Below are positions 1 through 64,000 of a stretch of DNA of 64,000 nt, one piece after another. The notes beneath the pieces were generated by a model. It saw nothing but the letters and a program-made list of their open reading frames with translations. It did no database searches and had not been told where the DNA came from. This stretch comes from Sugiyamaella lignohabitans. Taxonomy: Eukaryota; Ascomycota; Dipodascomycetes; Dipodascales; Trichomonascaceae. How positions within the stretch are numbered: position 1 is the first letter of the stretch; each line of letters starts with the position of its first letter. The translations under genes were made by a program, and so were the position numbers. The stretch spans positions 186,001 to 250,000 of the forward strand of contig NC_031672.1 in assembly GCF_001640025.1 (NCBI RefSeq), written 5' to 3'.

Positions 1-18
1 GAGTCCACTGAGACGAGG

Positions 19-2358
19 ATGACTATAGATGAATATGTGAGTAAACAAGCTCTCGCAGAGAAGCAATTTATTCCTCTTGATGTATCATCTTTGGCATCGA
101 GGAGGCCCTATATGCCCGTACCCGTACCAGTGGTCGATGCTAAAGATGGTAAGCAGCCGGATGGCCCACTAATCGAATGCCAGGTCGTTCTTCCAGAGAA
201 GTTGTCAAAGGAACTGAGTGAACATCCAGGGTCACTCTCTTCAGGGTCCTCGAGACAAGCACAGCCATCACAGTTGCCAGGTCCGCCAGGTTCAACCCCA
301 CCGAATACTTTGGTACCCATGACCCCTGTCCCGGCAGTAACATACCAAGTTGTATCATCTCCTAATGGTCCTCAAATGATACCACAGGGGATACCATATT
401 ATTCGAGCCCGATGGGGCCCCCAATGGGCGTTCCTCAGATGATGCCTCAGATGGGACCGTCTTATCCATCAGAAATGAGTATGCCAGATCAGCAGATGTA
501 CCCCCAGATGGGACCTCAGATGGGTTCTCAAATGGGTCCTCAGATGGGTCCTCAGATGGGTCCTCAGATGGGTCCTCAGATGGGTCCTCGGATGGGTCCT
601 CAGATGGGTACTCCTATTGGTCCCCAGATGGGGCCTCACATGGGACCACATATGGGATCACCTATGGGGCCACCTATGACAGCACCTATGGGAGTGCCTA
701 TGGGAATGCCTATGGAACAGGCCATGGGACCGCCCATGGGACAGCCTATGGGACAGCCTATGGGACCATTTGTGGGACAACCTATGGGACAGCCTATGGG
801 ACAGCCTGTGGGACAGCCTATGGGACCGCCTATGGGACCGCCTATGGGACCGCCTATGGGACCGCCTATGGGACCACCTATGGGACCAATGGGGCACCCT
901 ATGGGACAACCTATGGGACAATCTATGGGGCCATACATGGGACAACCCATGGGCCCTTATTATGGACCGTCAATGATGCCTCAGACTGGGCCTCCTGTAG
1001 AACCAATGGCTGGACATATGGGACCTCCAGCAGGTTCGCCTTCGGGATATCCAATGAGTATGCCCAGTAACGGTACTCAGAGTGGACCACCAGGGACATC
1101 TCCTTCTCTGGGTGCTCCGAATAGTCCTGTTGATGGTCGCCGATATAGCTCTACGACCAGGGTTGTGTCTGGATCTCCTTCGCGAAATGTACAACCCCAC
1201 TTTCCAACGCAAATTGGACCGAATGGGAGTTCAGTGAGCTATCGACCAGACACTATTCCTGGGAAGTCATCACCAAGTTCCCAGTTGTCTGATGGTACAA
1301 AGGTAATGGAGACGTCAGTAAATACGTTCGATAATAGATCTGAGAACGTCACAACTAAGCAAGATCCATCTCAGACAAGTTCTTCGGAAGAAGAAGAATC
1401 AAGTGAAGATGAAAATCAGGTCGCTTCTTCAGGACATACAGAATCGACAATCTCATCAAGTGGTATGCCTAATCATGTTGGAATCACATCAACGGGTAAT
1501 GTCCCGGCTAACCCGAGGATGGCACAATTTACTCCTTTAGGGAGATCACCAATAACAAGTGGGTCAACAGGAAATTCATATCACCCTGCAGCACCTTCAG
1601 CATCTCAAATTACTCCTTCCAGTACCTCCAGAAATAAAAGGGAGGAAAACCGTATCTCGGAAACTCATGCTCCTATTAATTCTGCAGCTGGTTTGGTGGC
1701 TGAATACTTGGCTAAAACCCCGACATCTACTTCATACAAGCCCACGGAATCGACCGTGATTGGGGAGAGTACTCCATCCGGGAGCAAAAGAACGGGAGTT
1801 ATGACTGGTACCCCTGCAAAAATAGCTCCATTGACGAACACTCAAAATTCCAATAACGATGAGGAAGCTCAATTACCCCCAATGGGCACCTTTGCACCTC
1901 CGCAGTCTCAAGTCCAGCCACCTAAGGGGATTCAAACACCTACTCGCAAATACACTACTTCGATTGTGAACAAAGAGTCTTATAGCAGAAGCAAAAGCCC
2001 CCCATCTGTTCATCGTAGACGGCGTTCGTCTTGGAGGGATGTTGTTGGCATTGATGTGGAAACAGTCGAAAATGGTCATTCGGGACAGAACGGAACCGGT
2101 GAGTCATTGCCAGTCGAGGTTGAAGACAGTAGTTCAGAGGACTTATCTCCAAGTTCTGCGCAGCCTCTAGATGTGATACCTAATCAAGGGTATGTTACAA
2201 CCGAAGGAGGAGACAAGAATCGCACAGCTATTCCCAGAGACGAGCAACAAGAAATTATGAATACACGAAAAATACTTGAGCCAGGAGACGACCTGGCAGA
2301 TACTGCTGGCCGATTTGGCACAAGATTTAGACGTGTTCCAAAAAAAGATTTATCTTAA
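19..2358 (+). CDS. Met-Gly-Pro repeat, low-complexity protein (5' end may lie outside window)
   Basis: The reading frame is open from base 1; the first ATG seen is at 19, so the true start may lie upstream of the window. From 19 the product is 779 residues. Residues about 130-330 are a long run of tetrapeptides MGPQ, MGPP and MGQP encoded by a 12-base tandem repeat. The rest is Ser/Thr/Pro-rich and presumably disordered, with an acidic Ser-Glu stretch near residue 455 and basic SRSKSPP-type clusters near 660. The C-terminus (GRFGTRFRRVPKKDLS) is basic and could be a short conserved motif. I do not recognise a domain or family. It could be the disordered tail of a larger protein. The frame is convincing because it is long, uninterrupted and of eukaryotic low-complexity type; no function is proposed. 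Confidence 0.75.
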   Translation: MTIDEYVSKQALAEKQFIPLDVSSLASRRPYMPVPVPVVDAKDGKQPDGPLIECQVVLPEKLSKELSEHPGSLSSGSSRQAQPSQLPGPPGSTPPNTLVPMTPVPAVTYQVVSSPNGPQMIPQGIPYYSSPMGPPMGVPQMMPQMGPSYPSEMSMPDQQMYPQMGPQMGSQMGPQMGPQMGPQMGPQMGPRMGPQMGTPIGPQMGPHMGPHMGSPMGPPMTAPMGVPMGMPMEQAMGPPMGQPMGQPMGPFVGQPMGQPMGQPVGQPMGPPMGPPMGPPMGPPMGPPMGPMGHPMGQPMGQSMGPYMGQPMGPYYGPSMMPQTGPPVEPMAGHMGPPAGSPSGYPMSMPSNGTQSGPPGTSPSLGAPNSPVDGRRYSSTTRVVSGSPSRNVQPHFPTQIGPNGSSVSYRPDTIPGKSSPSSQLSDGTKVMETSVNTFDNRSENVTTKQDPSQTSSSEEEESSEDENQVASSGHTESTISSSGMPNHVGITSTGNVPANPRMAQFTPLGRSPITSGSTGNSYHPAAPSASQITPSSTSRNKREENRISETHAPINSAAGLVAEYLAKTPTSTSYKPTESTVIGESTPSGSKRTGVMTGTPAKIAPLTNTQNSNNDEEAQLPPMGTFAPPQSQVQPPKGIQTPTRKYTTSIVNKESYSRSKSPPSVHRRRRSSWRDVVGIDVETVENGHSGQNGTGESLPVEVEDSSSEDLSPSSAQPLDVIPNQGYVTTEGGDKNRTAIPRDEQQEIMNTRKILEPGDDLADTAGRFGTRFRRVPKKDLS
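409..960 (+). repeat. 12-base tandem repeat coding for MGPx tetrapeptides
   Basis: Imperfect copies of CAGATGGGTCCT and CCTATGGGACCG follow each other in phase with the codons. The first block (about 520-600) is nearly perfect and the later copies vary at third positions. Such an array is prone to length change by slippage without shifting the frame. Confidence 0.85.
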
Positions 2359-5300
2359 TGAAACGTAACGAAATTGACAACAACTTAATGATGTTTAATG
2401 ATGAAAATAAATGTATTTAACTATTCAATATATGATAATAAATAAAGAAGGCAAGAGCGTAAAGAAAGATAAGAAAAACACGAAGTAAACTAGAAATCAA
2501 TAGAAGAGGCAGAACAATAGGGCTTTTCATAAGGAGTCAACCCAATCCAAGACCTTGGGAGTGATCAGTAGCAGGAACAAGCATTTCCACAGCCGCTGCT
2601 CGACTCAGAAGTTGAGCGGAGAGAAACAAAACGGAGCTGATCGAGCATGTTAAATTATCATCGCTAAATATTTACACCGCCGGAAGGGATAGTGTTATAC
2701 CCAGTAACAAATTCTAAACTAACCACGATGGACTAGAAGTCCTGATCCTGGGAGATTCAACAGGAGGTGCCATTAATTTCGGTGTTCTCTGCAAGCATGG
2801 CGTGAAGCAGCAGACAGTGATAAATTGGATTATTCTGGGCCAAGGCAAAACACAGATCTGTTGAGAAATTAAGTAAGAATGGTTCAATAGAGTTGTATTA
2901 AATGCACTTGCAATACAATTTATAAACTGCTCAGGATGTTTACCAAAAAATTGTAGCTGTGTGACAATTGTACTAGTATCAAAAAGTGCAAGTCCAAGTA
3001 GTTTACAATTTTTTGCTGATGTTTGAGCATCAATCCGAAGCAGGAATTTGAACGATTTCACGTTAGGCTCGAACATACTTCAGAGTCTGTGGATATGAAA
3101 CGAGTACTGGTAATTTCGAAGTGAATTTGAATTGAAATAGGCTATAACTATTGTAAGGGAAAAAAGGCAGTCTAATATCATTATACAACCTTAATAATAT
3201 AATAAAATCAGAACCAAATAATATACAGTATAGCCAGGGTTGAAGCATCCCAGCTCAAAATCTAATAGAACTAATTTTTTATACGAAGGATTCAACAGGT
3301 TTGCAGTGAAGGACTGGACAGGCTCAATTTAAACGGTATCTTAAATTACAACATTTCTCTCTGGGATTGAAGCTTTATAGATCGATATATTTTACCAATA
3401 ATGCCTTTGATGTGCATCCTATGGTATACGTCACTAAAGTTGCACTTCCCTCATATAAGAGTGGGTCATAAGATGACTTTCTTCTAACCCTGCTTCCAAC
3501 TGCAGTGATCTCTGAAATACAGAGAAAAGGTGCATTTCCAAATTTTGGAGAATGCATGTCTCCAAATTTGTCACCTACAAGGAAGAAAACCACTAGTATG
3601 GTCCAGCTATGGAAAAAATTGCTGATTAGGCAGACTCCATAGGGCCATTTTGAGAGATGAGATTGAAGAGCAGTACGTCCACAAAGTGTCAGAAAGCTTC
3701 ATCCCAAGTGTGGTTAATAGCTCATCAAGTTGTGAATAATTTTCAAGAGTGTCAAATCATAGAACTTGCTTGATTTAAAACCGAAGAGAGAGTATAACAC
3801 GATTTTTGATACAAAATCAGAAGCATTCTGGAGCTGGAGGCTACGTTTCATTACTAGGAACGTGGCTCATCATACAAAAAGTGTAAGGATGAAATAAGCG
3901 AATGCTCAAACATATCGTATTTTTTTTGACAAAAATTAACGAGATCGAAGCTGGGTTTATTGAAGTTCGTCACAATGGGTTTCTTGGAGAAGTTCGTCGT
4001 TTCAAAGGTTATCGAGTATTCAGCTATTTTTGAAGATTTGAAATTTTTTTGACGTCAACTGATAAATAAAAACAAACCGTGATAGCAAGCTTCCTGGCAA
4101 TTTCAGATCCACTGTTGACAGGCCCATTCAATTCTTGATTAGAGATGTGGAACATCATTCCCTGAAGCTTTATTCAACGTAGTAGAGCCCAATGATACAG
4201 TTTTCAAATCGTGGGCGGGCATTTACAGATAAATCTGCAGCTGGCATAGGAACAAATGGGGGGACCGAAAGAATGGGAAGTGTCACCCAGAGATTGAAAA
4301 GCAGTTGAAGTAGTATTATTCGCAGATCGCAGACTCATCAATCGAACCAACAGATCTACTTTCTGGAATTTAGGCTTGCATGAAGTTTTTATTTTCTTTG
4401 TAAATGTTCAACGGCACAATGACAAGTGAGGGAGTTTCAAACAAATCGAAAAAAAGACACAACTAAAAACTACGAGAAAATTGAGAAGAACAGAAATCTT
4501 ACAAGAAGCCGCTCGGAGTGAAAAGTGTGAGATATTTTTAACCCACTCTCAACAGCGAGGTTTTTCAGGGGTAGTTGATCGTCCTGAACGACATACGACA
4601 GATCGCCGAACATAACCTGGGTTAGGAAAGATGAGATTTGACCTGTGCATATATTTAGAGATAAGCTACTTAAGATAACGGCGGTCATAGGGATCAATGC
4701 AAGGCAAGGGCCAAGTCTGTGGTGAATCTGCGAATCACACGGCTGACCCAGCGCTTTAGACGCTAAACACATGCAAAGATAAGAAGTGACTAGTCAGGAA
4801 TCCATATTGTGCCGAGGATGAGCAAATGGTTTAATTAAGCCGTTTGCCATATGTGAAATGAGTAGGTGAGGTAATAAATTGTAATTTAACTATAGCCAAT
4901 TGTCAACTGCTATAACCGCCTCAAGTTCATTTGCCTCATACAAGGAGTTTAGTAATCACAGCGGAGAAAACGGGTCAAATTACCTTATCGGCAAATCCTG
5001 CAGGGTACAGCCGACCCTGAGAACGTGACCGTACATTTCTCTAAATATGAATATATGTCTGCAGGTACATTTTTTACATTTAACCAGCTGAGCCTTTATA
5101 GTGTGACTGTACTGTTGTATTCTTCATGGAAATTTGTATATCGGGATTACGAGCTCATCTGATTAGCATGATTATAAAATAATTAGACGATTGCACCTTA
5201 CCATGAAAAAGTGCTTTGAAATATATCGAACGCAGGGTCTGGTTAAGTTTTAACCAACTCCTAGCATTTCATCATATTAAGAATAACCAGTAACAGGACT

Positions 5301-5990
5301 TTGTTGAATATATACAGACTAATATTTCGCCTAATTTACAATTAGCCTTAGACCGAGTCGGGCCGTATTTTTTGCTTCCTCTTTTTCTCAGACTGGGATA
5401 GTGATTTTATCTAACTCCTAGGGGAAAAGGGAAATTGCGGCAACCCGTAATTTCCCGTGAGGCAGTCGTGTGATCTCATTATCGGGGAGCACATTTGCTG
5501 TTGCCTGCATATGAGCAAGAATTGCTCCCAATTGCCAGCGTCTAAATCACTACAACGAGGTATAAATCCAGGGTAAGGGCTCATGTACATTCTCTCTACG
5601 GGAGGAAATAGCCGTCTAAAAGAAATAATGCAGAAAAACGAAAAAACGAAAAACATAGAAAATTAACTCGACACTCCCAGGTTGCAGCATATTATATATA
5701 AATCGACTCAAGTCCAAGATTTTCATTTTTCAGCGATAACGCTTTTTGTCGACTAAAGCCCGCCAGCAACAAAAATCAACAAAAAAAAATCTAAAATTAC
5801 ACTAAACAAAGGGGGCTGTTAAAAAGAGTTCTCTAGATTACTCATTTATTATTTGGAAATTTTCGTGGAACCTTAGTGGAACCATAGAGCTCAGTTGGAA
5901 ATAGACGATTGAGAGTACAGACCGAGATTTAGATCGAAGGTTAGAAATTGAAAAAAAAACCAAACCAAAAATATTAAAAGCACGACAAAA
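2359..5990. other. 3.6-kb stretch without a confident gene
   Basis: AT-rich sequence with no GC element. Short bottom-strand open frames (2714-3076, 3063-3248, 3375-3593, 4470-4772, 5411-5656) show no family I recognise and no consistent splice signals joining them. It may be UTR and promoter sequence, an unrecognised non-coding RNA, or a decayed gene. I saw no tRNA-like A/B box pair. Confidence 0.5.
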
Positions 5991-6554
5991 ATGAAGATTT
6001 TCTCTACACAACACACATTTGCCTATGACTGGGAACATGTTTCCTGTGCAAACTGGAAGAAATACCCTAACGAAATGTCTACTCATGTGGTGGCAGTCGA
6101 TGTTCTTCGTCGCGAAATCGATTCCACAACGGGCGTTCTGCGAACTGAAAGATTGATTACTTGTAAACAGGCCATTCCTTCTTGGGTTCTAGCCCTTGTT
6201 GGTGGCACTGATGTGTCATATGTTCGAGAGGTGTCTGAAGTGGACCCTAAATCAAGAAGCTTGACCCTGCGTTCGGTCAACCTGACCATGAATCAACTGC
6301 TCACTGTCTACGAAACTGTGAACTATACTCCAGATCCAGCCAATCCTAAACAAGCCACTTTGTTCAATCAAGAGGCACAAATCACAGCCTATGCTTCGTT
6401 CCGCCGACTGTGTAGCAAGATCGAGGATTGGACTGTGGACAGATTTGGCCAAAACGCCGCCCTTGGAAAGAAGGGGTTTGAGAGTGTATTGTCACAGGTC
6501 GCTCAAAAGGTTCAAGACGGCGTGTTCCGCGAGAACCTAGCCAAGTCTGCCTAA
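5991..6554 (+). CDS. UPS2: PRELI/MSF1-domain mitochondrial lipid-transfer protein, Ups2-like
   Basis: The 187-residue product is one PRELI/MSF1 domain. It resembles yeast Ups2 from the first residues: a MKxF start, the NWKKYPNE and THVxAVDVLRR motifs, TERLIT, LGGT/VGGT followed by SxVREVS, then LTMRS-NLT and QEAQITAY. In budding yeast Ups2 pairs with Mdm35 in the mitochondrial intermembrane space and moves phosphatidylserine to the inner membrane for phosphatidylethanolamine synthesis. The match is closer to Ups2/Ups3 than to Ups1, which moves phosphatidic acid. Yeast Ups2 is about 230 residues; this copy lacks most of that C-terminal extension. The ATG follows an A-rich leader and no earlier in-frame ATG fits. 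No intron is seen. The nearest GC element lies 262 bases after the stop. Confidence 0.93.
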   Translation: MKIFSTQHTFAYDWEHVSCANWKKYPNEMSTHVVAVDVLRREIDSTTGVLRTERLITCKQAIPSWVLALVGGTDVSYVREVSEVDPKSRSLTLRSVNLTMNQLLTVYETVNYTPDPANPKQATLFNQEAQITAYASFRRLCSKIEDWTVDRFGQNAALGKKGFESVLSQVAQKVQDGVFRENLAKSA

Positions 6555-6816
6555 AAGTTGCATTTACCAAGGATCATTGATCCTTCATCCTGACTTGTTC
6601 TAAACCAACAAGTTTTTCTGTCACTATACTTTCACGACATGTTACGACGATAATGACTACATTCATCTTCATTCTGATTTATTACTGCTATTTTATTTTT
6701 ACTTCCGTTCTCATCTTGGATTCTTTAGATTTTTGTCTGTATATACTGCTTTAAACTTGCATCTCGGTAGCCTAGAAGCCCATATAGAATAAAAGCGTAC
6801 TTTCAACCCTTCAAAT

Positions 6817-6949
6817 CTCCTGCGAAGCAGGAGCCACGGGGTCTGGGGGCAGAGCCCCAGCCGCCGGAGGCAGTCTGGCACCGGGTGTTGCCTCCGGCGG
6901 CTGGGGCTCTGCCCCAGACCCCGTGGCTCCTCTCGCTTCGCTCGAGTCG
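6817..6949. repeat. GC element, inverted pair in R-F order
   Basis: An R arm (6817-6872, inner-hairpin type CTCCTGCGAAGCAGGAG) is followed by an F arm (6889-6949, type CTCGCTTCGCTCGAG). Most other pairs are ordered F-R, so here the TGCCTCC ends face each other across 16 bases. It ends 54 bases beyond the AsnRS stop codon. The outer-stem loop is AGA rather than the usual GGA. Confidence 0.9.
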
Positions 6950-7003
6950 GTTGCGTGGGGGATTGGTCTATTTACAATTGGAGACTATGTACAGGGAAGG
7001 CGT

Positions 7004-8446
7004 CTAGCAGACACAGCTGCCAGCCCATCGAGGGAAGCCGATGGCCTCGCGGATGTTCTCGACTCCGCAGACAAAGCATACCAGACGTTCGAAACCCATT
7101 CCGTAGCCGCCATGGGGAAAACTGCCGTATTTGCGGAGGTCCAGGTACCATTCAAGGTCATCCGGGTTCATGTTATTGTCGTTCATGGCCGATAAAAGAG
7201 TCTGGTGGTCGTCTTCACGCAGACTTCCTCCTATGAGCTCGCCCATTTCTGGGACAAGCAGGTCGAAACAGGCAACTGTTGCCTTTGTTTCGTCAGATAC
7301 AGCATTCTTTTTCATGTAAAAAGGTTTCTGATGCATTGGATAATCGGTTACGAAAACTGGTCCTTGGATAATATGTGCTGCCAGATGCTTTTCCTGTTCT
7401 GATGACAGCGAGTCTCCCCACTTCAATGAAGGAAATTCTTTCCGTAATAATTCCACGGCTTCGGTATATGTCACACGAGCCCATGGTTTCGGCTGTGATA
7501 ACATTTGCCATCGCTGTTTGAGGGTTTCTTGTTTCGTTGAGCTGCTCTGTTTGTTGGATTGGATTATATCAATGGCCATGGCACTATCAGGCACAGCGGC
7601 ACGAATCATTTGTTCGGCCACTGTCATGACATCTTTTAACGACTCTGTGAATGCCAGCTCGGCCTCTACCATCCAGAATTCGCTCAAATGGCGGTTGGTA
7701 TCGCTTTTCTCGGCACGAAATGCTGGTGCCATGTTCCATACTCGTGACAGAGCAGCTGCATACACTTCTAAATGCAATTGACTGGATACACTGAGGTATG
7801 CCGGTTTGTCACCAAAGAAGTATGGTTGTTTCTGATTCTTGTCTGGTTCGCCGGAATTGATCGTGAACACTTCACCAGCACCCTCACAATCTGAAGATGT
7901 GATAATGGGTGAACTGACTTGTGTGAATCCTGCTGACTCGAAATATCTGGCAATACGCGATTGAGCATATGATCTGTATCTCAATACACTTGAATTGCCA
8001 AGAGTCTTCCAACGAAACGACGGAATCGTCCGTAAATACTCAGCTGTGTGGAATTTTTTCTGTAATGGATACGATTGGTCGGCAGGACCCAGCACCTTAA
8101 CTGGGTCGGGTTTCCCTGGAACTGGTTCTGCCACTTGCAGCTCGAATTTCTGGTTTCCAGGGGATTCACTCAGCTTTCCCGAAAGCTGTACACAGGCCCC
8201 GGTGCTGAGTTGTTTGCTCTGCTCCGGCGTGAGCACCACTGCTAATGTGTCAGCAGACGTTCCGTCGCCGATATCTGCAAATGCCACTTTCTTCATCCGT
8301 CTCACCGATCGCACCCATCCGTTCACGGTGGCATCTTCGCCCAACCTGGGACTCTCCACCAGCGACCTAATCGTCCGAACCGACGCCAGCACAGCACGAC
8401 TTGTCCTCATTAATAATCTATCAGCCAGTGTCAGAACCTGGCTCAT
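7004..8446 (-). CDS. SLM5: Asparaginyl-tRNA synthetase, mitochondrial
   Basis: 480 residues. Residues 1-30 are basic and hydroxylated without acidic residues (ADRLLMRTSRAVLASVRTIR), a typical mitochondrial presequence. Residues about 38-110 form the OB-fold anticodon-binding domain (VNGWVRSVRR). The class II catalytic core follows: YLSVSSQLHLE near 218, motif 2 (FRAEKSDTNRHLSEFWMVE) at about 243-261, and motif 3 (GGYGMGFERLV) at about 446-456. It is the bacterial-type enzyme that charges mitochondrial tRNA-Asn. A nearby ATG (residue 13) could also initiate but would shorten the presequence. AspRS is the main alternative; the spacing and the GxGMGFERLV form favour AsnRS. A GC element begins 54 bases after the stop. 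Confidence 0.93.
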   Translation of the reverse strand: MSQVLTLADRLLMRTSRAVLASVRTIRSLVESPRLGEDATVNGWVRSVRRMKKVAFADIGDGTSADTLAVVLTPEQSKQLSTGACVQLSGKLSESPGNQKFELQVAEPVPGKPDPVKVLGPADQSYPLQKKFHTAEYLRTIPSFRWKTLGNSSVLRYRSYAQSRIARYFESAGFTQVSSPIITSSDCEGAGEVFTINSGEPDKNQKQPYFFGDKPAYLSVSSQLHLEVYAAALSRVWNMAPAFRAEKSDTNRHLSEFWMVEAELAFTESLKDVMTVAEQMIRAAVPDSAMAIDIIQSNKQSSSTKQETLKQRWQMLSQPKPWARVTYTEAVELLRKEFPSLKWGDSLSSEQEKHLAAHIIQGPVFVTDYPMHQKPFYMKKNAVSDETKATVACFDLLVPEMGELIGGSLREDDHQTLLSAMNDNNMNPDDLEWYLDLRKYGSFPHGGYGMGFERLVCFVCGVENIREAIGFPRWAGSCVC

Positions 8447-8551
8447 GAATAGATCGACCGTCAGATATCTACAAGTTCATGCGGCTGGAATTTTTCAGAC
8501 CGTCGATCGTTTACCCCTGAGCTCGCCGGATTGGTCTCAGGGGGAGGGGTG

Positions 8552-8690
8552 TGCCTCCGGCGGCTGGGGCTCCGCCCCCGACCCTGGTTGCTCCTGCTTC
8601 GCAGGAGAGGTCCGGGACCGTGGACGTGACGACTCGAGCGCAGCGAGAGGAGCAGCGGGGTCTGGGGCGTAGCCCCAGCCCCCGGAGGCA
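8552..8690. repeat. GC element, inverted pair F-R
   Basis: F arm with a TGCTTCGCAGGAG end and R arm with a CTCGAGCGCAGCGAG end. The outer-stem loop in the R arm is GTA (GCGTAGC at 8667-8673), a change that keeps a GNA loop. Flanking GGGGTG and CACCCC extend the inverted repeat. It lies in the upstream region of the AsnRS gene. Confidence 0.92.
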
Positions 8691-9078
8691 CACCCCCGAA
8701 ACCGAATTTTTACAGGTTTTTCCGCTTCCAGCACACTTTAAACCAGTAAAATGCTATGGAAATTGGCTAGCAGATATCAGACTGTATTGTTTTGTGAGGT
8801 ATATCTGACGTTTATATAGCATTGCTCACAGACAGTCTATCATGCCATCAGCTTTTATTCAGAAACCCGCAAGTATAAACAAAAACCCACTTATTATAAT
8901 TAAATAGAGCCTTATTTATCATCCGATTACGTCAAACTGACCAGTCGGCTTTTTTGATTTAAAATTAAATCATCCTTCAATCGTCAATGTCACGTGATCT
9001 TGAAGCTTTATGAGCTCGTGAAGATCTTTTGTCGCTAGATCAAGTCATCACAGTACCGTTGCAAAAGAGAGGAGTAGT

Positions 9079-10698
9079 ATGCCCCGGGCCAAGCAAATTC
9101 CGTTTTACAACCTTCGGGCGGAGTCGGAAAAGATAGTTGATCTGCGCGACAAAGTGCTTGCACTCGCGGAAAATGCGAAATTGCTGTCCGCAGACACCAC
9201 GTCGCTGCCACCTGTTTTGACAGCGTTCAGGGCAAATTATAAGCGATTTATCATCCAGAACAAGATCCAAAAGCTGACGGGCAGTTCGCAGGGCCCGATT
9301 GCTGTTAACAGTAGCAGTGCTAATAGCCTCCCCTCAAAAGATCACAGCGTCGATGGTACCACGGATATTCTCTCAGTAAATACTAACGTACCTGATGTGG
9401 CTGCTGCTGCTGCTGCTGCTGCTACTACGGAACCAGAAGAGTCCAACTCTGTTCAACCAGAAACAGTTCCAGCAGAATCTGAGGAGAAAATAGAGAATCA
9501 AAATGATAAAAGTGAAGAAGAGCCAAAAGATACAAATGATGTGGCTACGAACGAAGAAGACAAGGCCGTTGCCTCACAGCCAACATCAGATACTTCGAAT
9601 GTTATTGCACCTCCAACAACAGCCACTGTTGAGCCAGAAATTATAGAGCTGGCAGACGAGGAAGAAAACGACGATGAATATGAACCCCAGTTATCAGAAA
9701 ATTATGAATCAGACCATTTGTACGAGTCACGGAACCCGAGTCAGTCACAGAGCCCTGGGTCAGGGCCTGAGGCCAATGAAACTCTCGAAAAAGCAGATGA
9801 CAATAAATCAACAGGATCTAGTTCCGATAACGAAGAGAATCAGGGTCATCCTTATGAACCAGCTAATGAAATAGTCGAGGTGCCTGAATACAATCCACAT
9901 GAACTGCTGGATATAGGGCTACCTAATAACCGAAGATCCAGTCATAATACCCAGGCCGAGTCGTCTGAAAATACACTAAATTCGCATCCAACAGAGACTA
10001 GTCTACCAGTCGCTCCACGACCTAGTACTTCTCGACCACACCATCATTCTCGTGCTCATCATTCGTACAATCACCGGTCATCACCGTATCCTAATGAAGA
10101 CGACCGTGAACGATATCGTAAACATCGCTCATCTGGAGGTCGGTCGGCATACCAGCCAAACACAGGGTTCCCTAACTTCGCTGCACAAATGCCACAAATG
10201 CCATTTCCAAACTATCTACAACAGCAACTGCAACAACAGCCACCTCCACAGCCATACAATTACGACAACCGACGATACACAAACACTCAACCGCCACCAG
10301 CAGCATTCCCAGGAATGGCACCAGACATGAGTTCAATGTTCGCACCGGGAATGCCTCCACCTCCAATAGGTACAATCCCCATGTCCATGCCGATGCCAAT
10401 GTCCATGCCAGTCCCTCCACCTCCACCACCCCACACATTTCCCTACCAATTCTCCTCCAGCCACCCACCACCCATGCCCTCCCAACAAGGCACCTTCCAA
10501 CCGTACCCCATCGCCCTCCCGCCGGCACCAACCCCACCGTCTTCGCAACACTCGTCGCACCCCAAAGTCACAAACTACACCAACGAGTACCGCAACAGCA
10601 CCCGGGGCCAGCCAACCCGCCACTCACGACATCCACCCCACCACCGCGGTTCCGACCGGTCCAGCTATGGTGTGCCCGAGTTCGGCGACATGTACTAA
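9079..10698 (+). CDS. Low-complexity protein with conserved-looking N-terminus, function unknown
   Basis: 539 residues. The first 70 or so are ordinary globular or helical sequence (IPFYNLRAESEKIVDLRDKV, then a basic FIIQNKIQKL). An Ala run is encoded by (GCT)n near 9405-9421, followed by a Glu/Asp-rich region (residues about 125-280), a His/Ser/Arg-rich stretch (325-360), and a Pro/Gln/Met-rich C-terminal half. The basic end contains HSRHPPHHRG. I do not recognise the family; the composition would suit an RNA-associated or transcription-related disordered protein, but this is only a guess. The start ATG follows a purine-rich leader (GAGAGGAGTAGT). A GC element begins 34 bases after the stop. 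Confidence 0.8.
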   Translation: MPRAKQIPFYNLRAESEKIVDLRDKVLALAENAKLLSADTTSLPPVLTAFRANYKRFIIQNKIQKLTGSSQGPIAVNSSSANSLPSKDHSVDGTTDILSVNTNVPDVAAAAAAAATTEPEESNSVQPETVPAESEEKIENQNDKSEEEPKDTNDVATNEEDKAVASQPTSDTSNVIAPPTTATVEPEIIELADEEENDDEYEPQLSENYESDHLYESRNPSQSQSPGSGPEANETLEKADDNKSTGSSSDNEENQGHPYEPANEIVEVPEYNPHELLDIGLPNNRRSSHNTQAESSENTLNSHPTETSLPVAPRPSTSRPHHHSRAHHSYNHRSSPYPNEDDRERYRKHRSSGGRSAYQPNTGFPNFAAQMPQMPFPNYLQQQLQQQPPPQPYNYDNRRYTNTQPPPAAFPGMAPDMSSMFAPGMPPPPIGTIPMSMPMPMSMPVPPPPPPHTFPYQFSSSHPPPMPSQQGTFQPYPIALPPAPTPPSSQHSSHPKVTNYTNEYRNSTRGQPTRHSRHPPHHRGSDRSSYGVPEFGDMY

Positions 10699-10732
10699 TT
10701 CTATTTATTTTTCACTGGCTTTGCCAGGGGTC

Positions 10733-10873
10733 TGCCTCCGGCGGCTGGGGCTCCGCCCCAGACCCTGGTTGCTCCTGCTTCGCAGGAGTTTGTTGGGACC
10801 GTTGGAAGAAACGACTCGAGCGCAGCGAGAGGAGCAACCAGGGTCTGGGGCGGAGCCCCAGCCGCCGGAGGCA
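10733..10873. repeat. GC element, inverted pair F-R
   Basis: F arm with CAGGAG-type end, about 25-base spacer, R arm with CTCGAG-type end. It sits directly behind the stop codon of the gene at 9079-10698. Confidence 0.93.
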
Positions 10874-12314
10874 GTTGCCCTCAGACGCAGGGAGGACCCT
10901 GAAACGCACTGATCGGCGGAATGCGTCGTCGACCCCGCTTTTGGCGGTAACAAAGAGGTTGGTTCGGCCGATGGAGGTTGAAAGGGGGAGGGCCTGTTGA
11001 GGTTAGTGAGGGCGTGAGTGAGATCGGACGTGTTTGGCAGGCTTTTTAGCGTGGAAAGATCGCAAGTGTTGGTGTGGGAAAGTGGTAGAGTTGGCGGGGA
11101 AAATTGGTTTTGAGAATCACGATCGGCTCCCTGCGCCGAGTGACATGGCTGCTCCGCTGATCAGACTACGAGTTTTTAAAATAATTTTTGTTAGTAGAAA
11201 ATATTCTGGTCCAGGGTACTGATTGGCAGCAGCCGTTGGAGACGCACATAGCGGGGCTGTGACAGGTTCGGATTGGGGCTGGGTTCGGCCAAGCTGGTCG
11301 GGCGGGGGGCGTCGATCTTCAAATGCATTCTCACCAGCCTGGTCACGATCGCTGTGGCATGGAACTAGCATTGTACATGCTGGTCTAAGCAAAATAGAAT
11401 ATATATATATATATATATAAATGCAACCATATCTTCTGATCACTTATTTTTATTTTATTCTGTTTGATTTTGATAATTTACTTGGTCATAGTTGGAAACC
11501 GTTTGATCTGAGTTCCGAAATTTTGCGTTCAATTAATTTTTTTTTAAAATTTCTGCTGCTACAGTATATTTTTTTTGGTACTGTAATTTTAAATTCTGCG
11601 GTTACACAGCAGCTGGTATTAGCGGTGTTCCGAAAGTATTACAGAACTTAAGTTGTGGTGTGGGCAGTGCGAATCTGTATTGTTTGTCTTTTTCTGTTTG
11701 TAGGCTCATCGCATTTTTCGGCTGCACAGAACGCGTCATCAAACTTTGAAGATCTGGATAAGCTCTGAAAAAATCCCGTCGGTCTAGCATCCGGTTGCAT
11801 TAAAGTGCCGTGCACCGATTGATCCGAGACCTCTGCTGCGACTCAAAGGTATATATATAAACTGTATCATATCGAGCCACAGCTATTAAAGTACTATTAG
11901 AGTATTGAAAGTGCTGTTCAGGTGTCTTCGACAGGTGCTCTTTAAGTATAGCGGCTTATTTGAGTTGATTGCATCTGAAATAACGTCGTGGTCGGTTTTG
12001 TTTGTTTCGGAATTTTCGGTAATATTGCATTCCGATTCCTGACTCTTTATTTGACCAACGATTTATTCTAAAGTTTAATCGTCTTTATTGTCTTTTGGTA
12101 GATAACAAATATCAGTACTGGAATTGGTAGTGGATTTGATCTAGATTTGATTGATCTTCGAAACGGGATATCAGTATTGGATTCGATAGAAAAACCAGTT
12201 AGAAACCGGATCGGATTGGAAAATTAATTTTCTAATATTAAAGTCGATATCTACAGCTGGTAAACAAATCGCCTTCTTCTATTCATATATTTATTCTGGT
12301 GGATCGCGGACGTG
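10874..12314. other. Long upstream region of the phospholipase B gene
   Basis: No gene recognised. It contains an (AT)n microsatellite at 11399-11419, T-rich tracts at 11530-11580, and a TATATATAA box at 11850-11859 that lies 455 bases before the phospholipase start. That spacing would imply a long leader or an untranslated intron. Confidence 0.5.
11399..11419. repeat. (AT)n microsatellite
   Basis: About ten uninterrupted AT units. Confidence 0.9.
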
Positions 12315-14189
12315 ATGCACTTTTCTCATATTCTACCGCTTTTATTGGCGGTGCCTGCTCTAGCAGGGTCTCCTACTGGCGGCTATACACCAGGTCAAGT
12401 CGACTGTCCAGATGGATCTCTTGTGCGACCGGCTGACAGTCTTAATCCAAAAGAAGCAGATTTTGTTCAGAAACGTCATGAAGTGGCTAGACCGGCTCTG
12501 ATAGACTGGCTGAACAGAGCCAATTTATCGGATTTCAGTGCCGACCAGTTCTTGTCCAATTCAACCATTCCTATTGCAATTGCATTTTCCGGTGGTGGTT
12601 ATCGTGCCATGTTGGCAGGTGCTGGCGAGTTTTCTGCTCTCGATAACAGAACTGCTAATTCCACCAACCAACACCATATGGGTGGTTTGGTTCAGGCTGC
12701 TACCTATTTTGCAGGTCTTTCTGGTGGTAATTGGTTACTGGGTTCAATTGTTATGAACAATTTCACGTCGATTCCGGAATTACAGGGCTCTTCAGATGTG
12801 TGGGACTTGTCTCATTCTATTCTCAATCCTGGTGGGATTAATGTATTCAGTACTGCTTCTTACTGGGATGACATTGCAGACGATGTCAAGAGCAAGAAAA
12901 AGGCCGGTTTCAACACGTCTATCACCGATATCTGGGGCAGAGCATTGTCTCACCAGTTTTTCAACCTGTCTAATGGTGGACCAGCCTTGACTTTTGACGA
13001 TGTCGTCAACTACGATGTGTTCCAAAACCATGAAATGCCCTTCCCTATTGTCGTTTCCGACGGTCGTGCTCCTGGTACCACTGTTATTTCTACCAACTCC
13101 ACAGTCTTTGAACTGACGCCCTACGAGCTCGGTTCTTGGGACCCTACCATCTATGCATTCACCCAGATCAAATATCTCGGAACGCAGGTCCAGAACGGCA
13201 AGCCTGTTAATGGCACCTGTATTGCAGGTTTCGACAATGCCGGATTCACTATTGGTACCTCGTCGACGCTGTTCAACCAGTTTATTCTCCAGATCAACTC
13301 GACCGGTGTTTCTGGCGTTGTGTACGACCTTGCTACTGATATTCTTGATGATATTGGCAAGAAGAGTGACGATATTGCCATTTACGATCCAAATCCATTT
13401 TTTAAGGTAGACACTGTCACCAACGGTATCACCACCAACAGCGTTCTTAATCTTGTCGACGGTGGTGAGGACAACGAAAATATTCCCCTCGTGCCTCTTA
13501 TCCAACCTGAACGTAAATTGGATGTTGTATTTGCCTTTGACAACTCTGCTGATACTACCTACAACTGGCCCAACGGTTCGTCACTGGTTGCCAGTTTCCA
13601 ACGTCAATTCGGAAATGAGAGTAACAACACCATCTTCCCGTATGTTCCCGACACGAATACATTCATCAATAACGGATACACCAAGAGACCGACGTTTTTC
13701 GGCTGTAACGCCACGAACCTGACTTCACTGTTCAACGACTCGCAGTCGACTCAAGACCACTTTGTGCCTCCTCTGATTATCTACATTGCCAACTTTGCTC
13801 ACTCGTACTTCTCCAACACCTCGACGTTCAAAATGTCGTACGAAACCGACGAAGTTGCCGGCATGATCGAGAACGGATACAACGTGGTCACCCAGCAGAA
13901 CGGTACCATTGACAGCGACTGGCCAGCCTGTGTCGGCTGCGCCATCATCAAGCGAGAGCTCGACCGTCGCGGCCAATCACCCACCGACCAGTGCCAGCAG
14001 TGTTTCGACAAATACTGCTGGGACAGTGCCGTCGACAACCAGGCCGTCAACATCTCGGGTGAGAACTTCGCACCCACCCTGTCCGTGGCCAACCACACCA
14101 GCAGCGCCTCTGTCGCGACCGCTGGGTCCGTGTTCACCACGTCTCTCTACGTAATCTGTGCTGTAGGAGCCCTGTTCTTATTTGCATAA
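12315..14189 (+). CDS. PLB1: Secreted or GPI-anchored phospholipase B / lysophospholipase
   Basis: 624 residues from the ATG at 12315; the preceding GTG is in frame but is not a eukaryotic start. Residues 1-18 are a signal peptide (HILPLLLAVPALAG). The fungal lysophospholipase catalytic region has FSGGGYRAML (about 91-100), GLSGGNW with nucleophile Ser near 136, and the Asp motif DGGEDNENIPL near 381. Many N-x-S/T sites fit a glycosylated secreted enzyme, and Cys-rich pairs (CVGC, CQQCFDKYC) lie near the C-terminus. The last residues (TAGSVFTTSLYVICAVGALFLFA) form a Ser/Ala-then-hydrophobic tail typical of a GPI signal. It removes acyl chains from (lyso)phospholipids at the cell surface. The PLB1/2/3 assignment cannot be resolved. 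An AATAAA at 14199-14204 precedes the GC element, which begins 41 bases after the stop. Confidence 0.94.
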   Translation: MHFSHILPLLLAVPALAGSPTGGYTPGQVDCPDGSLVRPADSLNPKEADFVQKRHEVARPALIDWLNRANLSDFSADQFLSNSTIPIAIAFSGGGYRAMLAGAGEFSALDNRTANSTNQHHMGGLVQAATYFAGLSGGNWLLGSIVMNNFTSIPELQGSSDVWDLSHSILNPGGINVFSTASYWDDIADDVKSKKKAGFNTSITDIWGRALSHQFFNLSNGGPALTFDDVVNYDVFQNHEMPFPIVVSDGRAPGTTVISTNSTVFELTPYELGSWDPTIYAFTQIKYLGTQVQNGKPVNGTCIAGFDNAGFTIGTSSTLFNQFILQINSTGVSGVVYDLATDILDDIGKKSDDIAIYDPNPFFKVDTVTNGITTNSVLNLVDGGEDNENIPLVPLIQPERKLDVVFAFDNSADTTYNWPNGSSLVASFQRQFGNESNNTIFPYVPDTNTFINNGYTKRPTFFGCNATNLTSLFNDSQSTQDHFVPPLIIYIANFAHSYFSNTSTFKMSYETDEVAGMIENGYNVVTQQNGTIDSDWPACVGCAIIKRELDRRGQSPTDQCQQCFDKYCWDSAVDNQAVNISGENFAPTLSVANHTSSASVATAGSVFTTSLYVICAVGALFLFA

Positions 14190-14230
14190 TCTGTATTTAA
14201 TAAACCGTATATGTCTCTACCGTGTGGCCT

Positions 14231-14371
14231 TGCCTCCGGCGGCTGGGGCTCCGCCCCAGACCCTGGTTGCTCCTCTCGCTTCGCTCGAGTCGTTTCGTCC
14301 GGCGTTCCCAGCCATCTCCTGCGAAGCAGGAGCAACCAGGGTCTGGGGCGGAGCCCCAGCCGCCGGAGGCA
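14231..14371. repeat. GC element, inverted pair F-R between convergent genes
   Basis: The element fills most of the gap between the convergent phospholipase B and GH5 genes: 41 bases from one stop codon and 12 bases from the other. F arm has the CTCGAG-type end, R arm the CAGGAG-type end. Confidence 0.95.
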
Positions 14372-14383
14372 CGTGTAACCCCC

Positions 14384-15934
14384 CTAAGAGTTGCGGGTCG
14401 CGATGAACTGCTCGACTCCTTTGTCGAAACCATGGCTGAACACCCATAGCAGGTCGCTGGATCCCTTTTGTTGTACGTGTTGCGACAGACGGGACTTTTT
14501 CCAGGCCACCCAGCGGCCGATTTCGCTGTGGTTGAACTCGTCGAACGCTTGGGCATCGTGCCAGCCGATGGTGAACCCGTCTTCGTACCGCCAGTTTTGC
14601 CAGTCCTTGTTGGCGTCTTGACCTTTCCAGTAATTGACGTGCTCGTCAAGCGAAGATTTCAGTCGGTCGTTGAATGCGTTCTGGTACACGTCAGGCGATT
14701 TTGATGGGATCTGGCTGTAATCGGGTAGCGCTCCTTTGTCGGACATCTCTCGGAATCCCCATTCTCCTCCGGAACCCCAGTGGAATTTATATGTCCAGAA
14801 ATACTGACCAGCTTTGGCTCGTTGATAGAAATGGCTGACCTGTCGACGGCCGTAGTCACTGACTATCTGGTCTCGGTTTTGTCCCTGTGGAAGCTGCTTC
14901 CATGTACCTTCATCCATCACACACGAATATTCTCCTACAAGAATATCGACATCTCCGGTCTGTGGAATCGCCGAGTCCACGTCCTGGATCAATTGTCCGG
15001 GAGGCTTTCTCTTGTCTTCGTCCGAAAAACATTTATAAACATGAGTATCAATAATCAGACCGAGCGAACTGGCATCTCCTGATAACTTGTCTTCGTGGTC
15101 TTTAATAATAGAAATGAACTGCTGGGTGTTCCAGCCATCGGAAATCACAACTGGAATGTCCGGATTAGCTCCTCGAATGGCAGACAGAGCTTTGAAATAG
15201 TAATTCTGCTGGTGTTTAGGATTATTAGCATATGGAGCCTCGTTAATGATCTGAATACCACAGATATTATCATAAGATTTCATGTCGGATGCTATGAATT
15301 TGAGAATATCAGTAGCCAAGTCTACACTGCTGCTATGAGACCAGAACTCGGCCTTTCCAGACGAAGTTCCACTATGATCTTGTTCATTTGCTCCACCTGG
15401 CAAAGCATGAAGATCTATGAGAACAGCAATATTTCTAGCAGCTGCTGGTTTAATAACATGGCTCTTGAAAATATTCCATGCATTCTGGTAAACTGCCTGA
15501 TACTCCTCGAACGGAGTATGGCGAGTAAACTTGCCATTGTCTACTGTCCAATAACCAATAGGCACTCTGACAGCAGTGACACCTTTGGATTGTAACCAGT
15601 TCCAGTCATTGCCTTCATCCAGCCACGAAGTCCAATGGTTCTCAAATTTAGCACGAGCTCCATCCAACCCATGCTTCTTCACTGTGGCCTTGACTGCTTC
15701 TAATTCCGAAGTTTTATCTGTTCCTTCAAACAAATCGTCACCCGAAATCCATCTTTCCAGTACAAACATGCCACCCAAATTGGGTCCATGATTAAATCTG
15801 TTCTGAAAAATCTGTCTCGAGCTAGGTTTCTGGCCAGGCGTGCTCGCAGGGGCTGCCGGTGTTGGACTGCCCGACCCTGAGAGCGACCCTCCTGGTTTCG
15901 ATAACTTGTCTTTAATCAGCGAACCAAGTCCCAT
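14384..15934 (-). CDS. Glycoside hydrolase family 5 protein, exo-1,3-beta-glucanase-like, no signal peptide
   Basis: 516 residues. It is related to the exo-beta-1,3-glucanase (EXG) type but has no signal peptide, and most resembles the cytoplasmic yeast protein YBR056W. Visible GH5 features are GGMFVLERWIS near 54, VRVPIGYW near 122, LIDLHALPGGAN near 172, the acid/base Glu in QIINEAPY (about 232), DTHVYKCF near 296 and the nucleophile Glu in LVGEYSCV (about 335). Residues 12-40 are a Ser/Pro/Gly linker. Both catalytic Glu residues are present, so activity on a beta-glucan or glucoside is plausible, but the physiological substrate of this intracellular subgroup is not established. The stop is only 12 bases from the GC element shared with the convergent phospholipase gene. 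Confidence 0.88.
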   Translation of the reverse strand: MGLGSLIKDKLSKPGGSLSGSGSPTPAAPASTPGQKPSSRQIFQNRFNHGPNLGGMFVLERWISGDDLFEGTDKTSELEAVKATVKKHGLDGARAKFENHWTSWLDEGNDWNWLQSKGVTAVRVPIGYWTVDNGKFTRHTPFEEYQAVYQNAWNIFKSHVIKPAAARNIAVLIDLHALPGGANEQDHSGTSSGKAEFWSHSSSVDLATDILKFIASDMKSYDNICGIQIINEAPYANNPKHQQNYYFKALSAIRGANPDIPVVISDGWNTQQFISIIKDHEDKLSGDASSLGLIIDTHVYKCFSDEDKRKPPGQLIQDVDSAIPQTGDVDILVGEYSCVMDEGTWKQLPQGQNRDQIVSDYGRRQVSHFYQRAKAGQYFWTYKFHWGSGGEWGFREMSDKGALPDYSQIPSKSPDVYQNAFNDRLKSSLDEHVNYWKGQDANKDWQNWRYEDGFTIGWHDAQAFDEFNHSEIGRWVAWKKSRLSQHVQQKGSSDLLWVFSHGFDKGVEQFIATRNS

Positions 15935-16151
15935 TGCTACAAAATATCAGTTCACAAAAAACACTAAACCTCAATCCAAAAAATAAATAATCCAAGAAAA
16001 CAATTACACCTCCTCAAAGGGCAGCTAACCTTCTTTAAATACTCTCACACCCACAGCAACCATCCCTAAAGCAATGTCCATCACCCTAACCGCTATCACT
16101 TGCCGATCCGCGATAACGCAGGTGCCTGCATCACTCAGGGGTCGGGGTGTA

Positions 16152-16337
16152 TGCCTCCGGCGGCTGGAGCTCCGCCCCAGACCCCGCTGCTCCTCTCGCT
16201 GCGCTCGAGTCGGGTGTGGGGGTGCCGGCAGAAGCTCACCACCCACGATTCCAACTGATCTGGGACCCCCCACGCCCGACTCGAGCGAAGCGAGAGGAGC
16301 AGCGGGGTCTGGGGCGGAGCCCCAGCCGCCGGAGGCA
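16152..16337. repeat. GC element, inverted pair F-R
   Basis: Pair with an unusually long (about 70-base) spacer. Both inner ends are of the CTCGAG type (TCGCTGCGCTCGAG and CTCGAGCGAAGCGAG). It lies 49 bases after the stop of the small membrane-protein gene. Confidence 0.93.
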
Positions 16338-16386
16338 CACCCCTTTGGTCTTAGAGTACTAGTATACATAGAAGTTACAGGGCGGC

Positions 16387-16856
16387 TTATGTGTCCTTTT
16401 CTTTGGGCCTCGTGGGCACTCCGGGGAAGATCTTGTTGGATATCCTGGTCGGTTGTTAGTCGTGAGTTCGTGGGAAAAGCTCGTGAAAAGAGTGAGAGAG
16501 TTTGCTTACCTTTGAGCGAGCTCGTTCGTGTCCTCGTCGGTGCGGCCTCGTACTTTGAGGTCGACACCGCTGGACGAGATCTTGAACCGGTCCTGGTTCT
16601 CGATCTTGGTCTTGACTCGGTCTGACACCTGTGAAAATACCTTGAAAAACCCGTATCCTACGACACAGGCTAGGGACAGCACTATCGCAACCACGATTCC
16701 AATAGCTATCAGTTTTAGCGTGCCTAGAAACCCTCGCTCGGCTCCGTGAACGATGTGGCCAGCTACAGCTTGTAATGCCGTAGGCTGGGGAATATACTCC
16801 GTGACTGTCACAGTGACCACTCGGTCGACATATCTGATGTTCTCTTCACCACTCAT
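16387..16856 (-). CDS. Small single-pass membrane protein, two exons
   Basis: Joined from 16856-16510 and 16444-16387, with a 65-base intron (16509-16445) that has a GTAAGC donor and a CTAAC branch site eight bases before the ACCAG acceptor. Exons total 405 bases, giving 134 residues. Without splicing the frame would stop just after the donor (ELAQR); splicing adds about 19 residues (ISNKIFPGVPTRP and a KEKDT end). Residues about 47-72 are a hydrophobic segment (LIAIGIVVAIVLSLACVVGYGFF), followed by a charged, probably coiled tail (SDRVKTKIENQDRFKI). I do not recognise the family. A GC element begins 49 bases beyond the stop. Confidence 0.72.
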
Positions 16857-17445
16857 TTTATTCTCTCGTGTTCAGTTATTTGTCTGTAAATTTGAGATCT
16901 TCAATCAATCGATGTCGATGTATTAACCCGTCTAATTCACGTGTCTTTCGAGCTGTTTTCACTCGAATCTCGATCGTTGGAAACTCGATCTTCACAAATG
17001 CAAATCAAAGAAGCGATAAAGCCAAAAAAGACTGTGAAATAACCGACAAATGTGCCAATAAATATCCCAACTGGCAAGCTGATGATTCTGAGTTTTGCGA
17101 AAACAAACACGCCTTATTCGACTGTCCAAGTGGCAAAAAAAGCTTTCACTGATCGGTACAAACTGCCAAGAATCAGGCAGTGACAACGAAACCTGAATGC
17201 TACCAACCTAGCACGTCCCGACTGAAATAAGTCCAAATAAGTCCTGACACCGACGGCGGAGATTAAATTTACTTGACGTCATCTGCACAGCCGCGTCATG
17301 TGCCGCTCCAGCAACTGCAGCAGGGCCCCCTGCATGGAGCAGGGGGCCGCCTCTTCTCCCTTCAATTTATAAATAGCACGTCAGCCGCGCCGGCCAAGGA
17401 CGCAGGGTTCACTGCCACTAGCGGAGCTCTCAGGGGCTGGGGGTG
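16857..17445. other. Upstream region of the small membrane-protein gene
   Basis: No gene seen. It contains a perfect 10-base inverted repeat (17324-17333 with 17339-17348, GGCCCCCTGC and its complement around ATGGA) and a TATAAATAG at about 17367. Confidence 0.5.
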
Positions 17446-17585
17446 TGCCTCCGGCGGCTGGGGCTCCGCCCCAGACCCTGGTTGCTCCTCTCGCTGCGCT
17501 CGAGTCGTTTCGTCGACGGTGCCGGCCATCTCCTGCGAAGCAGGAGCAACCAGGGTCTGGGGCGGAGCCCCAGCCGCCGGAGGCA
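17446..17585. repeat. GC element, inverted pair F-R
   Basis: F arm with CTCGAG-type end (GCGCAGC loop variant on the bottom strand) and R arm with CTCCTGCGAAGCAGGAG. It ends 53 bases from the VPS1 stop. Confidence 0.95.
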
Positions 17586-17638
17586 TGCCCCCTTCCCGGA
17601 AGTAAATAATTAAATTAGAAAAAAAAAAGAAACAATGG

Positions 17639-19672
17639 TTAGACAGAAGAGACGATTTCGGCCGCGGTTTCGAGCGAGGCGATCATCTTTTGACACTCTT
17701 TGCGGCGTTGCACGGTAAAGTCGGATTCTTTGAGCATTTCGTTGAGCTGGTCGGATTTGTACAGCTTTTCGAGCAGCTCACGTTGCATTTCTTCTTTCGA
17801 GTGCTTGACCAGGTTCAGGATAATCGCTTTGGGTACCATATCAATCATGGTACGTTTGACGATGTTGAAATACGACGAGATCAGTAGCTTGATCACATCA
17901 GTTTCCATGGTTTCCCGCTCAGAAAGGGTTCCAGAAGCTTTGAGAACAGTTGGTGGTGGCTCCATAGCAGCCAGTCGTTTCTTGTTCTTGGATGCAAAGA
18001 ACGAACCAAAGAACCCTCCAGATCCGTCAGGTTCGGGAGATGCAGAACTGCTGGGCTGGGTGATGATGGGTTTACCGGTTTTGGGGTCCATTTTGGTGGG
18101 ATGCAGTTTCTCGTTAACTTGTGCCATGGCACTGTGTCCGTTGATGAAATCAGGGTGCGCCGTGTTCACATACGACGCCTCCATACTCACCAAGTCCGAC
18201 ACTAGTTTGTTAGTGGGATTCACACAGTTCTTCAGAAACACCACTATGGTGTTATACAGCTGCTCTTTCAGGTTGGGATACCGTCTATAAATGGGTTTCT
18301 GGAGAATGCCGTTAATAATTCGCACCAGCTCGTCGTAAACTAATGCTACACATCGCAAGCTGGGATCTTCAAATCGCTTGATTTGTTGCTTGACAATCAC
18401 TTCAAAACCCTGTGTGGCTACAAATAACGATGGTGACGATCCTGACGAGTTATACAGAATAGTTCGAATATCCACATCTTTAACCTGGTCAAACGGATCC
18501 ACTGCTTTTACACCATTCGAATACAGTTCATGAAACACAAAACTGATTCTTGCTCCACCAGATAACTCGTTCGTTGACAAATCCTGGCTGTTGCCGTCTA
18601 AAATGGTTCTATACTCATTAGCCAGTTCAGTGATGATATTAAGAATAATGTTTGAAGGCGATCCAAGAAGCGATGCGTCTTCACCTAATTGTGCCAGTTC
18701 TAACTGGTACTTGGCAAGAGTACTATGGATTCGCGCCTTGATATCTGGCAGCGTCGTCTTAATATGATGCATGAGAATCATATTCAGTTTTCTGGCCAGA
18801 AATGGCGTACCACAGTATTGAGCCTTGGCTCGGTACGATGGATGTTCTTCAAAAAACTTTCTTTCAAAGTCCAATGCATTCTTAATAGATTTATGAGTCT
18901 CAATATCTTTCTGGCCTCGATTGATTACTGGTACGTATCCGTATCGCAATGGAATCACCCGACCTGCCAGAATATCAACCACATCAGTTCCTTGATCCAT
19001 TAAATCCACTTTAGTCAGCACTCCAATAGTTCTAGCACCTTCAGGATCGACTTCACGAGCCAGTTTCAGTCCATCCGAATTGGCCAAATCAGTATTGGCC
19101 GCAGTCACTGACAAGATAATAGCATTGGGTTTGGTGATGAATTTAAGAACCATTTCTTTAATCTGTCTCTCAATATCCTTTGGCTGGTCCCCCACAGGAA
19201 CTTTTGTCAAACCAGGCAAATCCACCAGAGTCAATGTAAGAACATTCGGTGAATAGATTCTCAAGTTGATTGGCTGAGACGAGATACCGGCATTCTTGCC
19301 GGTTTTAGCATCTGTCTCTCTGACGATTTCATTACGAATCTCATTAAAATCGTAGAACTTCTTGCCTGGATTGTGTAAAAATTCGCCCCATTCATCGGCA
19401 TTCTCGCCATCTTTAAAAGTCACTCCTTCAGGGGCTTTGTGATATCCTGCTTTGACATTCGTCAATTGAAGAACCAGAGGACGTCGTGTTACAATACCCG
19501 TACCACGAGGAAGAAAGTCTCTTCCCACGATATTCTCCAGCACCGAACTCTTGCCCGAACTCTGCGAACCAACCACTGTAATCTGTGGCAAGTCTATCGG
19601 GTTCGTGGTCGGACCCAACGTGGCAAACGCATCCTGAAGACGGTTGACGGTCGAAATCAAATGTTGATCCAT
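17639..19672 (-). CDS. VPS1: Dynamin-related GTPase Vps1
   Basis: 677 residues, close to the usual 700 for fungal Vps1. GTPase domain: P-loop GSQSSGKSS (35-43), switch I region [13 protein letters not shown] (54-66), DLPG (151-154) and TKVD (220-223). The middle/stalk region follows, then a Lys-rich variable insert ([13 protein letters not shown]) in place of a PH domain, and a C-terminal GTPase effector domain (residues about 585-677, [20 protein letters not shown]). It assembles into helices that drive membrane scission at the Golgi/endosome, vacuole and peroxisome. The frame is uninterrupted and the start gives the canonical N-terminus. It lies downstream of LAS17 on the same strand; both act with cortical actin in endocytosis, but the adjacency may be chance. 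Confidence 0.97.
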
Positions 19673-19839
19673 TCTACACAGTTCTCGCGCTTCGCCGACT
19701 CTCTCTTTGCCTGTCTAATCTCTAATTTACTCGCCGATAGCGCTGTTGCACAACTATCTCACTTGCAGCTATCGCCATCTGTTTACTTTATATCTCTCTG
19801 ACTTGGCGATTAGCCCTAGCCGCACATCATGCGGCGCAC

Positions 19840-20145
19840 TGCCTCCGGCGGCTGAGGCTCCGCCCCAGACCCCGCTGCTCCTCTCGCTTCGCTCGAGTCG
19901 TTATATGGAGCTGGCCCTCGTTCCTACGGAAACTGGCAACGACATGGGTCGACGCAGGGTCCGGCACAGCCGTGTGGTCAGCGTCCGCTCAGGGAGTGGA
20001 ATCTTGGCTCCGGCTGAGGTGTTAATGCAGAGATCTCCAGGGTCCTGCTCTGATCGGCGAAAAAGCCCTGTAACCCCCACGCCCGACTCGAGCGAAGCGA
20101 GAGGAGCAACCAGGGTCTGGGGCGGAGCCCCAGCCGCCGGAGGCA
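19840..20145. repeat. GC element, inverted pair F-R with long spacer
   Basis: F arm (19840-19899) and R arm (20087-20145) enclose about 190 bases of unrelated sequence, the longest spacer in the window. The F arm has a CTGAGGC variant in its main stem. It ends 53 bases from the LAS17 stop. Confidence 0.9.
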
Positions 20146-20198
20146 GAGAAGACCCCCAGGAAATAGTGGGGGGAGAATTCTATTTTGTACGTAGCTGT

Positions 20199-22523
20199 CT
20201 AATCCCAGTCTTCGTCGTCGTCTTCGTCGTCGGAGAGGGCCACTTTGCCCTTGCGGGCGTTGAGGGCTGAGGCGAGCGCGTCGGCCAGGCTGGCGTTGCC
20301 GCCAGGGGCTGCTGAGGGGGCGGGTGTGGGGGTTTCTCCACGGGCTTCTTGGAGGATTACGCTGGGACGGTCGAGCTGGGATTTGTCGACCTTGCGGAGG
20401 GATCCAATGCCAGCACCGCGGATGGACGCCAGAAGAGCGTCGCGGCCTCCGTCGCCAGTGGGGAGGGGTGGAGCAGGAGGACCACCGGCATCGGCTTGGA
20501 GTGGGGGTGGTGGGGGCGGTGCTCCTGGTGCGCCACCGGGAGGTGGAGGTGGCGGTGGAGGAGGGGCGGCTGATCCGAATGCTGGTGGTGGTCCTGGAGG
20601 TGCTGGAGGAGGAGGTGGAGGTGGTGGGACTCCTGCTGTTGGTGGAGGAGGTGGTGGTGGTGGAGGAGGAACTGCAGCATTGTTGAAACTGGGAGGAGCT
20701 GCTGCTGGAGGTGGGGGTGGGGGCGGAGCTGGGGGTTGAGAGGTGGAAGCGGGTGGTGCTACACTGGCGACAGGAGGAGTGCCTGCATTGTGGGGGCGAG
20801 GGGGCGGTGGGAAAGACGAGATGGGTTTGACGTCGATTTTGACTGGTGGTGAAACTGCCTGTGGTTGTGACTGTGGCGGTGGTGGGGTTTGATAGGGGTT
20901 GAAAGTTGGGGGTTGGAGTTCGGGTTGGCCTGGTGGGGGCGGTGGAGGTGGTGGAGGTACGCCTGCTGCTGGTGGGGGTTGCTGGACTCGACTTGGGGGT
21001 GGGGGTGGAGGAACTCCACCTCGTTGTGGTGGTGGAGGTGGTGGAACAGCGCCTCGTTGTGGTGGAGCTGGTGGGATATATTGACCAGCACCAGCAGCAC
21101 CAGGAGCGGGTGGTGGTGGCATGCCAAACTGTGGGGCTTGTCCATTATTAGCGACTCCTCGAGGAGGTAATGACGGTGGTGGAGGTACTGGACGACCGGC
21201 TGTGCCAGGAGGCTGACCATATGGCGAAGTGGGCTGTTGGCCATATGGAGATGCAGGAGGTGGCTGTTGTTGATATGGGGGAGTTCCATATGGATTGGCA
21301 TTTGCTGGTGGGGGTGGTACAGAGCCACGAGGGGGGAGTGAAGGAACAGGACGCGCTGATCCTGGTGGTGGAGGAGGTGGTGGAACTCCTCCAGGAGCAG
21401 TAGCAGGGGCTGAGGGTCGTGATGGGTTTGATGCAACTCTTTGACCGATAAATGGCATTGGTGGTGGGACTTTGTATGATGTAGGTGTAGCGGTTGCACT
21501 GGATGGAGTTCCTGGTTCTGGTGATGGAGATGATGCTGATGAACCGGATGGTACACTGGTTGAAATAGGTGCAACAGATGGTGGACCAGCTGATGCTGAT
21601 GGTGCTGATGTAGATGGAGGAGTAGCTTTCTTAGGAACATTGGGCGGTCCAGGAGGTGGAGGTGGAGGTGGAGCCTTGGCTTTACGAGTGGCTTTCGTGG
21701 AAGACGACTCTGAAGTTCCACTTCCAACACTAGCTACCGTCACAGAAGAATCTGATCTGTTTCTGCCGTTACTAATACCACTACTACCATTACTAGTAGA
21801 CTCAGTAGCTGCTGAAGATGGAGCAGATCGTCTTGGAATAGGTGGCTCTAAACCCACTAAAGGACCACCCTGTTGTCTAATATATTCTTTAATAAATTCT
21901 CTGTTTTCCGCAATCATTTCTTCAGTAATGCCCTGACTAGCCAGCTCCGCATATAATGGTCTCCATTCTGGAGGAGGTTCAGAATCATAGTAAACAGGAC
22001 CCGAACTACCCTCGAGATATAACCGTCTTCGAAGACCCGTAGGATCACCTCGAGGTCCCTGAGGTGCTGGTGTATTGGCCTGGATCTTATTAGCAGTTTT
22101 CTTTAAAGCAATGGCATTTTTATTGTTCAGAGTGGCCTTTGAAGCGTATTTCTCTTTATTCTGAACTCTCTTAAAAAAATGTGAAGCTTCCGATTCCTCT
22201 TCAAACAACAAACCCGCCAAGCACTCGTCGAGCTCAAAAGTGTGGAAAAACGACCGATCCTGGTTATACTTGAAGTTGATATACAGCTCTTGATCCCAAA
22301 TGACACCTCTGTGGGTCGCAATGTCAACCAATTTCAGGAAAAAGGTGTTTCCTACCAAGTCATTGACAAGCGTAATGGCACCAGAAAGGCCCGTATAAGT
22401 CCACGAGTTGGCATCTGGATATGCTATATACAGTCTAGCGACCGTCGCATCGACGATCTTGTTGCTGGCCTTGGGAATGGCCCTTTTGACCTTTTCCTTA
22501 TCAGCGTCTTTCAGAATGGCCAT
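20199..22523 (-). CDS. LAS17: WASP homologue, Arp2/3 activator Las17
   Basis: 774 residues from the ATG at 22523. A TTG five codons upstream is in frame but is not a start, and the N-terminus MAILKDADKEKVKRAIPK fits yeast Las17 (KRAIPK, IDATVARLYIAYPD). The WH1 domain is at about 8-130 (YTGLSGAITLVNDLVGNTFF, GVIWDQELYINF). A very long proline-rich region (about 230-685) would bind SH3 partners and profilin. The WH2 actin-binding motif is near 690-720 (GRDALLASIRGAGIGSLRKV), and the Arp2/3-binding acidic tail ends in DDEDWD with the characteristic Trp. It nucleates branched actin at endocytic patches. The poly-Pro codons create long Gly- and His-rich open frames in other frames, which are not genes. 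Confidence 0.97.
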   Translation of the reverse strand: MAILKDADKEKVKRAIPKASNKIVDATVARLYIAYPDANSWTYTGLSGAITLVNDLVGNTFFLKLVDIATHRGVIWDQELYINFKYNQDRSFFHTFELDECLAGLLFEEESEASHFFKRVQNKEKYASKATLNNKNAIALKKTANKIQANTPAPQGPRGDPTGLRRRLYLEGSSGPVYYDSEPPPEWRPLYAELASQGITEEMIAENREFIKEYIRQQGGPLVGLEPPIPRRSAPSSAATESTSNGSSGISNGRNRSDSSVTVASVGSGTSESSSTKATRKAKAPPPPPPPGPPNVPKKATPPSTSAPSASAGPPSVAPISTSVPSGSSASSPSPEPGTPSSATATPTSYKVPPPMPFIGQRVASNPSRPSAPATAPGGVPPPPPPPGSARPVPSLPPRGSVPPPPANANPYGTPPYQQQPPPASPYGQQPTSPYGQPPGTAGRPVPPPPSLPPRGVANNGQAPQFGMPPPPAPGAAGAGQYIPPAPPQRGAVPPPPPPQRGGVPPPPPPSRVQQPPPAAGVPPPPPPPPPGQPELQPPTFNPYQTPPPPQSQPQAVSPPVKIDVKPISSFPPPPRPHNAGTPPVASVAPPASTSQPPAPPPPPPPAAAPPSFNNAAVPPPPPPPPPPTAGVPPPPPPPPAPPGPPPAFGSAAPPPPPPPPPGGAPGAPPPPPPLQADAGGPPAPPLPTGDGGRDALLASIRGAGIGSLRKVDKSQLDRPSVILQEARGETPTPAPSAAPGGNASLADALASALNARKGKVALSDDEDDDEDWD

Positions 22524-22574
22524 TTTTGCTTTGCTCAAATATCTGCTGTAGCTAGCAGTCTGTTGACACTCTCT

Positions 22575-22885
22575 GTGGATAGAACCTGACGTTGACTCTA
22601 CCCGTTGACTCTGTCAGTTGATTGTGTCAGTCGATTCTGTCAGTTGATTCTGTCAGTTAATGCTTGACTCTGCCTATAAACTCTGTCAGTTGATACTCTC
22701 ACTCGACTATTGATGGAGTGATGATTCTGCCAGTTGACAGTCTCAGCTGATAATCAAAGTTGATTGTACCTGACTGCTGATTCTGTTTATCAACCCTGTC
22801 AGTTGACTGTGTCGAATATGTCACTTGAATGTTGACGTCGGTTTGACTCTCTCTGCTGATTGTCACACTTGACTGTGACTGACAG
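22575..22885. repeat. Degenerate tandem array of TTGATTCTGTCAG-like words in a divergent promoter
   Basis: About fifteen imperfect copies of a roughly 13-base word (TTGAYTCTGTCAG) lie in both perfect and mutated forms between the divergent LAS17 and TMA7 genes. They may be promoter microrepeats or binding sites. Confidence 0.7.
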
Positions 22886-23404
22886 CCCTTTTGAATCTGC
22901 TAGTAGCCAACTTTCTTAGACTGTGTCTCGTCTCTAGCCTCTGTCGTTGATTCAGCTGAAGATCACTCAACTTTAAATACTAACAGCAGACGCTTCGCGT
23001 GGACACTGTATACTCCACACAGCTCCCGGCGACGACGATGAAGACCACGACGATAGCTCAAAGGACCCGCCAATCGTCGACTTTTCAATACAAACAGGAG
23101 TTCAATTAAGTTCGAGCGACCTAAAACCAAGCTCTCGAGTGATTCCAAACGCTCTTCTGGATTCCAATGTCCAGTTCGCAGTCCGCTTGCAATGGCTATA
23201 TACTTCCGGTGAACGTAGTACTACTACTCACCTACCCACTGTTTCCAGCATCCACCGCTCTAACCCAGCCTCGCCAGCAGCCACCCAGCCGTGCCAGTAA
23301 CCCACCCATTGCATTACCCTGCCCACTCCTCAGCCCTGCTCCATCCTAATAAAGCTGCAAGTTCACCAATTTTCGACCTCCAGATCAAAAATCTACAACC
23401 AAAC

Positions 23405-23871
23405 ATGTCCGGACGTCAAGGTGGAAAGCTCAAACGTACGTCGTCTCCGCGGGGTTTGCCTCCGGCGGCTGGGGCTCCGCCCCAGACCCTGGTTGCTCCT
23501 CTCGCTTCGCTCGAGTCGGGCGTGGTGGGCCCAGTTGGAGAGAAAACTCCTGCGAAGCAGGAGCAACCAGGGTCTGGGGCGGAGCCCCAGCCGCCGGAGG
23601 CAGTCCCCCCTCCCCTAGCAGAGGAAACTAACAGCGGCAGCTCTTAAGCAGGCCAAGAAGAAGACCAACGAGTTCGAGGACGAGGAGGATCAGGCCTTCA
23701 AGGCCAAGCAGAAGGCCGACGCCCAGGCTCGTAAAGAGATGGCCAATAAGGCCGCCAAGGGTGGACCTCTTGTCGGCGGAGGTATCAAGAAGTAAGTTTT
23801 TTCGGGGCATCTGACCCCTGTCGCTCTCCGTTGGCGCTACTAACGTTTTGTCCAGATCCGGCAAGAAATAG
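23405..23871 (+). CDS. TMA7: Translation-machinery-associated protein Tma7, three exons
   Basis: Join 23405-23435, 23641-23791, 23856-23871 (198 bases, 65 residues). The product starts MSGRQGGKLKPLKQ and ends GPLVGGGIKKSGKK, the same frame of motifs as yeast Tma7 (SRQGGKMKPLKQ ... KPLVGGGIKKSGKK). The middle is Lys/Glu/Asp-rich and helical. Tma7 is a small ribosome-associated protein conserved in eukaryotes. Intron 1 (23436-23640, 205 bases) has donor GTACGT, branch ACTAAC and acceptor CGGCAG, and carries a full GC element. Intron 2 (23792-23855, 64 bases) has GTAAGT, ACTAAC and TCCAG. The last exon codes only five residues. Both junctions restore the conserved protein exactly, so the model is secure. 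Confidence 0.95.
23457..23602. repeat. GC element inside TMA7 intron 1
   Basis: Complete F-R pair (CTCGAG-type then CAGGAG-type) 21 bases after the donor and 38 bases before the acceptor. Removing it leaves an intron of 59 bases. Confidence 0.95.
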
Positions 23872-23930
23872 AGGGGTACATACGTCAATAAACCGCAGTT
23901 AATCCGTGCAACAACTGCCCCGCTGTGGCG

Positions 23931-24191
23931 TGCCTCCGGCGGCTGGGGCTCCGCCCCAGACCCGGGTTGCTCCTGCTTCGCAGGAGTTGGCGGGGGCTGT
24001 GGCGCAGGGAGGGGACCAGCCTGGGTGCGGATGGGGGTCGTGGCGCAACGACTCGAGCGAAGCGAGAGGAGCAACCCGGGTCTGGGGCGGAGCCCCAGCC
24101 GCCGGAGGCAGATGGGGCTTGTGGCGCAACGACTCGAGCGCAGCTAGAGGAGCAGCCCGGGTCTGGGGCGGAGCCCCAGCCGCCGGAGGCA
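23931..24191. repeat. GC element, F-R-R triple
   Basis: An F arm (CAGGAG type) and two R arms (CTCGAG type; the second has a GAGCGCAGCTAGAG variant) that share the preceding word TGTGGCGCAACGACTCGAGC, so the second R arm looks like a recent tandem duplication. It lies between the convergent TMA7 (59 bases after the stop) and the GRAM-like gene. Confidence 0.92.
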
Positions 24192-24306
24192 GACCGTGGA
24201 AGAAGGACATGTGGTAGTGGATGTAAAGTGTATCAGTTAAAATAAATAGAGAGTATTATAGCAATACAATGAAGGGCATAAATTCGTAAAAGTAGAGGGC
24301 CTGGGT

Positions 24307-25734
24307 CTAGAACCAGACGTAGGGCGAGTGGTAGGCTTCGTGGGCCGCGGCAGTTTGGGTGGTGCGGGGGACATTAGACCGGTTCGAGGAGGAAGAGGAT
24401 GTGGTGGTAGAAGTTGAGTCGTCGAGGGCCACTGATTGGGGTACAGTGGCAAGGGCAATGAGGCGGGAAATGCGCTCGGTGCGGTCGAGTGGCTCAGTTT
24501 CGGTAAGAAGACCCAGGTTCGTGAGGTACTTGTGAAGAGCTTCTTCAGAGTCGTTGTAACTGGGCAGTTGGTTGTCGCCGTACCACCACTCGTCGGGTTG
24601 GAATTCAGATGAACCGTTATCGTTTGGAGGGGTAGAAGAAGATAGGGTGTAGTTGGAGTCGGCAGGTGAGTCAGAATCGGTGTCCATGGTCGAGTTGGTC
24701 TCTTCGGGAATGGAATAATGAGTGTATCGCGGTGGCAGACACTGGCGGACCATGTGCTCGAACCGGATGTTTTTAATGAGACGGAGAAACGCTTGGCATC
24801 GGGCTTGGGACGAGAACGGAATTGTGGCAATGCTGTTGTTGTCTTTGTAACACACGAAGAACCACACACGTTTGGTCGACTCAATGGCTTTCATACAGCT
24901 TAGACTGGTGATATCCAGGGTGTATCCGTCAATCAACTCGCTCTTAGGTACAAAGATCAAGCGTTCAGAAGTAACGTAAATGACTCCAGGGTGGGTTTGA
25001 TCGGACAGTTCGTCATGGCAGTTTTCGGTAATAGCAGCAGTTGTCGAGCCGGATGAGGAGTATTTGTATGAGGCAGGACATTGTGTTGATACAGTGATGG
25101 AGCCAGTGGAGCCGGTTAGTGTCGTGCATTCAAGGGTGGTATTGCCAGTAGAAGAAGCAGAAACAGATGCAGAAGTAGAAGAAGTGTTGCAACGAGAGGT
25201 TGTTGAGGTGGCAGTAGCAGAAGCAGAAGCAGAAGCAGAAGCAGAAGCAGCAAATGCTGACATAGTGACACCGCCAGCAGTGTAGCTCGACCGACCAGAA
25301 GTAGAAGAGGTGTTGTCGGGGTTGGTGCTGGCAGTAGTAGCAGTGCTACAACGTCTGCATTTCAGACGCTGTTGCTCCATTTTCCATTTTGATAGTTTTA
25401 ACCCGCTCTTACGGTTCGAAAACCGTTGTAGTAGGACTTCGTTTGGAAGGAAAATAGGGTCTTCTGACCCGCCTTTAGGACATGGGGGTTCATTGGGATA
25501 TGAAACTTGGCTGACAGAAGAGACGTCCAAGTTCGACGAGGCACAAGAGCTGGACAGACTGGAAGACGACTCGCGAGAGTCGGTGGGTTCAAGAGGGCTC
25601 GTCAAGTCGACAGAGTTAGAACCAGTCTGAGACGAGATGTTACGAGTACAAATACAGGGGCCCAGAGAGGCAACAGGTTTGGCAGAAAGGGTCTCCCTTT
25701 TAGACCTCCTGAAGAAAGAGAACGGCGTAATCAT
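24307..25734 (-). CDS. GRAM/PH-like domain protein with low-complexity N-terminal half
   Basis: 475 residues. Residues about 248-325 resemble a GRAM (PH-like) fold: PGVIYVTSERLIFVPKSE, then YTLDITSLSCMKAI, WFFVCYKDNN, and a helix SQARCQAFLRLIKNIRFEHM. GRAM domains bind membrane lipids or proteins, so a membrane-associated role is inferred. The N-terminal half is Ser/Thr-rich with an (Ser-Ala)n run coded by a GCAGAA-type hexamer repeat. A CxxC pair (KCRRC, near residue 126) is isolated. The C-terminal part is acidic and Ser-rich and ends in YHSPYVWF. I cannot name the family member. The start ATG is the first in the frame and is preceded by an A-rich leader. Confidence 0.75.
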   Translation of the reverse strand: MITPFSFFRRSKRETLSAKPVASLGPCICTRNISSQTGSNSVDLTSPLEPTDSRESSSSLSSSCASSNLDVSSVSQVSYPNEPPCPKGGSEDPIFLPNEVLLQRFSNRKSGLKLSKWKMEQQRLKCRRCSTATTASTNPDNTSSTSGRSSYTAGGVTMSAFAASASASASASATATSTTSRCNTSSTSASVSASSTGNTTLECTTLTGSTGSITVSTQCPASYKYSSSGSTTAAITENCHDELSDQTHPGVIYVTSERLIFVPKSELIDGYTLDITSLSCMKAIESTKRVWFFVCYKDNNSIATIPFSSQARCQAFLRLIKNIRFEHMVRQCLPPRYTHYSIPEETNSTMDTDSDSPADSNYTLSSSTPPNDNGSSEFQPDEWWYGDNQLPSYNDSEEALHKYLTNLGLLTETEPLDRTERISRLIALATVPQSVALDDSTSTTTSSSSSNRSNVPRTTQTAAAHEAYHSPYVWF

Positions 25735-26831
25735 CTGAGATGTGTTTGCAGTGAGAGTGAGAGTGAAAAATCAACAAAAAAAATAACTGAGTAACAAAAG
25801 AGATCAACAGCAGTGCAGCTCCTCGGCAGGTTTAACGAGAAGATCAAATCAGAGACCAGATCAGAAACCAGATCAGGATCAGTAGTATCTTAACAAGTTA
25901 GTGAGAGCTCTACTACAAATCAAGACAAACCAGTAGTACCACTATTGTACCACCACCGTCCTCTACCAGAACTATTAAAGGTTTCAATATCACAAATCAA
26001 AAGTTAAACCAACTGACGAACAAACCAACTGACCAACCACCCAACCGACCAACTGACAAACTCACAAACTGACAAACTTCCCTACCAGCTGACTCCCAAC
26101 TCACTTACCAGTACAGACTCAGATGCTAGCAGCGAGTCAAAACAAATTCCGCGATTGACAACCAGATACACCAGACACAATATATACCCCGGAGCAGGAA
26201 CAAACAAACGAACAACCGGGTCAGACACGAGGCAAATTAAACTCAGTCTCAACCAGGTCGACCAGGTATGACTGACAGAGTTTGGCTGGGTGCTTCAAAA
26301 ACAAGACTGATTTGGGTGATAATGACTCGTGAGAACTAAAAATAAGATTTCACGATAAAACACTCACCAGACTGTACGACTCAAACAGAGATCCAAGTTG
26401 AATAACAAGAAAAAACAGATCACTTCAAAAAGTGTCGATAGAGAAGAACAAAAAAACAACAAATAAACAGGGATCAGCCCAACCTTTTATATAATAAGTG
26501 AATAAGTCCACCCCTCACTCCAGACCACTGATTCTACAATGGGCAGACAGGGAGATCCATGCGCCAGTCGTCATAGAAGGCACTCGCCTCACCCACCCAT
26601 TGTACACTATCAGCTGCATGCACCACTAGCGTCGAATTAAGCACCTGATTATGCGACCGTATCATCCTAGCCAACGCCAGAAATAGCAAGTGCTGCTGCT
26701 GCTGCCACCGCCGATGTCGCCCGGCCCAGCCAATGAGGGGCTTTGAGTATGCACTGTCTATGCATGCCCTACGCCTATCTAGGCTATGCGAGCATCCAGA
26801 AATATGGGCGCCGCGAAGCGGGGGAGGGGCA
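25735..26831. other. Long upstream region of the GRAM-like gene
   Basis: No gene recognised. It contains A-rich tracts and, at about 26000-26110, imperfect tandem words of the form AACTGACCAACC/AACTGACAAAC. Confidence 0.5.
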
Positions 26832-26972
26832 TGCCTCCGGCGGCTGGGGCTCCGCCCCAGACCCTGGTTGCTCCTCTCGCTGCGCTCGAGTCGGGTGTGG
26901 GGCACCCTCCAAATAACTCCTGCGAAGCAGGAGCAACCAGGGTCTGGGGCGGAGCCCCAGCCGCCGGAGGCA
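26832..26972. repeat. GC element, inverted pair F-R
   Basis: CTCGAG-type F arm and CAGGAG-type R arm; flanked by GGGGAGGGG and CCCCTCCCC, which extend the inverted symmetry. Intergenic. Confidence 0.94.
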
Positions 26973-27190
26973 TACCCCTCCCCCCTCTCTGCCCCTCAGA
27001 CGAGCTGATGCACACGCTAATGCACGCCAACGCAGCATCAGCTGCTTCTGTACAGTGAAACCCTAACTTAAAACCCCTCCCCGCCTGTGTATTACTGTGT
27101 ATTACAGTCGAGCCGGTCTTGGGCTACCAGGGCGTTTGAAAAAGTTTTTCCGGGTCTCTCTCGTTTCGGGAGCGAGGGGGAATGGGTTCT

Positions 27191-27361
27191 GGCTCCGGCG
27201 GCTGGGGCTCCGCCCCAGACCCTGGTTGCTCGCTTCGCTCGATTCGGGTCGAGGGGAGGGGCCTGTTTCTCCGAGGAGTCCTATTTTCCACCCGATTGTC
27301 CTCAAAAGCTCGCGAAGCGAGCACAACGGGGTCTGGGGCAGAGCCCCAGCCGCCGGAGGCA
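27191..27361. repeat. GC element, variant pair with GCTCGC-type inner hairpins
   Basis: Shortened inner ends (GCTCGCTTCGCTCGATTCG and GCTCGCGAAGCGAGC); main stem CTGGGGC in F and an AGA-loop version in R. Confidence 0.9.
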
Positions 27362-27725
27362 GGCCCCAACCCCCCAATACCGCCAACTGTTAGTGGTTTG
27401 TGACGTGATTAGGTCATCGTTGCCGTGTACTAGTGGTATTGGGATGTTCGGATGGTTTCTCCGGGGTGCTAGTGATGATGAGGGGGGAGCTATTTTTGGT
27501 TTGTCCGGAGGGGTCGACTGTAACGGTTACTGGAACGAGCAGGTTCGTGGGACCCTGCCGACGTCATTGGCGAACGGGCTCATCGCTCATGTCGCATCAG
27601 GGTCTACCCCTGATCTCCTTAGTACACGGCGACGGACTAATTCTCCTCGACTGTAACCCTGGTCTAACCAGCACCGGCCATGCGCGTCGCCATTTTAACC
27701 GGCGGGGGAGGGGGGAAAGGGGGCC

Positions 27726-27868
27726 TGCCTCCGGCGGCTGGGGCTCCGCCCCAGACCCCGCTGCTCCTCTCGCTATGCTCGAGTCGGGCTCGGGGGGAAG
27801 GAGGGGCGTGAATCTCCTGCGAAGCAGGAGCAACGGGGTCTGGGGCGGAGCCCCAGCAGCCAGAGGCA
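27726..27868. repeat. GC element, inverted pair F-R, slightly decayed
   Basis: The F arm inner hairpin has CGCTATGCTC (loop changed away from GNA), and the R arm ends CAGCAGCCAGAGGCA with three mismatches to the consensus. Confidence 0.9.
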
Positions 27869-28347
27869 TCCATCCCCCGTCCTCCAGTGTGGCTTGTCTC
27901 TGGCGCCCAGCTTGTTTCCCGTTTGGGTCTAGTCGGTTGGGCGCCCACATTTCTAGATGTCATTCCTGGCACTGGATCTGGATCTGACCATGATCGCCGA
28001 TCTCGCTGGCGCTGCTACGACGAATCGGCCAAGCTGCTCTTCCTTCTCACCCCACTAACCCGCTAGCGACCCGGCTACTTCGTTCTTTTGCAACTCTACC
28101 AGTCGCCAATCCCTGTTCTGCTGCTACTACTAATTTAGCAGCATCCGTTTCCGGCTCAGGCCTCGGTCGCTAATTAATTCCCCACCATCGCTAACCTCCC
28201 CCTCAGCCTGGCCTTGCTATCCGCTATCCACCCAATACATCATCGTGCGGACCAGCCCTTACCCTGGTTTCAGCTGGACCCTGATTTCAGTGTGACCTAA
28301 CCCAGGTCTTCTCTTCACGACTTTGGCTTGACGTCATGGGAGACCCG

Positions 28348-28474
28348 TGCTTCCGGCGGCCGTGCAACTGCGCGGACCCGTGGTGTTCGCTTCACGAACG
28401 ACTGGGGGACGGGGGACATGCCTCCGGCGGCCGGGCTCCGCCCGGACCCGTGGTGCTCGCTTCGCGAGCGAGGG
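28348..28474. repeat. GC element, short subfamily, two direct F copies
   Basis: Two F-oriented copies with a shorter main stem (CCGGGCTCCGCCCGG in the second copy, mutated in the first) and the inner hairpin GCTCGCTTCGCGAGC. The first copy is decayed (TTCCGGCGGCCGTGCAAC). Confidence 0.85.
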
Positions 28475-28707
28475 AGGGGGGTCAGGGTGGTGGGTGTGCC
28501 CTGGGTATTGTGAGAGAGAGGATCGACTCAGTGCAGTTAGGCAGGGTGATCAGACTCGGAGTCTCATGAGTGCAACAAAATTGAAAATATATTTTACGGG
28601 AATATCTTAAAATTAAGAAATCATCTCTAGCATGAAACTGAACCAATAGAGATGGTCGAACGTAATCCTAATGGTCAAATAATTTTATAATATTGACGGT
28701 TTCCACA

Positions 28708-28858
28708 TGCCTCCGGCGGCTGAGGCGCTGCCCCAGACCCCGTGGCTCCTCTCGCTTCGCTCGAGTCGTTTGTCGTGTTTGTCGTCTCCAACCCAGGAAA
28801 AGTATCTCCTTCGAAGAACGCAGGGGCCACGAGGTCTGGGGAAGAGCCGCTGGAGGCC
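28708..28858. repeat. GC element, decayed inverted pair
   Basis: The F arm is nearly intact but with a GCGCTGCC stem variant; the R arm is heavily mutated (CTCCTTCGAAGAACGCAG, then GGGGAAGAGCCGCTGGAGGC). Confidence 0.8.
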
Positions 28859-29121
28859 GCGAGGGGTCCGAGCCACCAGAGGTTGAGTGTGTAATGGGCA
28901 GAGCTCTATTGGATATCTACTGAAAAAATATTAGAAACTGCAACCGATGAAGTAGTGGATAAAGTAATTAATATTTATTCAATTAAATGAAATTTACAAT
29001 TTAATTATATTTGTTGAATATAAATTACAAGTAGAAAATATATTAATTTTTTCATATTTTTGTAAAAAAATAGGAATGGTTGCTCGGAGTGAGCCTGGTA
29101 ATGCTCAAATTTTATTCAGGA

Positions 29122-29382
29122 CGCCGGAGGCATGACCTCCATCCCTCCAGAAGCAATTATCCACCGGAACACGACCGGGTCCGGGCAGAGCCCGGCCGTC
29201 GGAGGCATGTCCCCCATCCCTGAAAAACTTATTCCCCCCGGTCGCTCGCGAAGCGAGCACAACGGGTCCGGGCAGAGCCCGGCCGCCGGAGGCATGTCCC
29301 CCATCCCCGAGAAAAAATTAATCCCCCGGCCGTTCGCGAAGCGGGTACAACGGGTCCGGGCAGCGCCCGGCCGCCGTAGGCA
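29122..29382. repeat. Tandem array of the short GC-element subfamily (R orientation)
   Basis: Three full units and one partial unit with a period of about 83-86 bases. Each unit has GGGTCCGGGCAGAGCCCGG, CCGCCGGAGGCA and a shared spacer ATGTCCCCCATCC(C/T) leading to GAAAAA and an ATT-rich word. Two units carry the GCGAAGCG hairpin. The array ends 92 bases from the stop of the C2H2 gene. Confidence 0.88.
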
Positions 29383-29474
29383 CGGAGGGTGTGAAGGGAG
29401 GAGGTTGTACCATCACATGAGTGTCATTAAATATTAAATATCATCGTCTAAAAAATCATGGGTCGTTTCGTCGT

Positions 29475-30728
29475 TCAGGGAGCCATGCTGGCTCGTTTTT
29501 TGCGTTTTTGCGGGTTCTCGCCGTGGTGTTCCACGTGGTGGACGTGGTCGTACCAGTAGCCCGGGATGCGAGTGAGGAATGTACAGTAGTCGACAGGACA
29601 GCTGAAGTAGCCGGCGCCATTTCGGTTAGAAGACACTGTAGACCCTTGTTTAAACTCGCGGAAATTGTCGCCTTCGATGGTACAGGTGATGGTGTCGAAG
29701 TGTTTGTTGTTTTTATGGGTCTGTCTGTCGGCAATCGACCGAAACAACTCGCCACATTTCCGGCATTTGTATGTCTGAATATGATGCAGGTTTTTCTTGT
29801 GTTGCCTCAGCTCGCTGGTCGACGAGAACCGGTCGAGACAGTCAAGACATTGGTACTGGTATTCCAGAGACTCGGTGTCATCGTCGTTGCCAGCTCCGTC
29901 ATCGACCTGGTCTCTTGTTCGTTTTTTTAAAGGTACTTTGATATAATTCGCCAGTCCGGTTTCACTGTTGCCGTTGAACACGGACGACTTGCGTCTGTGT
30001 GATCCTGCTGGTTTACCGGCTGGGGGAGATGCACTGGGTGCTCTAGTGGAGAGCGGGTCTGGGTGGGGGGTGTGTGCCTCCGGCGGCTGGGGCTCCGCCC
30101 CAGACCCTGGTTGCTCCTCTCGCTTCGCTCGAGTCGGGCGTGGGGCCGGTGCGGTCGAGAGGGATGTGGAGGTGCTGTTGTTGTTGTTGGTGATGCTCGA
30201 GATGCTGATGCCGCTGCTGTTGCTGCTGCTGCTACTTCTGCTACTCAATGTACTATTATTCATGCTGTTCATTCTGTTCATCATATTCGTCCTGTTCGCT
30301 GTATTTGTACCATTTGTTCCATGCGTGGTTAATGAACTGACTGTGCCCGCTGTACTCGCTCTGTTCAGCCCTCGGTTAAAAGAACCAGAGTCCTCTTCAG
30401 ATTCGGCCGAGTCTGTCAGATCAGAAGACGATGTTGGCGAACTAAACTCTGACCCGTGTAAACCTCCCGACGGCGTGTGCTGCACCCTGGCCGTTGCATG
30501 CACCCCTGAAATTGCCTGGGACGGACTGGTCCTGTATCTTAAGGCAGAAGTTTGATATTCCGGTTTAGGGTTGAGAATAGAATTAATGCGAGACGCGCCA
30601 CTACCACCTACTGCTGCTGGGGTGCCAGCCGTTCCATCTCTATTCTCCGAGCTCATCCCATTGTTCAAGATACTGCTGACCGGGTTGTTGGTTAATAAAG
30701 ACAGTGGGATACTCTGACGACGGATCAT
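29475..30728 (-). CDS. C2H2 zinc-finger protein with an in-frame GC element
   Basis: 417 residues. The C-terminal third holds two C2H2 fingers (YQCLDC ... HKKNLHH at about 292-316, and YKCRKC ... HKNNKH at about 320-342) and a third Cys/His cluster (FSCPVDYC ... YDHVHHVEHH, about 384-411), followed by a basic tail. It is probably a nuclear DNA- or RNA-binding protein; no specific ortholog is recognised. The N-terminal half is Ser/Thr/Asn-rich, with runs coded by AGC/AAC repeats. Residues about 198-218 ([20 protein letters not shown]) are the translation of one complete GC-element arm; no donor or branch site is seen that would remove it as an intron. The start at 30728 is the first in-frame ATG. 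Confidence 0.82.
   Translation of the reverse strand: MIRRQSIPLSLLTNNPVSSILNNGMSSENRDGTAGTPAAVGGSGASRINSILNPKPEYQTSALRYRTSPSQAISGVHATARVQHTPSGGLHGSEFSSPTSSSDLTDSAESEEDSGSFNRGLNRASTAGTVSSLTTHGTNGTNTANRTNMMNRMNSMNNSTLSSRSSSSSNSSGISISSITNNNNSTSTSLSTAPAPRPTRAKREEQPGSGAEPQPPEAHTPHPDPLSTRAPSASPPAGKPAGSHRRKSSVFNGNSETGLANYIKVPLKKRTRDQVDDGAGNDDDTESLEYQYQCLDCLDRFSSTSELRQHKKNLHHIQTYKCRKCGELFRSIADRQTHKNNKHFDTITCTIEGDNFREFKQGSTVSSNRNGAGYFSCPVDYCTFLTRIPGYWYDHVHHVEHHGENPQKRKKRASMAP
30076..30136. repeat. GC element, single arm inside the coding region of the C2H2 gene
   Basis: One intact F arm with a CTCGAG-type end, lying antisense and in frame within the coding sequence. It adds about 20 codons without a stop. 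Confidence 0.93.
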
Positions 30729-31221
30729 AGGTTCACCGCTGTGTGCCGTTAAATGCTGGTTATACAGCTCTGTGCTCTGGAATTTCTGGTTGCACCCAGT
30801 TTCTTTGCATGATATTGCCTGGCGCTGTTAGTATTCTGCCCATCCCGCTCACTTTCTTCCACTCTCAGCTCAAGTTTCTACGCGCAAAATAAATTTTTAA
30901 TTCTCAACAGACCCAGAACTCCTGAATACTGAAGTATTTCATACCAGTGTTCACGCTTTTGTGTCGTTCAACTTTCGTTCGCCAAGATATATTTCTGCCT
31001 CCGGTCATCACTTGAATATCACCGTTTAACCGTACTTCTACTTACTATCATGCCTCACCCACTGCTACACTCAAGCTGTCCGTGTGTGAATAATAACCTC
31101 TCAGCGGTTCTCTCTCAAACGAAGCGACAATATCTGTATTTCTAGAGAAATCTTTAAAAAAAATTCCGTCACGAAATATATTAAAACAAGAACGTCAACC
31201 CTGGTAGATAAATAAAAAACG

Positions 31222-31259
<38 letters not shown>

Positions 31260-31400
31260 AAAAACATTCCAAAAAAGAAATGTGCAGAAAATTTTTGAGT
31301 CCCGCTAACAGAATATTTTCACCCACACCACCACCAAACCGGCCTCTCTCCCTCCCCAACCACATATCTCGCGTTTCCTCTCACTGTCATGAGCAAGGTC
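30729..31400. other. Upstream region of the C2H2 gene
   Basis: No gene seen. It contains a 35-base A run at 31222-31256. Confidence 0.5.
31222..31256 (+). repeat. Poly(A) tract, 35 A
   Basis: Uninterrupted A run in an A-rich setting. It could be a nucleosome-excluding tract, a retroposed tail or an assembly artefact; no adjacent cDNA-like sequence is recognised. Confidence 0.9.
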
Positions 31401-31462
31401 TGCCTCCGGCGGCTGGGGCTCCGCCCCAGACCCTGGTTGCTCCTCTCGCTCCGCTCGAGTCG
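31401..31462. repeat. GC element, single F arm
   Basis: Complete F arm with a CTCGCTCCGCTCGAG end (GGA loop on the bottom strand); no partner nearby. Confidence 0.92.
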
Positions 31463-31628
31463 GTCTATAGCGACCCTGACCTTATGGGTTAGGGTCGTAG
31501 TCACCACCGGGGTTTACGCACCGAAAACTGCCTAATTTGGTTCAAGGGTCGGACTTAACACCCACGCCCAATCCAGGCTCCTCTCTCTCCCACTCCACAG
31601 ACCGGGCCCTCTTTCTCGGGCGCGGGTG

Positions 31629-31802
31629 TGCCTCCGGCGGCTGGGGCTCCGCCCCAGACCCTGGTCGCTCCTGCTTCGCAGGAGTTTTTCACTGAAAAAC
31701 AACCGTTCGCAGCCACCCTCTTAACGGCCCTCCAGGTTCCCAGCCAACTCCTGCGAAGCAGGAGCAACCAGGGTCTGGGGCGGAGCCCCAGCCGCCGGAG
31801 GC
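31629..31802. repeat. GC element, inverted pair F-R with two CAGGAG-type ends
   Basis: Both arms carry the TGCTTCGCAGGAG hairpin, so the whole 174 bases could fold into a near-perfect long stem with a 60-base loop. A detached remnant (GCGGCCGGAGGCAG) follows at 31855-31868. Confidence 0.92.
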
Positions 31803-31959
31803 AGACCCCATTCCCCAGTCGCCGAGACCCTGTCGATCCCCGCAGGGTCCCTGCAGCGGCCGGAGGCAGTACGGGCGCCATAGATGACGATGGTTACTAT
31901 TGTAATGTACAGAGATGCAGCAGAGCGCCAAATAAATAACCCGGGGCCCGAGACGGGAG

Positions 31960-33288
31960 CTATTCGTAGTTGTCGGAGAGGTTGACGAGCAGCTGGGCGA
32001 GACAGCGTTTTGTGCCGGCGTCGTCGCGGAGGGTGTAGGAGAAGGTGGCATCGCGTAAGGGCTCAGGAAGGATTTGTCGGAGAGCCTCGCGGGCGCGGCC
32101 GTTGTCGCTGAGACGGAGGTAGCAGCGAACGACGTGCTTGAGAAGCCGTGAAGAGGCTGGGGGGAGTGCTACCAGTTGAGCGACCATGTTGGAAAGCACG
32201 ACCGATACGGCAAAGAACCGTTCGTAGGTTTGACACACGTAGTTCAAGCCCATGTCGTCCATGAGAATCTTCTGAACAATAAAGATAGCCACGGTTTTCG
32301 ATAATTCGGTGCCTGATTCCATGATACTGAGACACAGAGGAATGATCTCGGTGGACAGCAGGAACGAAATGACTTCAGGAGAATCGTTCTTGACAAGAGC
32401 TCCGACGACACCCAACGATGTCAGTCTTAGATACTCAAAAGCACGCGATTTGGACGACGTGTTAAGAAATGGGTAAATAAACAGTGGGATATGGGCATTA
32501 AGGAACAAGTTACGAGTTTGATCGTGAGATGCCACACATTGTAATAACGCGAGTGCATTACAAACGCGATTTGAAGCTGGAGATGACAATTGAGGAGGCG
32601 ACAGAAGTGGGTAAACAGAGATGATTTCCTGTAAAAGACATGTCATGACACCAAACGAATGCCATAATATCAGAGCCAGCTCGTCGTACTGTTCACGTTT
32701 TTTCCCCAGTTCCAATAACGCTTGCTCGCGGTTTGGCCCGTGCATGAGCTCGAGAATCCATGCAAACACCCGGTCGTCGTCTGAAGTGTGTCTTTCTTCA
32801 TTTCCTTGGTCAGTGGGAATTGGCAAAGGTAGACCTGTTCCAGCCTGACCCGCTGATGAATTGGCTGCGTTGATGATATTTAAAGCGCTAGCACTGATTC
32901 CAGCAGGCAGTCCAGTACCATTACCTCCGATATTGGCACCAATATTCCCACCTCCAAGGTTACCCTGTGATGGGCCCTGACTCATAAGATGTGGTTGTCC
33001 TGGGTTTTGTTGTGGCTGCTGCTGTTGCTGCTGTTGTTGTTGATGTTGTGATTGTGACTGTGGATGATTCTGAGGCTGACCCGGACCCGGAGCTTGACCT
33101 TGAGCTTGAGCTTGAGCTTGAGCCTGTTGTGGATGTAACTGCTGTTGTTGCTGTTGTTGCTGTTGCTGCTGTTGTTGTGGCTGTTGCGGTTGTTGTTGCG
33201 GATGCTGATGCTGTGGCAGCTGAGCGTAGTTCGGGCCTGGAGGACCCTGTTCAGCTCCACCCTGCTGACGTGCCACGTTGGCGTACAT
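31960..33288 (-). CDS. CAF40: CCR4-NOT subunit Caf40 / CNOT9 (Rcd1 family)
   Basis: 442 residues. Residues about 165-442 form the highly conserved Rcd1/CNOT9 armadillo-repeat domain ([91 protein letters not shown]). The N-terminal 120 residues are Gln/Pro/Ala-rich, including an (Ala-Gln)n run from a hexamer repeat. Caf40 is a core subunit of the CCR4-NOT deadenylase and recruits RNA-binding proteins and GW/Bam-type peptides, acting in cytoplasmic mRNA decay. The start ATG (33288) gives a normal fungal N-terminus ([11 protein letters not shown]). No intron is needed. Confidence 0.97.
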
Positions 33289-33995
33289 TTCTATTTCTGC
33301 TCACAAATGAGCTGTGAACTGCGACCCGCGACCTGCTTGAACTGATCTCGGTTCTGTAATTGCAACTTTCTTTCTTTCTTTTATCAATCTTTCTATCGAC
33401 CTTCTGATCCAATATCCAGCACCAATTACACTCGTGCTGACGGATACCGACTTCTATTCACGTTCAATACCCTGAAATCTCGTGAACCAGCGTGACTCTA
33501 ACCCGACAAGCTGATCTGACTATCCTTCGAGCTTTTCAAACCTCAGTCGACAAAAAATTCCACTGAATATCGCACTGATACCAATGCAAATTCTAACAAA
33601 TCGCGACACTGGATAATAACCGAGAATCCAATTCTGCCAATTTTGGTGCCGATGTCGCTATTACTGTCGGACTTCTTTAATTACTACCGGTGCTATTTCT
33701 GCCAGTGGATGCTGTTGCTATCTGTCAAAATACAAATCAGAACCTAAATCTCTGTCCTATTCCACCTCTCGACACGCAACACAAACACACACGTGCACAC
33801 ACACCTCAAACCCGCCAGTACTAAACTTTCACTCTGGAATCTTCCGTGACTCGTCGCTACCGATACTGCACTAACAATTGCGATCTGTCGAACTCATATG
33901 TCAGCCTTCTCACTCGCACCGCATGAAATTTACTCTTACTCCTACACCGGGTAACATGCACGGCGCTACAGGACTTCTCAGTCAGGGAGGGGGGC
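33289..33995. other. Upstream region of CAF40
   Basis: No gene seen; mixed-composition sequence with a CA-rich stretch at 33780-33800. Confidence 0.4.
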
Positions 33996-34058
33996 TGCCT
34001 CCGGCGGCTGGGGCTCCGCCCCAGACCCTGGTTGTTCCTCTCGCTGCGCTCGAGTCGT
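33996..34058. repeat. GC element, single F arm
   Basis: F arm with CTCGCTGCGCTCGAG end; no R partner, though GGAGCAGGAGCAGCGG at about 34132-34147 may be a remnant. Confidence 0.9.
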
Positions 34059-34539
34059 TGCGTGGGGGTGCCAGATGGGGTTGGAGGGATGCTGTACCCG
34101 GGAAACTGGGTGTTTTTCAGCTTTTCAGCAAGGAGCAGGAGCAGCGGTTGACTCAAGCGCAGTCGCTTCTCCCCCACAACTTCAGTAAACTCCCCCAACC
34201 AACCCCCAAAATAAATTTATTGAATTATTTTAATTCATAGAATGAATCTCCCCCTCGAATATTTTAGCCCTGTAAATAGCAAAAAAACAACCCTGCTGTG
34301 AAATTAACAATTAATGACGATATCTTCACCTGGTGGAGTTACCCGGCTTACATTCTTCTTTGACCTCAGCATCGACAGAACTTTCTGCCAACTGAAAAAT
34401 TCAAAGTGAAAAATCTGGATTCAGATTTCCCCTAATCACAATGGATCACAATAAATCAATTTAACAGGGCTCGGTAGACCTGAAATCCACCGCATGACAT
34501 GTGGCTCACACACCCTTGAGATTACCCTCCCCCGACGCC

Positions 34540-34681
34540 CGACTCGAGCGAAGCGAGAGGAGCAACCCAGGTCTGGGGCGGAGCCCCAGCCGCCGGAGGC
34601 ACGGGGCCAAGAGAAACCCTGACTCGAGCGGAGCGAGAGGAGCCGCGGGGTCTGGGGCGGAGCCCCAGCCGCCGGAGGCAG
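34540..34681. repeat. GC element, two R arms in direct repeat
   Basis: Two head-to-tail R arms, both with CTCGAG-type ends. The second has a GCGGAGC loop (34628-34634), another GNA-preserving change. Confidence 0.92.
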
Positions 34682-35313
34682 GACTGGAGTCCTAAGGGGA
34701 GTGTGCAGCATGTGATGCAGTGTGCGTTTATTGGCTGTTGCCAGGGGAGCGAAGGAGCCCCTGAAGCAGGAGAGGGAGGGCCATCGGCGGTGGCCGTGGC
34801 AGCAGACCGGGTCAGAGGACGGCGACAGACAGTGACAGCTGAGAGATACGAGGAGGCAAAGGAGGCGGAGAGTGGCGCGATAATTGGCACGGGGAATGGG
34901 GCAATTTTGGAAGGGGCACAGGAGGTCACGTTCCAAGCTGTTATCTTGGTCACCTACCCAGGCGATAATTATATTATATTCTGGATATGATATTATATTT
35001 GCATCTGGTTAACCACCAGCCACCAACCGGACAATTCCACAACCAGGACGATCGGCTGCCGGTCGGACTATTCAGACACTGGTCCTGCAGAGGCTTATCT
35101 TTAATTTTCGCCTCAAAAGCAACCCTGCGCGACGACGTGCGTTGCTTTTTTCGGCACTAACGCAAACCCCTTTGGGATTCCCCCTGCCCCTCCTGGCCCG
35201 TCCATGCCCGTGTTTGGACACTGGTCACGGAGACTATGATCTCCCCCTTCCCTCCTTCGGGCACACCACTAACCAGCCCATCCTGGGGGGGTGTACACGG
35301 GGCTGGAGGGGAC

Positions 35314-35570
35314 TGCCTCCGGCGGCTGGGGCTCCGCCCCAGACCCTGGTTGCTCCTCTCGCTTCGCTCGAGTCGGTTCTGGGGCCCGAGTCGCCAGCTG
35401 AAATCCTCCTGCGAAGCAGGAGCTACCAGGGTCTGGGGCTCCGCCCCAGACCCTGGCTGCTCCTCTCGCTTCGCTCGAGTCGGGCGTGGTGCGGCCAGGT
35501 ACGAGAATAAAAACCTCCTGCGAAGCAGGAGCAACCCGGGTTTGGGGCGGAGCCCCAGCCGCCGGAGGCA
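35314..35570. repeat. GC element, compound F / fused R-F / R
   Basis: An F arm, then a fused unit, then an R arm. In the fused unit an R arm and an F arm share one main stem, making a perfect 14-base-pair palindrome with a TCC loop (35426-35456). Both outermost arms lack visible decay. Confidence 0.92.
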
Positions 35571-35774
35571 GTCCCCGTCCTCCCCGTCTGGCCCCCCTGG
35601 TCACCATCGGGCCCCTGCCAGCTCATGTTTAGATCGCCTGGGTCTCCTGCAGGAGGACCATCTCGCATGCAGACTCCTGTGCAGCCGAGTTATGTAAGCG
35701 GTTTGGGGCCGGCTGCGGTGTCTATCTATAGAACATGGGCTTGAAAGGGGGGAGAGGCTTGGGGGGTGGGGGTG

Positions 35775-35832
35775 TGCCTCTGGCGGCTGGGGCGCTGCCC
35801 CAGACCCCGTTGTGCTCGCTTCGCGAGCAACA
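35775..35832. repeat. GC element, variant single F arm
   Basis: TGCCTCTGGCGGCTGGGGCG with stem variant GCTGCCCC and the inner hairpin GCTCGCTTCGCGAGC. Confidence 0.88.
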
Positions 35833-36027
35833 GGGGGAGGGCTGATGGGCTTGGATTGAAGCGACCAACAGGGGCCAGACCGTTGGCCGCTAGCGGCCAC
35901 AGTTGCACTTGCACATTCTGGACGACCTCGCGAGATCTGGCACATTCTGGATCGCGATTGCTCGCTATAGCACCTGAAACTCTATCGCAGCAGCAGCAGC
36001 ATCGCTGCCGTCGGGGCCGGGCCACAC

Positions 36028-36181
36028 TGCCTCCGGCGGCTGGGGCTCCGCCCCAGACCCGGGTTGCTCCTGCTTCGCAAGAGTTACCCCCCCTCCCACG
36101 GGCACGGGCCCCACCACGCTCGACTCGAGCGAAGCGAGAGGAGCAACCAGGGTCTGGGGCGGAGCCCCAGCCGCCGGAGGC
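36028..36181. repeat. GC element, inverted pair F-R
   Basis: F arm with TGCTTCGCAAGAG end (one mismatch in the CAGGAG hairpin) and R arm with CTCGAG-type end; flanked by a long C run on the right. Confidence 0.92.
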
Positions 36182-37330
36182 AGACCCCCCCCTCCAGGAG
36201 AGTCAGGTGGTAGTAGGAGCTGGTTTGGGAAATGGCATCCGGCGATCAAGAGACGTGCAGCCCATACCCTGGGTGTGCCCGTCACTTTGCTTTTGTGATC
36301 GCCGGTGATATGTGCAGTTGACGATTGTGGTGTTGCTTTTTGCGCGACTAACGAGCGATGTGTGATTGTTTTTCTTAATTTTTTTTTATTTTATTTTATT
36401 TTTTTGGATTCTGGTGGAAATGACTTGGCTCATGACACATCCTAAGCGACAATTATATAAAGCAGCCTATTCCTGGTCACTTGATGCTGATTCTTTTTCT
36501 TTCTCTTCTGTTCTGTTTTTCTATTCGAACATTATCTCTTTATTATTTCAATTTTGTAAGTGTTTCTTGTTTGTTGATGATGGTGTGAAGGCAGTGACGT
36601 CCTCTTATCTCCGGATTGGCCGACTCTTTTCGCTTGTTCGCTGTTGTTGTTTGTTTTTGGTGCGGTATCGCGTGGCTGCTGTTTGAGGCGTGTCAATGCT
36701 GATATCGAATTGAACTCGGGTGAACAGTTGGAAAACAGTTTTACGACGGAGAGAGTGAGCGTGGGACTGAGACTGGGGTGAGGTAACGGGTTTGGTAGGT
36801 TGAAGGTGTTGCGATTGTGAGGTGGTGAGATAGTGGTTGGATGACGGAGGGTCATGTGATGGTGTAAACGAGAGCATAAACCAGAGATAGCAATGCGGCA
36901 CGCAGGGCAACACCGCGGAGCTTAGTTTAGCATGAGAGCTGATAAGAGCAGCAGAAGCAGCAACAGCTATAACGCGCTAGGAGAACAAAGCGGTGGCATG
37001 GATGTCGGGATTCGGATATGCCCAACCCAGCCGCCTTTGTTTATCACGACCAAAAAAATAATAATAACGCAATTGTTTTGTGGCAGCTGGGTTTGTTTTT
37101 GTCGATACCTGTCATGCTCTTCTGATTACTGTGTTTTTTGTCAGCGTCTGTCTGTGGTGGTGTCATACTCTATGCTTAATTCTGAAAAGAGTGCATGAGT
37201 AACTGAATTCTGCTGACTGCTGCCGCCGCTGCTGCTGCTGCTACTGCCGCTGCTACTGCCTCATTGACCATCACCCCACCTGCCTCGTTGGCACACTGTT
37301 TTTCCGGCCACAACCTTCACCCCACGCACC

Positions 37331-37390
37331 GACTCGAGCGAAGCGAGAGGAGCAGCGGGGTCTGGGGCGGAGCCCCAGCCGCCGGAGGCA
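37331..37390. repeat. GC element, single R arm
   Basis: R arm with CTCGAG-type end, 113 bases upstream of the start codon at 37503 and possibly inside a leader intron. Confidence 0.92.
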
Positions 37391-37481
37391 TCGGCCCCCC
37401 CTCGCCCCAAGCGCAGGAATCTGGTGTTACCTGGTACAACCTGGGTCAGATCCCACAGCCGAACAACAAAAATAACGTGGT

Positions 37482-37498
37482 TACTAACTATAAAACAG
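37482..37498 (+). other. Candidate 3' end of a leader (5'-UTR) intron
   Basis: A canonical TACTAAC (37482-37488) is followed nine bases later by ACAG (ending 37498), four bases before the start codon at 37503. The spacing matches the proven acceptors in this window. A donor was not identified with confidence. Confidence 0.45.
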
Positions 37499-37502
37499 AA
37501 AC

Positions 37503-37874
37503 ATGTCTGCCGAAACCGCCACTGCTCCCGTCACTGAGACTCCCGCTGCCATTGAGACCGAAGTCAAGAAGGTCGAGGCCGAAGCTCCTGCCGTTGAGTC
37601 GGAAATCAACAAGGTTGAAGGTGAAGCTCCTGCTGCCGAGGCCGAAGTTAAGAAGGTCGAGGGTGAAGCCTCTACTTCTGAGGCTGCTGCAACTTCTGAA
37701 GGTGCCGCTGCTGCTGAGGGTGCTCCCAAGACCACTGCTGAAAAGGCTGCCGACGCCGCTAACAAGGCTCTTACTGCTGCCGACGGCGCTCTTCCCGACA
37801 GCATTAAGAAGCAATCCTGGTACAAGAAGATCACCACCAACCTTAAGAAGCTCGTCAAGTCGGTTAACAAATAA
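37503..37874 (+). CDS. Small Ala/Glu/Lys-rich protein, function unknown
   Basis: 123 residues, highly charged, no Cys, Met only at the start, and one Trp (KKQSWYKKITTNLKKL). The first 60 residues contain three imperfect repeats of VKKVEGEAPAAE type, then an Ala/Thr-rich part, then a basic amphipathic C-terminal helix (TTNLKKLVKSVNK) that could bind a membrane or nucleic acid. Codon use is strongly biased to GCC/GCT, AAG and GAG/GAA, as in highly expressed yeast genes. I do not recognise the family. The start ATG follows AAAC, and a likely leader-intron acceptor lies just upstream. The frame ends in a normal AT-rich tail without a nearby GC element (287 bases to the next). Confidence 0.8.
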   Translation: MSAETATAPVTETPAAIETEVKKVEAEAPAVESEINKVEGEAPAAEAEVKKVEGEASTSEAAATSEGAAAAEGAPKTTAEKAADAANKALTAADGALPDSIKKQSWYKKITTNLKKLVKSVNK

Positions 37875-38161
37875 GCTGCTCCCCCTCCCTCTTTTTAATA
37901 TTAGTCACACAAGAGGCCCGCTGCTATTATTTCTAATGACGTTTTGTTTTTTGGTTACGAGGAATTGTGAGCTGTAATTCTGCTCTTCCTTCTGCTGTTT
38001 TTTCTTGTTTTTTATCTCTCTAAACCCAATAATCTAACTATCTAATCTTTTCTTCTTTCTCTCTTCCCTAATAGCTAATGTCTAATCCCTAATAAACACT
38101 TTGCTCCTCACTCTTCCCCTCCCGGCCACCTTGGCTCCGAGTCTCACTGGAGGTCCGGGTC

Positions 38162-38322
38162 TGCCTCCGGCGGCTGGGGCTCCGCCCCAGACCCTGGTAG
38201 CTCCTGCTTCGCAGGAGTTGACTGGGGACTGGGGACTGGTCCGAGTAGTAACTTGGGGACGGGGTCTGCCTCCGGCGGCTGGGGCTCCGCCCCAGACCCT
38301 GGTAGCTCCTGCTTCGCAGGAG
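38162..38322. repeat. GC element, two F arms in direct repeat
   Basis: 38162-38217 and 38267-38322, both with CAGGAG-type ends and the variant CCTGGTAGCTCC. They are near-identical, so probably a recent tandem duplication. Confidence 0.93.
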
Positions 38323-38403
38323 AGGACAGGGGACTGACCGAGTAACCACTCGACCTGGGTGGGTCCTGATCACCTCGGAAGACTACCGACTGCCCGACGG
38401 AAC

Positions 38404-38463
38404 GACTCGAGCGCAGCGAGAGGAGCAACCAGGGTCTGGGGCGGAGCCCCAGCCGCCGGAGGC
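38404..38463. repeat. GC element, single R arm
   Basis: R arm with CTCGAGCGCAGCGAG end, 81 bases after the direct F pair, so the three arms form an F-F-R group. Confidence 0.92.
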
Positions 38464-38729
38464 ACACCCCTCCCCGGGTCTGAAAGTGCCGCGGAGTTAG
38501 GGGCTAATCGGAGGGACGACCCCTGAAATTGGGTGATAACAGGGGATCGGGTGGTGGTGGTGGTGGCAGTGCGTGAGGCAGGCCGTTATCGTCCCCTGCC
38601 GCTGTTTGCCGGTGGGTAAACTCCCAACTGCAGCCGGCAGTCTCGAAATTCAAGCCCACGCAGCAGCCGGTCTCCCTGCCGAACGGCGGCCGGGTCCAAG
38701 CCCAAAACAACAACGGGGGGTTGCCACGC

Positions 38730-38936
38730 TGCCTCCGGCGGCGGAACCTCCGCCCCAGACCCGACTTGCTCCTCTAGCTCCGTTCGAGTCGTTCCGTCGG
38801 TCGAGTTGTCCTGATCCCGTGTCAACTCCTGCGAAGCAGGAGCAACCAGGGTCTGGGGCGGAGCCCCAGCCGCCGGAGGCACACTCCCCTCCCCGAGCTC
38901 TTCCCCGAGCCAAGTTGCCCCAGCCGCCGGAGGCTG
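38730..38936. repeat. GC element, partly decayed pair plus remnant
   Basis: A mutated F arm (GGCGGCGGAACCTCCGCC, where the main stem has partly lost pairing), an intact R arm ending 38880, and a stub CCCCAGCCGCCGGAGGCTG at 38918-38936. Confidence 0.88.
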
Positions 38937-40492
38937 TCCCCCAGCCCAGGTGCATGGGCAAGGCCGGCAGCGGGCTTGGGCTTGGTTGGAGGCTCACCCG
39001 AGAGAACGGGACGGGGGTCGGGCGAGGGGGGAAGGAGGCTGCAGATTCTCTCTGGCACTTTCCCTTTCTTTCCACATTTTTTCCTACTCACCCTCAACTG
39101 ACCCATCGTACAAACCGTCCACGCACACATCACCGCAACCTGGATAGAGTGCAACCAACCGTCTCAGCAGCCAGCGTCTGAACAGGTTTTTTTTTCTACC
39201 CCCTCTCTCCGGACTACAACAAAAAAATTAAAAATTATCAGTTGTCCTGAGTCATTGAATTAATAAAAAAAAGAGCTCGTTGTTTTACTCGGGTGTCAGT
39301 AATTTATTTTATTTTTTGTGGCTTTTCTTCAACGTCTTCGGCGTCCTTATTTTCTCGTTGTCGTTGTCGTCTTCGTCGGACAAACCAGTCAGTGGATCTT
39401 TAGAGTTAACAACCACTGGTCCTTGGTCTGTGAGTATTTCTTTCTCAACCTGAGACTTTCTGTTCTTGAGGTGATTACTAGCGGGAAATCGGTCTAGAAT
39501 CAATCCTTCGAATCGCTATTATCCCCCGTAATTCTCTCGTTCACACTAGTGCCAGTCAGTCGTGAACTGGTTAGATTCGCTGTATTCGATTTTGCCGACT
39601 CGTATTACTACTTAGCAGCAGGTCCGCTAGCAGGTTTAGAGTAGGTTTTCTAACAGGTTTATAGCAGGTTTACAGTAGGTTGACTATTAGTTGATATCGA
39701 TCCAGTATCGATTCTCGGTTGATTTATCATAGATCTGTCGTCGGTCTATCGTCGGTTTAACATCGGTTAGACATCGGTTTATCGTCAATTATCGTCGATT
39801 CGTCGAATACATTTTTAGCATCAGCTCGGCATTGCATCTCTCTACTGGCCACTTCACCAGCAGCTGCTGCTTTTTATTGCATTAGTCGCTTTCATCATTG
39901 ACTCTGGCTCTGATACCCTAGACACTGCTTGATACTGCTTGATACTATTGCAATTACTCTATCTTAGTATCACTGTATCTCTCTTGTTATCTGGTATTTC
40001 AGTATCTGGTATCTTGTTGCTACTCAATCTCTTGCTTCCTTTGTATTCTGGATCTCCTTGGTATTTGGGTTTGACTCCACAGTTTGGCATAATAGCAGCT
40101 AATAACAGCTGTAGCAGCACATCTTCTCTGAGTCCAGCTCTTGCTGCCAGTTTTTCTCTGGATATTCACAAGAGAACCGCACCACGGCTCGCATCTGGCT
40201 CATCTGAGTGCATCTGACCATCTGGCAGCACCACTATATCACCACTATATCACTATCTTGCTGTGTCAACACCGGCACACTACAGTACCCTACACAGGCA
40301 GCAGCCCCATCACACGGGTCGTAGCAGCGAGATACAGACCGAAACGGCGTGACACGAGCAGCATTGTCGACCACGGCCCATAGCATACAACCAACCACAA
40401 CAACAAAAACACCCGGCACCGCATAACCAACACCGCCACAACAAGAATAACAACAACCCACCACCACTTCACCACAACACCAATCACCCACC

Positions 40493-42152
40493 ATGACCCT
40501 TGATCTCCGAGTGGGCAAGAAATACCGCATCGGCCGCAAAATCGGGTCCGGTTCGTTCGGCGACATCTACCTCGGTAAGTGCACTTTCTCCGGGGCCCTC
40601 GTGCCTCCGGCGGCTGGGGCTCCGCCCCAGACCCTGGCTGCTCCTCTCGCTTCGCTCGAGTCGTTGCGTGGGGATCCCGTGTCAACTCCTGCGAAGCAGG
40701 AGCAACCAGGGTCTGGGGCGGAGCCCCAGCCGCCGGAGGCACACCCCCCTCCCCAAGTCGTCAGTACAGGTACTAACAGCAGCAGGAACGAATATTTTGT
40801 CCGGAGAAGAGGTGGCCATTAAGTTGGAGAGCGTGAGGGCTCGACACCCGCAGCTGGATTACGAGGCTCGGGTGTATAAATCGCTGGCTGGCGGCATTGG
40901 AATCCCGTTTGTCAGATGGTATGGCACTGAGAGCCATTATCATGCATTGGTGATGGACCTGTTGGGTCCGTCGCTCGAGGATTTGTTCAATTTCTGTAAC
41001 CGTAAGTTCAGTTATAAGACGGTGTTGCTGCTGGCAGACCAGTTGCTGTCGCGGCTCGAGTTTATTCACGCCAAATCGTTTATTCACCGTGATATCAAGC
41101 CCGATAACTTTCTAATGGGCATTGGCCGGCGGGGAAACCAGGTCAATGTCATTGATTTCGGGCTCGCTAAGAAGTTTAGAGACCCTAGAACGTATATGCA
41201 TATTCCGTACCGAGAGAACAAGAACTTGACTGGTACTGCACGATATGCCAGTATCAACACCCATTTGGGTGTCGAACAGAGCCGGAGAGACGATTTGGAG
41301 AGTCTGGCCTATGTTCTGATTTACTTTTGTCGCGGTTCTTTGCCGTGGCAAGGACTCAAAGCACAGACAAAGAAGGAGAAATACGATCGCATCATGGAAA
41401 AGAAAATGACCACATCGACCGAGGCTTTGACAAGAGGATTACCCTGCGAATTTACTATAATCCTCAATTACGCGCGATCGCTGACTTTCGACGATAAACC
41501 CGATTATCTGTATCTTCACCGAGTTGTCAGAGAACTGTTTAATCGTCAAGGGTACCAGTATGATTATGTGTTTGACTGGACTATTTATAAGCATCACCAG
41601 CAGAAACAGGCGGAAAACAACGGTGCTAATGGCAGTAATGCCAAAAATAACAATGGAGGCACTGGCGGAGCAGGTGCTGGTGCTACTGGAGGTGCTTCTG
41701 TTACCAACAATGGCAATGCAGCTGCCTTGCCATCCAGTTCGCAACCAAAGTTGTTAGGTGGACCGAGTCAATCCGGGCAAGCTGTGAACCAGTCTTCAAG
41801 TGCACAGGCACAGGCTCAAGCTCAAGCTCAAGCAGCTCAAGCACAGGTTCAAGCTCAAGCTCAAGCACAAATGGCACAGGCTCAAGCGCAACTTCAAGCC
41901 CAAGCTCAATTGCAACGTCAGCAACAGGTTCTGGCCGGTAACGGACAAGGACACGTGAGCCACCCGTCGTCGTCGAATCTCCACAATGAGGCCACCGGAG
42001 GATACTACCGGGGTTACGACGACAGCATGGCCCGATACAACAAATCCGGGTCACCTCAAGAACAGGGTGGCCAGGCACATCCACAAGCCAAACGCCAGGA
42101 CAGTGACCCGCTGATTGACGCTCTCCAGCTCGGCAACCAGGCCTGGTTGTAG
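40493..42152 (+). CDS. HRR25: Casein kinase I delta/epsilon type, Hrr25
   Basis: Join 40493-40574 and 40786-42152 (1449 bases, 482 residues). Exon 1 ends in the glycine loop ([12 protein letters not shown]), and exon 2 resumes [16 protein letters not shown], exactly the Hrr25 order. The intron (40575-40785, 211 bases) has donor GTAAGT, branch ACTAAC, acceptor AGCAG, and contains a full GC element. Kinase features: [12 protein letters not shown] near 127, DFGLAKK near 150, and the CK1-specific [15 protein letters not shown] and [18 protein letters not shown]. The C-terminal 190 residues are Asn/Gly-rich then (Ala-Gln)-rich and probably disordered. Hrr25 acts in ribosome maturation, ER-Golgi traffic, meiosis and selective autophagy. 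The spliced model restores an unbroken catalytic core. Confidence 0.97.
40602..40741. repeat. GC element inside the HRR25 intron
   Basis: Complete F-R pair (CTCGAG-type then CAGGAG-type), 27 bases after the donor. Without it the intron would be 71 bases. Confidence 0.95.
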
Positions 42153-42874
42153 ACTCTGGCCTCGCCAAACAACCTCAATCAACCCCAAATCACCTCAAAT
42201 CACCTTTAACCCCTCAGTCACGACAATAACATCGACCATTCACGCGGACTGCTCGAAATAAACAGCATGCGACGAGCAGCCGCAATAAACCCACGAAGCG
42301 AGAGCACTGACAATCGACTATTGACAAAACAGTAACCACACGCCCGCACCGCCGCGGTCGCCTTTTCTTCTTCTTCTATGATCGAACCCGACTAAAACAA
42401 GATTAACTCAGAAACACACATAAAACACAAAACACAAATGCTAGCATACTTTGCCGTTATATCACCGACAGCTACTACTACTACTTCTACTACTATTACT
42501 ACTTTTATCGCTCTTGTCTTCACTATTATAATATATATATCAGCCGAGTCCGTGTCCGGGACCGGGGTGTGCCTCCGGCGGCTGGGGCTCCGCCCCAGAC
42601 CCGGGTTGCTCCTCTCGCTTCGCTCGAGTCGTTGCTCGGGGGCCGGTCTTCAGGAGCACCCCCGCCACGCCCCGTGCCCAGTGGACCCAGGTAATCTCCT
42701 GCGAAGCAGGAGCAACCAGGGTCTGGGGCGGAGCCCCAGCCGCCGGAGGCACACCCCGGTCGCCGACGCGGCCCCCACATTTATTTGTAATACGGGCCGG
42801 GGTAGCGCGGGTCAGCTGTAGGGTGCAGATAAATAGCGAGCACTGAGTAGAGTGAGACTGTGAGAGAGGTGTGA
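42153..42874. other. Region between HRR25 and NPY1
   Basis: No gene seen. Contains a CTA/TAC-rich trinucleotide stretch at 42470-42505 and one GC element. Confidence 0.45.
42570..42751. repeat. GC element, inverted pair F-R
   Basis: CTCGAG-type F arm and CAGGAG-type R arm with a 65-base spacer; GGGGTG and CACCCC extend the symmetry. It lies upstream of NPY1. Confidence 0.94.
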
Positions 42875-44263
42875 ATGCTGACAGCTGCCAGACTGCGTAG
42901 AGTGTATAGTATGGTTGCGTCGAGTTCGGTTGATATAGCTGCTACCGGTGCTGGTGCCGGTGCTGGTGGGATCCCATTGGGCCCGGTTTCAAGAGTGTAC
43001 GGTCCGGAGACCAAGAATTTCTATTCGGGCAACCCGTTGAATCGGATCAGTTTTGCTCGGGACGACTACGAGTTTCTTGACAGGGCTCTTAAACACAAGG
43101 GGACTCGGTTCCTGACGCTGCGCGATTTAGACGTATCGACCCGCAAGCTCAGACCCGAGCAGATTGTTTCAGCGGGCTCGGGTCATCAGATCAAATCGGA
43201 GCTCGCGTACTTGGGTTATGAGGACGTGAAAAATATCGTTGGCGACCCGTTTTCGAAACCTGAGAAAGACCAGATCAAGGCTTGGTCGTCCAAACGAGAC
43301 GCTATTGGTATTGGCCGTGTGGCCACGGTGTTCTTGGGAATCGACGAATCGGCTCCTGAAGCTACTCATGTTAATTATAAACATTTCCGGGGCCAGGCGT
43401 ACTTTGCAGTCGATGTCACTCCAGAGAGAGTCACCGACTCGGGTCTGAAAAGCTCGGTTGAACAACTTCTGGAATCGAAATATACATCCAGTGTATCAAC
43501 TACTGGTGCTGAGAGGTCGGAGGAGATCGATTATGAGAAAGCTGAGCATCGCAATTTACGGTTTGGGCCTCGGTTATCGACCGAATCATATGCTTTATAT
43601 GCTCAAGCAAGAATGTATATCGATTGGAACAACCGCAACAAGTTCTGTGGCGGGTGTGGCAGTCGTAATATGAGTGTCAATGGCGGTACTAAACTTGTAT
43701 GTCCGAGTCATGACGACGGAGTCGAGCTGCCGTTTTGCGAGACTCGTGGTGTAGTGACTAACCTGTCGTTTCCTCGTACTGATACCTCGATTATTGTTGC
43801 TGTAGTCAACCGATCGAACGACCGTATTTTGCTGGGATGCGGAAGACGATTTCCTAAGGGATTCTATTCATGTTTAGCCGGTTTTCTTGAGCCTGCCGAG
43901 TCTATTGAAGACTGTGTTCGTCGGGAAGTGTATGAAGAATCGGGCGTTACTGTAGGCCGAGTTCATGTCCATTCGACCCAACCATGGCCCTATCCTGCTA
44001 ATATCATGGTGGGATGTATTGCCGAGGTCGCTGACGACACCCCTGAAGCGTCTAAAATCCATTTGGGCCACGACCCTGAACTACTCGACGCTCAATGGTT
44101 CACTTTCGACGAGGTCCGTAAGGCCGTTCACCGGTCTAAACAGCCCGGCTACCGTTTTGGCGCCACTAACGACTACCCTCTCAATGTACCTGGTCCCGAG
44201 GCCATTGCCAACATACTCATCGACGCTGTCGTGTCCACCTCGTCGTCTCTGTCCAAGATATAA
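42875..44263 (+). CDS. NPY1: NADH pyrophosphatase, Nudix hydrolase Npy1
   Basis: 462 residues from the ATG at 42875; a second ATG at 42911 could also start. Zinc-ribbon Cys pairs (FCGGCGSRN near 257, LVCPSH, then CETRG) precede the Nudix domain. The Nudix box fits GX5EX7REUXEEXGU: GFLEPAESIEDCVRREVYEE then SGV (about 339-361). An SQPWPFPxS-like motif typical of the NADH-diphosphatase family is present as STQPWPYPANIMVG. The enzyme cleaves NADH (and deNADding substrates) to NMNH and AMP. The last three residues are SKI, a possible non-canonical peroxisomal targeting signal; yeast Npy1 is peroxisomal. A GC element begins 36 bases after the stop. Confidence 0.95.
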   Translation: MLTAARLRRVYSMVASSSVDIAATGAGAGAGGIPLGPVSRVYGPETKNFYSGNPLNRISFARDDYEFLDRALKHKGTRFLTLRDLDVSTRKLRPEQIVSAGSGHQIKSELAYLGYEDVKNIVGDPFSKPEKDQIKAWSSKRDAIGIGRVATVFLGIDESAPEATHVNYKHFRGQAYFAVDVTPERVTDSGLKSSVEQLLESKYTSSVSTTGAERSEEIDYEKAEHRNLRFGPRLSTESYALYAQARMYIDWNNRNKFCGGCGSRNMSVNGGTKLVCPSHDDGVELPFCETRGVVTNLSFPRTDTSIIVAVVNRSNDRILLGCGRRFPKGFYSCLAGFLEPAESIEDCVRREVYEESGVTVGRVHVHSTQPWPYPANIMVGCIAEVADDTPEASKIHLGHDPELLDAQWFTFDEVRKAVHRSKQPGYRFGATNDYPLNVPGPEAIANILIDAVVSTSSSLSKI

Positions 44264-44299
44264 CTAACATAGACTTAGTTTTGATCTTTTTGACGGTGC

Positions 44300-44360
44300 T
44301 GCCTCCGGCGGCTGGGGCTCCGCCCCAGACCCCGCTGCTCCTCTCGCTTCGCTCGAGTCG
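44300..44360. repeat. GC element, single F arm
   Basis: Intact F arm with CTCGAG-type end directly behind the NPY1 stop; the partner arm is missing. Confidence 0.93.
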
Positions 44361-45639
44361 GGCGTGGGGGGCCCTGCCCGTTAGCGGTTGCGGGTCGCGG
44401 TTTATCAACCGTTCGTGAATTACCCTCATGGTGGCAATTCCATTTCAAACTCGTCCTCGTAATCCGCGTCGTCCATTCGAGATTTCCATCAGTATAATTC
44501 AAGAGCAGCGAACTTGAATATTAGTTTAACCTGCCTTAAAAAGATACCAACGAAACAATACTGTCGCAGTATGAAATGACTGCTTTAGCTCTACTACTGC
44601 TCGCAGGCGAAAGAAATCAAGAGCGCAAAATCATTATCTCACTCACAATCCCAAGAGGCTGCCAGCTTCCAAATTTAGCTTCAGAAATACAGTTAAAAGT
44701 ACCCACAAGATATATAATTTCTCAACTGAAAACCAGAAGGCTTGAATCGGTTCAATGGCATCAACTGCATCTTTTGTCCTTAGGGAGAGTAGCATTCGTT
44801 AACTCAAGTATTCTGTCAGAGACTGCTAGAGTTAAAGCATGGCTCCCTCAGATTCATGGTTATGAATTCATCTTTATTGAAAGTAATTCAACATCTCTTT
44901 TTAGCCTGTGATGCCATCCTAGGTAGTATCAACACCAGCTGAAGTTCCCTCCACAGGAGAGTCGACCATGCTAACACATTCTGCTCTAACTAATCTATAT
45001 CTTTCTTTTAATACAGAGTGGAAGTTCACGCCATTAAAAGAGAAATCTTTATGCAGGGAAAGCACCCTAGCGGTTATATTCAACGTGTAACTACTTATCA
45101 GACTCCGGTCGTGGCTCGTTCATCTAAGGGGCCAACGACACAGCTGACTGATCTTAATGGTGAAGATCTTTGAAAAATAACAGAACATCGGAATCAGACT
45201 GGCCTCTAACTTTGCTACACATTCCCTTAATGGTTTGTTAACCAACTTTTCATTTCATATAAGAGACAGTTAGGTTGTATATTATACGCTATGTTTTTAT
45301 TGTATACAACCTACGAGACTAATTACTTCCTAATCCTAGATTGGTTCATAGCGCCTCTGAGATGTGAGTCTTCAATTTAATATCATTAGGAAGCTTGAAG
45401 ATTGGCATGCATACATTCACCGTCAATTGACTGATGTAGAATGTGTACAGGCTATGTTATTGCGTCGCGGGTCTAAGGCCAATGAGATAATAAATAAATT
45501 AACGAAAACCCCAATTCGCCCCTGGGTTTTCATTCGCGGAAGAATAACTTCTCTAAAATCAAATGGATCGCTGTGCTCAGATTAGCATTGAGCAATGGTC
45601 CTGATCGTAGTACGTGCATTTTTTGTTCCAGGCGTCTGG

Positions 45640-46230
45640 CACCCAGCTTATTTTCCGCTGAATTCCTACCAATTCGGACTGTGGCCGAATCCCAGATAAC
45701 GAGCGAAGCGAGCTACGGGGTCTGGGGCAGAGCCCCAGCCGCCGGAGGCAGACCAGACCCTCGTGCACTCATAGCTCCACTGGCATAATTTGCTGGTTCC
45801 TTCAGTTTGTCGCCGACCTTAGCATAACGAGCAAAGTAATTTGCTGAGCCCTTTTATTACCTTGCTCCCCAGTGGCATAATTTGAGAGCCATTTCGGACT
45901 GTGGCCGAATCCCAGCATAACCTACGATGCGAGTTATGGGCCTGGGGCAGAGCTCTAGCGGCCGGATGCAGCCCAAAACTCTTGCTCGTTTGCTCCCCAT
46001 TGCATAATTTGCGGTAATTTTTGGATTGTGGATGAACTCCGGCATAATGAGTGAAGCGAGTTATGGGGGCTTTGGTGACTCCAACTGTCGGATGCAGCAT
46101 AGACCGCCTTGTTCCTTGTTCCCCCACTGGCATAATCTGCCCGACACCTTCGGAGTGGGCGGAGCCCCGCATAACCAGTGAAGCAAGCTATGGGGTCTGG
46201 GGCAAAGCTCCAGCCGCCGGAGGCATCCCT
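45640..46230. repeat. Decayed tandem array carrying GC-element arms
   Basis: Four degenerate R-type arms (ends near 45751, 45972, 46095, 46226) are embedded in a longer repeated unit. The unit includes CCCCASTGGCATAATTTGC-like words (about 45781, 45875, 46000, 46132), GGACTGTGGCCGAATCCCAG-like words, and GCATAAY before GCGAAGCGAG. Spacing is about 120-175 bases. Point decay is heavy, so this is an old copy set. Confidence 0.75.
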
Positions 46231-46644
46231 GACCACCCCCATATTCCTCGAGCGTGCATGCATTACCCCGGTGCTTATCGTGCATAATGAGCTCGGTGAG
46301 CTTGGCGGTGATGGGATTACCCCTGGCATTGCCGTACAGAGTAAAGTTGAACGATCGGGGTCGGACTCAATTACCGTTATAGTATTTCAAAAAATAGGAT
46401 ATTCAGGTTTAAATAAAAACACAATCTCAATTATGCTTTCGGCGGAATTCAGATAATGTTTATGCGGAACATTGCGTGTGCTCTAGCGGTCCAGTATTCA
46501 CTTTAGCAGGGGTTGCAGCTAGCTATTAATTATGTTGTGGTTCGTGCAGACTGCAGGCTGCAGGTAGGTCGGGGCCGTGAACTCAGATTATGTGGTCAAG
46601 GCAGTGGTCAAGGCAGACAACCCCATAAGCAAAGTAGTTTTGTC

Positions 46645-46652
46645 TATATATA
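46645..46652 (+). promoter_or_regulatory. TATA box candidate
   Basis: TATATATA, 162 bases upstream of the ATG at 46814, within normal yeast spacing. Confidence 0.5.
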
Positions 46653-46813
46653 CGCAGCAAAATCCTCTGTTCTGGCTCTCTTTTTCTCTTTTTCTTTCAT
46701 CAGAATAAACCGACAGCTCTTCTAGCACTCAAGTTTTGTTCTGAGAATTTTAACCAGCGCTTTCAACACTTTTTTCAACTACTATCGTACTGTGATCCGT
46801 TTTAATTGATAAA

Positions 46814-49227
46814 ATGGGCAAAATTTTTTTCTTTGTCAAGAATACTGACCCTACTTGGTATGAACGTCATTATCGTTCCTCTAATAAAAGTAAGTAACAT
46901 GAAGTGTTTGCTGCTCTTTTGTCTCAACGCCTGCTAACAAGTTAGTTGTTACTATTCCTTTGGTTCAGGGCTCTACCCAGAAGGTCCCCTATCATCCTAA
47001 GGGGTATGAATCTAATTACCGTCCCTCTAATAAAGGTAAGTATCATGAAGTGTTTCGTGCTCTGTCTCAACGCCTGCTAACAAGTTAGATATTAAGCAAG
47101 TCGTCGCTGCTCCTTTGACTAAGGGCTCTGCCCAAAATGCCCCCCATTGTCCTAAGGGGTGTGGACGTAATCATCTTTCCTCTAATGAAGGTAAGTATTC
47201 GAAGTGGTGGCTGCTATTGTGTCTTTACACCTGCTAACAAGTTAGGTATTAAGCAGGTCGTTGCTGCTCCTTTGACTCAGGGCTCTGTCCACAAGGTCAC
47301 CTATGGACCCAATTATTGTCCATCTAGTGAAGGTAAGTACTACGAAGTGTCTGCTGCTCTTTTGTCTCAACGTCCTGCTAACACCTTAGGTATTAAGCAA
47401 GTTGTTACTGCTCCTTTGACTCAGGGCCCTGTCCACAAGGTCCCCCGTCGTCCTGTCTTGAGTGACATCCAACGTCTTAACTCTGTGGCCAAAGTTGATG
47501 TCTGTGAACAACAGGACCGTCGTCGTTCTGCGAGACCCTTTGATTTTCCTTCCCCTCTTGACTCTAGTGTCTCAGTTGAATCAAATGAGACCCTCTATGA
47601 GCCCACTTCTTGGAAACACACCAAGGCCATTGACATTGTTGGTGAACACACTACCTGTGAAGAGTTGAATAACACTTGCTCTGCTCCCATTGATCAGGAT
47701 GATGACAAGTGTTCTAAGTGGTCTTTTGAGTCTGGAAACGAGGCTGCCTTTATCTGCCACCAGATTCAAAATGCCTGGTCCGAGGTGAACACTGAGGCTG
47801 CCTGGACTTCGCTTGCTGCCTCTTGGGCATTACCTGATTGCCCTATTGAGATTGATGAGGCTTCCCCTTCCATTGACTCCCATTGCGATGTAACATTGGT
47901 TGAGTCCCATTTGAAGACCTCTAGCAGCACTTTGGCTGGACCTGAGGACTCGAATCATTCCTTGAGTGTTGCCGAAACCACTTCTGCCAAGGTGGATGAT
48001 CAGACCCCTTGTGCTATTGCTGATGCCCCTACCACTGAGGGCAGCTGTTCAATTGACAGCCTTGATGCTGATGTAGTAAACCTATCCAAGGGATTGCCAC
48101 AATCAATTGTTTCTGGTAGCCTTCAAGCTGACCCAGAGTCCGAGCTTCTCAAGACAGCTCCACTGGCTCCATCATCTGAGCCCATTGCTCAAACTACCTC
48201 TGACGATTTGGTCATTCCAGTTGAGGGATTTGACAAATCTAAAACATCATTGTTTTTGACAAGAGTCAAGGCTAAGATGGCTTCTTTTACAGGAATAGGG
48301 GCCCCTATTTCGAGATCCACTCTTATGTTCAATGGTGTTCAAACAGCTACCTATGCTAATCCTCCCCCTTGTAGCCAGGAATCCCTCACCAAGGCGAACA
48401 AGACATACAGACTTGATGGAGGTGCCTTTATTAAGGCCTACTCGCCTATTGTTTATCATTACATCCGCACTCTTTGTGGAATTGACTATCAAGAGTTTTT
48501 AAACTCGTTTGTTTTGCATTCTGATTTGACCAAGACTAAATCTCCCGGTAAATCTGGATCAGATTTTTTGTTTACCCCTGATGGCAAGTACATTATTAAG
48601 ACCATCAAACGTAAAGAGCATAAAGTCATTTCTAATGTCGACTTTTTGGGCGATTACTACAATCATATCAAGGCCCACCCTAGTACTCAGCTCCCTTTCT
48701 ATCTAGGAAACTACACTCTTCTTGCCGATGGAAAGAAAACACACTTTGTGGTTATGAAGAATTTGCTTCAGAAGGAGACTGAATTGATTTACGACCTTAA
48801 GGGATCAAGCCATGGCCGACATGCCGGGCCTAGAAAAGACAATCGTGGTCGTGTAGTGTTCAAGGACCTTGACTGGATTGATAAGAATGAAGCTATCTCC
48901 ATGACTCAAGAGGACCGAGACAAGTTAATGGTTCAAGTTTCAAAGGATGTCGATTTGTTGATGCGACACAACATCATGGATTATTCATTGTTGGTAGGAC
49001 TTCAGACGGACACTGGTACTTGTGAGCAACGCCCTGTTATTGGTATGATTGATACCCTTTGCCCATTTGGTTGGCGCAAGAGAGCAGAGAACCTTTCCAA
49101 ATCACTATTCCTGGGAGCCTCTGCTATCGACGTTGTTCACCCTGAGAAGTATGGAACGAGATTCCTCAATTTTGTTCAATCTGCCGTGATCCCTGGACCC
49201 GGCAGGTCAGTGTCTACTCATTGTTAA
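46814..49227 (+). CDS. Phosphatidylinositol-phosphate-kinase-like protein with tandemly duplicated 5' exons
   Basis: Modelled join: 46814-46889, 46946-47035, 47089-47190, 47246-47332, 47390-49227 (2193 bases, 730 residues). Four near-identical introns of 53-57 bases each have GTAAGT and CTAAC followed by a TTAG acceptor. All junctions are in phase 1, so the three internal exons can be gained or lost without a frame change. The repeated peptide is GIKQVVAAPLTQGSVHKV-like. Residues about 462-720 form a PIP-kinase domain: GKSGSDFLF near 505, IIKTIKRKEHK with the ATP-binding Lys, YDLKGSSHGR near 586, NIMDYSLLVGL near 645, IGMID near 668, PEKYGTRFLNF near 703. It is divergent from the main Mss4 PI4P 5-kinase, and the middle region is acidic and unlike Mss4. 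Substrate not determined. Confidence 0.82.
46880..47450 (+). repeat. Tandem exon-intron array, about 145-base unit
   Basis: Four and a half copies of a unit made of exon end (TCTAATAAAG), intron (GTAAGT ... CTGCTAACAAGTTAG) and exon start (ATTAAGCAAGTCGTTGCTGC, CCTTTGACTCAGGGC). Intron sequence is as similar between copies as exon sequence, which points to recent duplication or gene conversion of the whole unit. Confidence 0.92.
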
Positions 49228-51022
49228 GTTCTTCTTTCATGATGTGCGGTTATCTGGTCGGTCTAGCATGATTCAAGGCTTTTTTATTGCCTTGTCTGTT
49301 GCTCCCTTTTCCTCGAGGGACCAATACTAGCTAAGACTATTAATTCATGGTCAAACTGTCTTGTTGTATGATAGTTGACGAACAGAGTTTCAAAGTGGTC
49401 TTCAGACTCTCCCTTGTCACGGTCTCACCTTTGGTACTATTGGATCGGTTATCATTTCGATTTCCCTTCGGATTAGCGGTCTTCAGTCGGCGGCATCCCG
49501 AGTCCCGGCTGATATCTGCTGTCATTCATTGGCTCACAGGTCCCAAGTCTAACAGTTTGCTCATCGTCCCTTGTTGTTCACTACATCCGTCGCCTCGCAC
49601 ACCGCGAGCAGCTGACCCTTTAGATCGTTCGACTATGGTAGACTTGGCTCCTCGCCAGTCTACTCCTGGAAATTCTTGGTTCCTTCCATTTACGGCGCTT
49701 CCTTAGCGACATTTTGGACTGGAATTCAAGACTCACAATTTTCATGGACGGACGATGAGCACTCGAAGACTTGGCGCCTTAGGTGGTCCTTCTCTAGTTA
49801 CCCACCTGGCTAATGGACTCTTAATAGTACCACCCTGATCATGATATGAACTCTGGGATCCAGTTCTACGATTCTGAGCTCGACAAATCAATTCAATGAG
49901 CTAGCTGATTCTGTTCTTGTGGGATTCCTCGTATTGATGGAATGATCCCTCGCTTCTCACGGAGCTGACAGACAGTTATTCACGAACAGAAGCTGGGCCG
50001 CCTAGTTTAACCGCACACATGATTGATTGAACTTAACACCTATTACTTTATTTGATGAACTGGGAAGGTTCTAATGATTATTGTTGTCTCTTGTATTATC
50101 TCTTCTACTTAATATTAATACTTTTATTTATTTTTCCACACCTTGAGACTGGTCTGCCTCCGGCGGCTGGGGCTCCGCCCCAGACCCTGGTTGCTCCTGC
50201 TTCGCAAGAGAGGGCTTGGGTCCGAGAGACTGTACGATAGACTGAAGAGCCCTTGGAATAAAAGCATCTTGACTTGTCAAGGGTCACGGTTACAGCCATT
50301 AACGGCCCAGTTGACAGGTCCTAAGATAAGAATACAAAAGAGAGAAATAAGTCGTAAGTCAGAAGAGCGATCCCAACTTGGAAAGACTTCAAGGGGAACA
50401 AACCTCAATTTAGCTCGACAAATCATGCCTCCCCGGACTTCTTTATGCTCAGTTTACCTTAGAGAGGAGGTGAAGCAGCCTTTTCCAAGGTAGTATACAT
50501 GATATTTCCAGGCCTGTTGGATAATATCAAGCTACTTTGTTGACTAGATCAAGGAGGTATTCAAACTGGAGATGAATGAAGATAACTGGGCCATTCCTAA
50601 ATCGAGACTATGAGATAAATGTTCTTATGAAGCTGTTGTCTAACAGCATGGATCTTGGGTTGAAATGAGCGACTTCTTTCTCATGGCACGATAATCTGGA
50701 CATTTGTGTAAATAGTTCATTCAAATATTATTGAATGGCACGTTTGCAACTTTTTGTCGAGGGTCGATGGTGAAGAACTCTCGCCATATTTCCAACTCAG
50801 CATACAAATGGTGCCGAATATTTTCTAGGGGAAACTTTGAACAGAATACAGCGAGAGGATCTATTGGAGCCGGGGGATACCTCGCTCGGGTCTTCTCTCT
50901 CAACTGAAAAGGTGATTTCATGGCCCAACCTCTCGACAGTACACACACATTTAATGACTACATAATAGCATAAGAGCAAGATCTTCCTTCTCAAATTAAA
51001 TACAGCCCTCCAACCGACGTCC
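49228..51022. other. Region downstream of the PIP-kinase-like gene
   Basis: No gene supported. A 75-residue bottom-strand frame at 50721-50948 (ENIRHHLYAELEIWREFF) has ordinary composition but cannot be placed in a family. One single GC-element arm is present. Confidence 0.45.
50155..50210. repeat. GC element, single F arm
   Basis: F arm with TGCTTCGCAAGAG end (one mismatch in the CAGGAG hairpin). Confidence 0.92.
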
Positions 51023-51082
51023 GACTCGAGCGAAGCGAGAGGAGCAACCAGGGTCTGGGGCGGAGCCCCAGCCGCCGGAGGC
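51023..51082. repeat. GC element, single R arm
   Basis: Intact R arm, CTCGAG-type end; a second R arm follows 55 bases later. Confidence 0.93.
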
Positions 51083-51137
51083 ATGCTGTTCCCCTCTACC
51101 ACCATTCAATCCACGCACCCCTACCTGCCCCAAATCC

Positions 51138-51196
51138 GACTCGAGCGCAGCGAGAGGAGCTACGGGATCTGGGGCAGAGCCCCAGCCGCCGGAGGC
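51138..51196. repeat. GC element, single R arm, AGA-loop variant
   Basis: R arm with GAGCTACGGGATCTGGGGC and an AGA loop in the main stem; in direct repeat with the previous arm. Confidence 0.9.
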
Positions 51197-51554
51197 CGTT
51201 CCTGGACCCTGTATTTACAAGAGGGCTAGGGCGGATTGCGGCGGCGGAGATCGGTGCATGGCAGATGAGTATAAAAACTTCACTTGCAGGAGCGACGGAG
51301 GAGTCTTTCTTCTTTTTTTTTCTTCTTTAGTAGAAAATTGTGCCTCTGATTTAGCTAGAACTCAGTTTCACTTGCTCCATTGAATCTGTAGCGTGGACAG
51401 CGGAGGTAGAAGTAAACTGGCCGGGGCTCACCGACTGCTACTACGCCGAATAGTGTTGGCGTTGCGGCATGGGGGGCCTGCCAGGACATACTCTTAAACA
51501 CCCGTAAACTACGTAGAAAATACACCTTCCCTTTCTGCTACTGTGATCGAGGTA
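51197..51554. other. Non-coding stretch before the GLO2 3' end
   Basis: No gene seen. A T/C-rich tract (51308-51330) follows TATAAAAAC at about 51271. Confidence 0.4.
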
Positions 51555-51690
51555 TGCCTCCGGCGGCTGGGGCTACGCCCCAGACCCCATAGCTCCTGCT
51601 TCGCAGGAGTGGCTGGGACCCGAACGGAACGACTCGAGCGAAGCGAGAGGAGCCGGGGGGTCTGGGGCGCAGCCCCAGCCGCCGGAGGCA
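51555..51690. repeat. GC element, inverted pair F-R
   Basis: CAGGAG-type F arm and CTCGAG-type R arm. The main-stem loop is GCA (GCGCAGC at 51667-51673) with TAC on the F side (GGGGCTACGCCCC), so the two arms differ in the loop but both keep GNA on the bottom-strand sense. It ends 37 bases from the GLO2 stop. Confidence 0.94.
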
Positions 51691-51727
51691 CAATCTCTAA
51701 GAAGAAAAAGACAGGTTGATTTGCGGA

Positions 51728-52759
51728 TTACATTTTGTTCTTGAGCTCGCGGAGTTTGTGCATGACGTCGACCCGGTCGTCAAGACCGACTGCTTTCTTG
51801 ATCACGGGCGAATCGACCATCATGAATGGGTTGTATTGCTTCTCGTCACCGATGGTGAAGGCTCCGGTGGTCTGTTCGTTTTGCGCGGTGAACTTGTCGA
51901 GTTTGCTGACGGCTTCGTTATTGAGAACGGTTTTGACGAACTTGAGGTTCGAAGCTGTGTATTCGTGGCCAGGGTAGACCTTTGTATCGTCAGGGAGAGA
52001 TCCTAGAACAGACACAAGTGCCGTGACCATCTCCTGGGGAGTACCTTCAAAGAACCGGCCACAACCAGCAATAAACAGAGTATCACCTGTGAACACAGCT
52101 CTCTCGTCTTTGGTCTTGTCCTCGAAAAAGTAACAGATCGAGTCCTGAGTGTGGCATGGAGTATGTAAAGCCGTCACCTGTATATTCTCGCCGATTTTGA
52201 ACTGGCTCTTATGAGCCGGCGTCGTCTTCACAAACGGCGAGTCCTTACCAGCAATCACTGGCACCTGGGGAAACGCTTTCAACAATTGCTCATTACCACC
52301 CGCATGGTCGTAATGATGGTGTGTGTTAATAATAGAGGTCAATTCCAGACCCTTGGCAGCAATTGCCTTCTTCAAAGGCGGCAGAACTCTGTTCTCGTGT
52401 TAGAAATGGGGGCAATGGGGACATGCCTCCGGCGGCTGGGGCTCCGCCCCAGACCCTGGTTGCTCCTGCTTCGCAGGAGATATTTCAGTAGGGACTGCCC
52501 CACGAAACGACTCGAGCGAAGCGAGAGAGCCGGGGGGTCTGGGGCGCAGCCCTAGCCGCCGGAGACACCGTCGGTTCACGTACTCTTCAGGCTCGGCTGG
52601 GTCAATGATGGTCGACTGGTTAGTGGCCTCGTCGGTGACCAGGTAGGCGTAGTTGTCGCCACGGCCCCAGCGCATCTGGATCGGTTGGATGTGCATGTTT
52701 CTTGCTTGTGTTCGGGATCGGATCAGGTGGGTTCGAAGTATAGGTCTCGCAATTAGCAT
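51728..52759 (-). CDS. GLO2: Hydroxyacylglutathione hydrolase (glyoxalase II), two exons, two possible starts
   Basis: Exon 1 52759-52584 and exon 2 52388-51728 (837 bases, 278 residues). The junction reads DPAEPEE-VLPPLKKAI, matching yeast Glo2 DPAEPPEVLPEL. The 195-base intron has donor GTACGT, branch CTAAC and acceptor AACAG and holds a GC element. The metal-binding motif THHHYDHAGGN is near residue 75; HTPCHTQDSICY, FTGDTLFIAGCGRFFEG and YPGHEYT follow, as in binuclear-metal glyoxalase II. It hydrolyses S-lactoylglutathione in methylglyoxal detoxification. The upstream ATG (52759) adds LIARPILRTHLIRSRTQARN, a likely mitochondrial presequence; the ATG at 52696 gives the 257-residue cytosolic form. 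One gene may thus serve the roles split between GLO2 and GLO4 in S. cerevisiae. Confidence 0.95.
52424..52566. repeat. GC element inside the GLO2 intron
   Basis: F-R pair; the R arm has a GCA main-stem loop (52544-52550) and a decayed end (CCTAGCCGCCGGAGACA). Without it the intron would be 52 bases. Confidence 0.94.
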
Positions 52760-54213
52760 CAAAATTAGGTCTTGTAGGTGGTTGACGGGAGATGGTGACA
52801 AAGCTGTTGCTCTGACTGGTCGAGAGCCGCACTCATGTGTGATCTGGTTTGTGTGGGGGATTTTCTGGGGGGTGTGAACATGCCTCCGGCGGCTGGGGCT
52901 CCGCCCCAGACCCTGGTTGCTCCTCTCGCTTCGCTCGAGTCGGGCGTCGGGGGACTTGGGTCTGTTTCTTGGGTCGACTGGAGCGGTCATGGATGTGTCC
53001 TTGAAGTGAAAAATCGTGCACATTGGGACCAATTGGGAGTCTGGTTCGCTGGTTAGTGATCTCATCTGGGAAATTATCCATTTATTACTTATCAATCATT
53101 ACAAAAAAACTATGTTGAAAATAATTGTGGATCAATTGACATGTTTTGGAGACTTCTGAATTATGGTCATTTAACAGTCTACTCCTATCAGCAGTCTGCT
53201 TCTTCTGGGTCTGAAATTGTATAACCCACTTGCTCTAACTCGCGGTCATTGGCTTTTTTCCAAACGTTCAAAGAGTTTCAAGAAAGTACTCATGGAAGTT
53301 CATCATGGTCGTGAGATGACATCTCATATGATATGGTATAGTACTACTTTTCACTTCGAACAGTTTAATCGTACATATGCACTGACGCTTATCTTGCATA
53401 CGCCAAACGTCATTAGTCCTCCTGATAGACAAAAAGGGATTATCGACATCTGCAAAAGGGATATAATATATTTTCACAAAAAAACTCCAGATTCTATTCC
53501 AACGAGTAACTCGTTATCAAAGCTCTTTGATTTAATAGATTAAATGTAAATTTAACTACAACTACTGTTTAATATGATTAGCATTTGACCACTATTAACC
53601 TAAATTGAAGATATATACATCGCATATATTACGTCTACTGACCATGAACATATATGACAGAATTTAAATCATAGACAAAGAAGTGAATCTGGTTTAAATA
53701 TAAAACACCATATCCTGTGACGATACAGAAACGCTCTGATACTCAAGCAGACTCTTCGACTTGATTAGATCAACAGACATATTACGTCAGAGTCGACCCC
53801 CACCCTGATCCCACCTGAACCAGCATATATGCTCAGCCGTTGGTGCTTATTTCCGAACATAGTATTACATCCTGAATACCTAACCCTTTTGACAGCCTGG
53901 CGAGCCTTCACGTGGTTTCATATACATATTTCTACATGCTTTATCGGAGAAAAATATATGCACGTGCATGTAAAGCCGGCGGTGATGGCGTTGACGGATT
54001 TAGCGGCTTGACAGCCTGCTCATAGGTATATTATTTATTTATATTTTTGGGTTGGGCCGGCTCTCCTTTATAAATAAACAAGCTTCTGGACTTCGTCAAT
54101 AGACACATGCCACGCCTGGTTTTGGATCTTTGATCTCATTTTTCTGACTCATTTTTCTTCGCTTCCCACTCACGGGACTCTAATTCACATCCCTCACACC
54201 GAGGTCATAAACT
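52760..54213. other. Region between GLO2 and PGC1
   Basis: AT-rich, no gene supported. A top-strand frame at 53292-53543 (from an internal ATG) shows no known family. One GC-element arm is present near GLO2. Confidence 0.45.
52881..52942. repeat. GC element, single F arm
   Basis: Intact F arm with CTCGAG-type end, upstream of the GLO2 start codons. Confidence 0.93.
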
Positions 54214-55452
54214 ATGGGTAAGTGGCCAAACCCACTCTGATACTACTGTGGCCAAAACTAACAACTCTAATCAGCATCTTTCCTCGAAAAAAGCAGGTTT
54301 GCGTCTCCTGCTCCCCACAGACCGCTATGTTCCGGCCACAGAGGGTAGGTAACTCACAGGGGGACCGGGCGGTGCCTCCGGCGGCTGGGGCTCCGCCCCA
54401 GACCCTGGTTGCTCCTCTCGCTTCGCTCGAGTCGTTCCGTTGGGCGTTACCAGCCATCTCCTGCGAAGCAGGAGCAACCAGGGTCTGGGGCGGAGCCCCA
54501 GCCGCCGGAGTCACGCCCTCCACCGCCAGATCCAGGTCTAACCCGGTGTAGATTCAAGGCTCTGTATCCGGAGAACACGATTCTGTCGTTTAGAAGAGCG
54601 ATCGAGGCCGGAGCCACCGTCATTGAGACGGATATCCAGGTGGCAGGCGACGGGGTGATTGTGGTGTCGCATGATCCAAATACTAAGAGATGTTTCGGTG
54701 TGGATCACGATATTACTGAGACACCGTATCATGGGGTTTTGGATAAATTGAAAGCTCTGGATACACCGGCATCGGAGGGGGAACCTGTTCGTCAGCATAT
54801 GCCCACGTTTGTGGAGCTGTTACAGCTGTTTCAGTCTGATAAACAGTTTGAAAAGATCCAGCTGATGCTAGATATTAAACGAACTAACGAACCCTGGGTC
54901 ATTCCTAAAATCGTCGAGGACCTAAAAAAAGTCAATTCGGACCTCGATTTCTGGGGCAGACGCATGGTTCTGGGTATCTGGAGATGGGACGTACTTGAGA
55001 GCGCCAACTCCAGCTGTCCTACATTACCAGTTCTCCATATCGGTTTCTCGAGATCGCTGGCTCGCAAGTTTCTTGCTCAGAGCCAGGTCGTCGGTATTTC
55101 TCTGAACGTGGTTTCTTTGAATGTTCCTGGTGGAAGTTCGCTGATACACGAAGCCAAACAGCTCGGAAAACTGACGTACGCATGGACTGTCAACCAGAAA
55201 CCGGCTATGAAATGGGCCGCCTCGATGGATCTCGACGGTATCATTACCGACCACCCCGACGTCTACGCCAAATTCATCGGCGATGTCACCGAAAAAGAGA
55301 TCGAGACCATCTACGCCGTCAAAGAACCGTCGGCGTTCTACACCTTCTCGGAGAAAATGAGCTACCGCCTCAAATTCGCGGTCATGTGGATGTGGGTCTT
55401 CTACCTACAGGTGTCGGACTTCTTCTTCCCATCGGCTAAAGGCCCTTTTTAG
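54214..55452 (+). CDS. PGC1: Glycerophosphodiester phosphodiesterase family, Pgc1-like phosphatidylglycerol phospholipase C
   Basis: Join 54214-54217, 54275-54344, 54552-55452 (975 bases, 324 residues). Exon 1 is only ATGG. Splicing creates SGHRGFKALYPENTILSF, the GDPD catalytic start (His-Arg, later Glu-Asn-Thr), followed by IETDIQVAGDGVIVVSHD and LMLDIK. The layout and length match yeast Pgc1 (321 residues; GHRAFKARYPENT), with about 20 extra N-terminal residues. A hydrophobic C-terminus (FAVMWMWVFYLQVSDFFF) is probably a membrane anchor. Pgc1 degrades phosphatidylglycerol. Intron 1 (57 bases) has GTAAGT, ACTAAC and a TCAG acceptor; intron 2 (54345-54551, 207 bases) has GTAGGT, CTAAC and GTAG and holds a GC element. 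A GC element also lies 46 bases after the stop. Confidence 0.93.
54373..54512. repeat. GC element inside PGC1 intron 2
   Basis: F-R pair (CTCGAG-type then CAGGAG-type). Without it the intron would be 67 bases. Confidence 0.95.
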
Positions 55453-55498
55453 CCCGGATCTTAAAATATATCTGCTGTTATTTATCCAGGGCCCCTCG

Positions 55499-55550
55499 TG
55501 CCTCCGGCGGCTGGGGCTCCGCCCCAGACCCTGGTTGCTCGCTTCGCTCG
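55499..55550. repeat. GC element, single F arm, short inner hairpin
   Basis: F arm ending GCTCGCTTCGCTCGG, directly behind the PGC1 stop. Confidence 0.92.
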
Positions 55551-56358
55551 GTTGCGGGGGGTGCCAGTAACTGAGGGTATGGAGGTATCAATGAGTGAAA
55601 GGGTATAACCAGATTGTTTCGGTTAGTCTTCACTTGTAAACGAGATAACCCCCTGAAACCGACGTCGCATGTGGTTTAAAGTTGCATGCCGCTGCAGTGA
55701 TCGACAGACACCTGTCTAACCGAGATTGTATACGTACTTCAGGGGTCAAAGTCTGCTGTTCGAAGCGGAGCAAACAGATCATAAACCGAGTTGAATCCGA
55801 TACGAACTGGCAGAATGCTCATCAGGGAGACGCAGCAAGTTGACTGAGCAAATAAAAACAACGAAAATTAACCTCTCTCCCGTCTATCGCATTTGCATGA
55901 AAAGCAGCTCTTATAGCAGCTTCCATACAAATTCACCACAGAGCACCCAAATATCTACCATCTAACACCCAATACAGACCCACGAAACCCAAGCGACCCC
56001 TCTTGACCCGTTACAACGCCTGTGGGCCCCCAACACGCCGAGCGAAGCGAGCAACGGGGTCTGGGGCAGCGCCCCAGCCGCCGGAGGCACACCCCCACCC
56101 CCTAAAACACCCTCTAAAACACCCCCTAAAACAACTCCTACCCCCATTAGTAAATCCAGAACACGATATTCGGGCCAAAAAACCCTTGGAGTAACCCCCC
56201 AGAATCGGCCCTGGTTTGCAAAGGGTTAGGGTTTATCGAAGGGCTCGGAAGAGAGCCGCTACGTGTACGGTATATGTACACGGGTTGGAGTGAAATTTCC
56301 AGTTGGCAGGATAGAGACGAGTGGCCATTGGAGCGAGTGAGCACACAGTCGGGCCAAA
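55551..56358. other. Region between PGC1 and SEC63
   Basis: No gene seen. It contains one short-type GC-element arm and a minor repeat of CCCCTAAAACA/CCCTCTAAAACA at 56098-56140. Confidence 0.45.
56038..56089. repeat. GC element, single R arm, short type
   Basis: CCGAGCGAAGCGAGC inner hairpin, stem variant GGGGCAGCGCCCC. Confidence 0.9.
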
Positions 56359-58443
56359 ATGAGTGATTCGCGGTATTCGTATGATGATAATGGCGAGGTA
56401 TGGCCGTATTTTGCTGCTACTTTACTCGGAGTAGTGCTGGTTCCGATGACAGGACTGGCGGTTGTTGGCAGTGGAAGCAGCAGTGGAGACCAGCAACAAC
56501 AGCAGAAAGTTGGAGGAACCAGTGGCAAAAAAGGCGATTCAAAGACTAAAGAAAAGTCAGAATTCAAACCTCGTAATTATAAACAACTTTCCAAGTTCAG
56601 AAGCTCGAGGAAATCGCTGTTTACTGCGTATAATGGATTGATTGCAGCCGGCTGGTTAGTCATGGCAGGACTCGTTTATATCATCATTCAGCAACGCATT
56701 TTATCTGCTTCAGACACATCCAAAGTGACGTTTGATCCGTATGAGATTCTCGGAGTATCATATTCAGCAAGTGAAAAAGAAATCAAATCGGTTTACAGAA
56801 AACTGTCAGTGAAGCTCCATCCTGACAAGATCAAGGCATCGGATCTGGCGAACCAGACACGAGAATTCTTCGAAGCTCGTTATGTCGACATCACCAAGGC
56901 ATACAAAGCATTGACTGACGAGACAGTTCGTGACAACTTTCTCAAATATGGCCATCCAGATGGTCCTCAACAGACGTCTCATGGTATAGCATTGCCTAAA
57001 TTCTTGGTCGAAGGTAAGGGCTCACCAATTGTAATTGCTCTGTACAGTTCGGTGGTAGGCATTCTATTACCTTTGTTAGTCGGATCATGGTGGGCTGGTA
57101 CAGCCATTTATACCAAAACAGGAATCCGACAGACCACTGCTGGCAAGTTTTTCGAGATCTGTGCCAAGGACCAGCCTCATTTCATCACCTATGACCGAAT
57201 CCTCGAGATTCTCGCTCAAAGTGAAGAACTTGAACTTATTGGAAAAGCCAACAAAGGAAAACTCGGTGCTTTAAACAGTAAACAAATCAAACAGGTTTTA
57301 GAGGATTACTTGAATAGACGTGAGACGAATGAGAAAGATATTGATGTGGATACTCAGTTAGAAATCGTCAGTGTAACACCTCTTCTTTTAGATGGTCTTC
57401 TTGACATTTCATCGGCATTTAAATCGGCCACTTTGTGTCAACGAGTCATTGAAGTCAAGCGTTGTATTGTTCAAGCTGTTCCATTCAAGGATCAATCACA
57501 CGGTGAATTTTTACAGATTCCTGGTGTGCAATTGGATACTAAAGCCAAAGACTCGTCATCAGCTTCTTCTTCCTCTTGGGAGAAATCATTATCATCGACT
57601 GAACTGGAAGCTGCTAGACAGATTCCTAAATTGCATTTCCTGAATGCATATTTCAAGGTTCCTGGTGAGAGCGTGGTGCCTCCTAATGCGCAAGCACATC
57701 TGATAATCAAGTTTGCCGTGACTCCACTTGGCGGGTCATCAAAACCTCCTAAACCGGAAGAATTTGATCCGGTGCTTTTAGAGGATCCTGTTGACGACGA
57801 CGAGACATCGAAAGTGCTGCGAGAGCCATTACACACGAACGACCTGCCTCCTGTGATTCCATATGCCAGTGCACCATACTTCCCTGGTGTGTACCGACCA
57901 AACTGGTACGGATTCATTGTCAACGAAAAAGATAACAAAATCATCGACGGACCAGCCGAGCTGACCCGTCTATCGTACCAGAACCTGTCACTTTCTGACA
58001 AGGACATTTCGAGCAAGTCCGCCGATAACAAGCTGGCCGTCGCTACATTTAAGATCCAGCTGACCACTGCCACACCTCCATTCCCCGGCACCTTTTCTTT
58101 CAAGCTCATGCTTCTGTCGAGCGGATACTTTGGCACCGATATCATTGAATCTGTAAAAATGACGGTCGAGAACCCGCCAGCCGTTGCTGAAACCACTGCA
58201 CAAGACGACGAAGACGATATCTCTGAGCCCGAAGAAGACTCTGTCGCCGGAGCGCTCTCTCAAATGAGAGGAGGTTCAGTCAAAAAGCGCGCTCCCACCT
58301 CTTCATCCACCACCACCGACAAAAACGACGACGACGAAGACGAGTCCTCTGACGACGAAGAAGACCTTACCGACATCGACACCGACACCGAGGACGAAGA
58401 AGACCTCGACGACGAGGACTCGGACGCTAAAAAAAACAAGTAA
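56359..58443 (+). CDS. SEC63: ER translocon subunit Sec63 (J-domain protein)
   Basis: 694 residues. Membrane segments at about 15-37 (WPYFAATLLGVVLVPMTGLA), 92-112 (IAAGWLVMAGLVYIIIQQ) and 226-248 (VIALYSSVVGILLPLLVGSW). The lumenal J domain lies between the second and third (FDPYEILGVSYSASEKEI, HPDK near 153, then FLKYGHPDGPQQTSHGIALP). The Brl/Sec63 domain follows to about residue 620, and a very acidic C-terminal tail (DTDTEDEEDLDDEDS) binds Sec62. It recruits BiP/Kar2 to the Sec61 channel for post-translational import into the ER. Length and order match yeast Sec63 (663). No intron. Its 3' end faces NAA50; a GC element fills the gap. Confidence 0.98.
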   Translation: MSDSRYSYDDNGEVWPYFAATLLGVVLVPMTGLAVVGSGSSSGDQQQQQKVGGTSGKKGDSKTKEKSEFKPRNYKQLSKFRSSRKSLFTAYNGLIAAGWLVMAGLVYIIIQQRILSASDTSKVTFDPYEILGVSYSASEKEIKSVYRKLSVKLHPDKIKASDLANQTREFFEARYVDITKAYKALTDETVRDNFLKYGHPDGPQQTSHGIALPKFLVEGKGSPIVIALYSSVVGILLPLLVGSWWAGTAIYTKTGIRQTTAGKFFEICAKDQPHFITYDRILEILAQSEELELIGKANKGKLGALNSKQIKQVLEDYLNRRETNEKDIDVDTQLEIVSVTPLLLDGLLDISSAFKSATLCQRVIEVKRCIVQAVPFKDQSHGEFLQIPGVQLDTKAKDSSSASSSSWEKSLSSTELEAARQIPKLHFLNAYFKVPGESVVPPNAQAHLIIKFAVTPLGGSSKPPKPEEFDPVLLEDPVDDDETSKVLREPLHTNDLPPVIPYASAPYFPGVYRPNWYGFIVNEKDNKIIDGPAELTRLSYQNLSLSDKDISSKSADNKLAVATFKIQLTTATPPFPGTFSFKLMLLSSGYFGTDIIESVKMTVENPPAVAETTAQDDEDDISEPEEDSVAGALSQMRGGSVKKRAPTSSSTTTDKNDDDEDESSDDEEDLTDIDTDTEDEEDLDDEDSDAKKNK

Positions 58444-58503
58444 CCACCATCACCCCCTAATCCCATTTGTATATGTACCACGACGACTCGCGTCGGCCAC
58501 CAC

Positions 58504-58664
58504 TGCCTCCGGCGGCTGGGGCTCCGCCCCAGACCCTGGTTGCTCCTGCTTCGCAGGAGACAGCCGAACCCCTGGTGAACCAGAAAACGCTCTCCCCACG
58601 CAACGACTCGAGCGAAGCGAGAGGAGCAACCCGGGTCTGGGGCGGAGCCCCAGCCGCCGGAGGC
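58504..58664. repeat. GC element, inverted pair F-R between convergent genes
   Basis: Lies 60 bases after the SEC63 stop and 26 bases after the NAA50 stop. It occupies 161 of the 247 bases between the two genes. Confidence 0.95.
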
Positions 58665-58690
58665 ACGCGGGGAAGGTAGTAAAGTGTAGA

Positions 58691-59194
58691 TTAGAACGAT
58701 TTGGTCATGATCCAGGCGTCGCCCGGCGGATTCATGCCCTTGTAGTAGTGTTTGACGAGCTGGTCGGTCACGAAACCGCGCCGTTTGTACCAGTCGCGGG
58801 CAGCCGGGTTATGTGTCCACACGTGGACGTATACTTCGCGGACAAACAGGTTTTTGGCGGTGGTGATGATATGGTCGAGCAGCAACGTGCCTACTCCGAG
58901 GTCGCGGTATGGCGCCAACACTGCAATTGTCATGATATATACGCGAACCGGCCGTAACCCGTCATTTTCCAGCGCACACCGGATAGCTCCGATGGGTGTG
59001 TCTTTATAGTACGCTATTTTGGCGAGCTGGCCCACCGACAGGCTGTCACGGTACCAGATCTCCGAGTACGACGACGGCAGCACCGCGCTATTTATCTCCC
59101 GGAGAGCAGCCAGGTTGTGTCGTGTGACGTCAGCCAAAACGAACGTGAGCGCCAGCTCGCACTCCTCGTCCTCAGATTCCCCGGACAACGACAT
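58691..59194 (-). CDS. NAA50: N-alpha-acetyltransferase Naa50 (Nat5/San)
   Basis: 167 residues, one GNAT domain. Visible features are the substrate-loop region AVLPSSYSEIWYRD (about 38-50), strand MTIAVLAPYRDLGVGTLLLD (88-107) with the acetyl-CoA P-loop RDLGVG, and the C-terminal VYVHVWTHNPAARDWYKRRG and AWIMTKSF typical of Naa50/San. In animals Naa50 acetylates protein N-termini (Met-hydrophobic); in S. cerevisiae Nat5 is bound to NatA but is thought to be inactive. Here the loop retains R/QxxGxG, so acetyl-CoA binding is plausible. The start at 59194 gives a short acidic leader (SGESEDEECE). Confidence 0.92.
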   Translation of the reverse strand: MSLSGESEDEECELALTFVLADVTRHNLAALREINSAVLPSSYSEIWYRDSLSVGQLAKIAYYKDTPIGAIRCALENDGLRPVRVYIMTIAVLAPYRDLGVGTLLLDHIITTAKNLFVREVYVHVWTHNPAARDWYKRRGFVTDQLVKHYYKGMNPPGDAWIMTKSF

Positions 59195-59289
59195 TCGGGC
59201 TCCTCACAACGGGTTCATCCACAACATCACTCCTGTGAGGCTCACTTCACCACTCTTAGTCCCGACACAGGTGACCCACTGCATACACC

Positions 59290-59434
59290 TGCCTCCGGCG
59301 GCTGGGGCTCCGCCCCAGACCCTGGTTGCTCCTGCTCCGCAGGAGTTTTTAAGGATCGGGGACCGTCGCGGAACCGACTCGAGCGCAGCGAGAGGAGCAA
59401 CGGGGTCTGGGGCGGAGCCCCAGCCGCCGGAGGC
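59290..59434. repeat. GC element, inverted pair F-R
   Basis: F arm with a TGCTCCGCAGGAG variant (GGA loop on the bottom strand), R arm with CTCGAGCGCAGCGAG. It lies upstream of NAA50 and 33 bases from the CUE5 stop. Confidence 0.94.
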
Positions 59435-59467
59435 AGCGGAGTCGCCGAGAGTACTATGTATTAAGAG

Positions 59468-60964
59468 CTATTTCTTGAGGGTGGCCAGGGGCTCGTCGTC
59501 GTCGTCGTCTTCGTCAGAGTCGCCGATGAAGAAGGCGTCTTTGTCGGACTCGGGTTCGGGGGCGACTGCTTTGAGAGGCTCCCATTTGGCAGTGGCTCCT
59601 GAGGTGCCTGAGGACAGTTTGGCTGCTGAGAGGGGTGGTGGTGCAAACGATTTCGTGATTTCTTCGGGGTCGTCGTCTCCAAGTGCGGAAACGGCTCGAG
59701 GACGTGTGGTGGGGGGTTTAGAACTGTCTTCAGACGCTCCTTTGGTTCCGGTAGAGGTACTGGTGGTGGTCTTTTTGACAGTGGTGGTAGCGGTAGTTGA
59801 ATTGGCAGAGCCAGTACGACCAGACTCTCCAGAAGGACGGGGTGGTTTGGGCGGTGCAGCTTCGTCGACATCGTCTTGCAGGGTGACTCCTTGGAAATCG
59901 TCGTTGATTTCGTCGGGATCTCGGTCATAAACTCGTCGATTGCCATTATTGTATCTGGCAGGTCGTGGAGGAGGCTGTCTATTGTCGTATTCATCATTGC
60001 TGGTTCGTCGGTAGGAATACTGGTTATCATAAGACGAACGAGGGGAATTGCCCGTGCCGCCAAGAGCACCAAAAATACCGGGTTGACCACCCTCACCATC
60101 AATCTTCTTACGGAAATTGTTCATCCAATTCGACACTTTAGTCTTGGTCTCGTTGAATCCCTTTTCAAAAGTAGCTTTGATTTCAGGAAGGTCGTCGTCA
60201 AAAAACGATCTTTCATTCTCGACTGGTCGTGGTTCGTCGTACCGACCCGAGTAGCTCGAAGTAGACTGACGAACTCGACTTGACGAGTTATAATCTCCAG
60301 AATTAGCCGTAGACGTTCTTCTAAGAGGAGGAGGGGGTGGTTGACGGCTTCCTGCTGACCGGTTATATTCAGCAGCCAACTTTCTTGCTAGAGCCTCGTC
60401 TTCAGCCAGTTGTTTAGGATCCGGACCGCGTGGCCTGGCAGCACTGGGCTCGTCAGTTTCCACGGGAAACGAGTCTTCAGGCTTAAAATCAGGGTCATTC
60501 ATAGCTAACAACGCATTAAAAGCAGGATCCAGTTTATATTGTGAAGCAATCAACACGGCACGAATCACTGACTTTTCCACACCAGGGAATGCCTCTTCCA
60601 GAGTAGCTTGAGCCTCGGCATGAGGAGACATCGGTCTGGCTGGTTTAGCAGGGGGTTTCCCATCCTCCCCTTCACCATCACCTTCAGTAGCACCAGTTGT
60701 AGAAGTAGCAGTTGTTGTAGTAGCAGCAGTAGCAGATGAGATATCCGCATCAGATTTGGCATTGGCATTTGAATCAGAACCGCCAGATCCAGCCACATCT
60801 GCGTCAGTGTCTTTCGACTCAGTCGATTCATCCTTGGATTTAGTATCAGACTCAGCAGTCAATTCAGCAGATTTCGATTTTACAGTTTCTTCAGCAGCAG
60901 TTTTATCAGTTTCAGCAGCTGCTGATTGCGACTTTTTGTCGCCTTTGGCGGATTTCGGAGCCAT
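59468..60964 (-). CDS. CUE5: CUE-domain ubiquitin-binding autophagy receptor Cue5-like
   Basis: 498 residues. The CUE domain is at about 116-158 (AQATLEEAFPGVEKSVIRAV, with the FP and a terminal ALLAMNDPDF), as in yeast Cue5. A conserved basic/acidic helix (LAEDEALARKLAAEYN) follows. The N-terminal 110 residues are Lys/Ser/Glu/Ala-rich and disordered. Near the C-terminus lies WEPL (about 461-464), preceded by GATAK and followed by an acidic tail (SDEDDDDDEPL). This matches a W-x-x-L Atg8-interacting motif like the WQPL of S. cerevisiae Cue5. It would link ubiquitinated aggregates to autophagosomes. It diverges from MEX67 on the other strand. Confidence 0.9.
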   Translation of the reverse strand: MAPKSAKGDKKSQSAAAETDKTAAEETVKSKSAELTAESDTKSKDESTESKDTDADVAGSGGSDSNANAKSDADISSATAATTTTATSTTGATEGDGEGEDGKPPAKPARPMSPHAEAQATLEEAFPGVEKSVIRAVLIASQYKLDPAFNALLAMNDPDFKPEDSFPVETDEPSAARPRGPDPKQLAEDEALARKLAAEYNRSAGSRQPPPPPLRRTSTANSGDYNSSSRVRQSTSSYSGRYDEPRPVENERSFFDDDLPEIKATFEKGFNETKTKVSNWMNNFRKKIDGEGGQPGIFGALGGTGNSPRSSYDNQYSYRRTSNDEYDNRQPPPRPARYNNGNRRVYDRDPDEINDDFQGVTLQDDVDEAAPPKPPRPSGESGRTGSANSTTATTTVKKTTTSTSTGTKGASEDSSKPPTTRPRAVSALGDDDPEEITKSFAPPPLSAAKLSSGTSGATAKWEPLKAVAPEPESDKDAFFIGDSDEDDDDDEPLATLKK

Positions 60965-61345
60965 ATTCGTTGAAGTTGGAGACGAAATTGAATGTGATCG
61001 CGACAGTTGCGATGGGAGTTACAACGAAGATTCAGTTGCGAAAGCCAGAATTTCAGGCTTGCAATTGGACCAAAAGAAACAAAAATCCCAGTTCCAAAGT
61101 TCAAAAAATCAAATACAAAGCCTCTTAACTCGACAAACGGGGTCACTTTCTGTTTATTTACGAGTGAATCAGGCGCCGATTCTCAGACAACTGTGGAGAG
61201 CTGCTGCTCACCAGACAGCCACCCACCACCCACCAGCCCACTACCGGCATATGCACCTGTCAGCCATGCCCGATAACGCACACTGCCCTCATATTCTGTA
61301 AACGGGAGCGGCCCCCACGCGGACCCCCTGAGCTCAGGGTGGCCC

Positions 61346-61483
61346 TGCCTCCGGCGGCTGGGGCTCCGCCCCAGACCCTGGTTGCTCCTCTCGCTGCGCT
61401 CGAGTCGTTCCGTCGGGGGTGGCGGGACTTTCCTGCGGAGCAGGAGCAACCAGGGTCTGGGGCGGAGCCCTAGCCACCGGAAG
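61346..61483. repeat. GC element, inverted pair with decayed R arm
   Basis: Intact F arm (CTCGAG type) and an R arm with TTCCTGCGGAGCAGGAG, AGCCCTAGCCACCGGAAGC (decayed end). Confidence 0.9.
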
Positions 61484-61644
61484 CAAACCCTTCCAGGGCC
61501 GGAAAGGGGGTTTTTTAGGGGTCCCAGATGGTCAATTCGGTAGTAAGAGGCTGCAGAAGTGCATAAATAATTAAATCACCAGTGAATATCCAGTTTTTGC
61601 ACGGAAAAGACTTGAAATTTGGACTTGCGGGGGACCCTTCGCCC

Positions 61645-61705
61645 GACTCGAGCGCAGCGAGAGGAGCAGCCAGGGTCTGGGGCGGAGCCCCAGCCGCCGG
61701 AGGCA
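61645..61705. repeat. GC element, single R arm
   Basis: Intact R arm with CTCGAGCGCAGCGAG end. Confidence 0.93.
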
Positions 61706-62058
61706 GACCCCCTACCGTGAGAGAAAGAAAAAAGAGGGAGGGTGGAGGAGGGGGCCATCGCCGATCGGACCCTGGTGCAGCAGCCGGGGAGCGTTACCCG
61801 GCTTGCAGGTGCAGTAAATAAATATTTCACATTTGGGTTTCGAGAGTGAGAGTTTGAGTGAGCAGCGATTGAGTGTGGTTGGTTTATTTACACTGAACAG
61901 CGAGCGAAACGAAAATTTTTGGACCCAGCCTGTTTGGACATTTGGAGAGCGGGATTCAGTGCTGACAGTGCTCGAGGGTTTTATTTATTTATTTTTCAGC
62001 GGGAGTTGTGTGTGATCAAGCAAAGGAGGATCGGTCGCTAGTTCGCTGGTAGCATAGC

Positions 62059-63867
62059 ATGTCTTGGAGAGGAGGTCGAGGCCGTGGAAACAGTTCCAAT
62101 AACAATTACAATAATGGAGGAGATTTCGGCAGTCGGTTAGGAGGAACTCAGTCGTCTGGATTTGGTAGTGGTGGCAGCAGTCATAATAACAATGCCACCG
62201 TCGAGATCCGGGGATGGGAAGGTGGTACTCGAGACGATTTGGTAGCGTTTATTCTGCGAAAATGCAGTATTAAACTGCAGAATGTTATAGTCAATGGCGG
62301 AGTTATCAGTGCTGGAGTCAAACAAGAAGAAGCAGGTCCGCTGGTTAAATGGTCAGGTGTGAGGTTTGCTGGTGCACCTCTCCGAATAACGATTGTAGAG
62401 TCCAATAAACCGTCGTCAGCGTCGAATCCTCCTACTTATGGTACAGTAGAGATTCTTCGAAACTTTTTACAGTCTCGATACAATGCACAAATCAGCATGC
62501 TGGATCTCCAGAATTTGAAAAACGACGTGTATTTACAACAGAATGGACTGTTTGCAAGTGCCAGTACTGCATCGAAGATGTTTCCTGCACTGATGAAAAT
62601 AGCTGGCGAATTGGCATCTGGCCAGCAGAGAATGGTGGTTGAATCAGTCAATTTGGCAGCTAATGAACTTCAAGAAGTCACTGGAGTCACCACTCTGGCA
62701 CAAGCATTCCCCGATTTGAAGAACCTGTCGCTGGCAAATAATAATATTACCCGATTAAAAGGATTAGAACCATGGAGACATAAGTTCCGACTTCTTCGTG
62801 AACTGATTCTTAGTGGTAATCCTGTAACAGAACAACCAGGATATAAAGAGGAGATGATGAAAATGTTCCCTCGATTGATTATGTTAGATGGTCAGATGAT
62901 TCGAGACGAATCTACATTAGACCAACTCAAACTGCCACTTCCTGTGAAGCAGATGTTTTTTGAAAACCCCGATGTCCAGGGTATAGCCACGAGTTTCCTG
63001 ACTAATTTTTTCAATGCTTTTGACCATGACAGAGCACAATTGGCACAATTGTATGACGAAACATCGACGTTCTCAATTTCCGTCAACAGCTCGTCGCCAC
63101 GAGTCATGCCCGGCGGAGGAACTACGGCACCCAGCCAAGCCGGCTGGAGCGCATATATCCCTCTATCACGAAACTTACAAAAAGTCACGACGGAATCCGC
63201 GCGTATCAACCGTCTGGCTATCGGACCACAGGCCATTCTCAACGCCTTCCGACGCATTCCTCCTACCAAACATCCATTAATGGAGTCTCCCGACAAGTTT
63301 GCTGTTGAGACTTGGCATACAAACGGAGTTCGAGCTGCCGACGATACGGGAATCATGATCTCGATTCACGGCGAGTTTTCGGAGCAACAAACGAACACCG
63401 TGCGCAGTTTCGACCGTACTTTCATTCTCATCCAAGGGCCTGCCGGTAACATGATTGTTGCCAGTGATATCATGACAGTTCGAAGCTGGGGAGGCAGCGA
63501 ATCGTGGAAAGAGTCTGTTCTTCCCCCACCAACTGTTCCCACAACCGTTCCTGGAGTCAATACTCCATCTGCTGGTGCTGGAGGAGTAAACGGGATTCCA
63601 CCACCCGCACCCACGATTAATCCTATGAATCCCTCGGCCCCACCACCAATCATGGCCACCGGAACACCACCAACCGTCAACACCCCGCCAGAACTCGCAG
63701 ACCTGCCACCACCACAACTGGCCATTGTACAACAACTCATGCAAGAAACGCGACTGACGCCCCAGTACTCGCGAATGCTGGCCGAACAAGCCAACTTCGA
63801 CCTCAACCAGGCCGCGGTACTGTTCCAGCAGTCGCGCCAACAACTTCCCCCCTCTGCATTCTTATAA
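62059..63867 (+). CDS. MEX67: mRNA export receptor Mex67 (NXF1/TAP family)
   Basis: 602 residues. N-terminal Gly/Arg/Asn-rich start (SWRGGRGRGNSS). RRM-like domain about 45-120 (VEIRGWEGGTRDDLVAFI, ITIVESNKP), LRR region about 190-285 (LKNLSLANNNITRLKGLEPW, LRELILSGNPVTEQPGYKEE), NTF2-like domain about 300-475 (FLTNFFNAFDHDRAQLAQLY, FDRTFILIQGPAGNMIVASD), Pro/Thr linker, and a C-terminal UBA-like TAP-C domain (LAIVQQLMQETRLTPQYSRM, then NFDLNQAAVLF). It forms a heterodimer with Mtr2 and carries mRNPs through the nuclear pore. Full-length and uninterrupted; a GC element begins 40 bases after the stop. Confidence 0.97.
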   Translation: MSWRGGRGRGNSSNNNYNNGGDFGSRLGGTQSSGFGSGGSSHNNNATVEIRGWEGGTRDDLVAFILRKCSIKLQNVIVNGGVISAGVKQEEAGPLVKWSGVRFAGAPLRITIVESNKPSSASNPPTYGTVEILRNFLQSRYNAQISMLDLQNLKNDVYLQQNGLFASASTASKMFPALMKIAGELASGQQRMVVESVNLAANELQEVTGVTTLAQAFPDLKNLSLANNNITRLKGLEPWRHKFRLLRELILSGNPVTEQPGYKEEMMKMFPRLIMLDGQMIRDESTLDQLKLPLPVKQMFFENPDVQGIATSFLTNFFNAFDHDRAQLAQLYDETSTFSISVNSSSPRVMPGGGTTAPSQAGWSAYIPLSRNLQKVTTESARINRLAIGPQAILNAFRRIPPTKHPLMESPDKFAVETWHTNGVRAADDTGIMISIHGEFSEQQTNTVRSFDRTFILIQGPAGNMIVASDIMTVRSWGGSESWKESVLPPPTVPTTVPGVNTPSAGAGGVNGIPPPAPTINPMNPSAPPPIMATGTPPTVNTPPELADLPPPQLAIVQQLMQETRLTPQYSRMLAEQANFDLNQAAVLFQQSRQQLPPSAFL

Positions 63868-63907
63868 TAACAATAATCTTATTTCTGTAACCCCCGGTGA
63901 GGGGGTC

Positions 63908-64000
63908 TGCCTCCGGCGGCTGGGGCTCCGCCCCAGACCCTGGTTGCTCCTGCTTCGCAGGAGATTGTGCGCGACTCCCCGACGAAACGACTCGAGCGAA
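63908..64000. repeat. GC element, cut by window end
   Basis: F arm with CAGGAG-type end, then an R arm starting (CGACTCGAGCGAA) that runs off the window. Confidence 0.94.

Follow-up and report, generated by a model that had tools for sequence, protein, structure and literature searches.

Thousands of GC-rich hairpin repeats in the intergenic DNA of a yeast nuclear genome

Hairpin repeats of the REP kind occur in prokaryotes, organelles are known to carry GC clusters, and both REPINs and MITEs look like discrete high-copy units with inverted ends. Most REP families were described as preferring heterodimers, and REPs of the CGTC type are also said to be without a dedicated RAYT (PMC3733652). 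For GC42, a mitochondrial element of 42 nt with AG target nucleotides, loop-biased change as well as merger and shuffling of units were reported, the transposition mechanism being given there as still open (PMC4478555). Genome-filling palindromes have been described from the organelles of the green algae Haematococcus and Chlorosarcinopsis, with 3-nt loops in Chlorosarcinopsis (PMC7043297, PMC7235400), and a break-repair model was proposed for plastid palindromes (PMC7043297).

The repeat studied here resembles REP, BIME and REPIN elements in being a short, mainly extragenic, non-coding palindrome of high copy number with inverted dimers in a favoured orientation. The comparison with REP/BIME made in a preliminary description of the locus is thus apt for the architecture, i.e., singles, inverted dimers and heterodimers. 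However, the repeat belongs to a yeast genome, its arm consensus lacks a GTAG or CGTC tag at the foot of the main stem, no RAYT was found, each arm has up to three hairpins and there are over 6,000 copies. Like GC42, the repeat is a GC-rich palindrome in yeast with changes concentrated in the loops, although linker columns vary too; unlike GC42, it sits on multi-megabase contigs, has arms of about 60 nt and shows no convincing duplication. The green-algal palindromes are organellar and are likened to it by description, not by sequence. With MITEs it shares small size, inverted ends and many intergenic copies, but not a target duplication of constant length (none convincing in 61 units); moreover, it has multi-hairpin arms inside, which were conserved while the spacer decayed.

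Structure and abundance of the repeat

The window, i.e., the whole stretch of 64,000 nucleotides analysed (NC_031672.1, positions 186,001 to 250,000), lies within the searched yeast genome of 15.93 Mb in 4 contigs, and the query stretch for the genome search includes the L/R dimer at 26832..26972. The repeat unit is a single arm of three consecutive small hairpins, namely an inner hairpin, a main stem and the end hairpin GCCGGAGGC, much as in the arm of up to three hairpins described earlier; in the arm consensus GGGTC precedes the main stem and CCGCCGGAGGC comes after it. Seventy-two arms were counted in the window, short-stem variants (CCGGGC/GCCCGG) being left out, and these make up 23 close L/R pairs and 26 singles, or 49 units in all; grouping at 450 bp gives 31 clusters (Table 1). 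The earlier figure of about 45 loci is fair. Individual loops were also re-read as first described: GCGCAGC at 8638-8644 and GCGGAGC at 34628-34634 in inner hairpins, GCGTAGC at 8667-8673 and GCGCAGC at 51667-51673 and 52544-52550 in main stems, and, as exceptions, AGA at 6846-6860, about 27340 and about 51175 and ATA near 27775 (on the other strand).

Table 1. Arms and units of the hairpin repeat (A, B and C, inner hairpin types; positions are those of the window)
Position	Strand	Feature
6841..6872	+	single arm, R orientation, inner type B, AGA main loop
6889..6920	-	single arm, L orientation, inner type A
8552..8690	.	L/R dimer B-A; R arm with GTA main loop, GCA inner loop
10733..10873	.	L/R dimer B-A
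14231..14371	.	L/R dimer A-B, flanked by two long ORFs whose 3' ends converge
16152..16337	.	L/R dimer A-A
17446..17585	.	L/R dimer A-B
19840..19871	-	arm type A, half of a wide A-A pair (other arm 20114-20145)
20114..20145	+	arm type A, half of a wide A-A pair (other arm 19840-19871)
23457..23602	.	L/R dimer A-B
23931..24110	.	L/R dimer B-A
24160..24191	+	single arm type A
26832..26972	.	L/R dimer A-B
27190..27361	.	L/R dimer; R arm with type C inner hairpin, AGA main loop
27726..27868	.	L/R dimer A-B; ATA inner loop
28412..28465	-	short-stem variant arm CCGGGC/GCCCGG, L orientation, family D4
28708..28739	-	single arm type A
29148..29207	+	short-stem variant arm CCGGGC-AGA-GCCCGG, family D19
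29235..29294	+	short-stem variant arm, inner hairpin GCTCGCGAAGCGAGC, family D19
29323..29382	+	short-stem variant arm, AGC loop, family D19
30075..30106	-	single arm type A, within 417-aa ORF
31401..31432	-	single arm type A
31629..31803	.	L/R dimer B-B
33996..34027	-	arm type A, half of a wide A-A pair (other arm 34570-34601)
34570..34601	+	arm type A, half of a wide A-A pair (other arm 33996-34027)
34649..34680	+	single arm type A, GGA inner loop
35314..35570	.	compound L/R unit A-B, extra arm sequence internally
35775..35806	-	single arm type C
36028..36182	.	L/R dimer B-A
37359..37390	+	single arm type A
38162..38193	-	single arm type B
38267..38464	.	L/R dimer B-A
38730..38881	.	L/R dimer A-B
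40602..40741	.	L/R dimer A-B
42570..42751	.	L/R dimer A-B, flanks complementary
44300..44331	-	single arm type A
45719..45750	+	single arm, inner hairpin untyped
45939..45970	+	single arm, degenerate, inner hairpin untyped
46194..46225	+	single arm, degenerate, inner hairpin untyped
50155..50186	-	single arm type B
51052..51083	+	single arm type A
51166..51197	+	single arm type A, AGA main loop
51555..51690	.	L/R dimer B-A; R arm with GCA main loop
52424..52567	.	L/R dimer B-A; R arm with GCA main loop
52881..52912	-	single arm type A
54373..54513	.	L/R dimer A-B
55499..55530	-	single arm, inner hairpin untyped
56058..56089	+	single arm, inner hairpin untyped, AGC main loop
58504..58665	.	L/R dimer B-A
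59290..59435	.	L/R dimer B-A
61346..61485	.	L/R dimer A-B
61674..61705	+	single arm type A
63908..63939	-	arm type B at window edge; another main stem past edge (genome C1:250021)

Collection of copies across the genome, as suggested earlier, yielded 6,160 exact main stems (CTGGGGC-NNN-GCCCCAG) and 3,289 inner A hairpins, whereas the reversed-pattern control for the main stem and the control for the inner A hairpin both gave 0. The element is thus far above chance level and much larger in extent than the window. Its copies sit on multi-megabase contigs, those in the window are accompanied by nuclear-type genes, and 193 of 212 arms fall outside ORFs of at least 150 aa; thousands of GC-rich hairpin repeats occupy the intergenic DNA of this yeast nuclear genome.

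Consecutive arms less than 120 bp apart were arranged minus-plus in 56 cases, plus-minus in 2 and on the same strand in 7. Among the 61 pairs overall, 52 could be typed as A or B, and 46 of these were A+B heterodimers. The A-B unit measures about 140 bp, ends in the inverted repeats TGCCTCCGGCGGC..GCCGCCGGAGGCA and has a spacer with a recognisable core, the only place where CGTC was found. The same arm subtype occurred on both sides in 26 of the 61 dimers (16.3 expected at random), and the remainder mix subtypes, so that mixing is frequent.

Constraint on the hairpin loops

The preliminary description held that the loops keep the form GNA, and mini-hairpins of this form are indeed documented as extremely stable (PMC4686876). 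The rule stands for the inner A hairpin, in which 3,195 of the 3,289 genome copies (97.1%) have a fixed G and A and a variable middle base, but not for the main stem, where only 4,296 of 6,160 loops (69.7%) are GNA. In a 314-kb sample, inner A loops were GNA in 115 of 118, with A (62), C (39), G (13) or T (4) at the middle position. In two subfamilies the middle base varied by 43% and 49%, against 7% or less for its neighbours and for the inner stem; two linker columns of one subfamily are as variable. Of 59 changes in this loop, 56 fell on the middle base, avoiding the G and the last A. The inner B loop barely tests the rule because it is nearly invariant (GAA in 61 of 64).

Main loops of the nearly uniform CCAG subfamily were GGA in 71 of 72 arms. 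The 140 main loops outside it in the 314-kb sample were GGA (67), AGA (35), GCA (14), AGC (14), GAA (6), GTA (3) and AAA (1), and departed from GGA at the first base (50) more than at the middle one (24). The window is cleaner than this (GGA in 58 of 72), in our opinion because the CCAG subfamily is common there. The folding parameters used do not tell triloops apart. A fold-level constraint on the arms is supported, and to this extent the earlier proposal of a unit selected to fold was upheld; a GNA rule in the main stem and the HUH substrate (see below) were not. The repeat would give a natural case of evolution keeping a GNA mini-hairpin known from DNA chemistry.

How the repeat could have spread

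The observed copy numbers, unit structure, A+B pairing, mixed subtypes, contrast between conserved arms and decayed spacers and free inner A middle base, together with the lack of end repeats and of a Y1_Tnp match and with flank complementarity, are consistent with a REP/GC-cluster-like hairpin repeat spread and homogenised by hairpin-triggered repair, a mechanism that is inferred from one yeast genome and that we would give somewhat less than an even chance. Such a repeat would multiply without a gene of its own, as REP/BIME and yeast mitochondrial GC clusters do. Its arms could fold in single-stranded DNA and the folded hairpins could cause breaks or template switching; repair templated by other copies would re-copy and so homogenise the arms, mix arm subtypes in dimers and occasionally seed new sites without a clean target duplication. 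The loop bias of GC42 (PMC4478555) and the break-repair model for plastids (PMC7043297) also speak for it. On the other hand, no break, repair event or new insertion was seen in the one yeast genome. Homogenisation by conversion would be expected to level the apex base of the inner A hairpin too, except if this position had a higher mutation rate or was situated at tract ends, and the near-invariant B apex is not predicted by a purely structural rule. Site-by-site purifying selection would likewise account for conserved arms, and the excess of like-subtype dimers indicates that units are also, in part, inherited whole. A tractable yeast would allow a direct test of whether a transposase is needed or hairpin-triggered repair is enough.

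The discrete A-B unit with its inverted ends, recognisable spacer core and very high copy number, similar in look to REPINs and MITEs, could alternatively be a non-autonomous element (MITE-like or HUH/REPIN-like) driven by a transposase that is encoded elsewhere, lost or unrecognised. This appears rather unlikely. No convincing target duplication was present at the ends of the 61 units (lengths 2, 4 and 8; four insets reported); direct 6-mers were shared by the 25-base flanks in 4 cases (5.0 expected), though a duplication may lie at boundaries further out. Identical dinucleotides occurred at both ends in 0.115 of the units (7) vs. 0.0645 (about 4) expected. The enzyme searches covered Y1_Tnp and Helitron. 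The yeast genome gave no match to Y1_Tnp (PF01797), whereas 5 of 14 control genomes did, and six Y1_Tnp matches (five places) in three repeat-carrying bacterial genomes had no arm in the loci examined, which reached up to about 1.5 kb per side, so that the HUH-substrate idea is left unsupported; the Helitron search was uninformative because all its controls stayed silent. Furthermore, spacers 7-13 times more diverged than arms would be unexpected for a recently moved unit. The complementarity between flanks is locus-specific and small, yet beyond 5,000 permutations; it is strong in only about 12% of the units and, past the first 5 bases, ungapped identity is 0.35 vs. 0.34 between unrelated units, which weighs against hairpin-triggered repair.

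In 39 A-B units the arms differed by 0.044 and 0.033 (3-4%), and the spacers by 0.437 ungapped or, on the 29 alignable ones, by 0.307 gapped. This low arm divergence and the uniformity of the CCAG subfamily could reflect a recent neutral burst, with copies alike because they are young and their structure unconstrained. However, the homologous spacers within these units are 31-44% diverged, so that the hairpins are conserved and the whole unit is not, and a neutral burst would not explain inner A loop changes that avoid the G and the last A; we consider it very improbable.

Arms kept while spacers decay could also be used by the host, as RNA or DNA hairpins selected at gene borders (e.g., in termination, 3'-end formation or insulation). 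The arms are mostly intergenic, and 24 of 132 (18.2%) have a stop codon less than about 60 bp away, a threefold excess over random intergenic positions (6.0%). The GCCGGAGGC end is turned towards the ORF in 31 of the 34 single arms that have one within 200 bp, and A comes first in 9 of 10 A-B units near gene starts. Near gene ends, however, A-B units have no order preference (9 and 9). The outer end of single arms faces the gene at starts (16 of 21) as well as at ends (25 of 30), unlike a terminator, and gene-facing outer ends follow automatically from nested dimers. Arm subtypes are interchangeable, and the very patchy main-stem density, 0 to 10 per 10 kb in 20 stretches, means that many genes do without arms. 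Use by the host seems quite unlikely.

Related repeats in bacteria

The arm core GGGGTC-[hairpin]-GCCGCCGGAGGC is shared with a few unrelated bacteria: it forms multi-copy families with covarying stems in five genomes, four of Desulfobacterota (three of them Desulfovibrionaceae) and one Acetobacteraceae MAG, with 8 to 323 matches per genome. Judged from sequence, the shared core would point to a common or transferred kind of selfish hairpin DNA. One hairpin repeat could have moved between genomes like those of Desulfovibrio or acetic acid bacteria and a yeast ancestor, and then reached thousands of copies without a transposase via host repair of single-stranded hairpins, a possibility about which we are doubtful. 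If true, this would be selfish DNA independent of an enzyme of its own and therefore able to cross domains. A yeast repeat in thousands of copies, with heterodimers, conserved arms, free spacers and a core in common with bacterial repeats, would link REP-like repeats and GC clusters.

The bacterial stems are longer and more varied than those of the yeast, and the loops, unlike the yeast ones, are mostly not GNA (GNA in 4 of 48 distinct odd-length arms). No B inner hairpin was present within 2 mismatches in 23 bacterial loci; A-like hairpins there were limited to two weak matches whose stems were altered. The two kinds of repeat also have features in common. The flanking 6-mer and 12-mer are identical, as is the main stem in some copies; an inner hairpin lies directly upstream in 7 of 25 arms; and all 14 close pairs in the one genome examined are L-then-R dimers of unlike partners, as in the yeast.

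Architecture of the arms and behaviour of the loops

Read along the R strand (L and R being the two orientations of an arm), each arm is composed of an inner hairpin, a linker of 4-6 bases, GGGTC, the main stem, CC, a small end hairpin and a final A. The main stem is CTGGGGC-NNN-GCCCCAG, overlapped by GGGTC, and the end hairpin is GCC-GGA-GGC, after which the A stands. Three types of inner hairpin were distinguished, i.e., A (CTCGAGC-GNA-GCGAGAG), B (CTCCTGC-GAA-GCAGGAG) and C (GCTCGC-GAA-GCGAGC). As read from the sequence, pairing in type A involves only CTC/GAG and GC/GC around two G-A mismatches. Tandem G-A mismatches of this kind would be stable; for this hairpin the folding program favoured a stem of 4 bp closing a loop of 7 bases.

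The repeat is abundant in the yeast genome (15,932,016 bases in 4 contigs), with 6,160 copies of the exact main stem (reversed control, 0), 3,289 of the exact inner A hairpin (control, 0) and 3,702 matches to the flank pattern GGGGTC-N8-17-GCCGCCGGAGGC (control, 0). The density of main stems was uneven, ranging from 0 to 10 per 10 kb among 20 even stretches along contig C1, and the window, at C1:186001-250000, held 62 in 64 kb. Comparisons among copies were based on a sample of 314 kb (the window and 25 stretches of 10 kb) containing 212 arms, of which 90 were single and the rest formed 61 close pairs. Arm detection allowed up to 5 mismatches in the 32 outer bases and 2-3 mismatches across the inner hairpin, a tolerance that well exceeds the divergence observed.

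The preliminary description had proposed that the loops of the element keep the form GNA. This held for the inner A hairpin (3,195 of 3,289 genome copies) and broke down for the main stem (4,296 of 6,160), while the inner B loop hardly varies (GAA 61, GGA 2 and TTC 1; n=64) and is therefore uninformative. Among 118 inner A loops of the sample, the first base was G in 115 and the last was A in all 118, and the middle base was A in 62, C in 39, G in 13 and T in 4. Few columns of the A arm varied as much as this middle base, at 43% and 49% in two subfamilies, and variation did not exceed 7% in the adjacent bases or the inner stem. In one subfamily of the A arm, two linker columns varied by 45-51%, a third by 12% and the main-loop columns by 23-28%. 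A single inherited variant of the inner A loop is disfavoured because the spectrum of middle bases was alike in both subfamilies. In the main stem, the loop was GGA in 71 of 72 arms of the near-uniform CCAG subfamily; outside it, AGA occurred in 35 and AGC in 14 of 140 arms, and the first base departed more often than the middle one (50 vs. 24). Neither the RNA nor the DNA energy parameters used discriminated between triloops.

Dimers, spacers and genomic position

Neighbouring arms less than 120 bp apart were usually arranged as L then R (minus-plus 56, plus-minus 2, same strand 7). When both arms could be typed as A or B (n=52), A+B pairs numbered 46, A+A 5 and B+B 1; the 9 other close pairs contained a C or an untyped arm. 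The two arms were of unlike subtype in 35 of the 61 pairs, yet like pairs (26) exceeded the 16.3 expected at random, and for this reason arms seem to have been exchanged and whole dimers also inherited. The frequent mixing of subtypes within dimers argued against a large, selected L/R hairpin being the conserved unit, and this reading was rejected.

Arms and spacers differed in their divergence in 39 A-B units, inverted dimers of an A arm and a B arm whose main stems lie 60-95 bases apart. Pairwise differences averaged 0.044 for the A arm and 0.033 for the B arm vs. 0.437 for the spacers (ungapped, equal lengths only; shuffled spacers, 0.737), or 0.307 when gaps were allowed in the 29 alignable spacers. 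Judged by their sequence, the spacers look homologous, because many of them share a core near CGTCGACGGTCCCAGC. As the arms stay similar and the spacers have diverged, the A-B units are not simply young; what is conserved is how the single arm folds. Among 105 core matches in a core-anchored search intended to check arm divergence, 38 had both arms, 11 one arm and 56 neither, the near-palindromic core counting some units twice.

Most arms (193 of 212) lay clear of ORFs of 150 aa or longer. Of the remaining 19, 17 were inside ORFs of about 150-220 codons, which may be spurious, and the other 2 occupied ORFs about 420 codons long. For intergenic arms flanked by genes on either side (n=132), a stop codon was no more than 60 bp away in 18.2% vs. 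6.0% for random positions, and a start in 2.3% vs. 4.9%. Single arms no more than 200 bp from an ORF turned the GCCGGAGGC end toward it in 31 of 34 cases. Such outward-facing ends would follow if intergenic regions hold nested or wide L/R dimers, because the outermost arms would then always face genes. Of 10 A-B units near gene starts, 9 had the A arm leading; near gene ends the two orders were found 9 and 9 times.

At the ends of 61 units, no direct repeats were convincingly above background. Moving outward, the flanks are rich in C, and their self-complementarity was slight and locus-specific, with a mean score of 2.88 vs. 1.95 after permutation (none of 5,000 permutations reached it) and a score of at least 8 in 12% of units vs. 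1.9%, for 74 units that include some from loci chosen by similarity. Outside the first 5 bases, the ungapped identity of the flanks did not exceed that of unrelated units (0.35 vs. 0.34). The suggestion that the element is HUH-like found no footing here, as no match to a Y1_Tnp gene was obtained in the yeast genome. All controls of the Helitron search were silent, and the translated-element search against proteins gave no match.

Bacterial repeats and their relation to the yeast arms

The yeast stems were too conserved for a covariation test, departures in 93 flank-defined 17-base segments being nearly all one-sided. The two-sided changes that occur in yeast divide subfamilies, i.e., CTGGGGC/GCCCCAG vs. 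CCGGGC/GCCCGG in the main stem and A, B and C among the inner types. A 28-base pattern, CTGGGGCNNNGCCCCAGCCGCCGGAGGC, matched four stretches of the prokaryote collection, carried by an isolate of Solidesulfovibrio aerotolerans and by MAGs of Desulfovibrionaceae, Desulfovibrio sp. and Acetobacteraceae. All four stretches had GGGGTC upstream, outside what the pattern required; of the 140 yeast arms not belonging to the CCAG subfamily, 116 had GG before the GGTC position. A looser flank pattern gave 197, 8, 323 and 93 matches in the four carrier genomes and 0 in controls. Among 118 Desulfobacterota genomes (starting one included), one further genome, picked by no match, held 29 matches and another a single match lacking a proper stem, and the reversed control gave one match each in 2 genomes. 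Among 398 Pseudomonadota genomes (starting one included), 10 others had one match each. These are chance matches, since none had more than two pairs from the base and 9 genomes had one reversed-control match each.

Bacterial copies found by their flanks alone showed strong covariation. Of 67 distinct arms among the matches listed for five genomes, 50 carried an unbroken run of 6 or more pairs starting at the base, and pairing reached 80% or more in 62; the second pair was C-G in 47 or T-A in 17, and the third G-C in 41, A-T in 16 or T-A in 2. In 60 arms, own halves paired at 0.954, as against 0.788 when halves of equal length were swapped. Among 100 listed copies of the 197 in one genome (G001), all 14 close pairs were L then R and all 14 combined different stems, 20% identical being expected. 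A second hairpin just upstream of GGGGTC was present in 7 of 25 bacterial arms vs. 35 of 1,250 control windows; all seven came from genomes other than the Acetobacteraceae one. Orientation toward genes showed no clear preference (15 of 24), and a crude ORF call placed 11 of 21 arms within ORFs of 100 aa or longer. No arm was near any of the six Y1_Tnp matches in three arm-carrying bacterial genomes, and the Acetobacteraceae genome had no Y1_Tnp match. No published description of a repeat with GCCGCCGGAGGC, or with GCCTCCGGCGGC as its complement, was found in the literature searched, Desulfovibrio REP work included.

The yeast and bacterial repeats share 18 bases outside the stem in fixed positions and agree in dimer order and unlike pairing. 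Transfer or common descent could possibly link them, a reading to which we give appreciable but minority weight; alternatively, they may stem from a common mobile source. Strong convergence is less likely because the main stem does not explain the outer 12 bases, although the small end hairpin within these bases could itself be favoured.

The yeast dimers resemble bacterial REP dimers in their preference for unlike partners, which the REP study describes for most families and considers to be without obvious explanation, pointing to large hairpins or cruciforms as a replication burden (PMC3733652). For the mitochondrial GC42 element, loop-biased change and shuffling are described, with the mechanism left open (PMC4478555), and a break-and-repair origin has been put forward for plastid palindromes (PMC7043297). 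Taking these three systems together, folded arms may provoke breaks or polymerase switching, and repair from other copies would spread the arms and also equalise them.

Other collections and minor observations

No match was obtained in Rfam at gathering thresholds or, with the full dimer, in the phage records searched. A permissive Rfam search with one dimer gave 48 matches, the top ones being microRNA-type long hairpins below cut-offs, which was read as an effect of shape. In the plasmid search with one arm, 5 of 67 records covered at least 80% at 85.7-86.7% identity (E 0.07 and 3), and 12 of 30 records listed, from Streptomyces plasmids, had an exact 22-23 nt ending with the main stem (E 6e-3 and 2e-2). 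As family members these matches were set aside as weak or partial. The 22 yeast-arm bases GGGGTCTGGGGCGGAGCCCCAG were exact in the 12 listed Streptomyces records, without the outer 12-mer, at up to 6 places within a single record. Viral contigs gave 90 matches to the flanks; a stem of 5 bp or more was present in 27 and missing from 63, and none of them entered the later comparisons.

Local features of the window, of two loci and of one bacterial genome
Location	Feature	Reading
Window 22579-22885	Diverged tandem array, unit roughly 13 bases (TTGACTCTGTCAG-like)	
Window 28541-29400	AT-rich, with several short-stem CCGGGC/GCCCGG arms with AGA or AGC loops	Appearance of foreign or organelle-type DNA
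Window 28500-29470	RNA family search of the AT-rich stretch: no match up to E 0.5	
Window 46859-47456	Imperfect repeats, spacing about 145-157 bp, part within a long ORF	
Locus L017, about 7111-7253 onward	Truncated unit copy, followed directly by a second spacer and a B arm	Looks as if one arm was copied into another
Locus L029, about 2134-2271	B inner hairpin with loop TTC in place of GAA	Possible hairpin micro-inversion
G001, e.g., C73:85985	Second variant GGGGTCACCCCTTTGGCCGCCGGAGGC with the same flanks, dimerising with ordinary arms	

The proteins encoded in the window are of budding-yeast kind, and 6 of 10 had Pfam matches. The genes include a class II (D/K/N) tRNA synthetase, a lysophospholipase, a dynamin, an NXF-type mRNA export factor, a NUDIX protein and a DnaJ protein; the closest named relatives of the lysophospholipase were from Trichomonascus vanleenenianus and Blastobotrys adeninivorans. 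An algal organelle as the source of the window, considered at first, was rejected on the strength of these genes. Contig C2 of the yeast assembly is exactly 4,950,000 bases long, which suggests a cut, rounded or withheld end.
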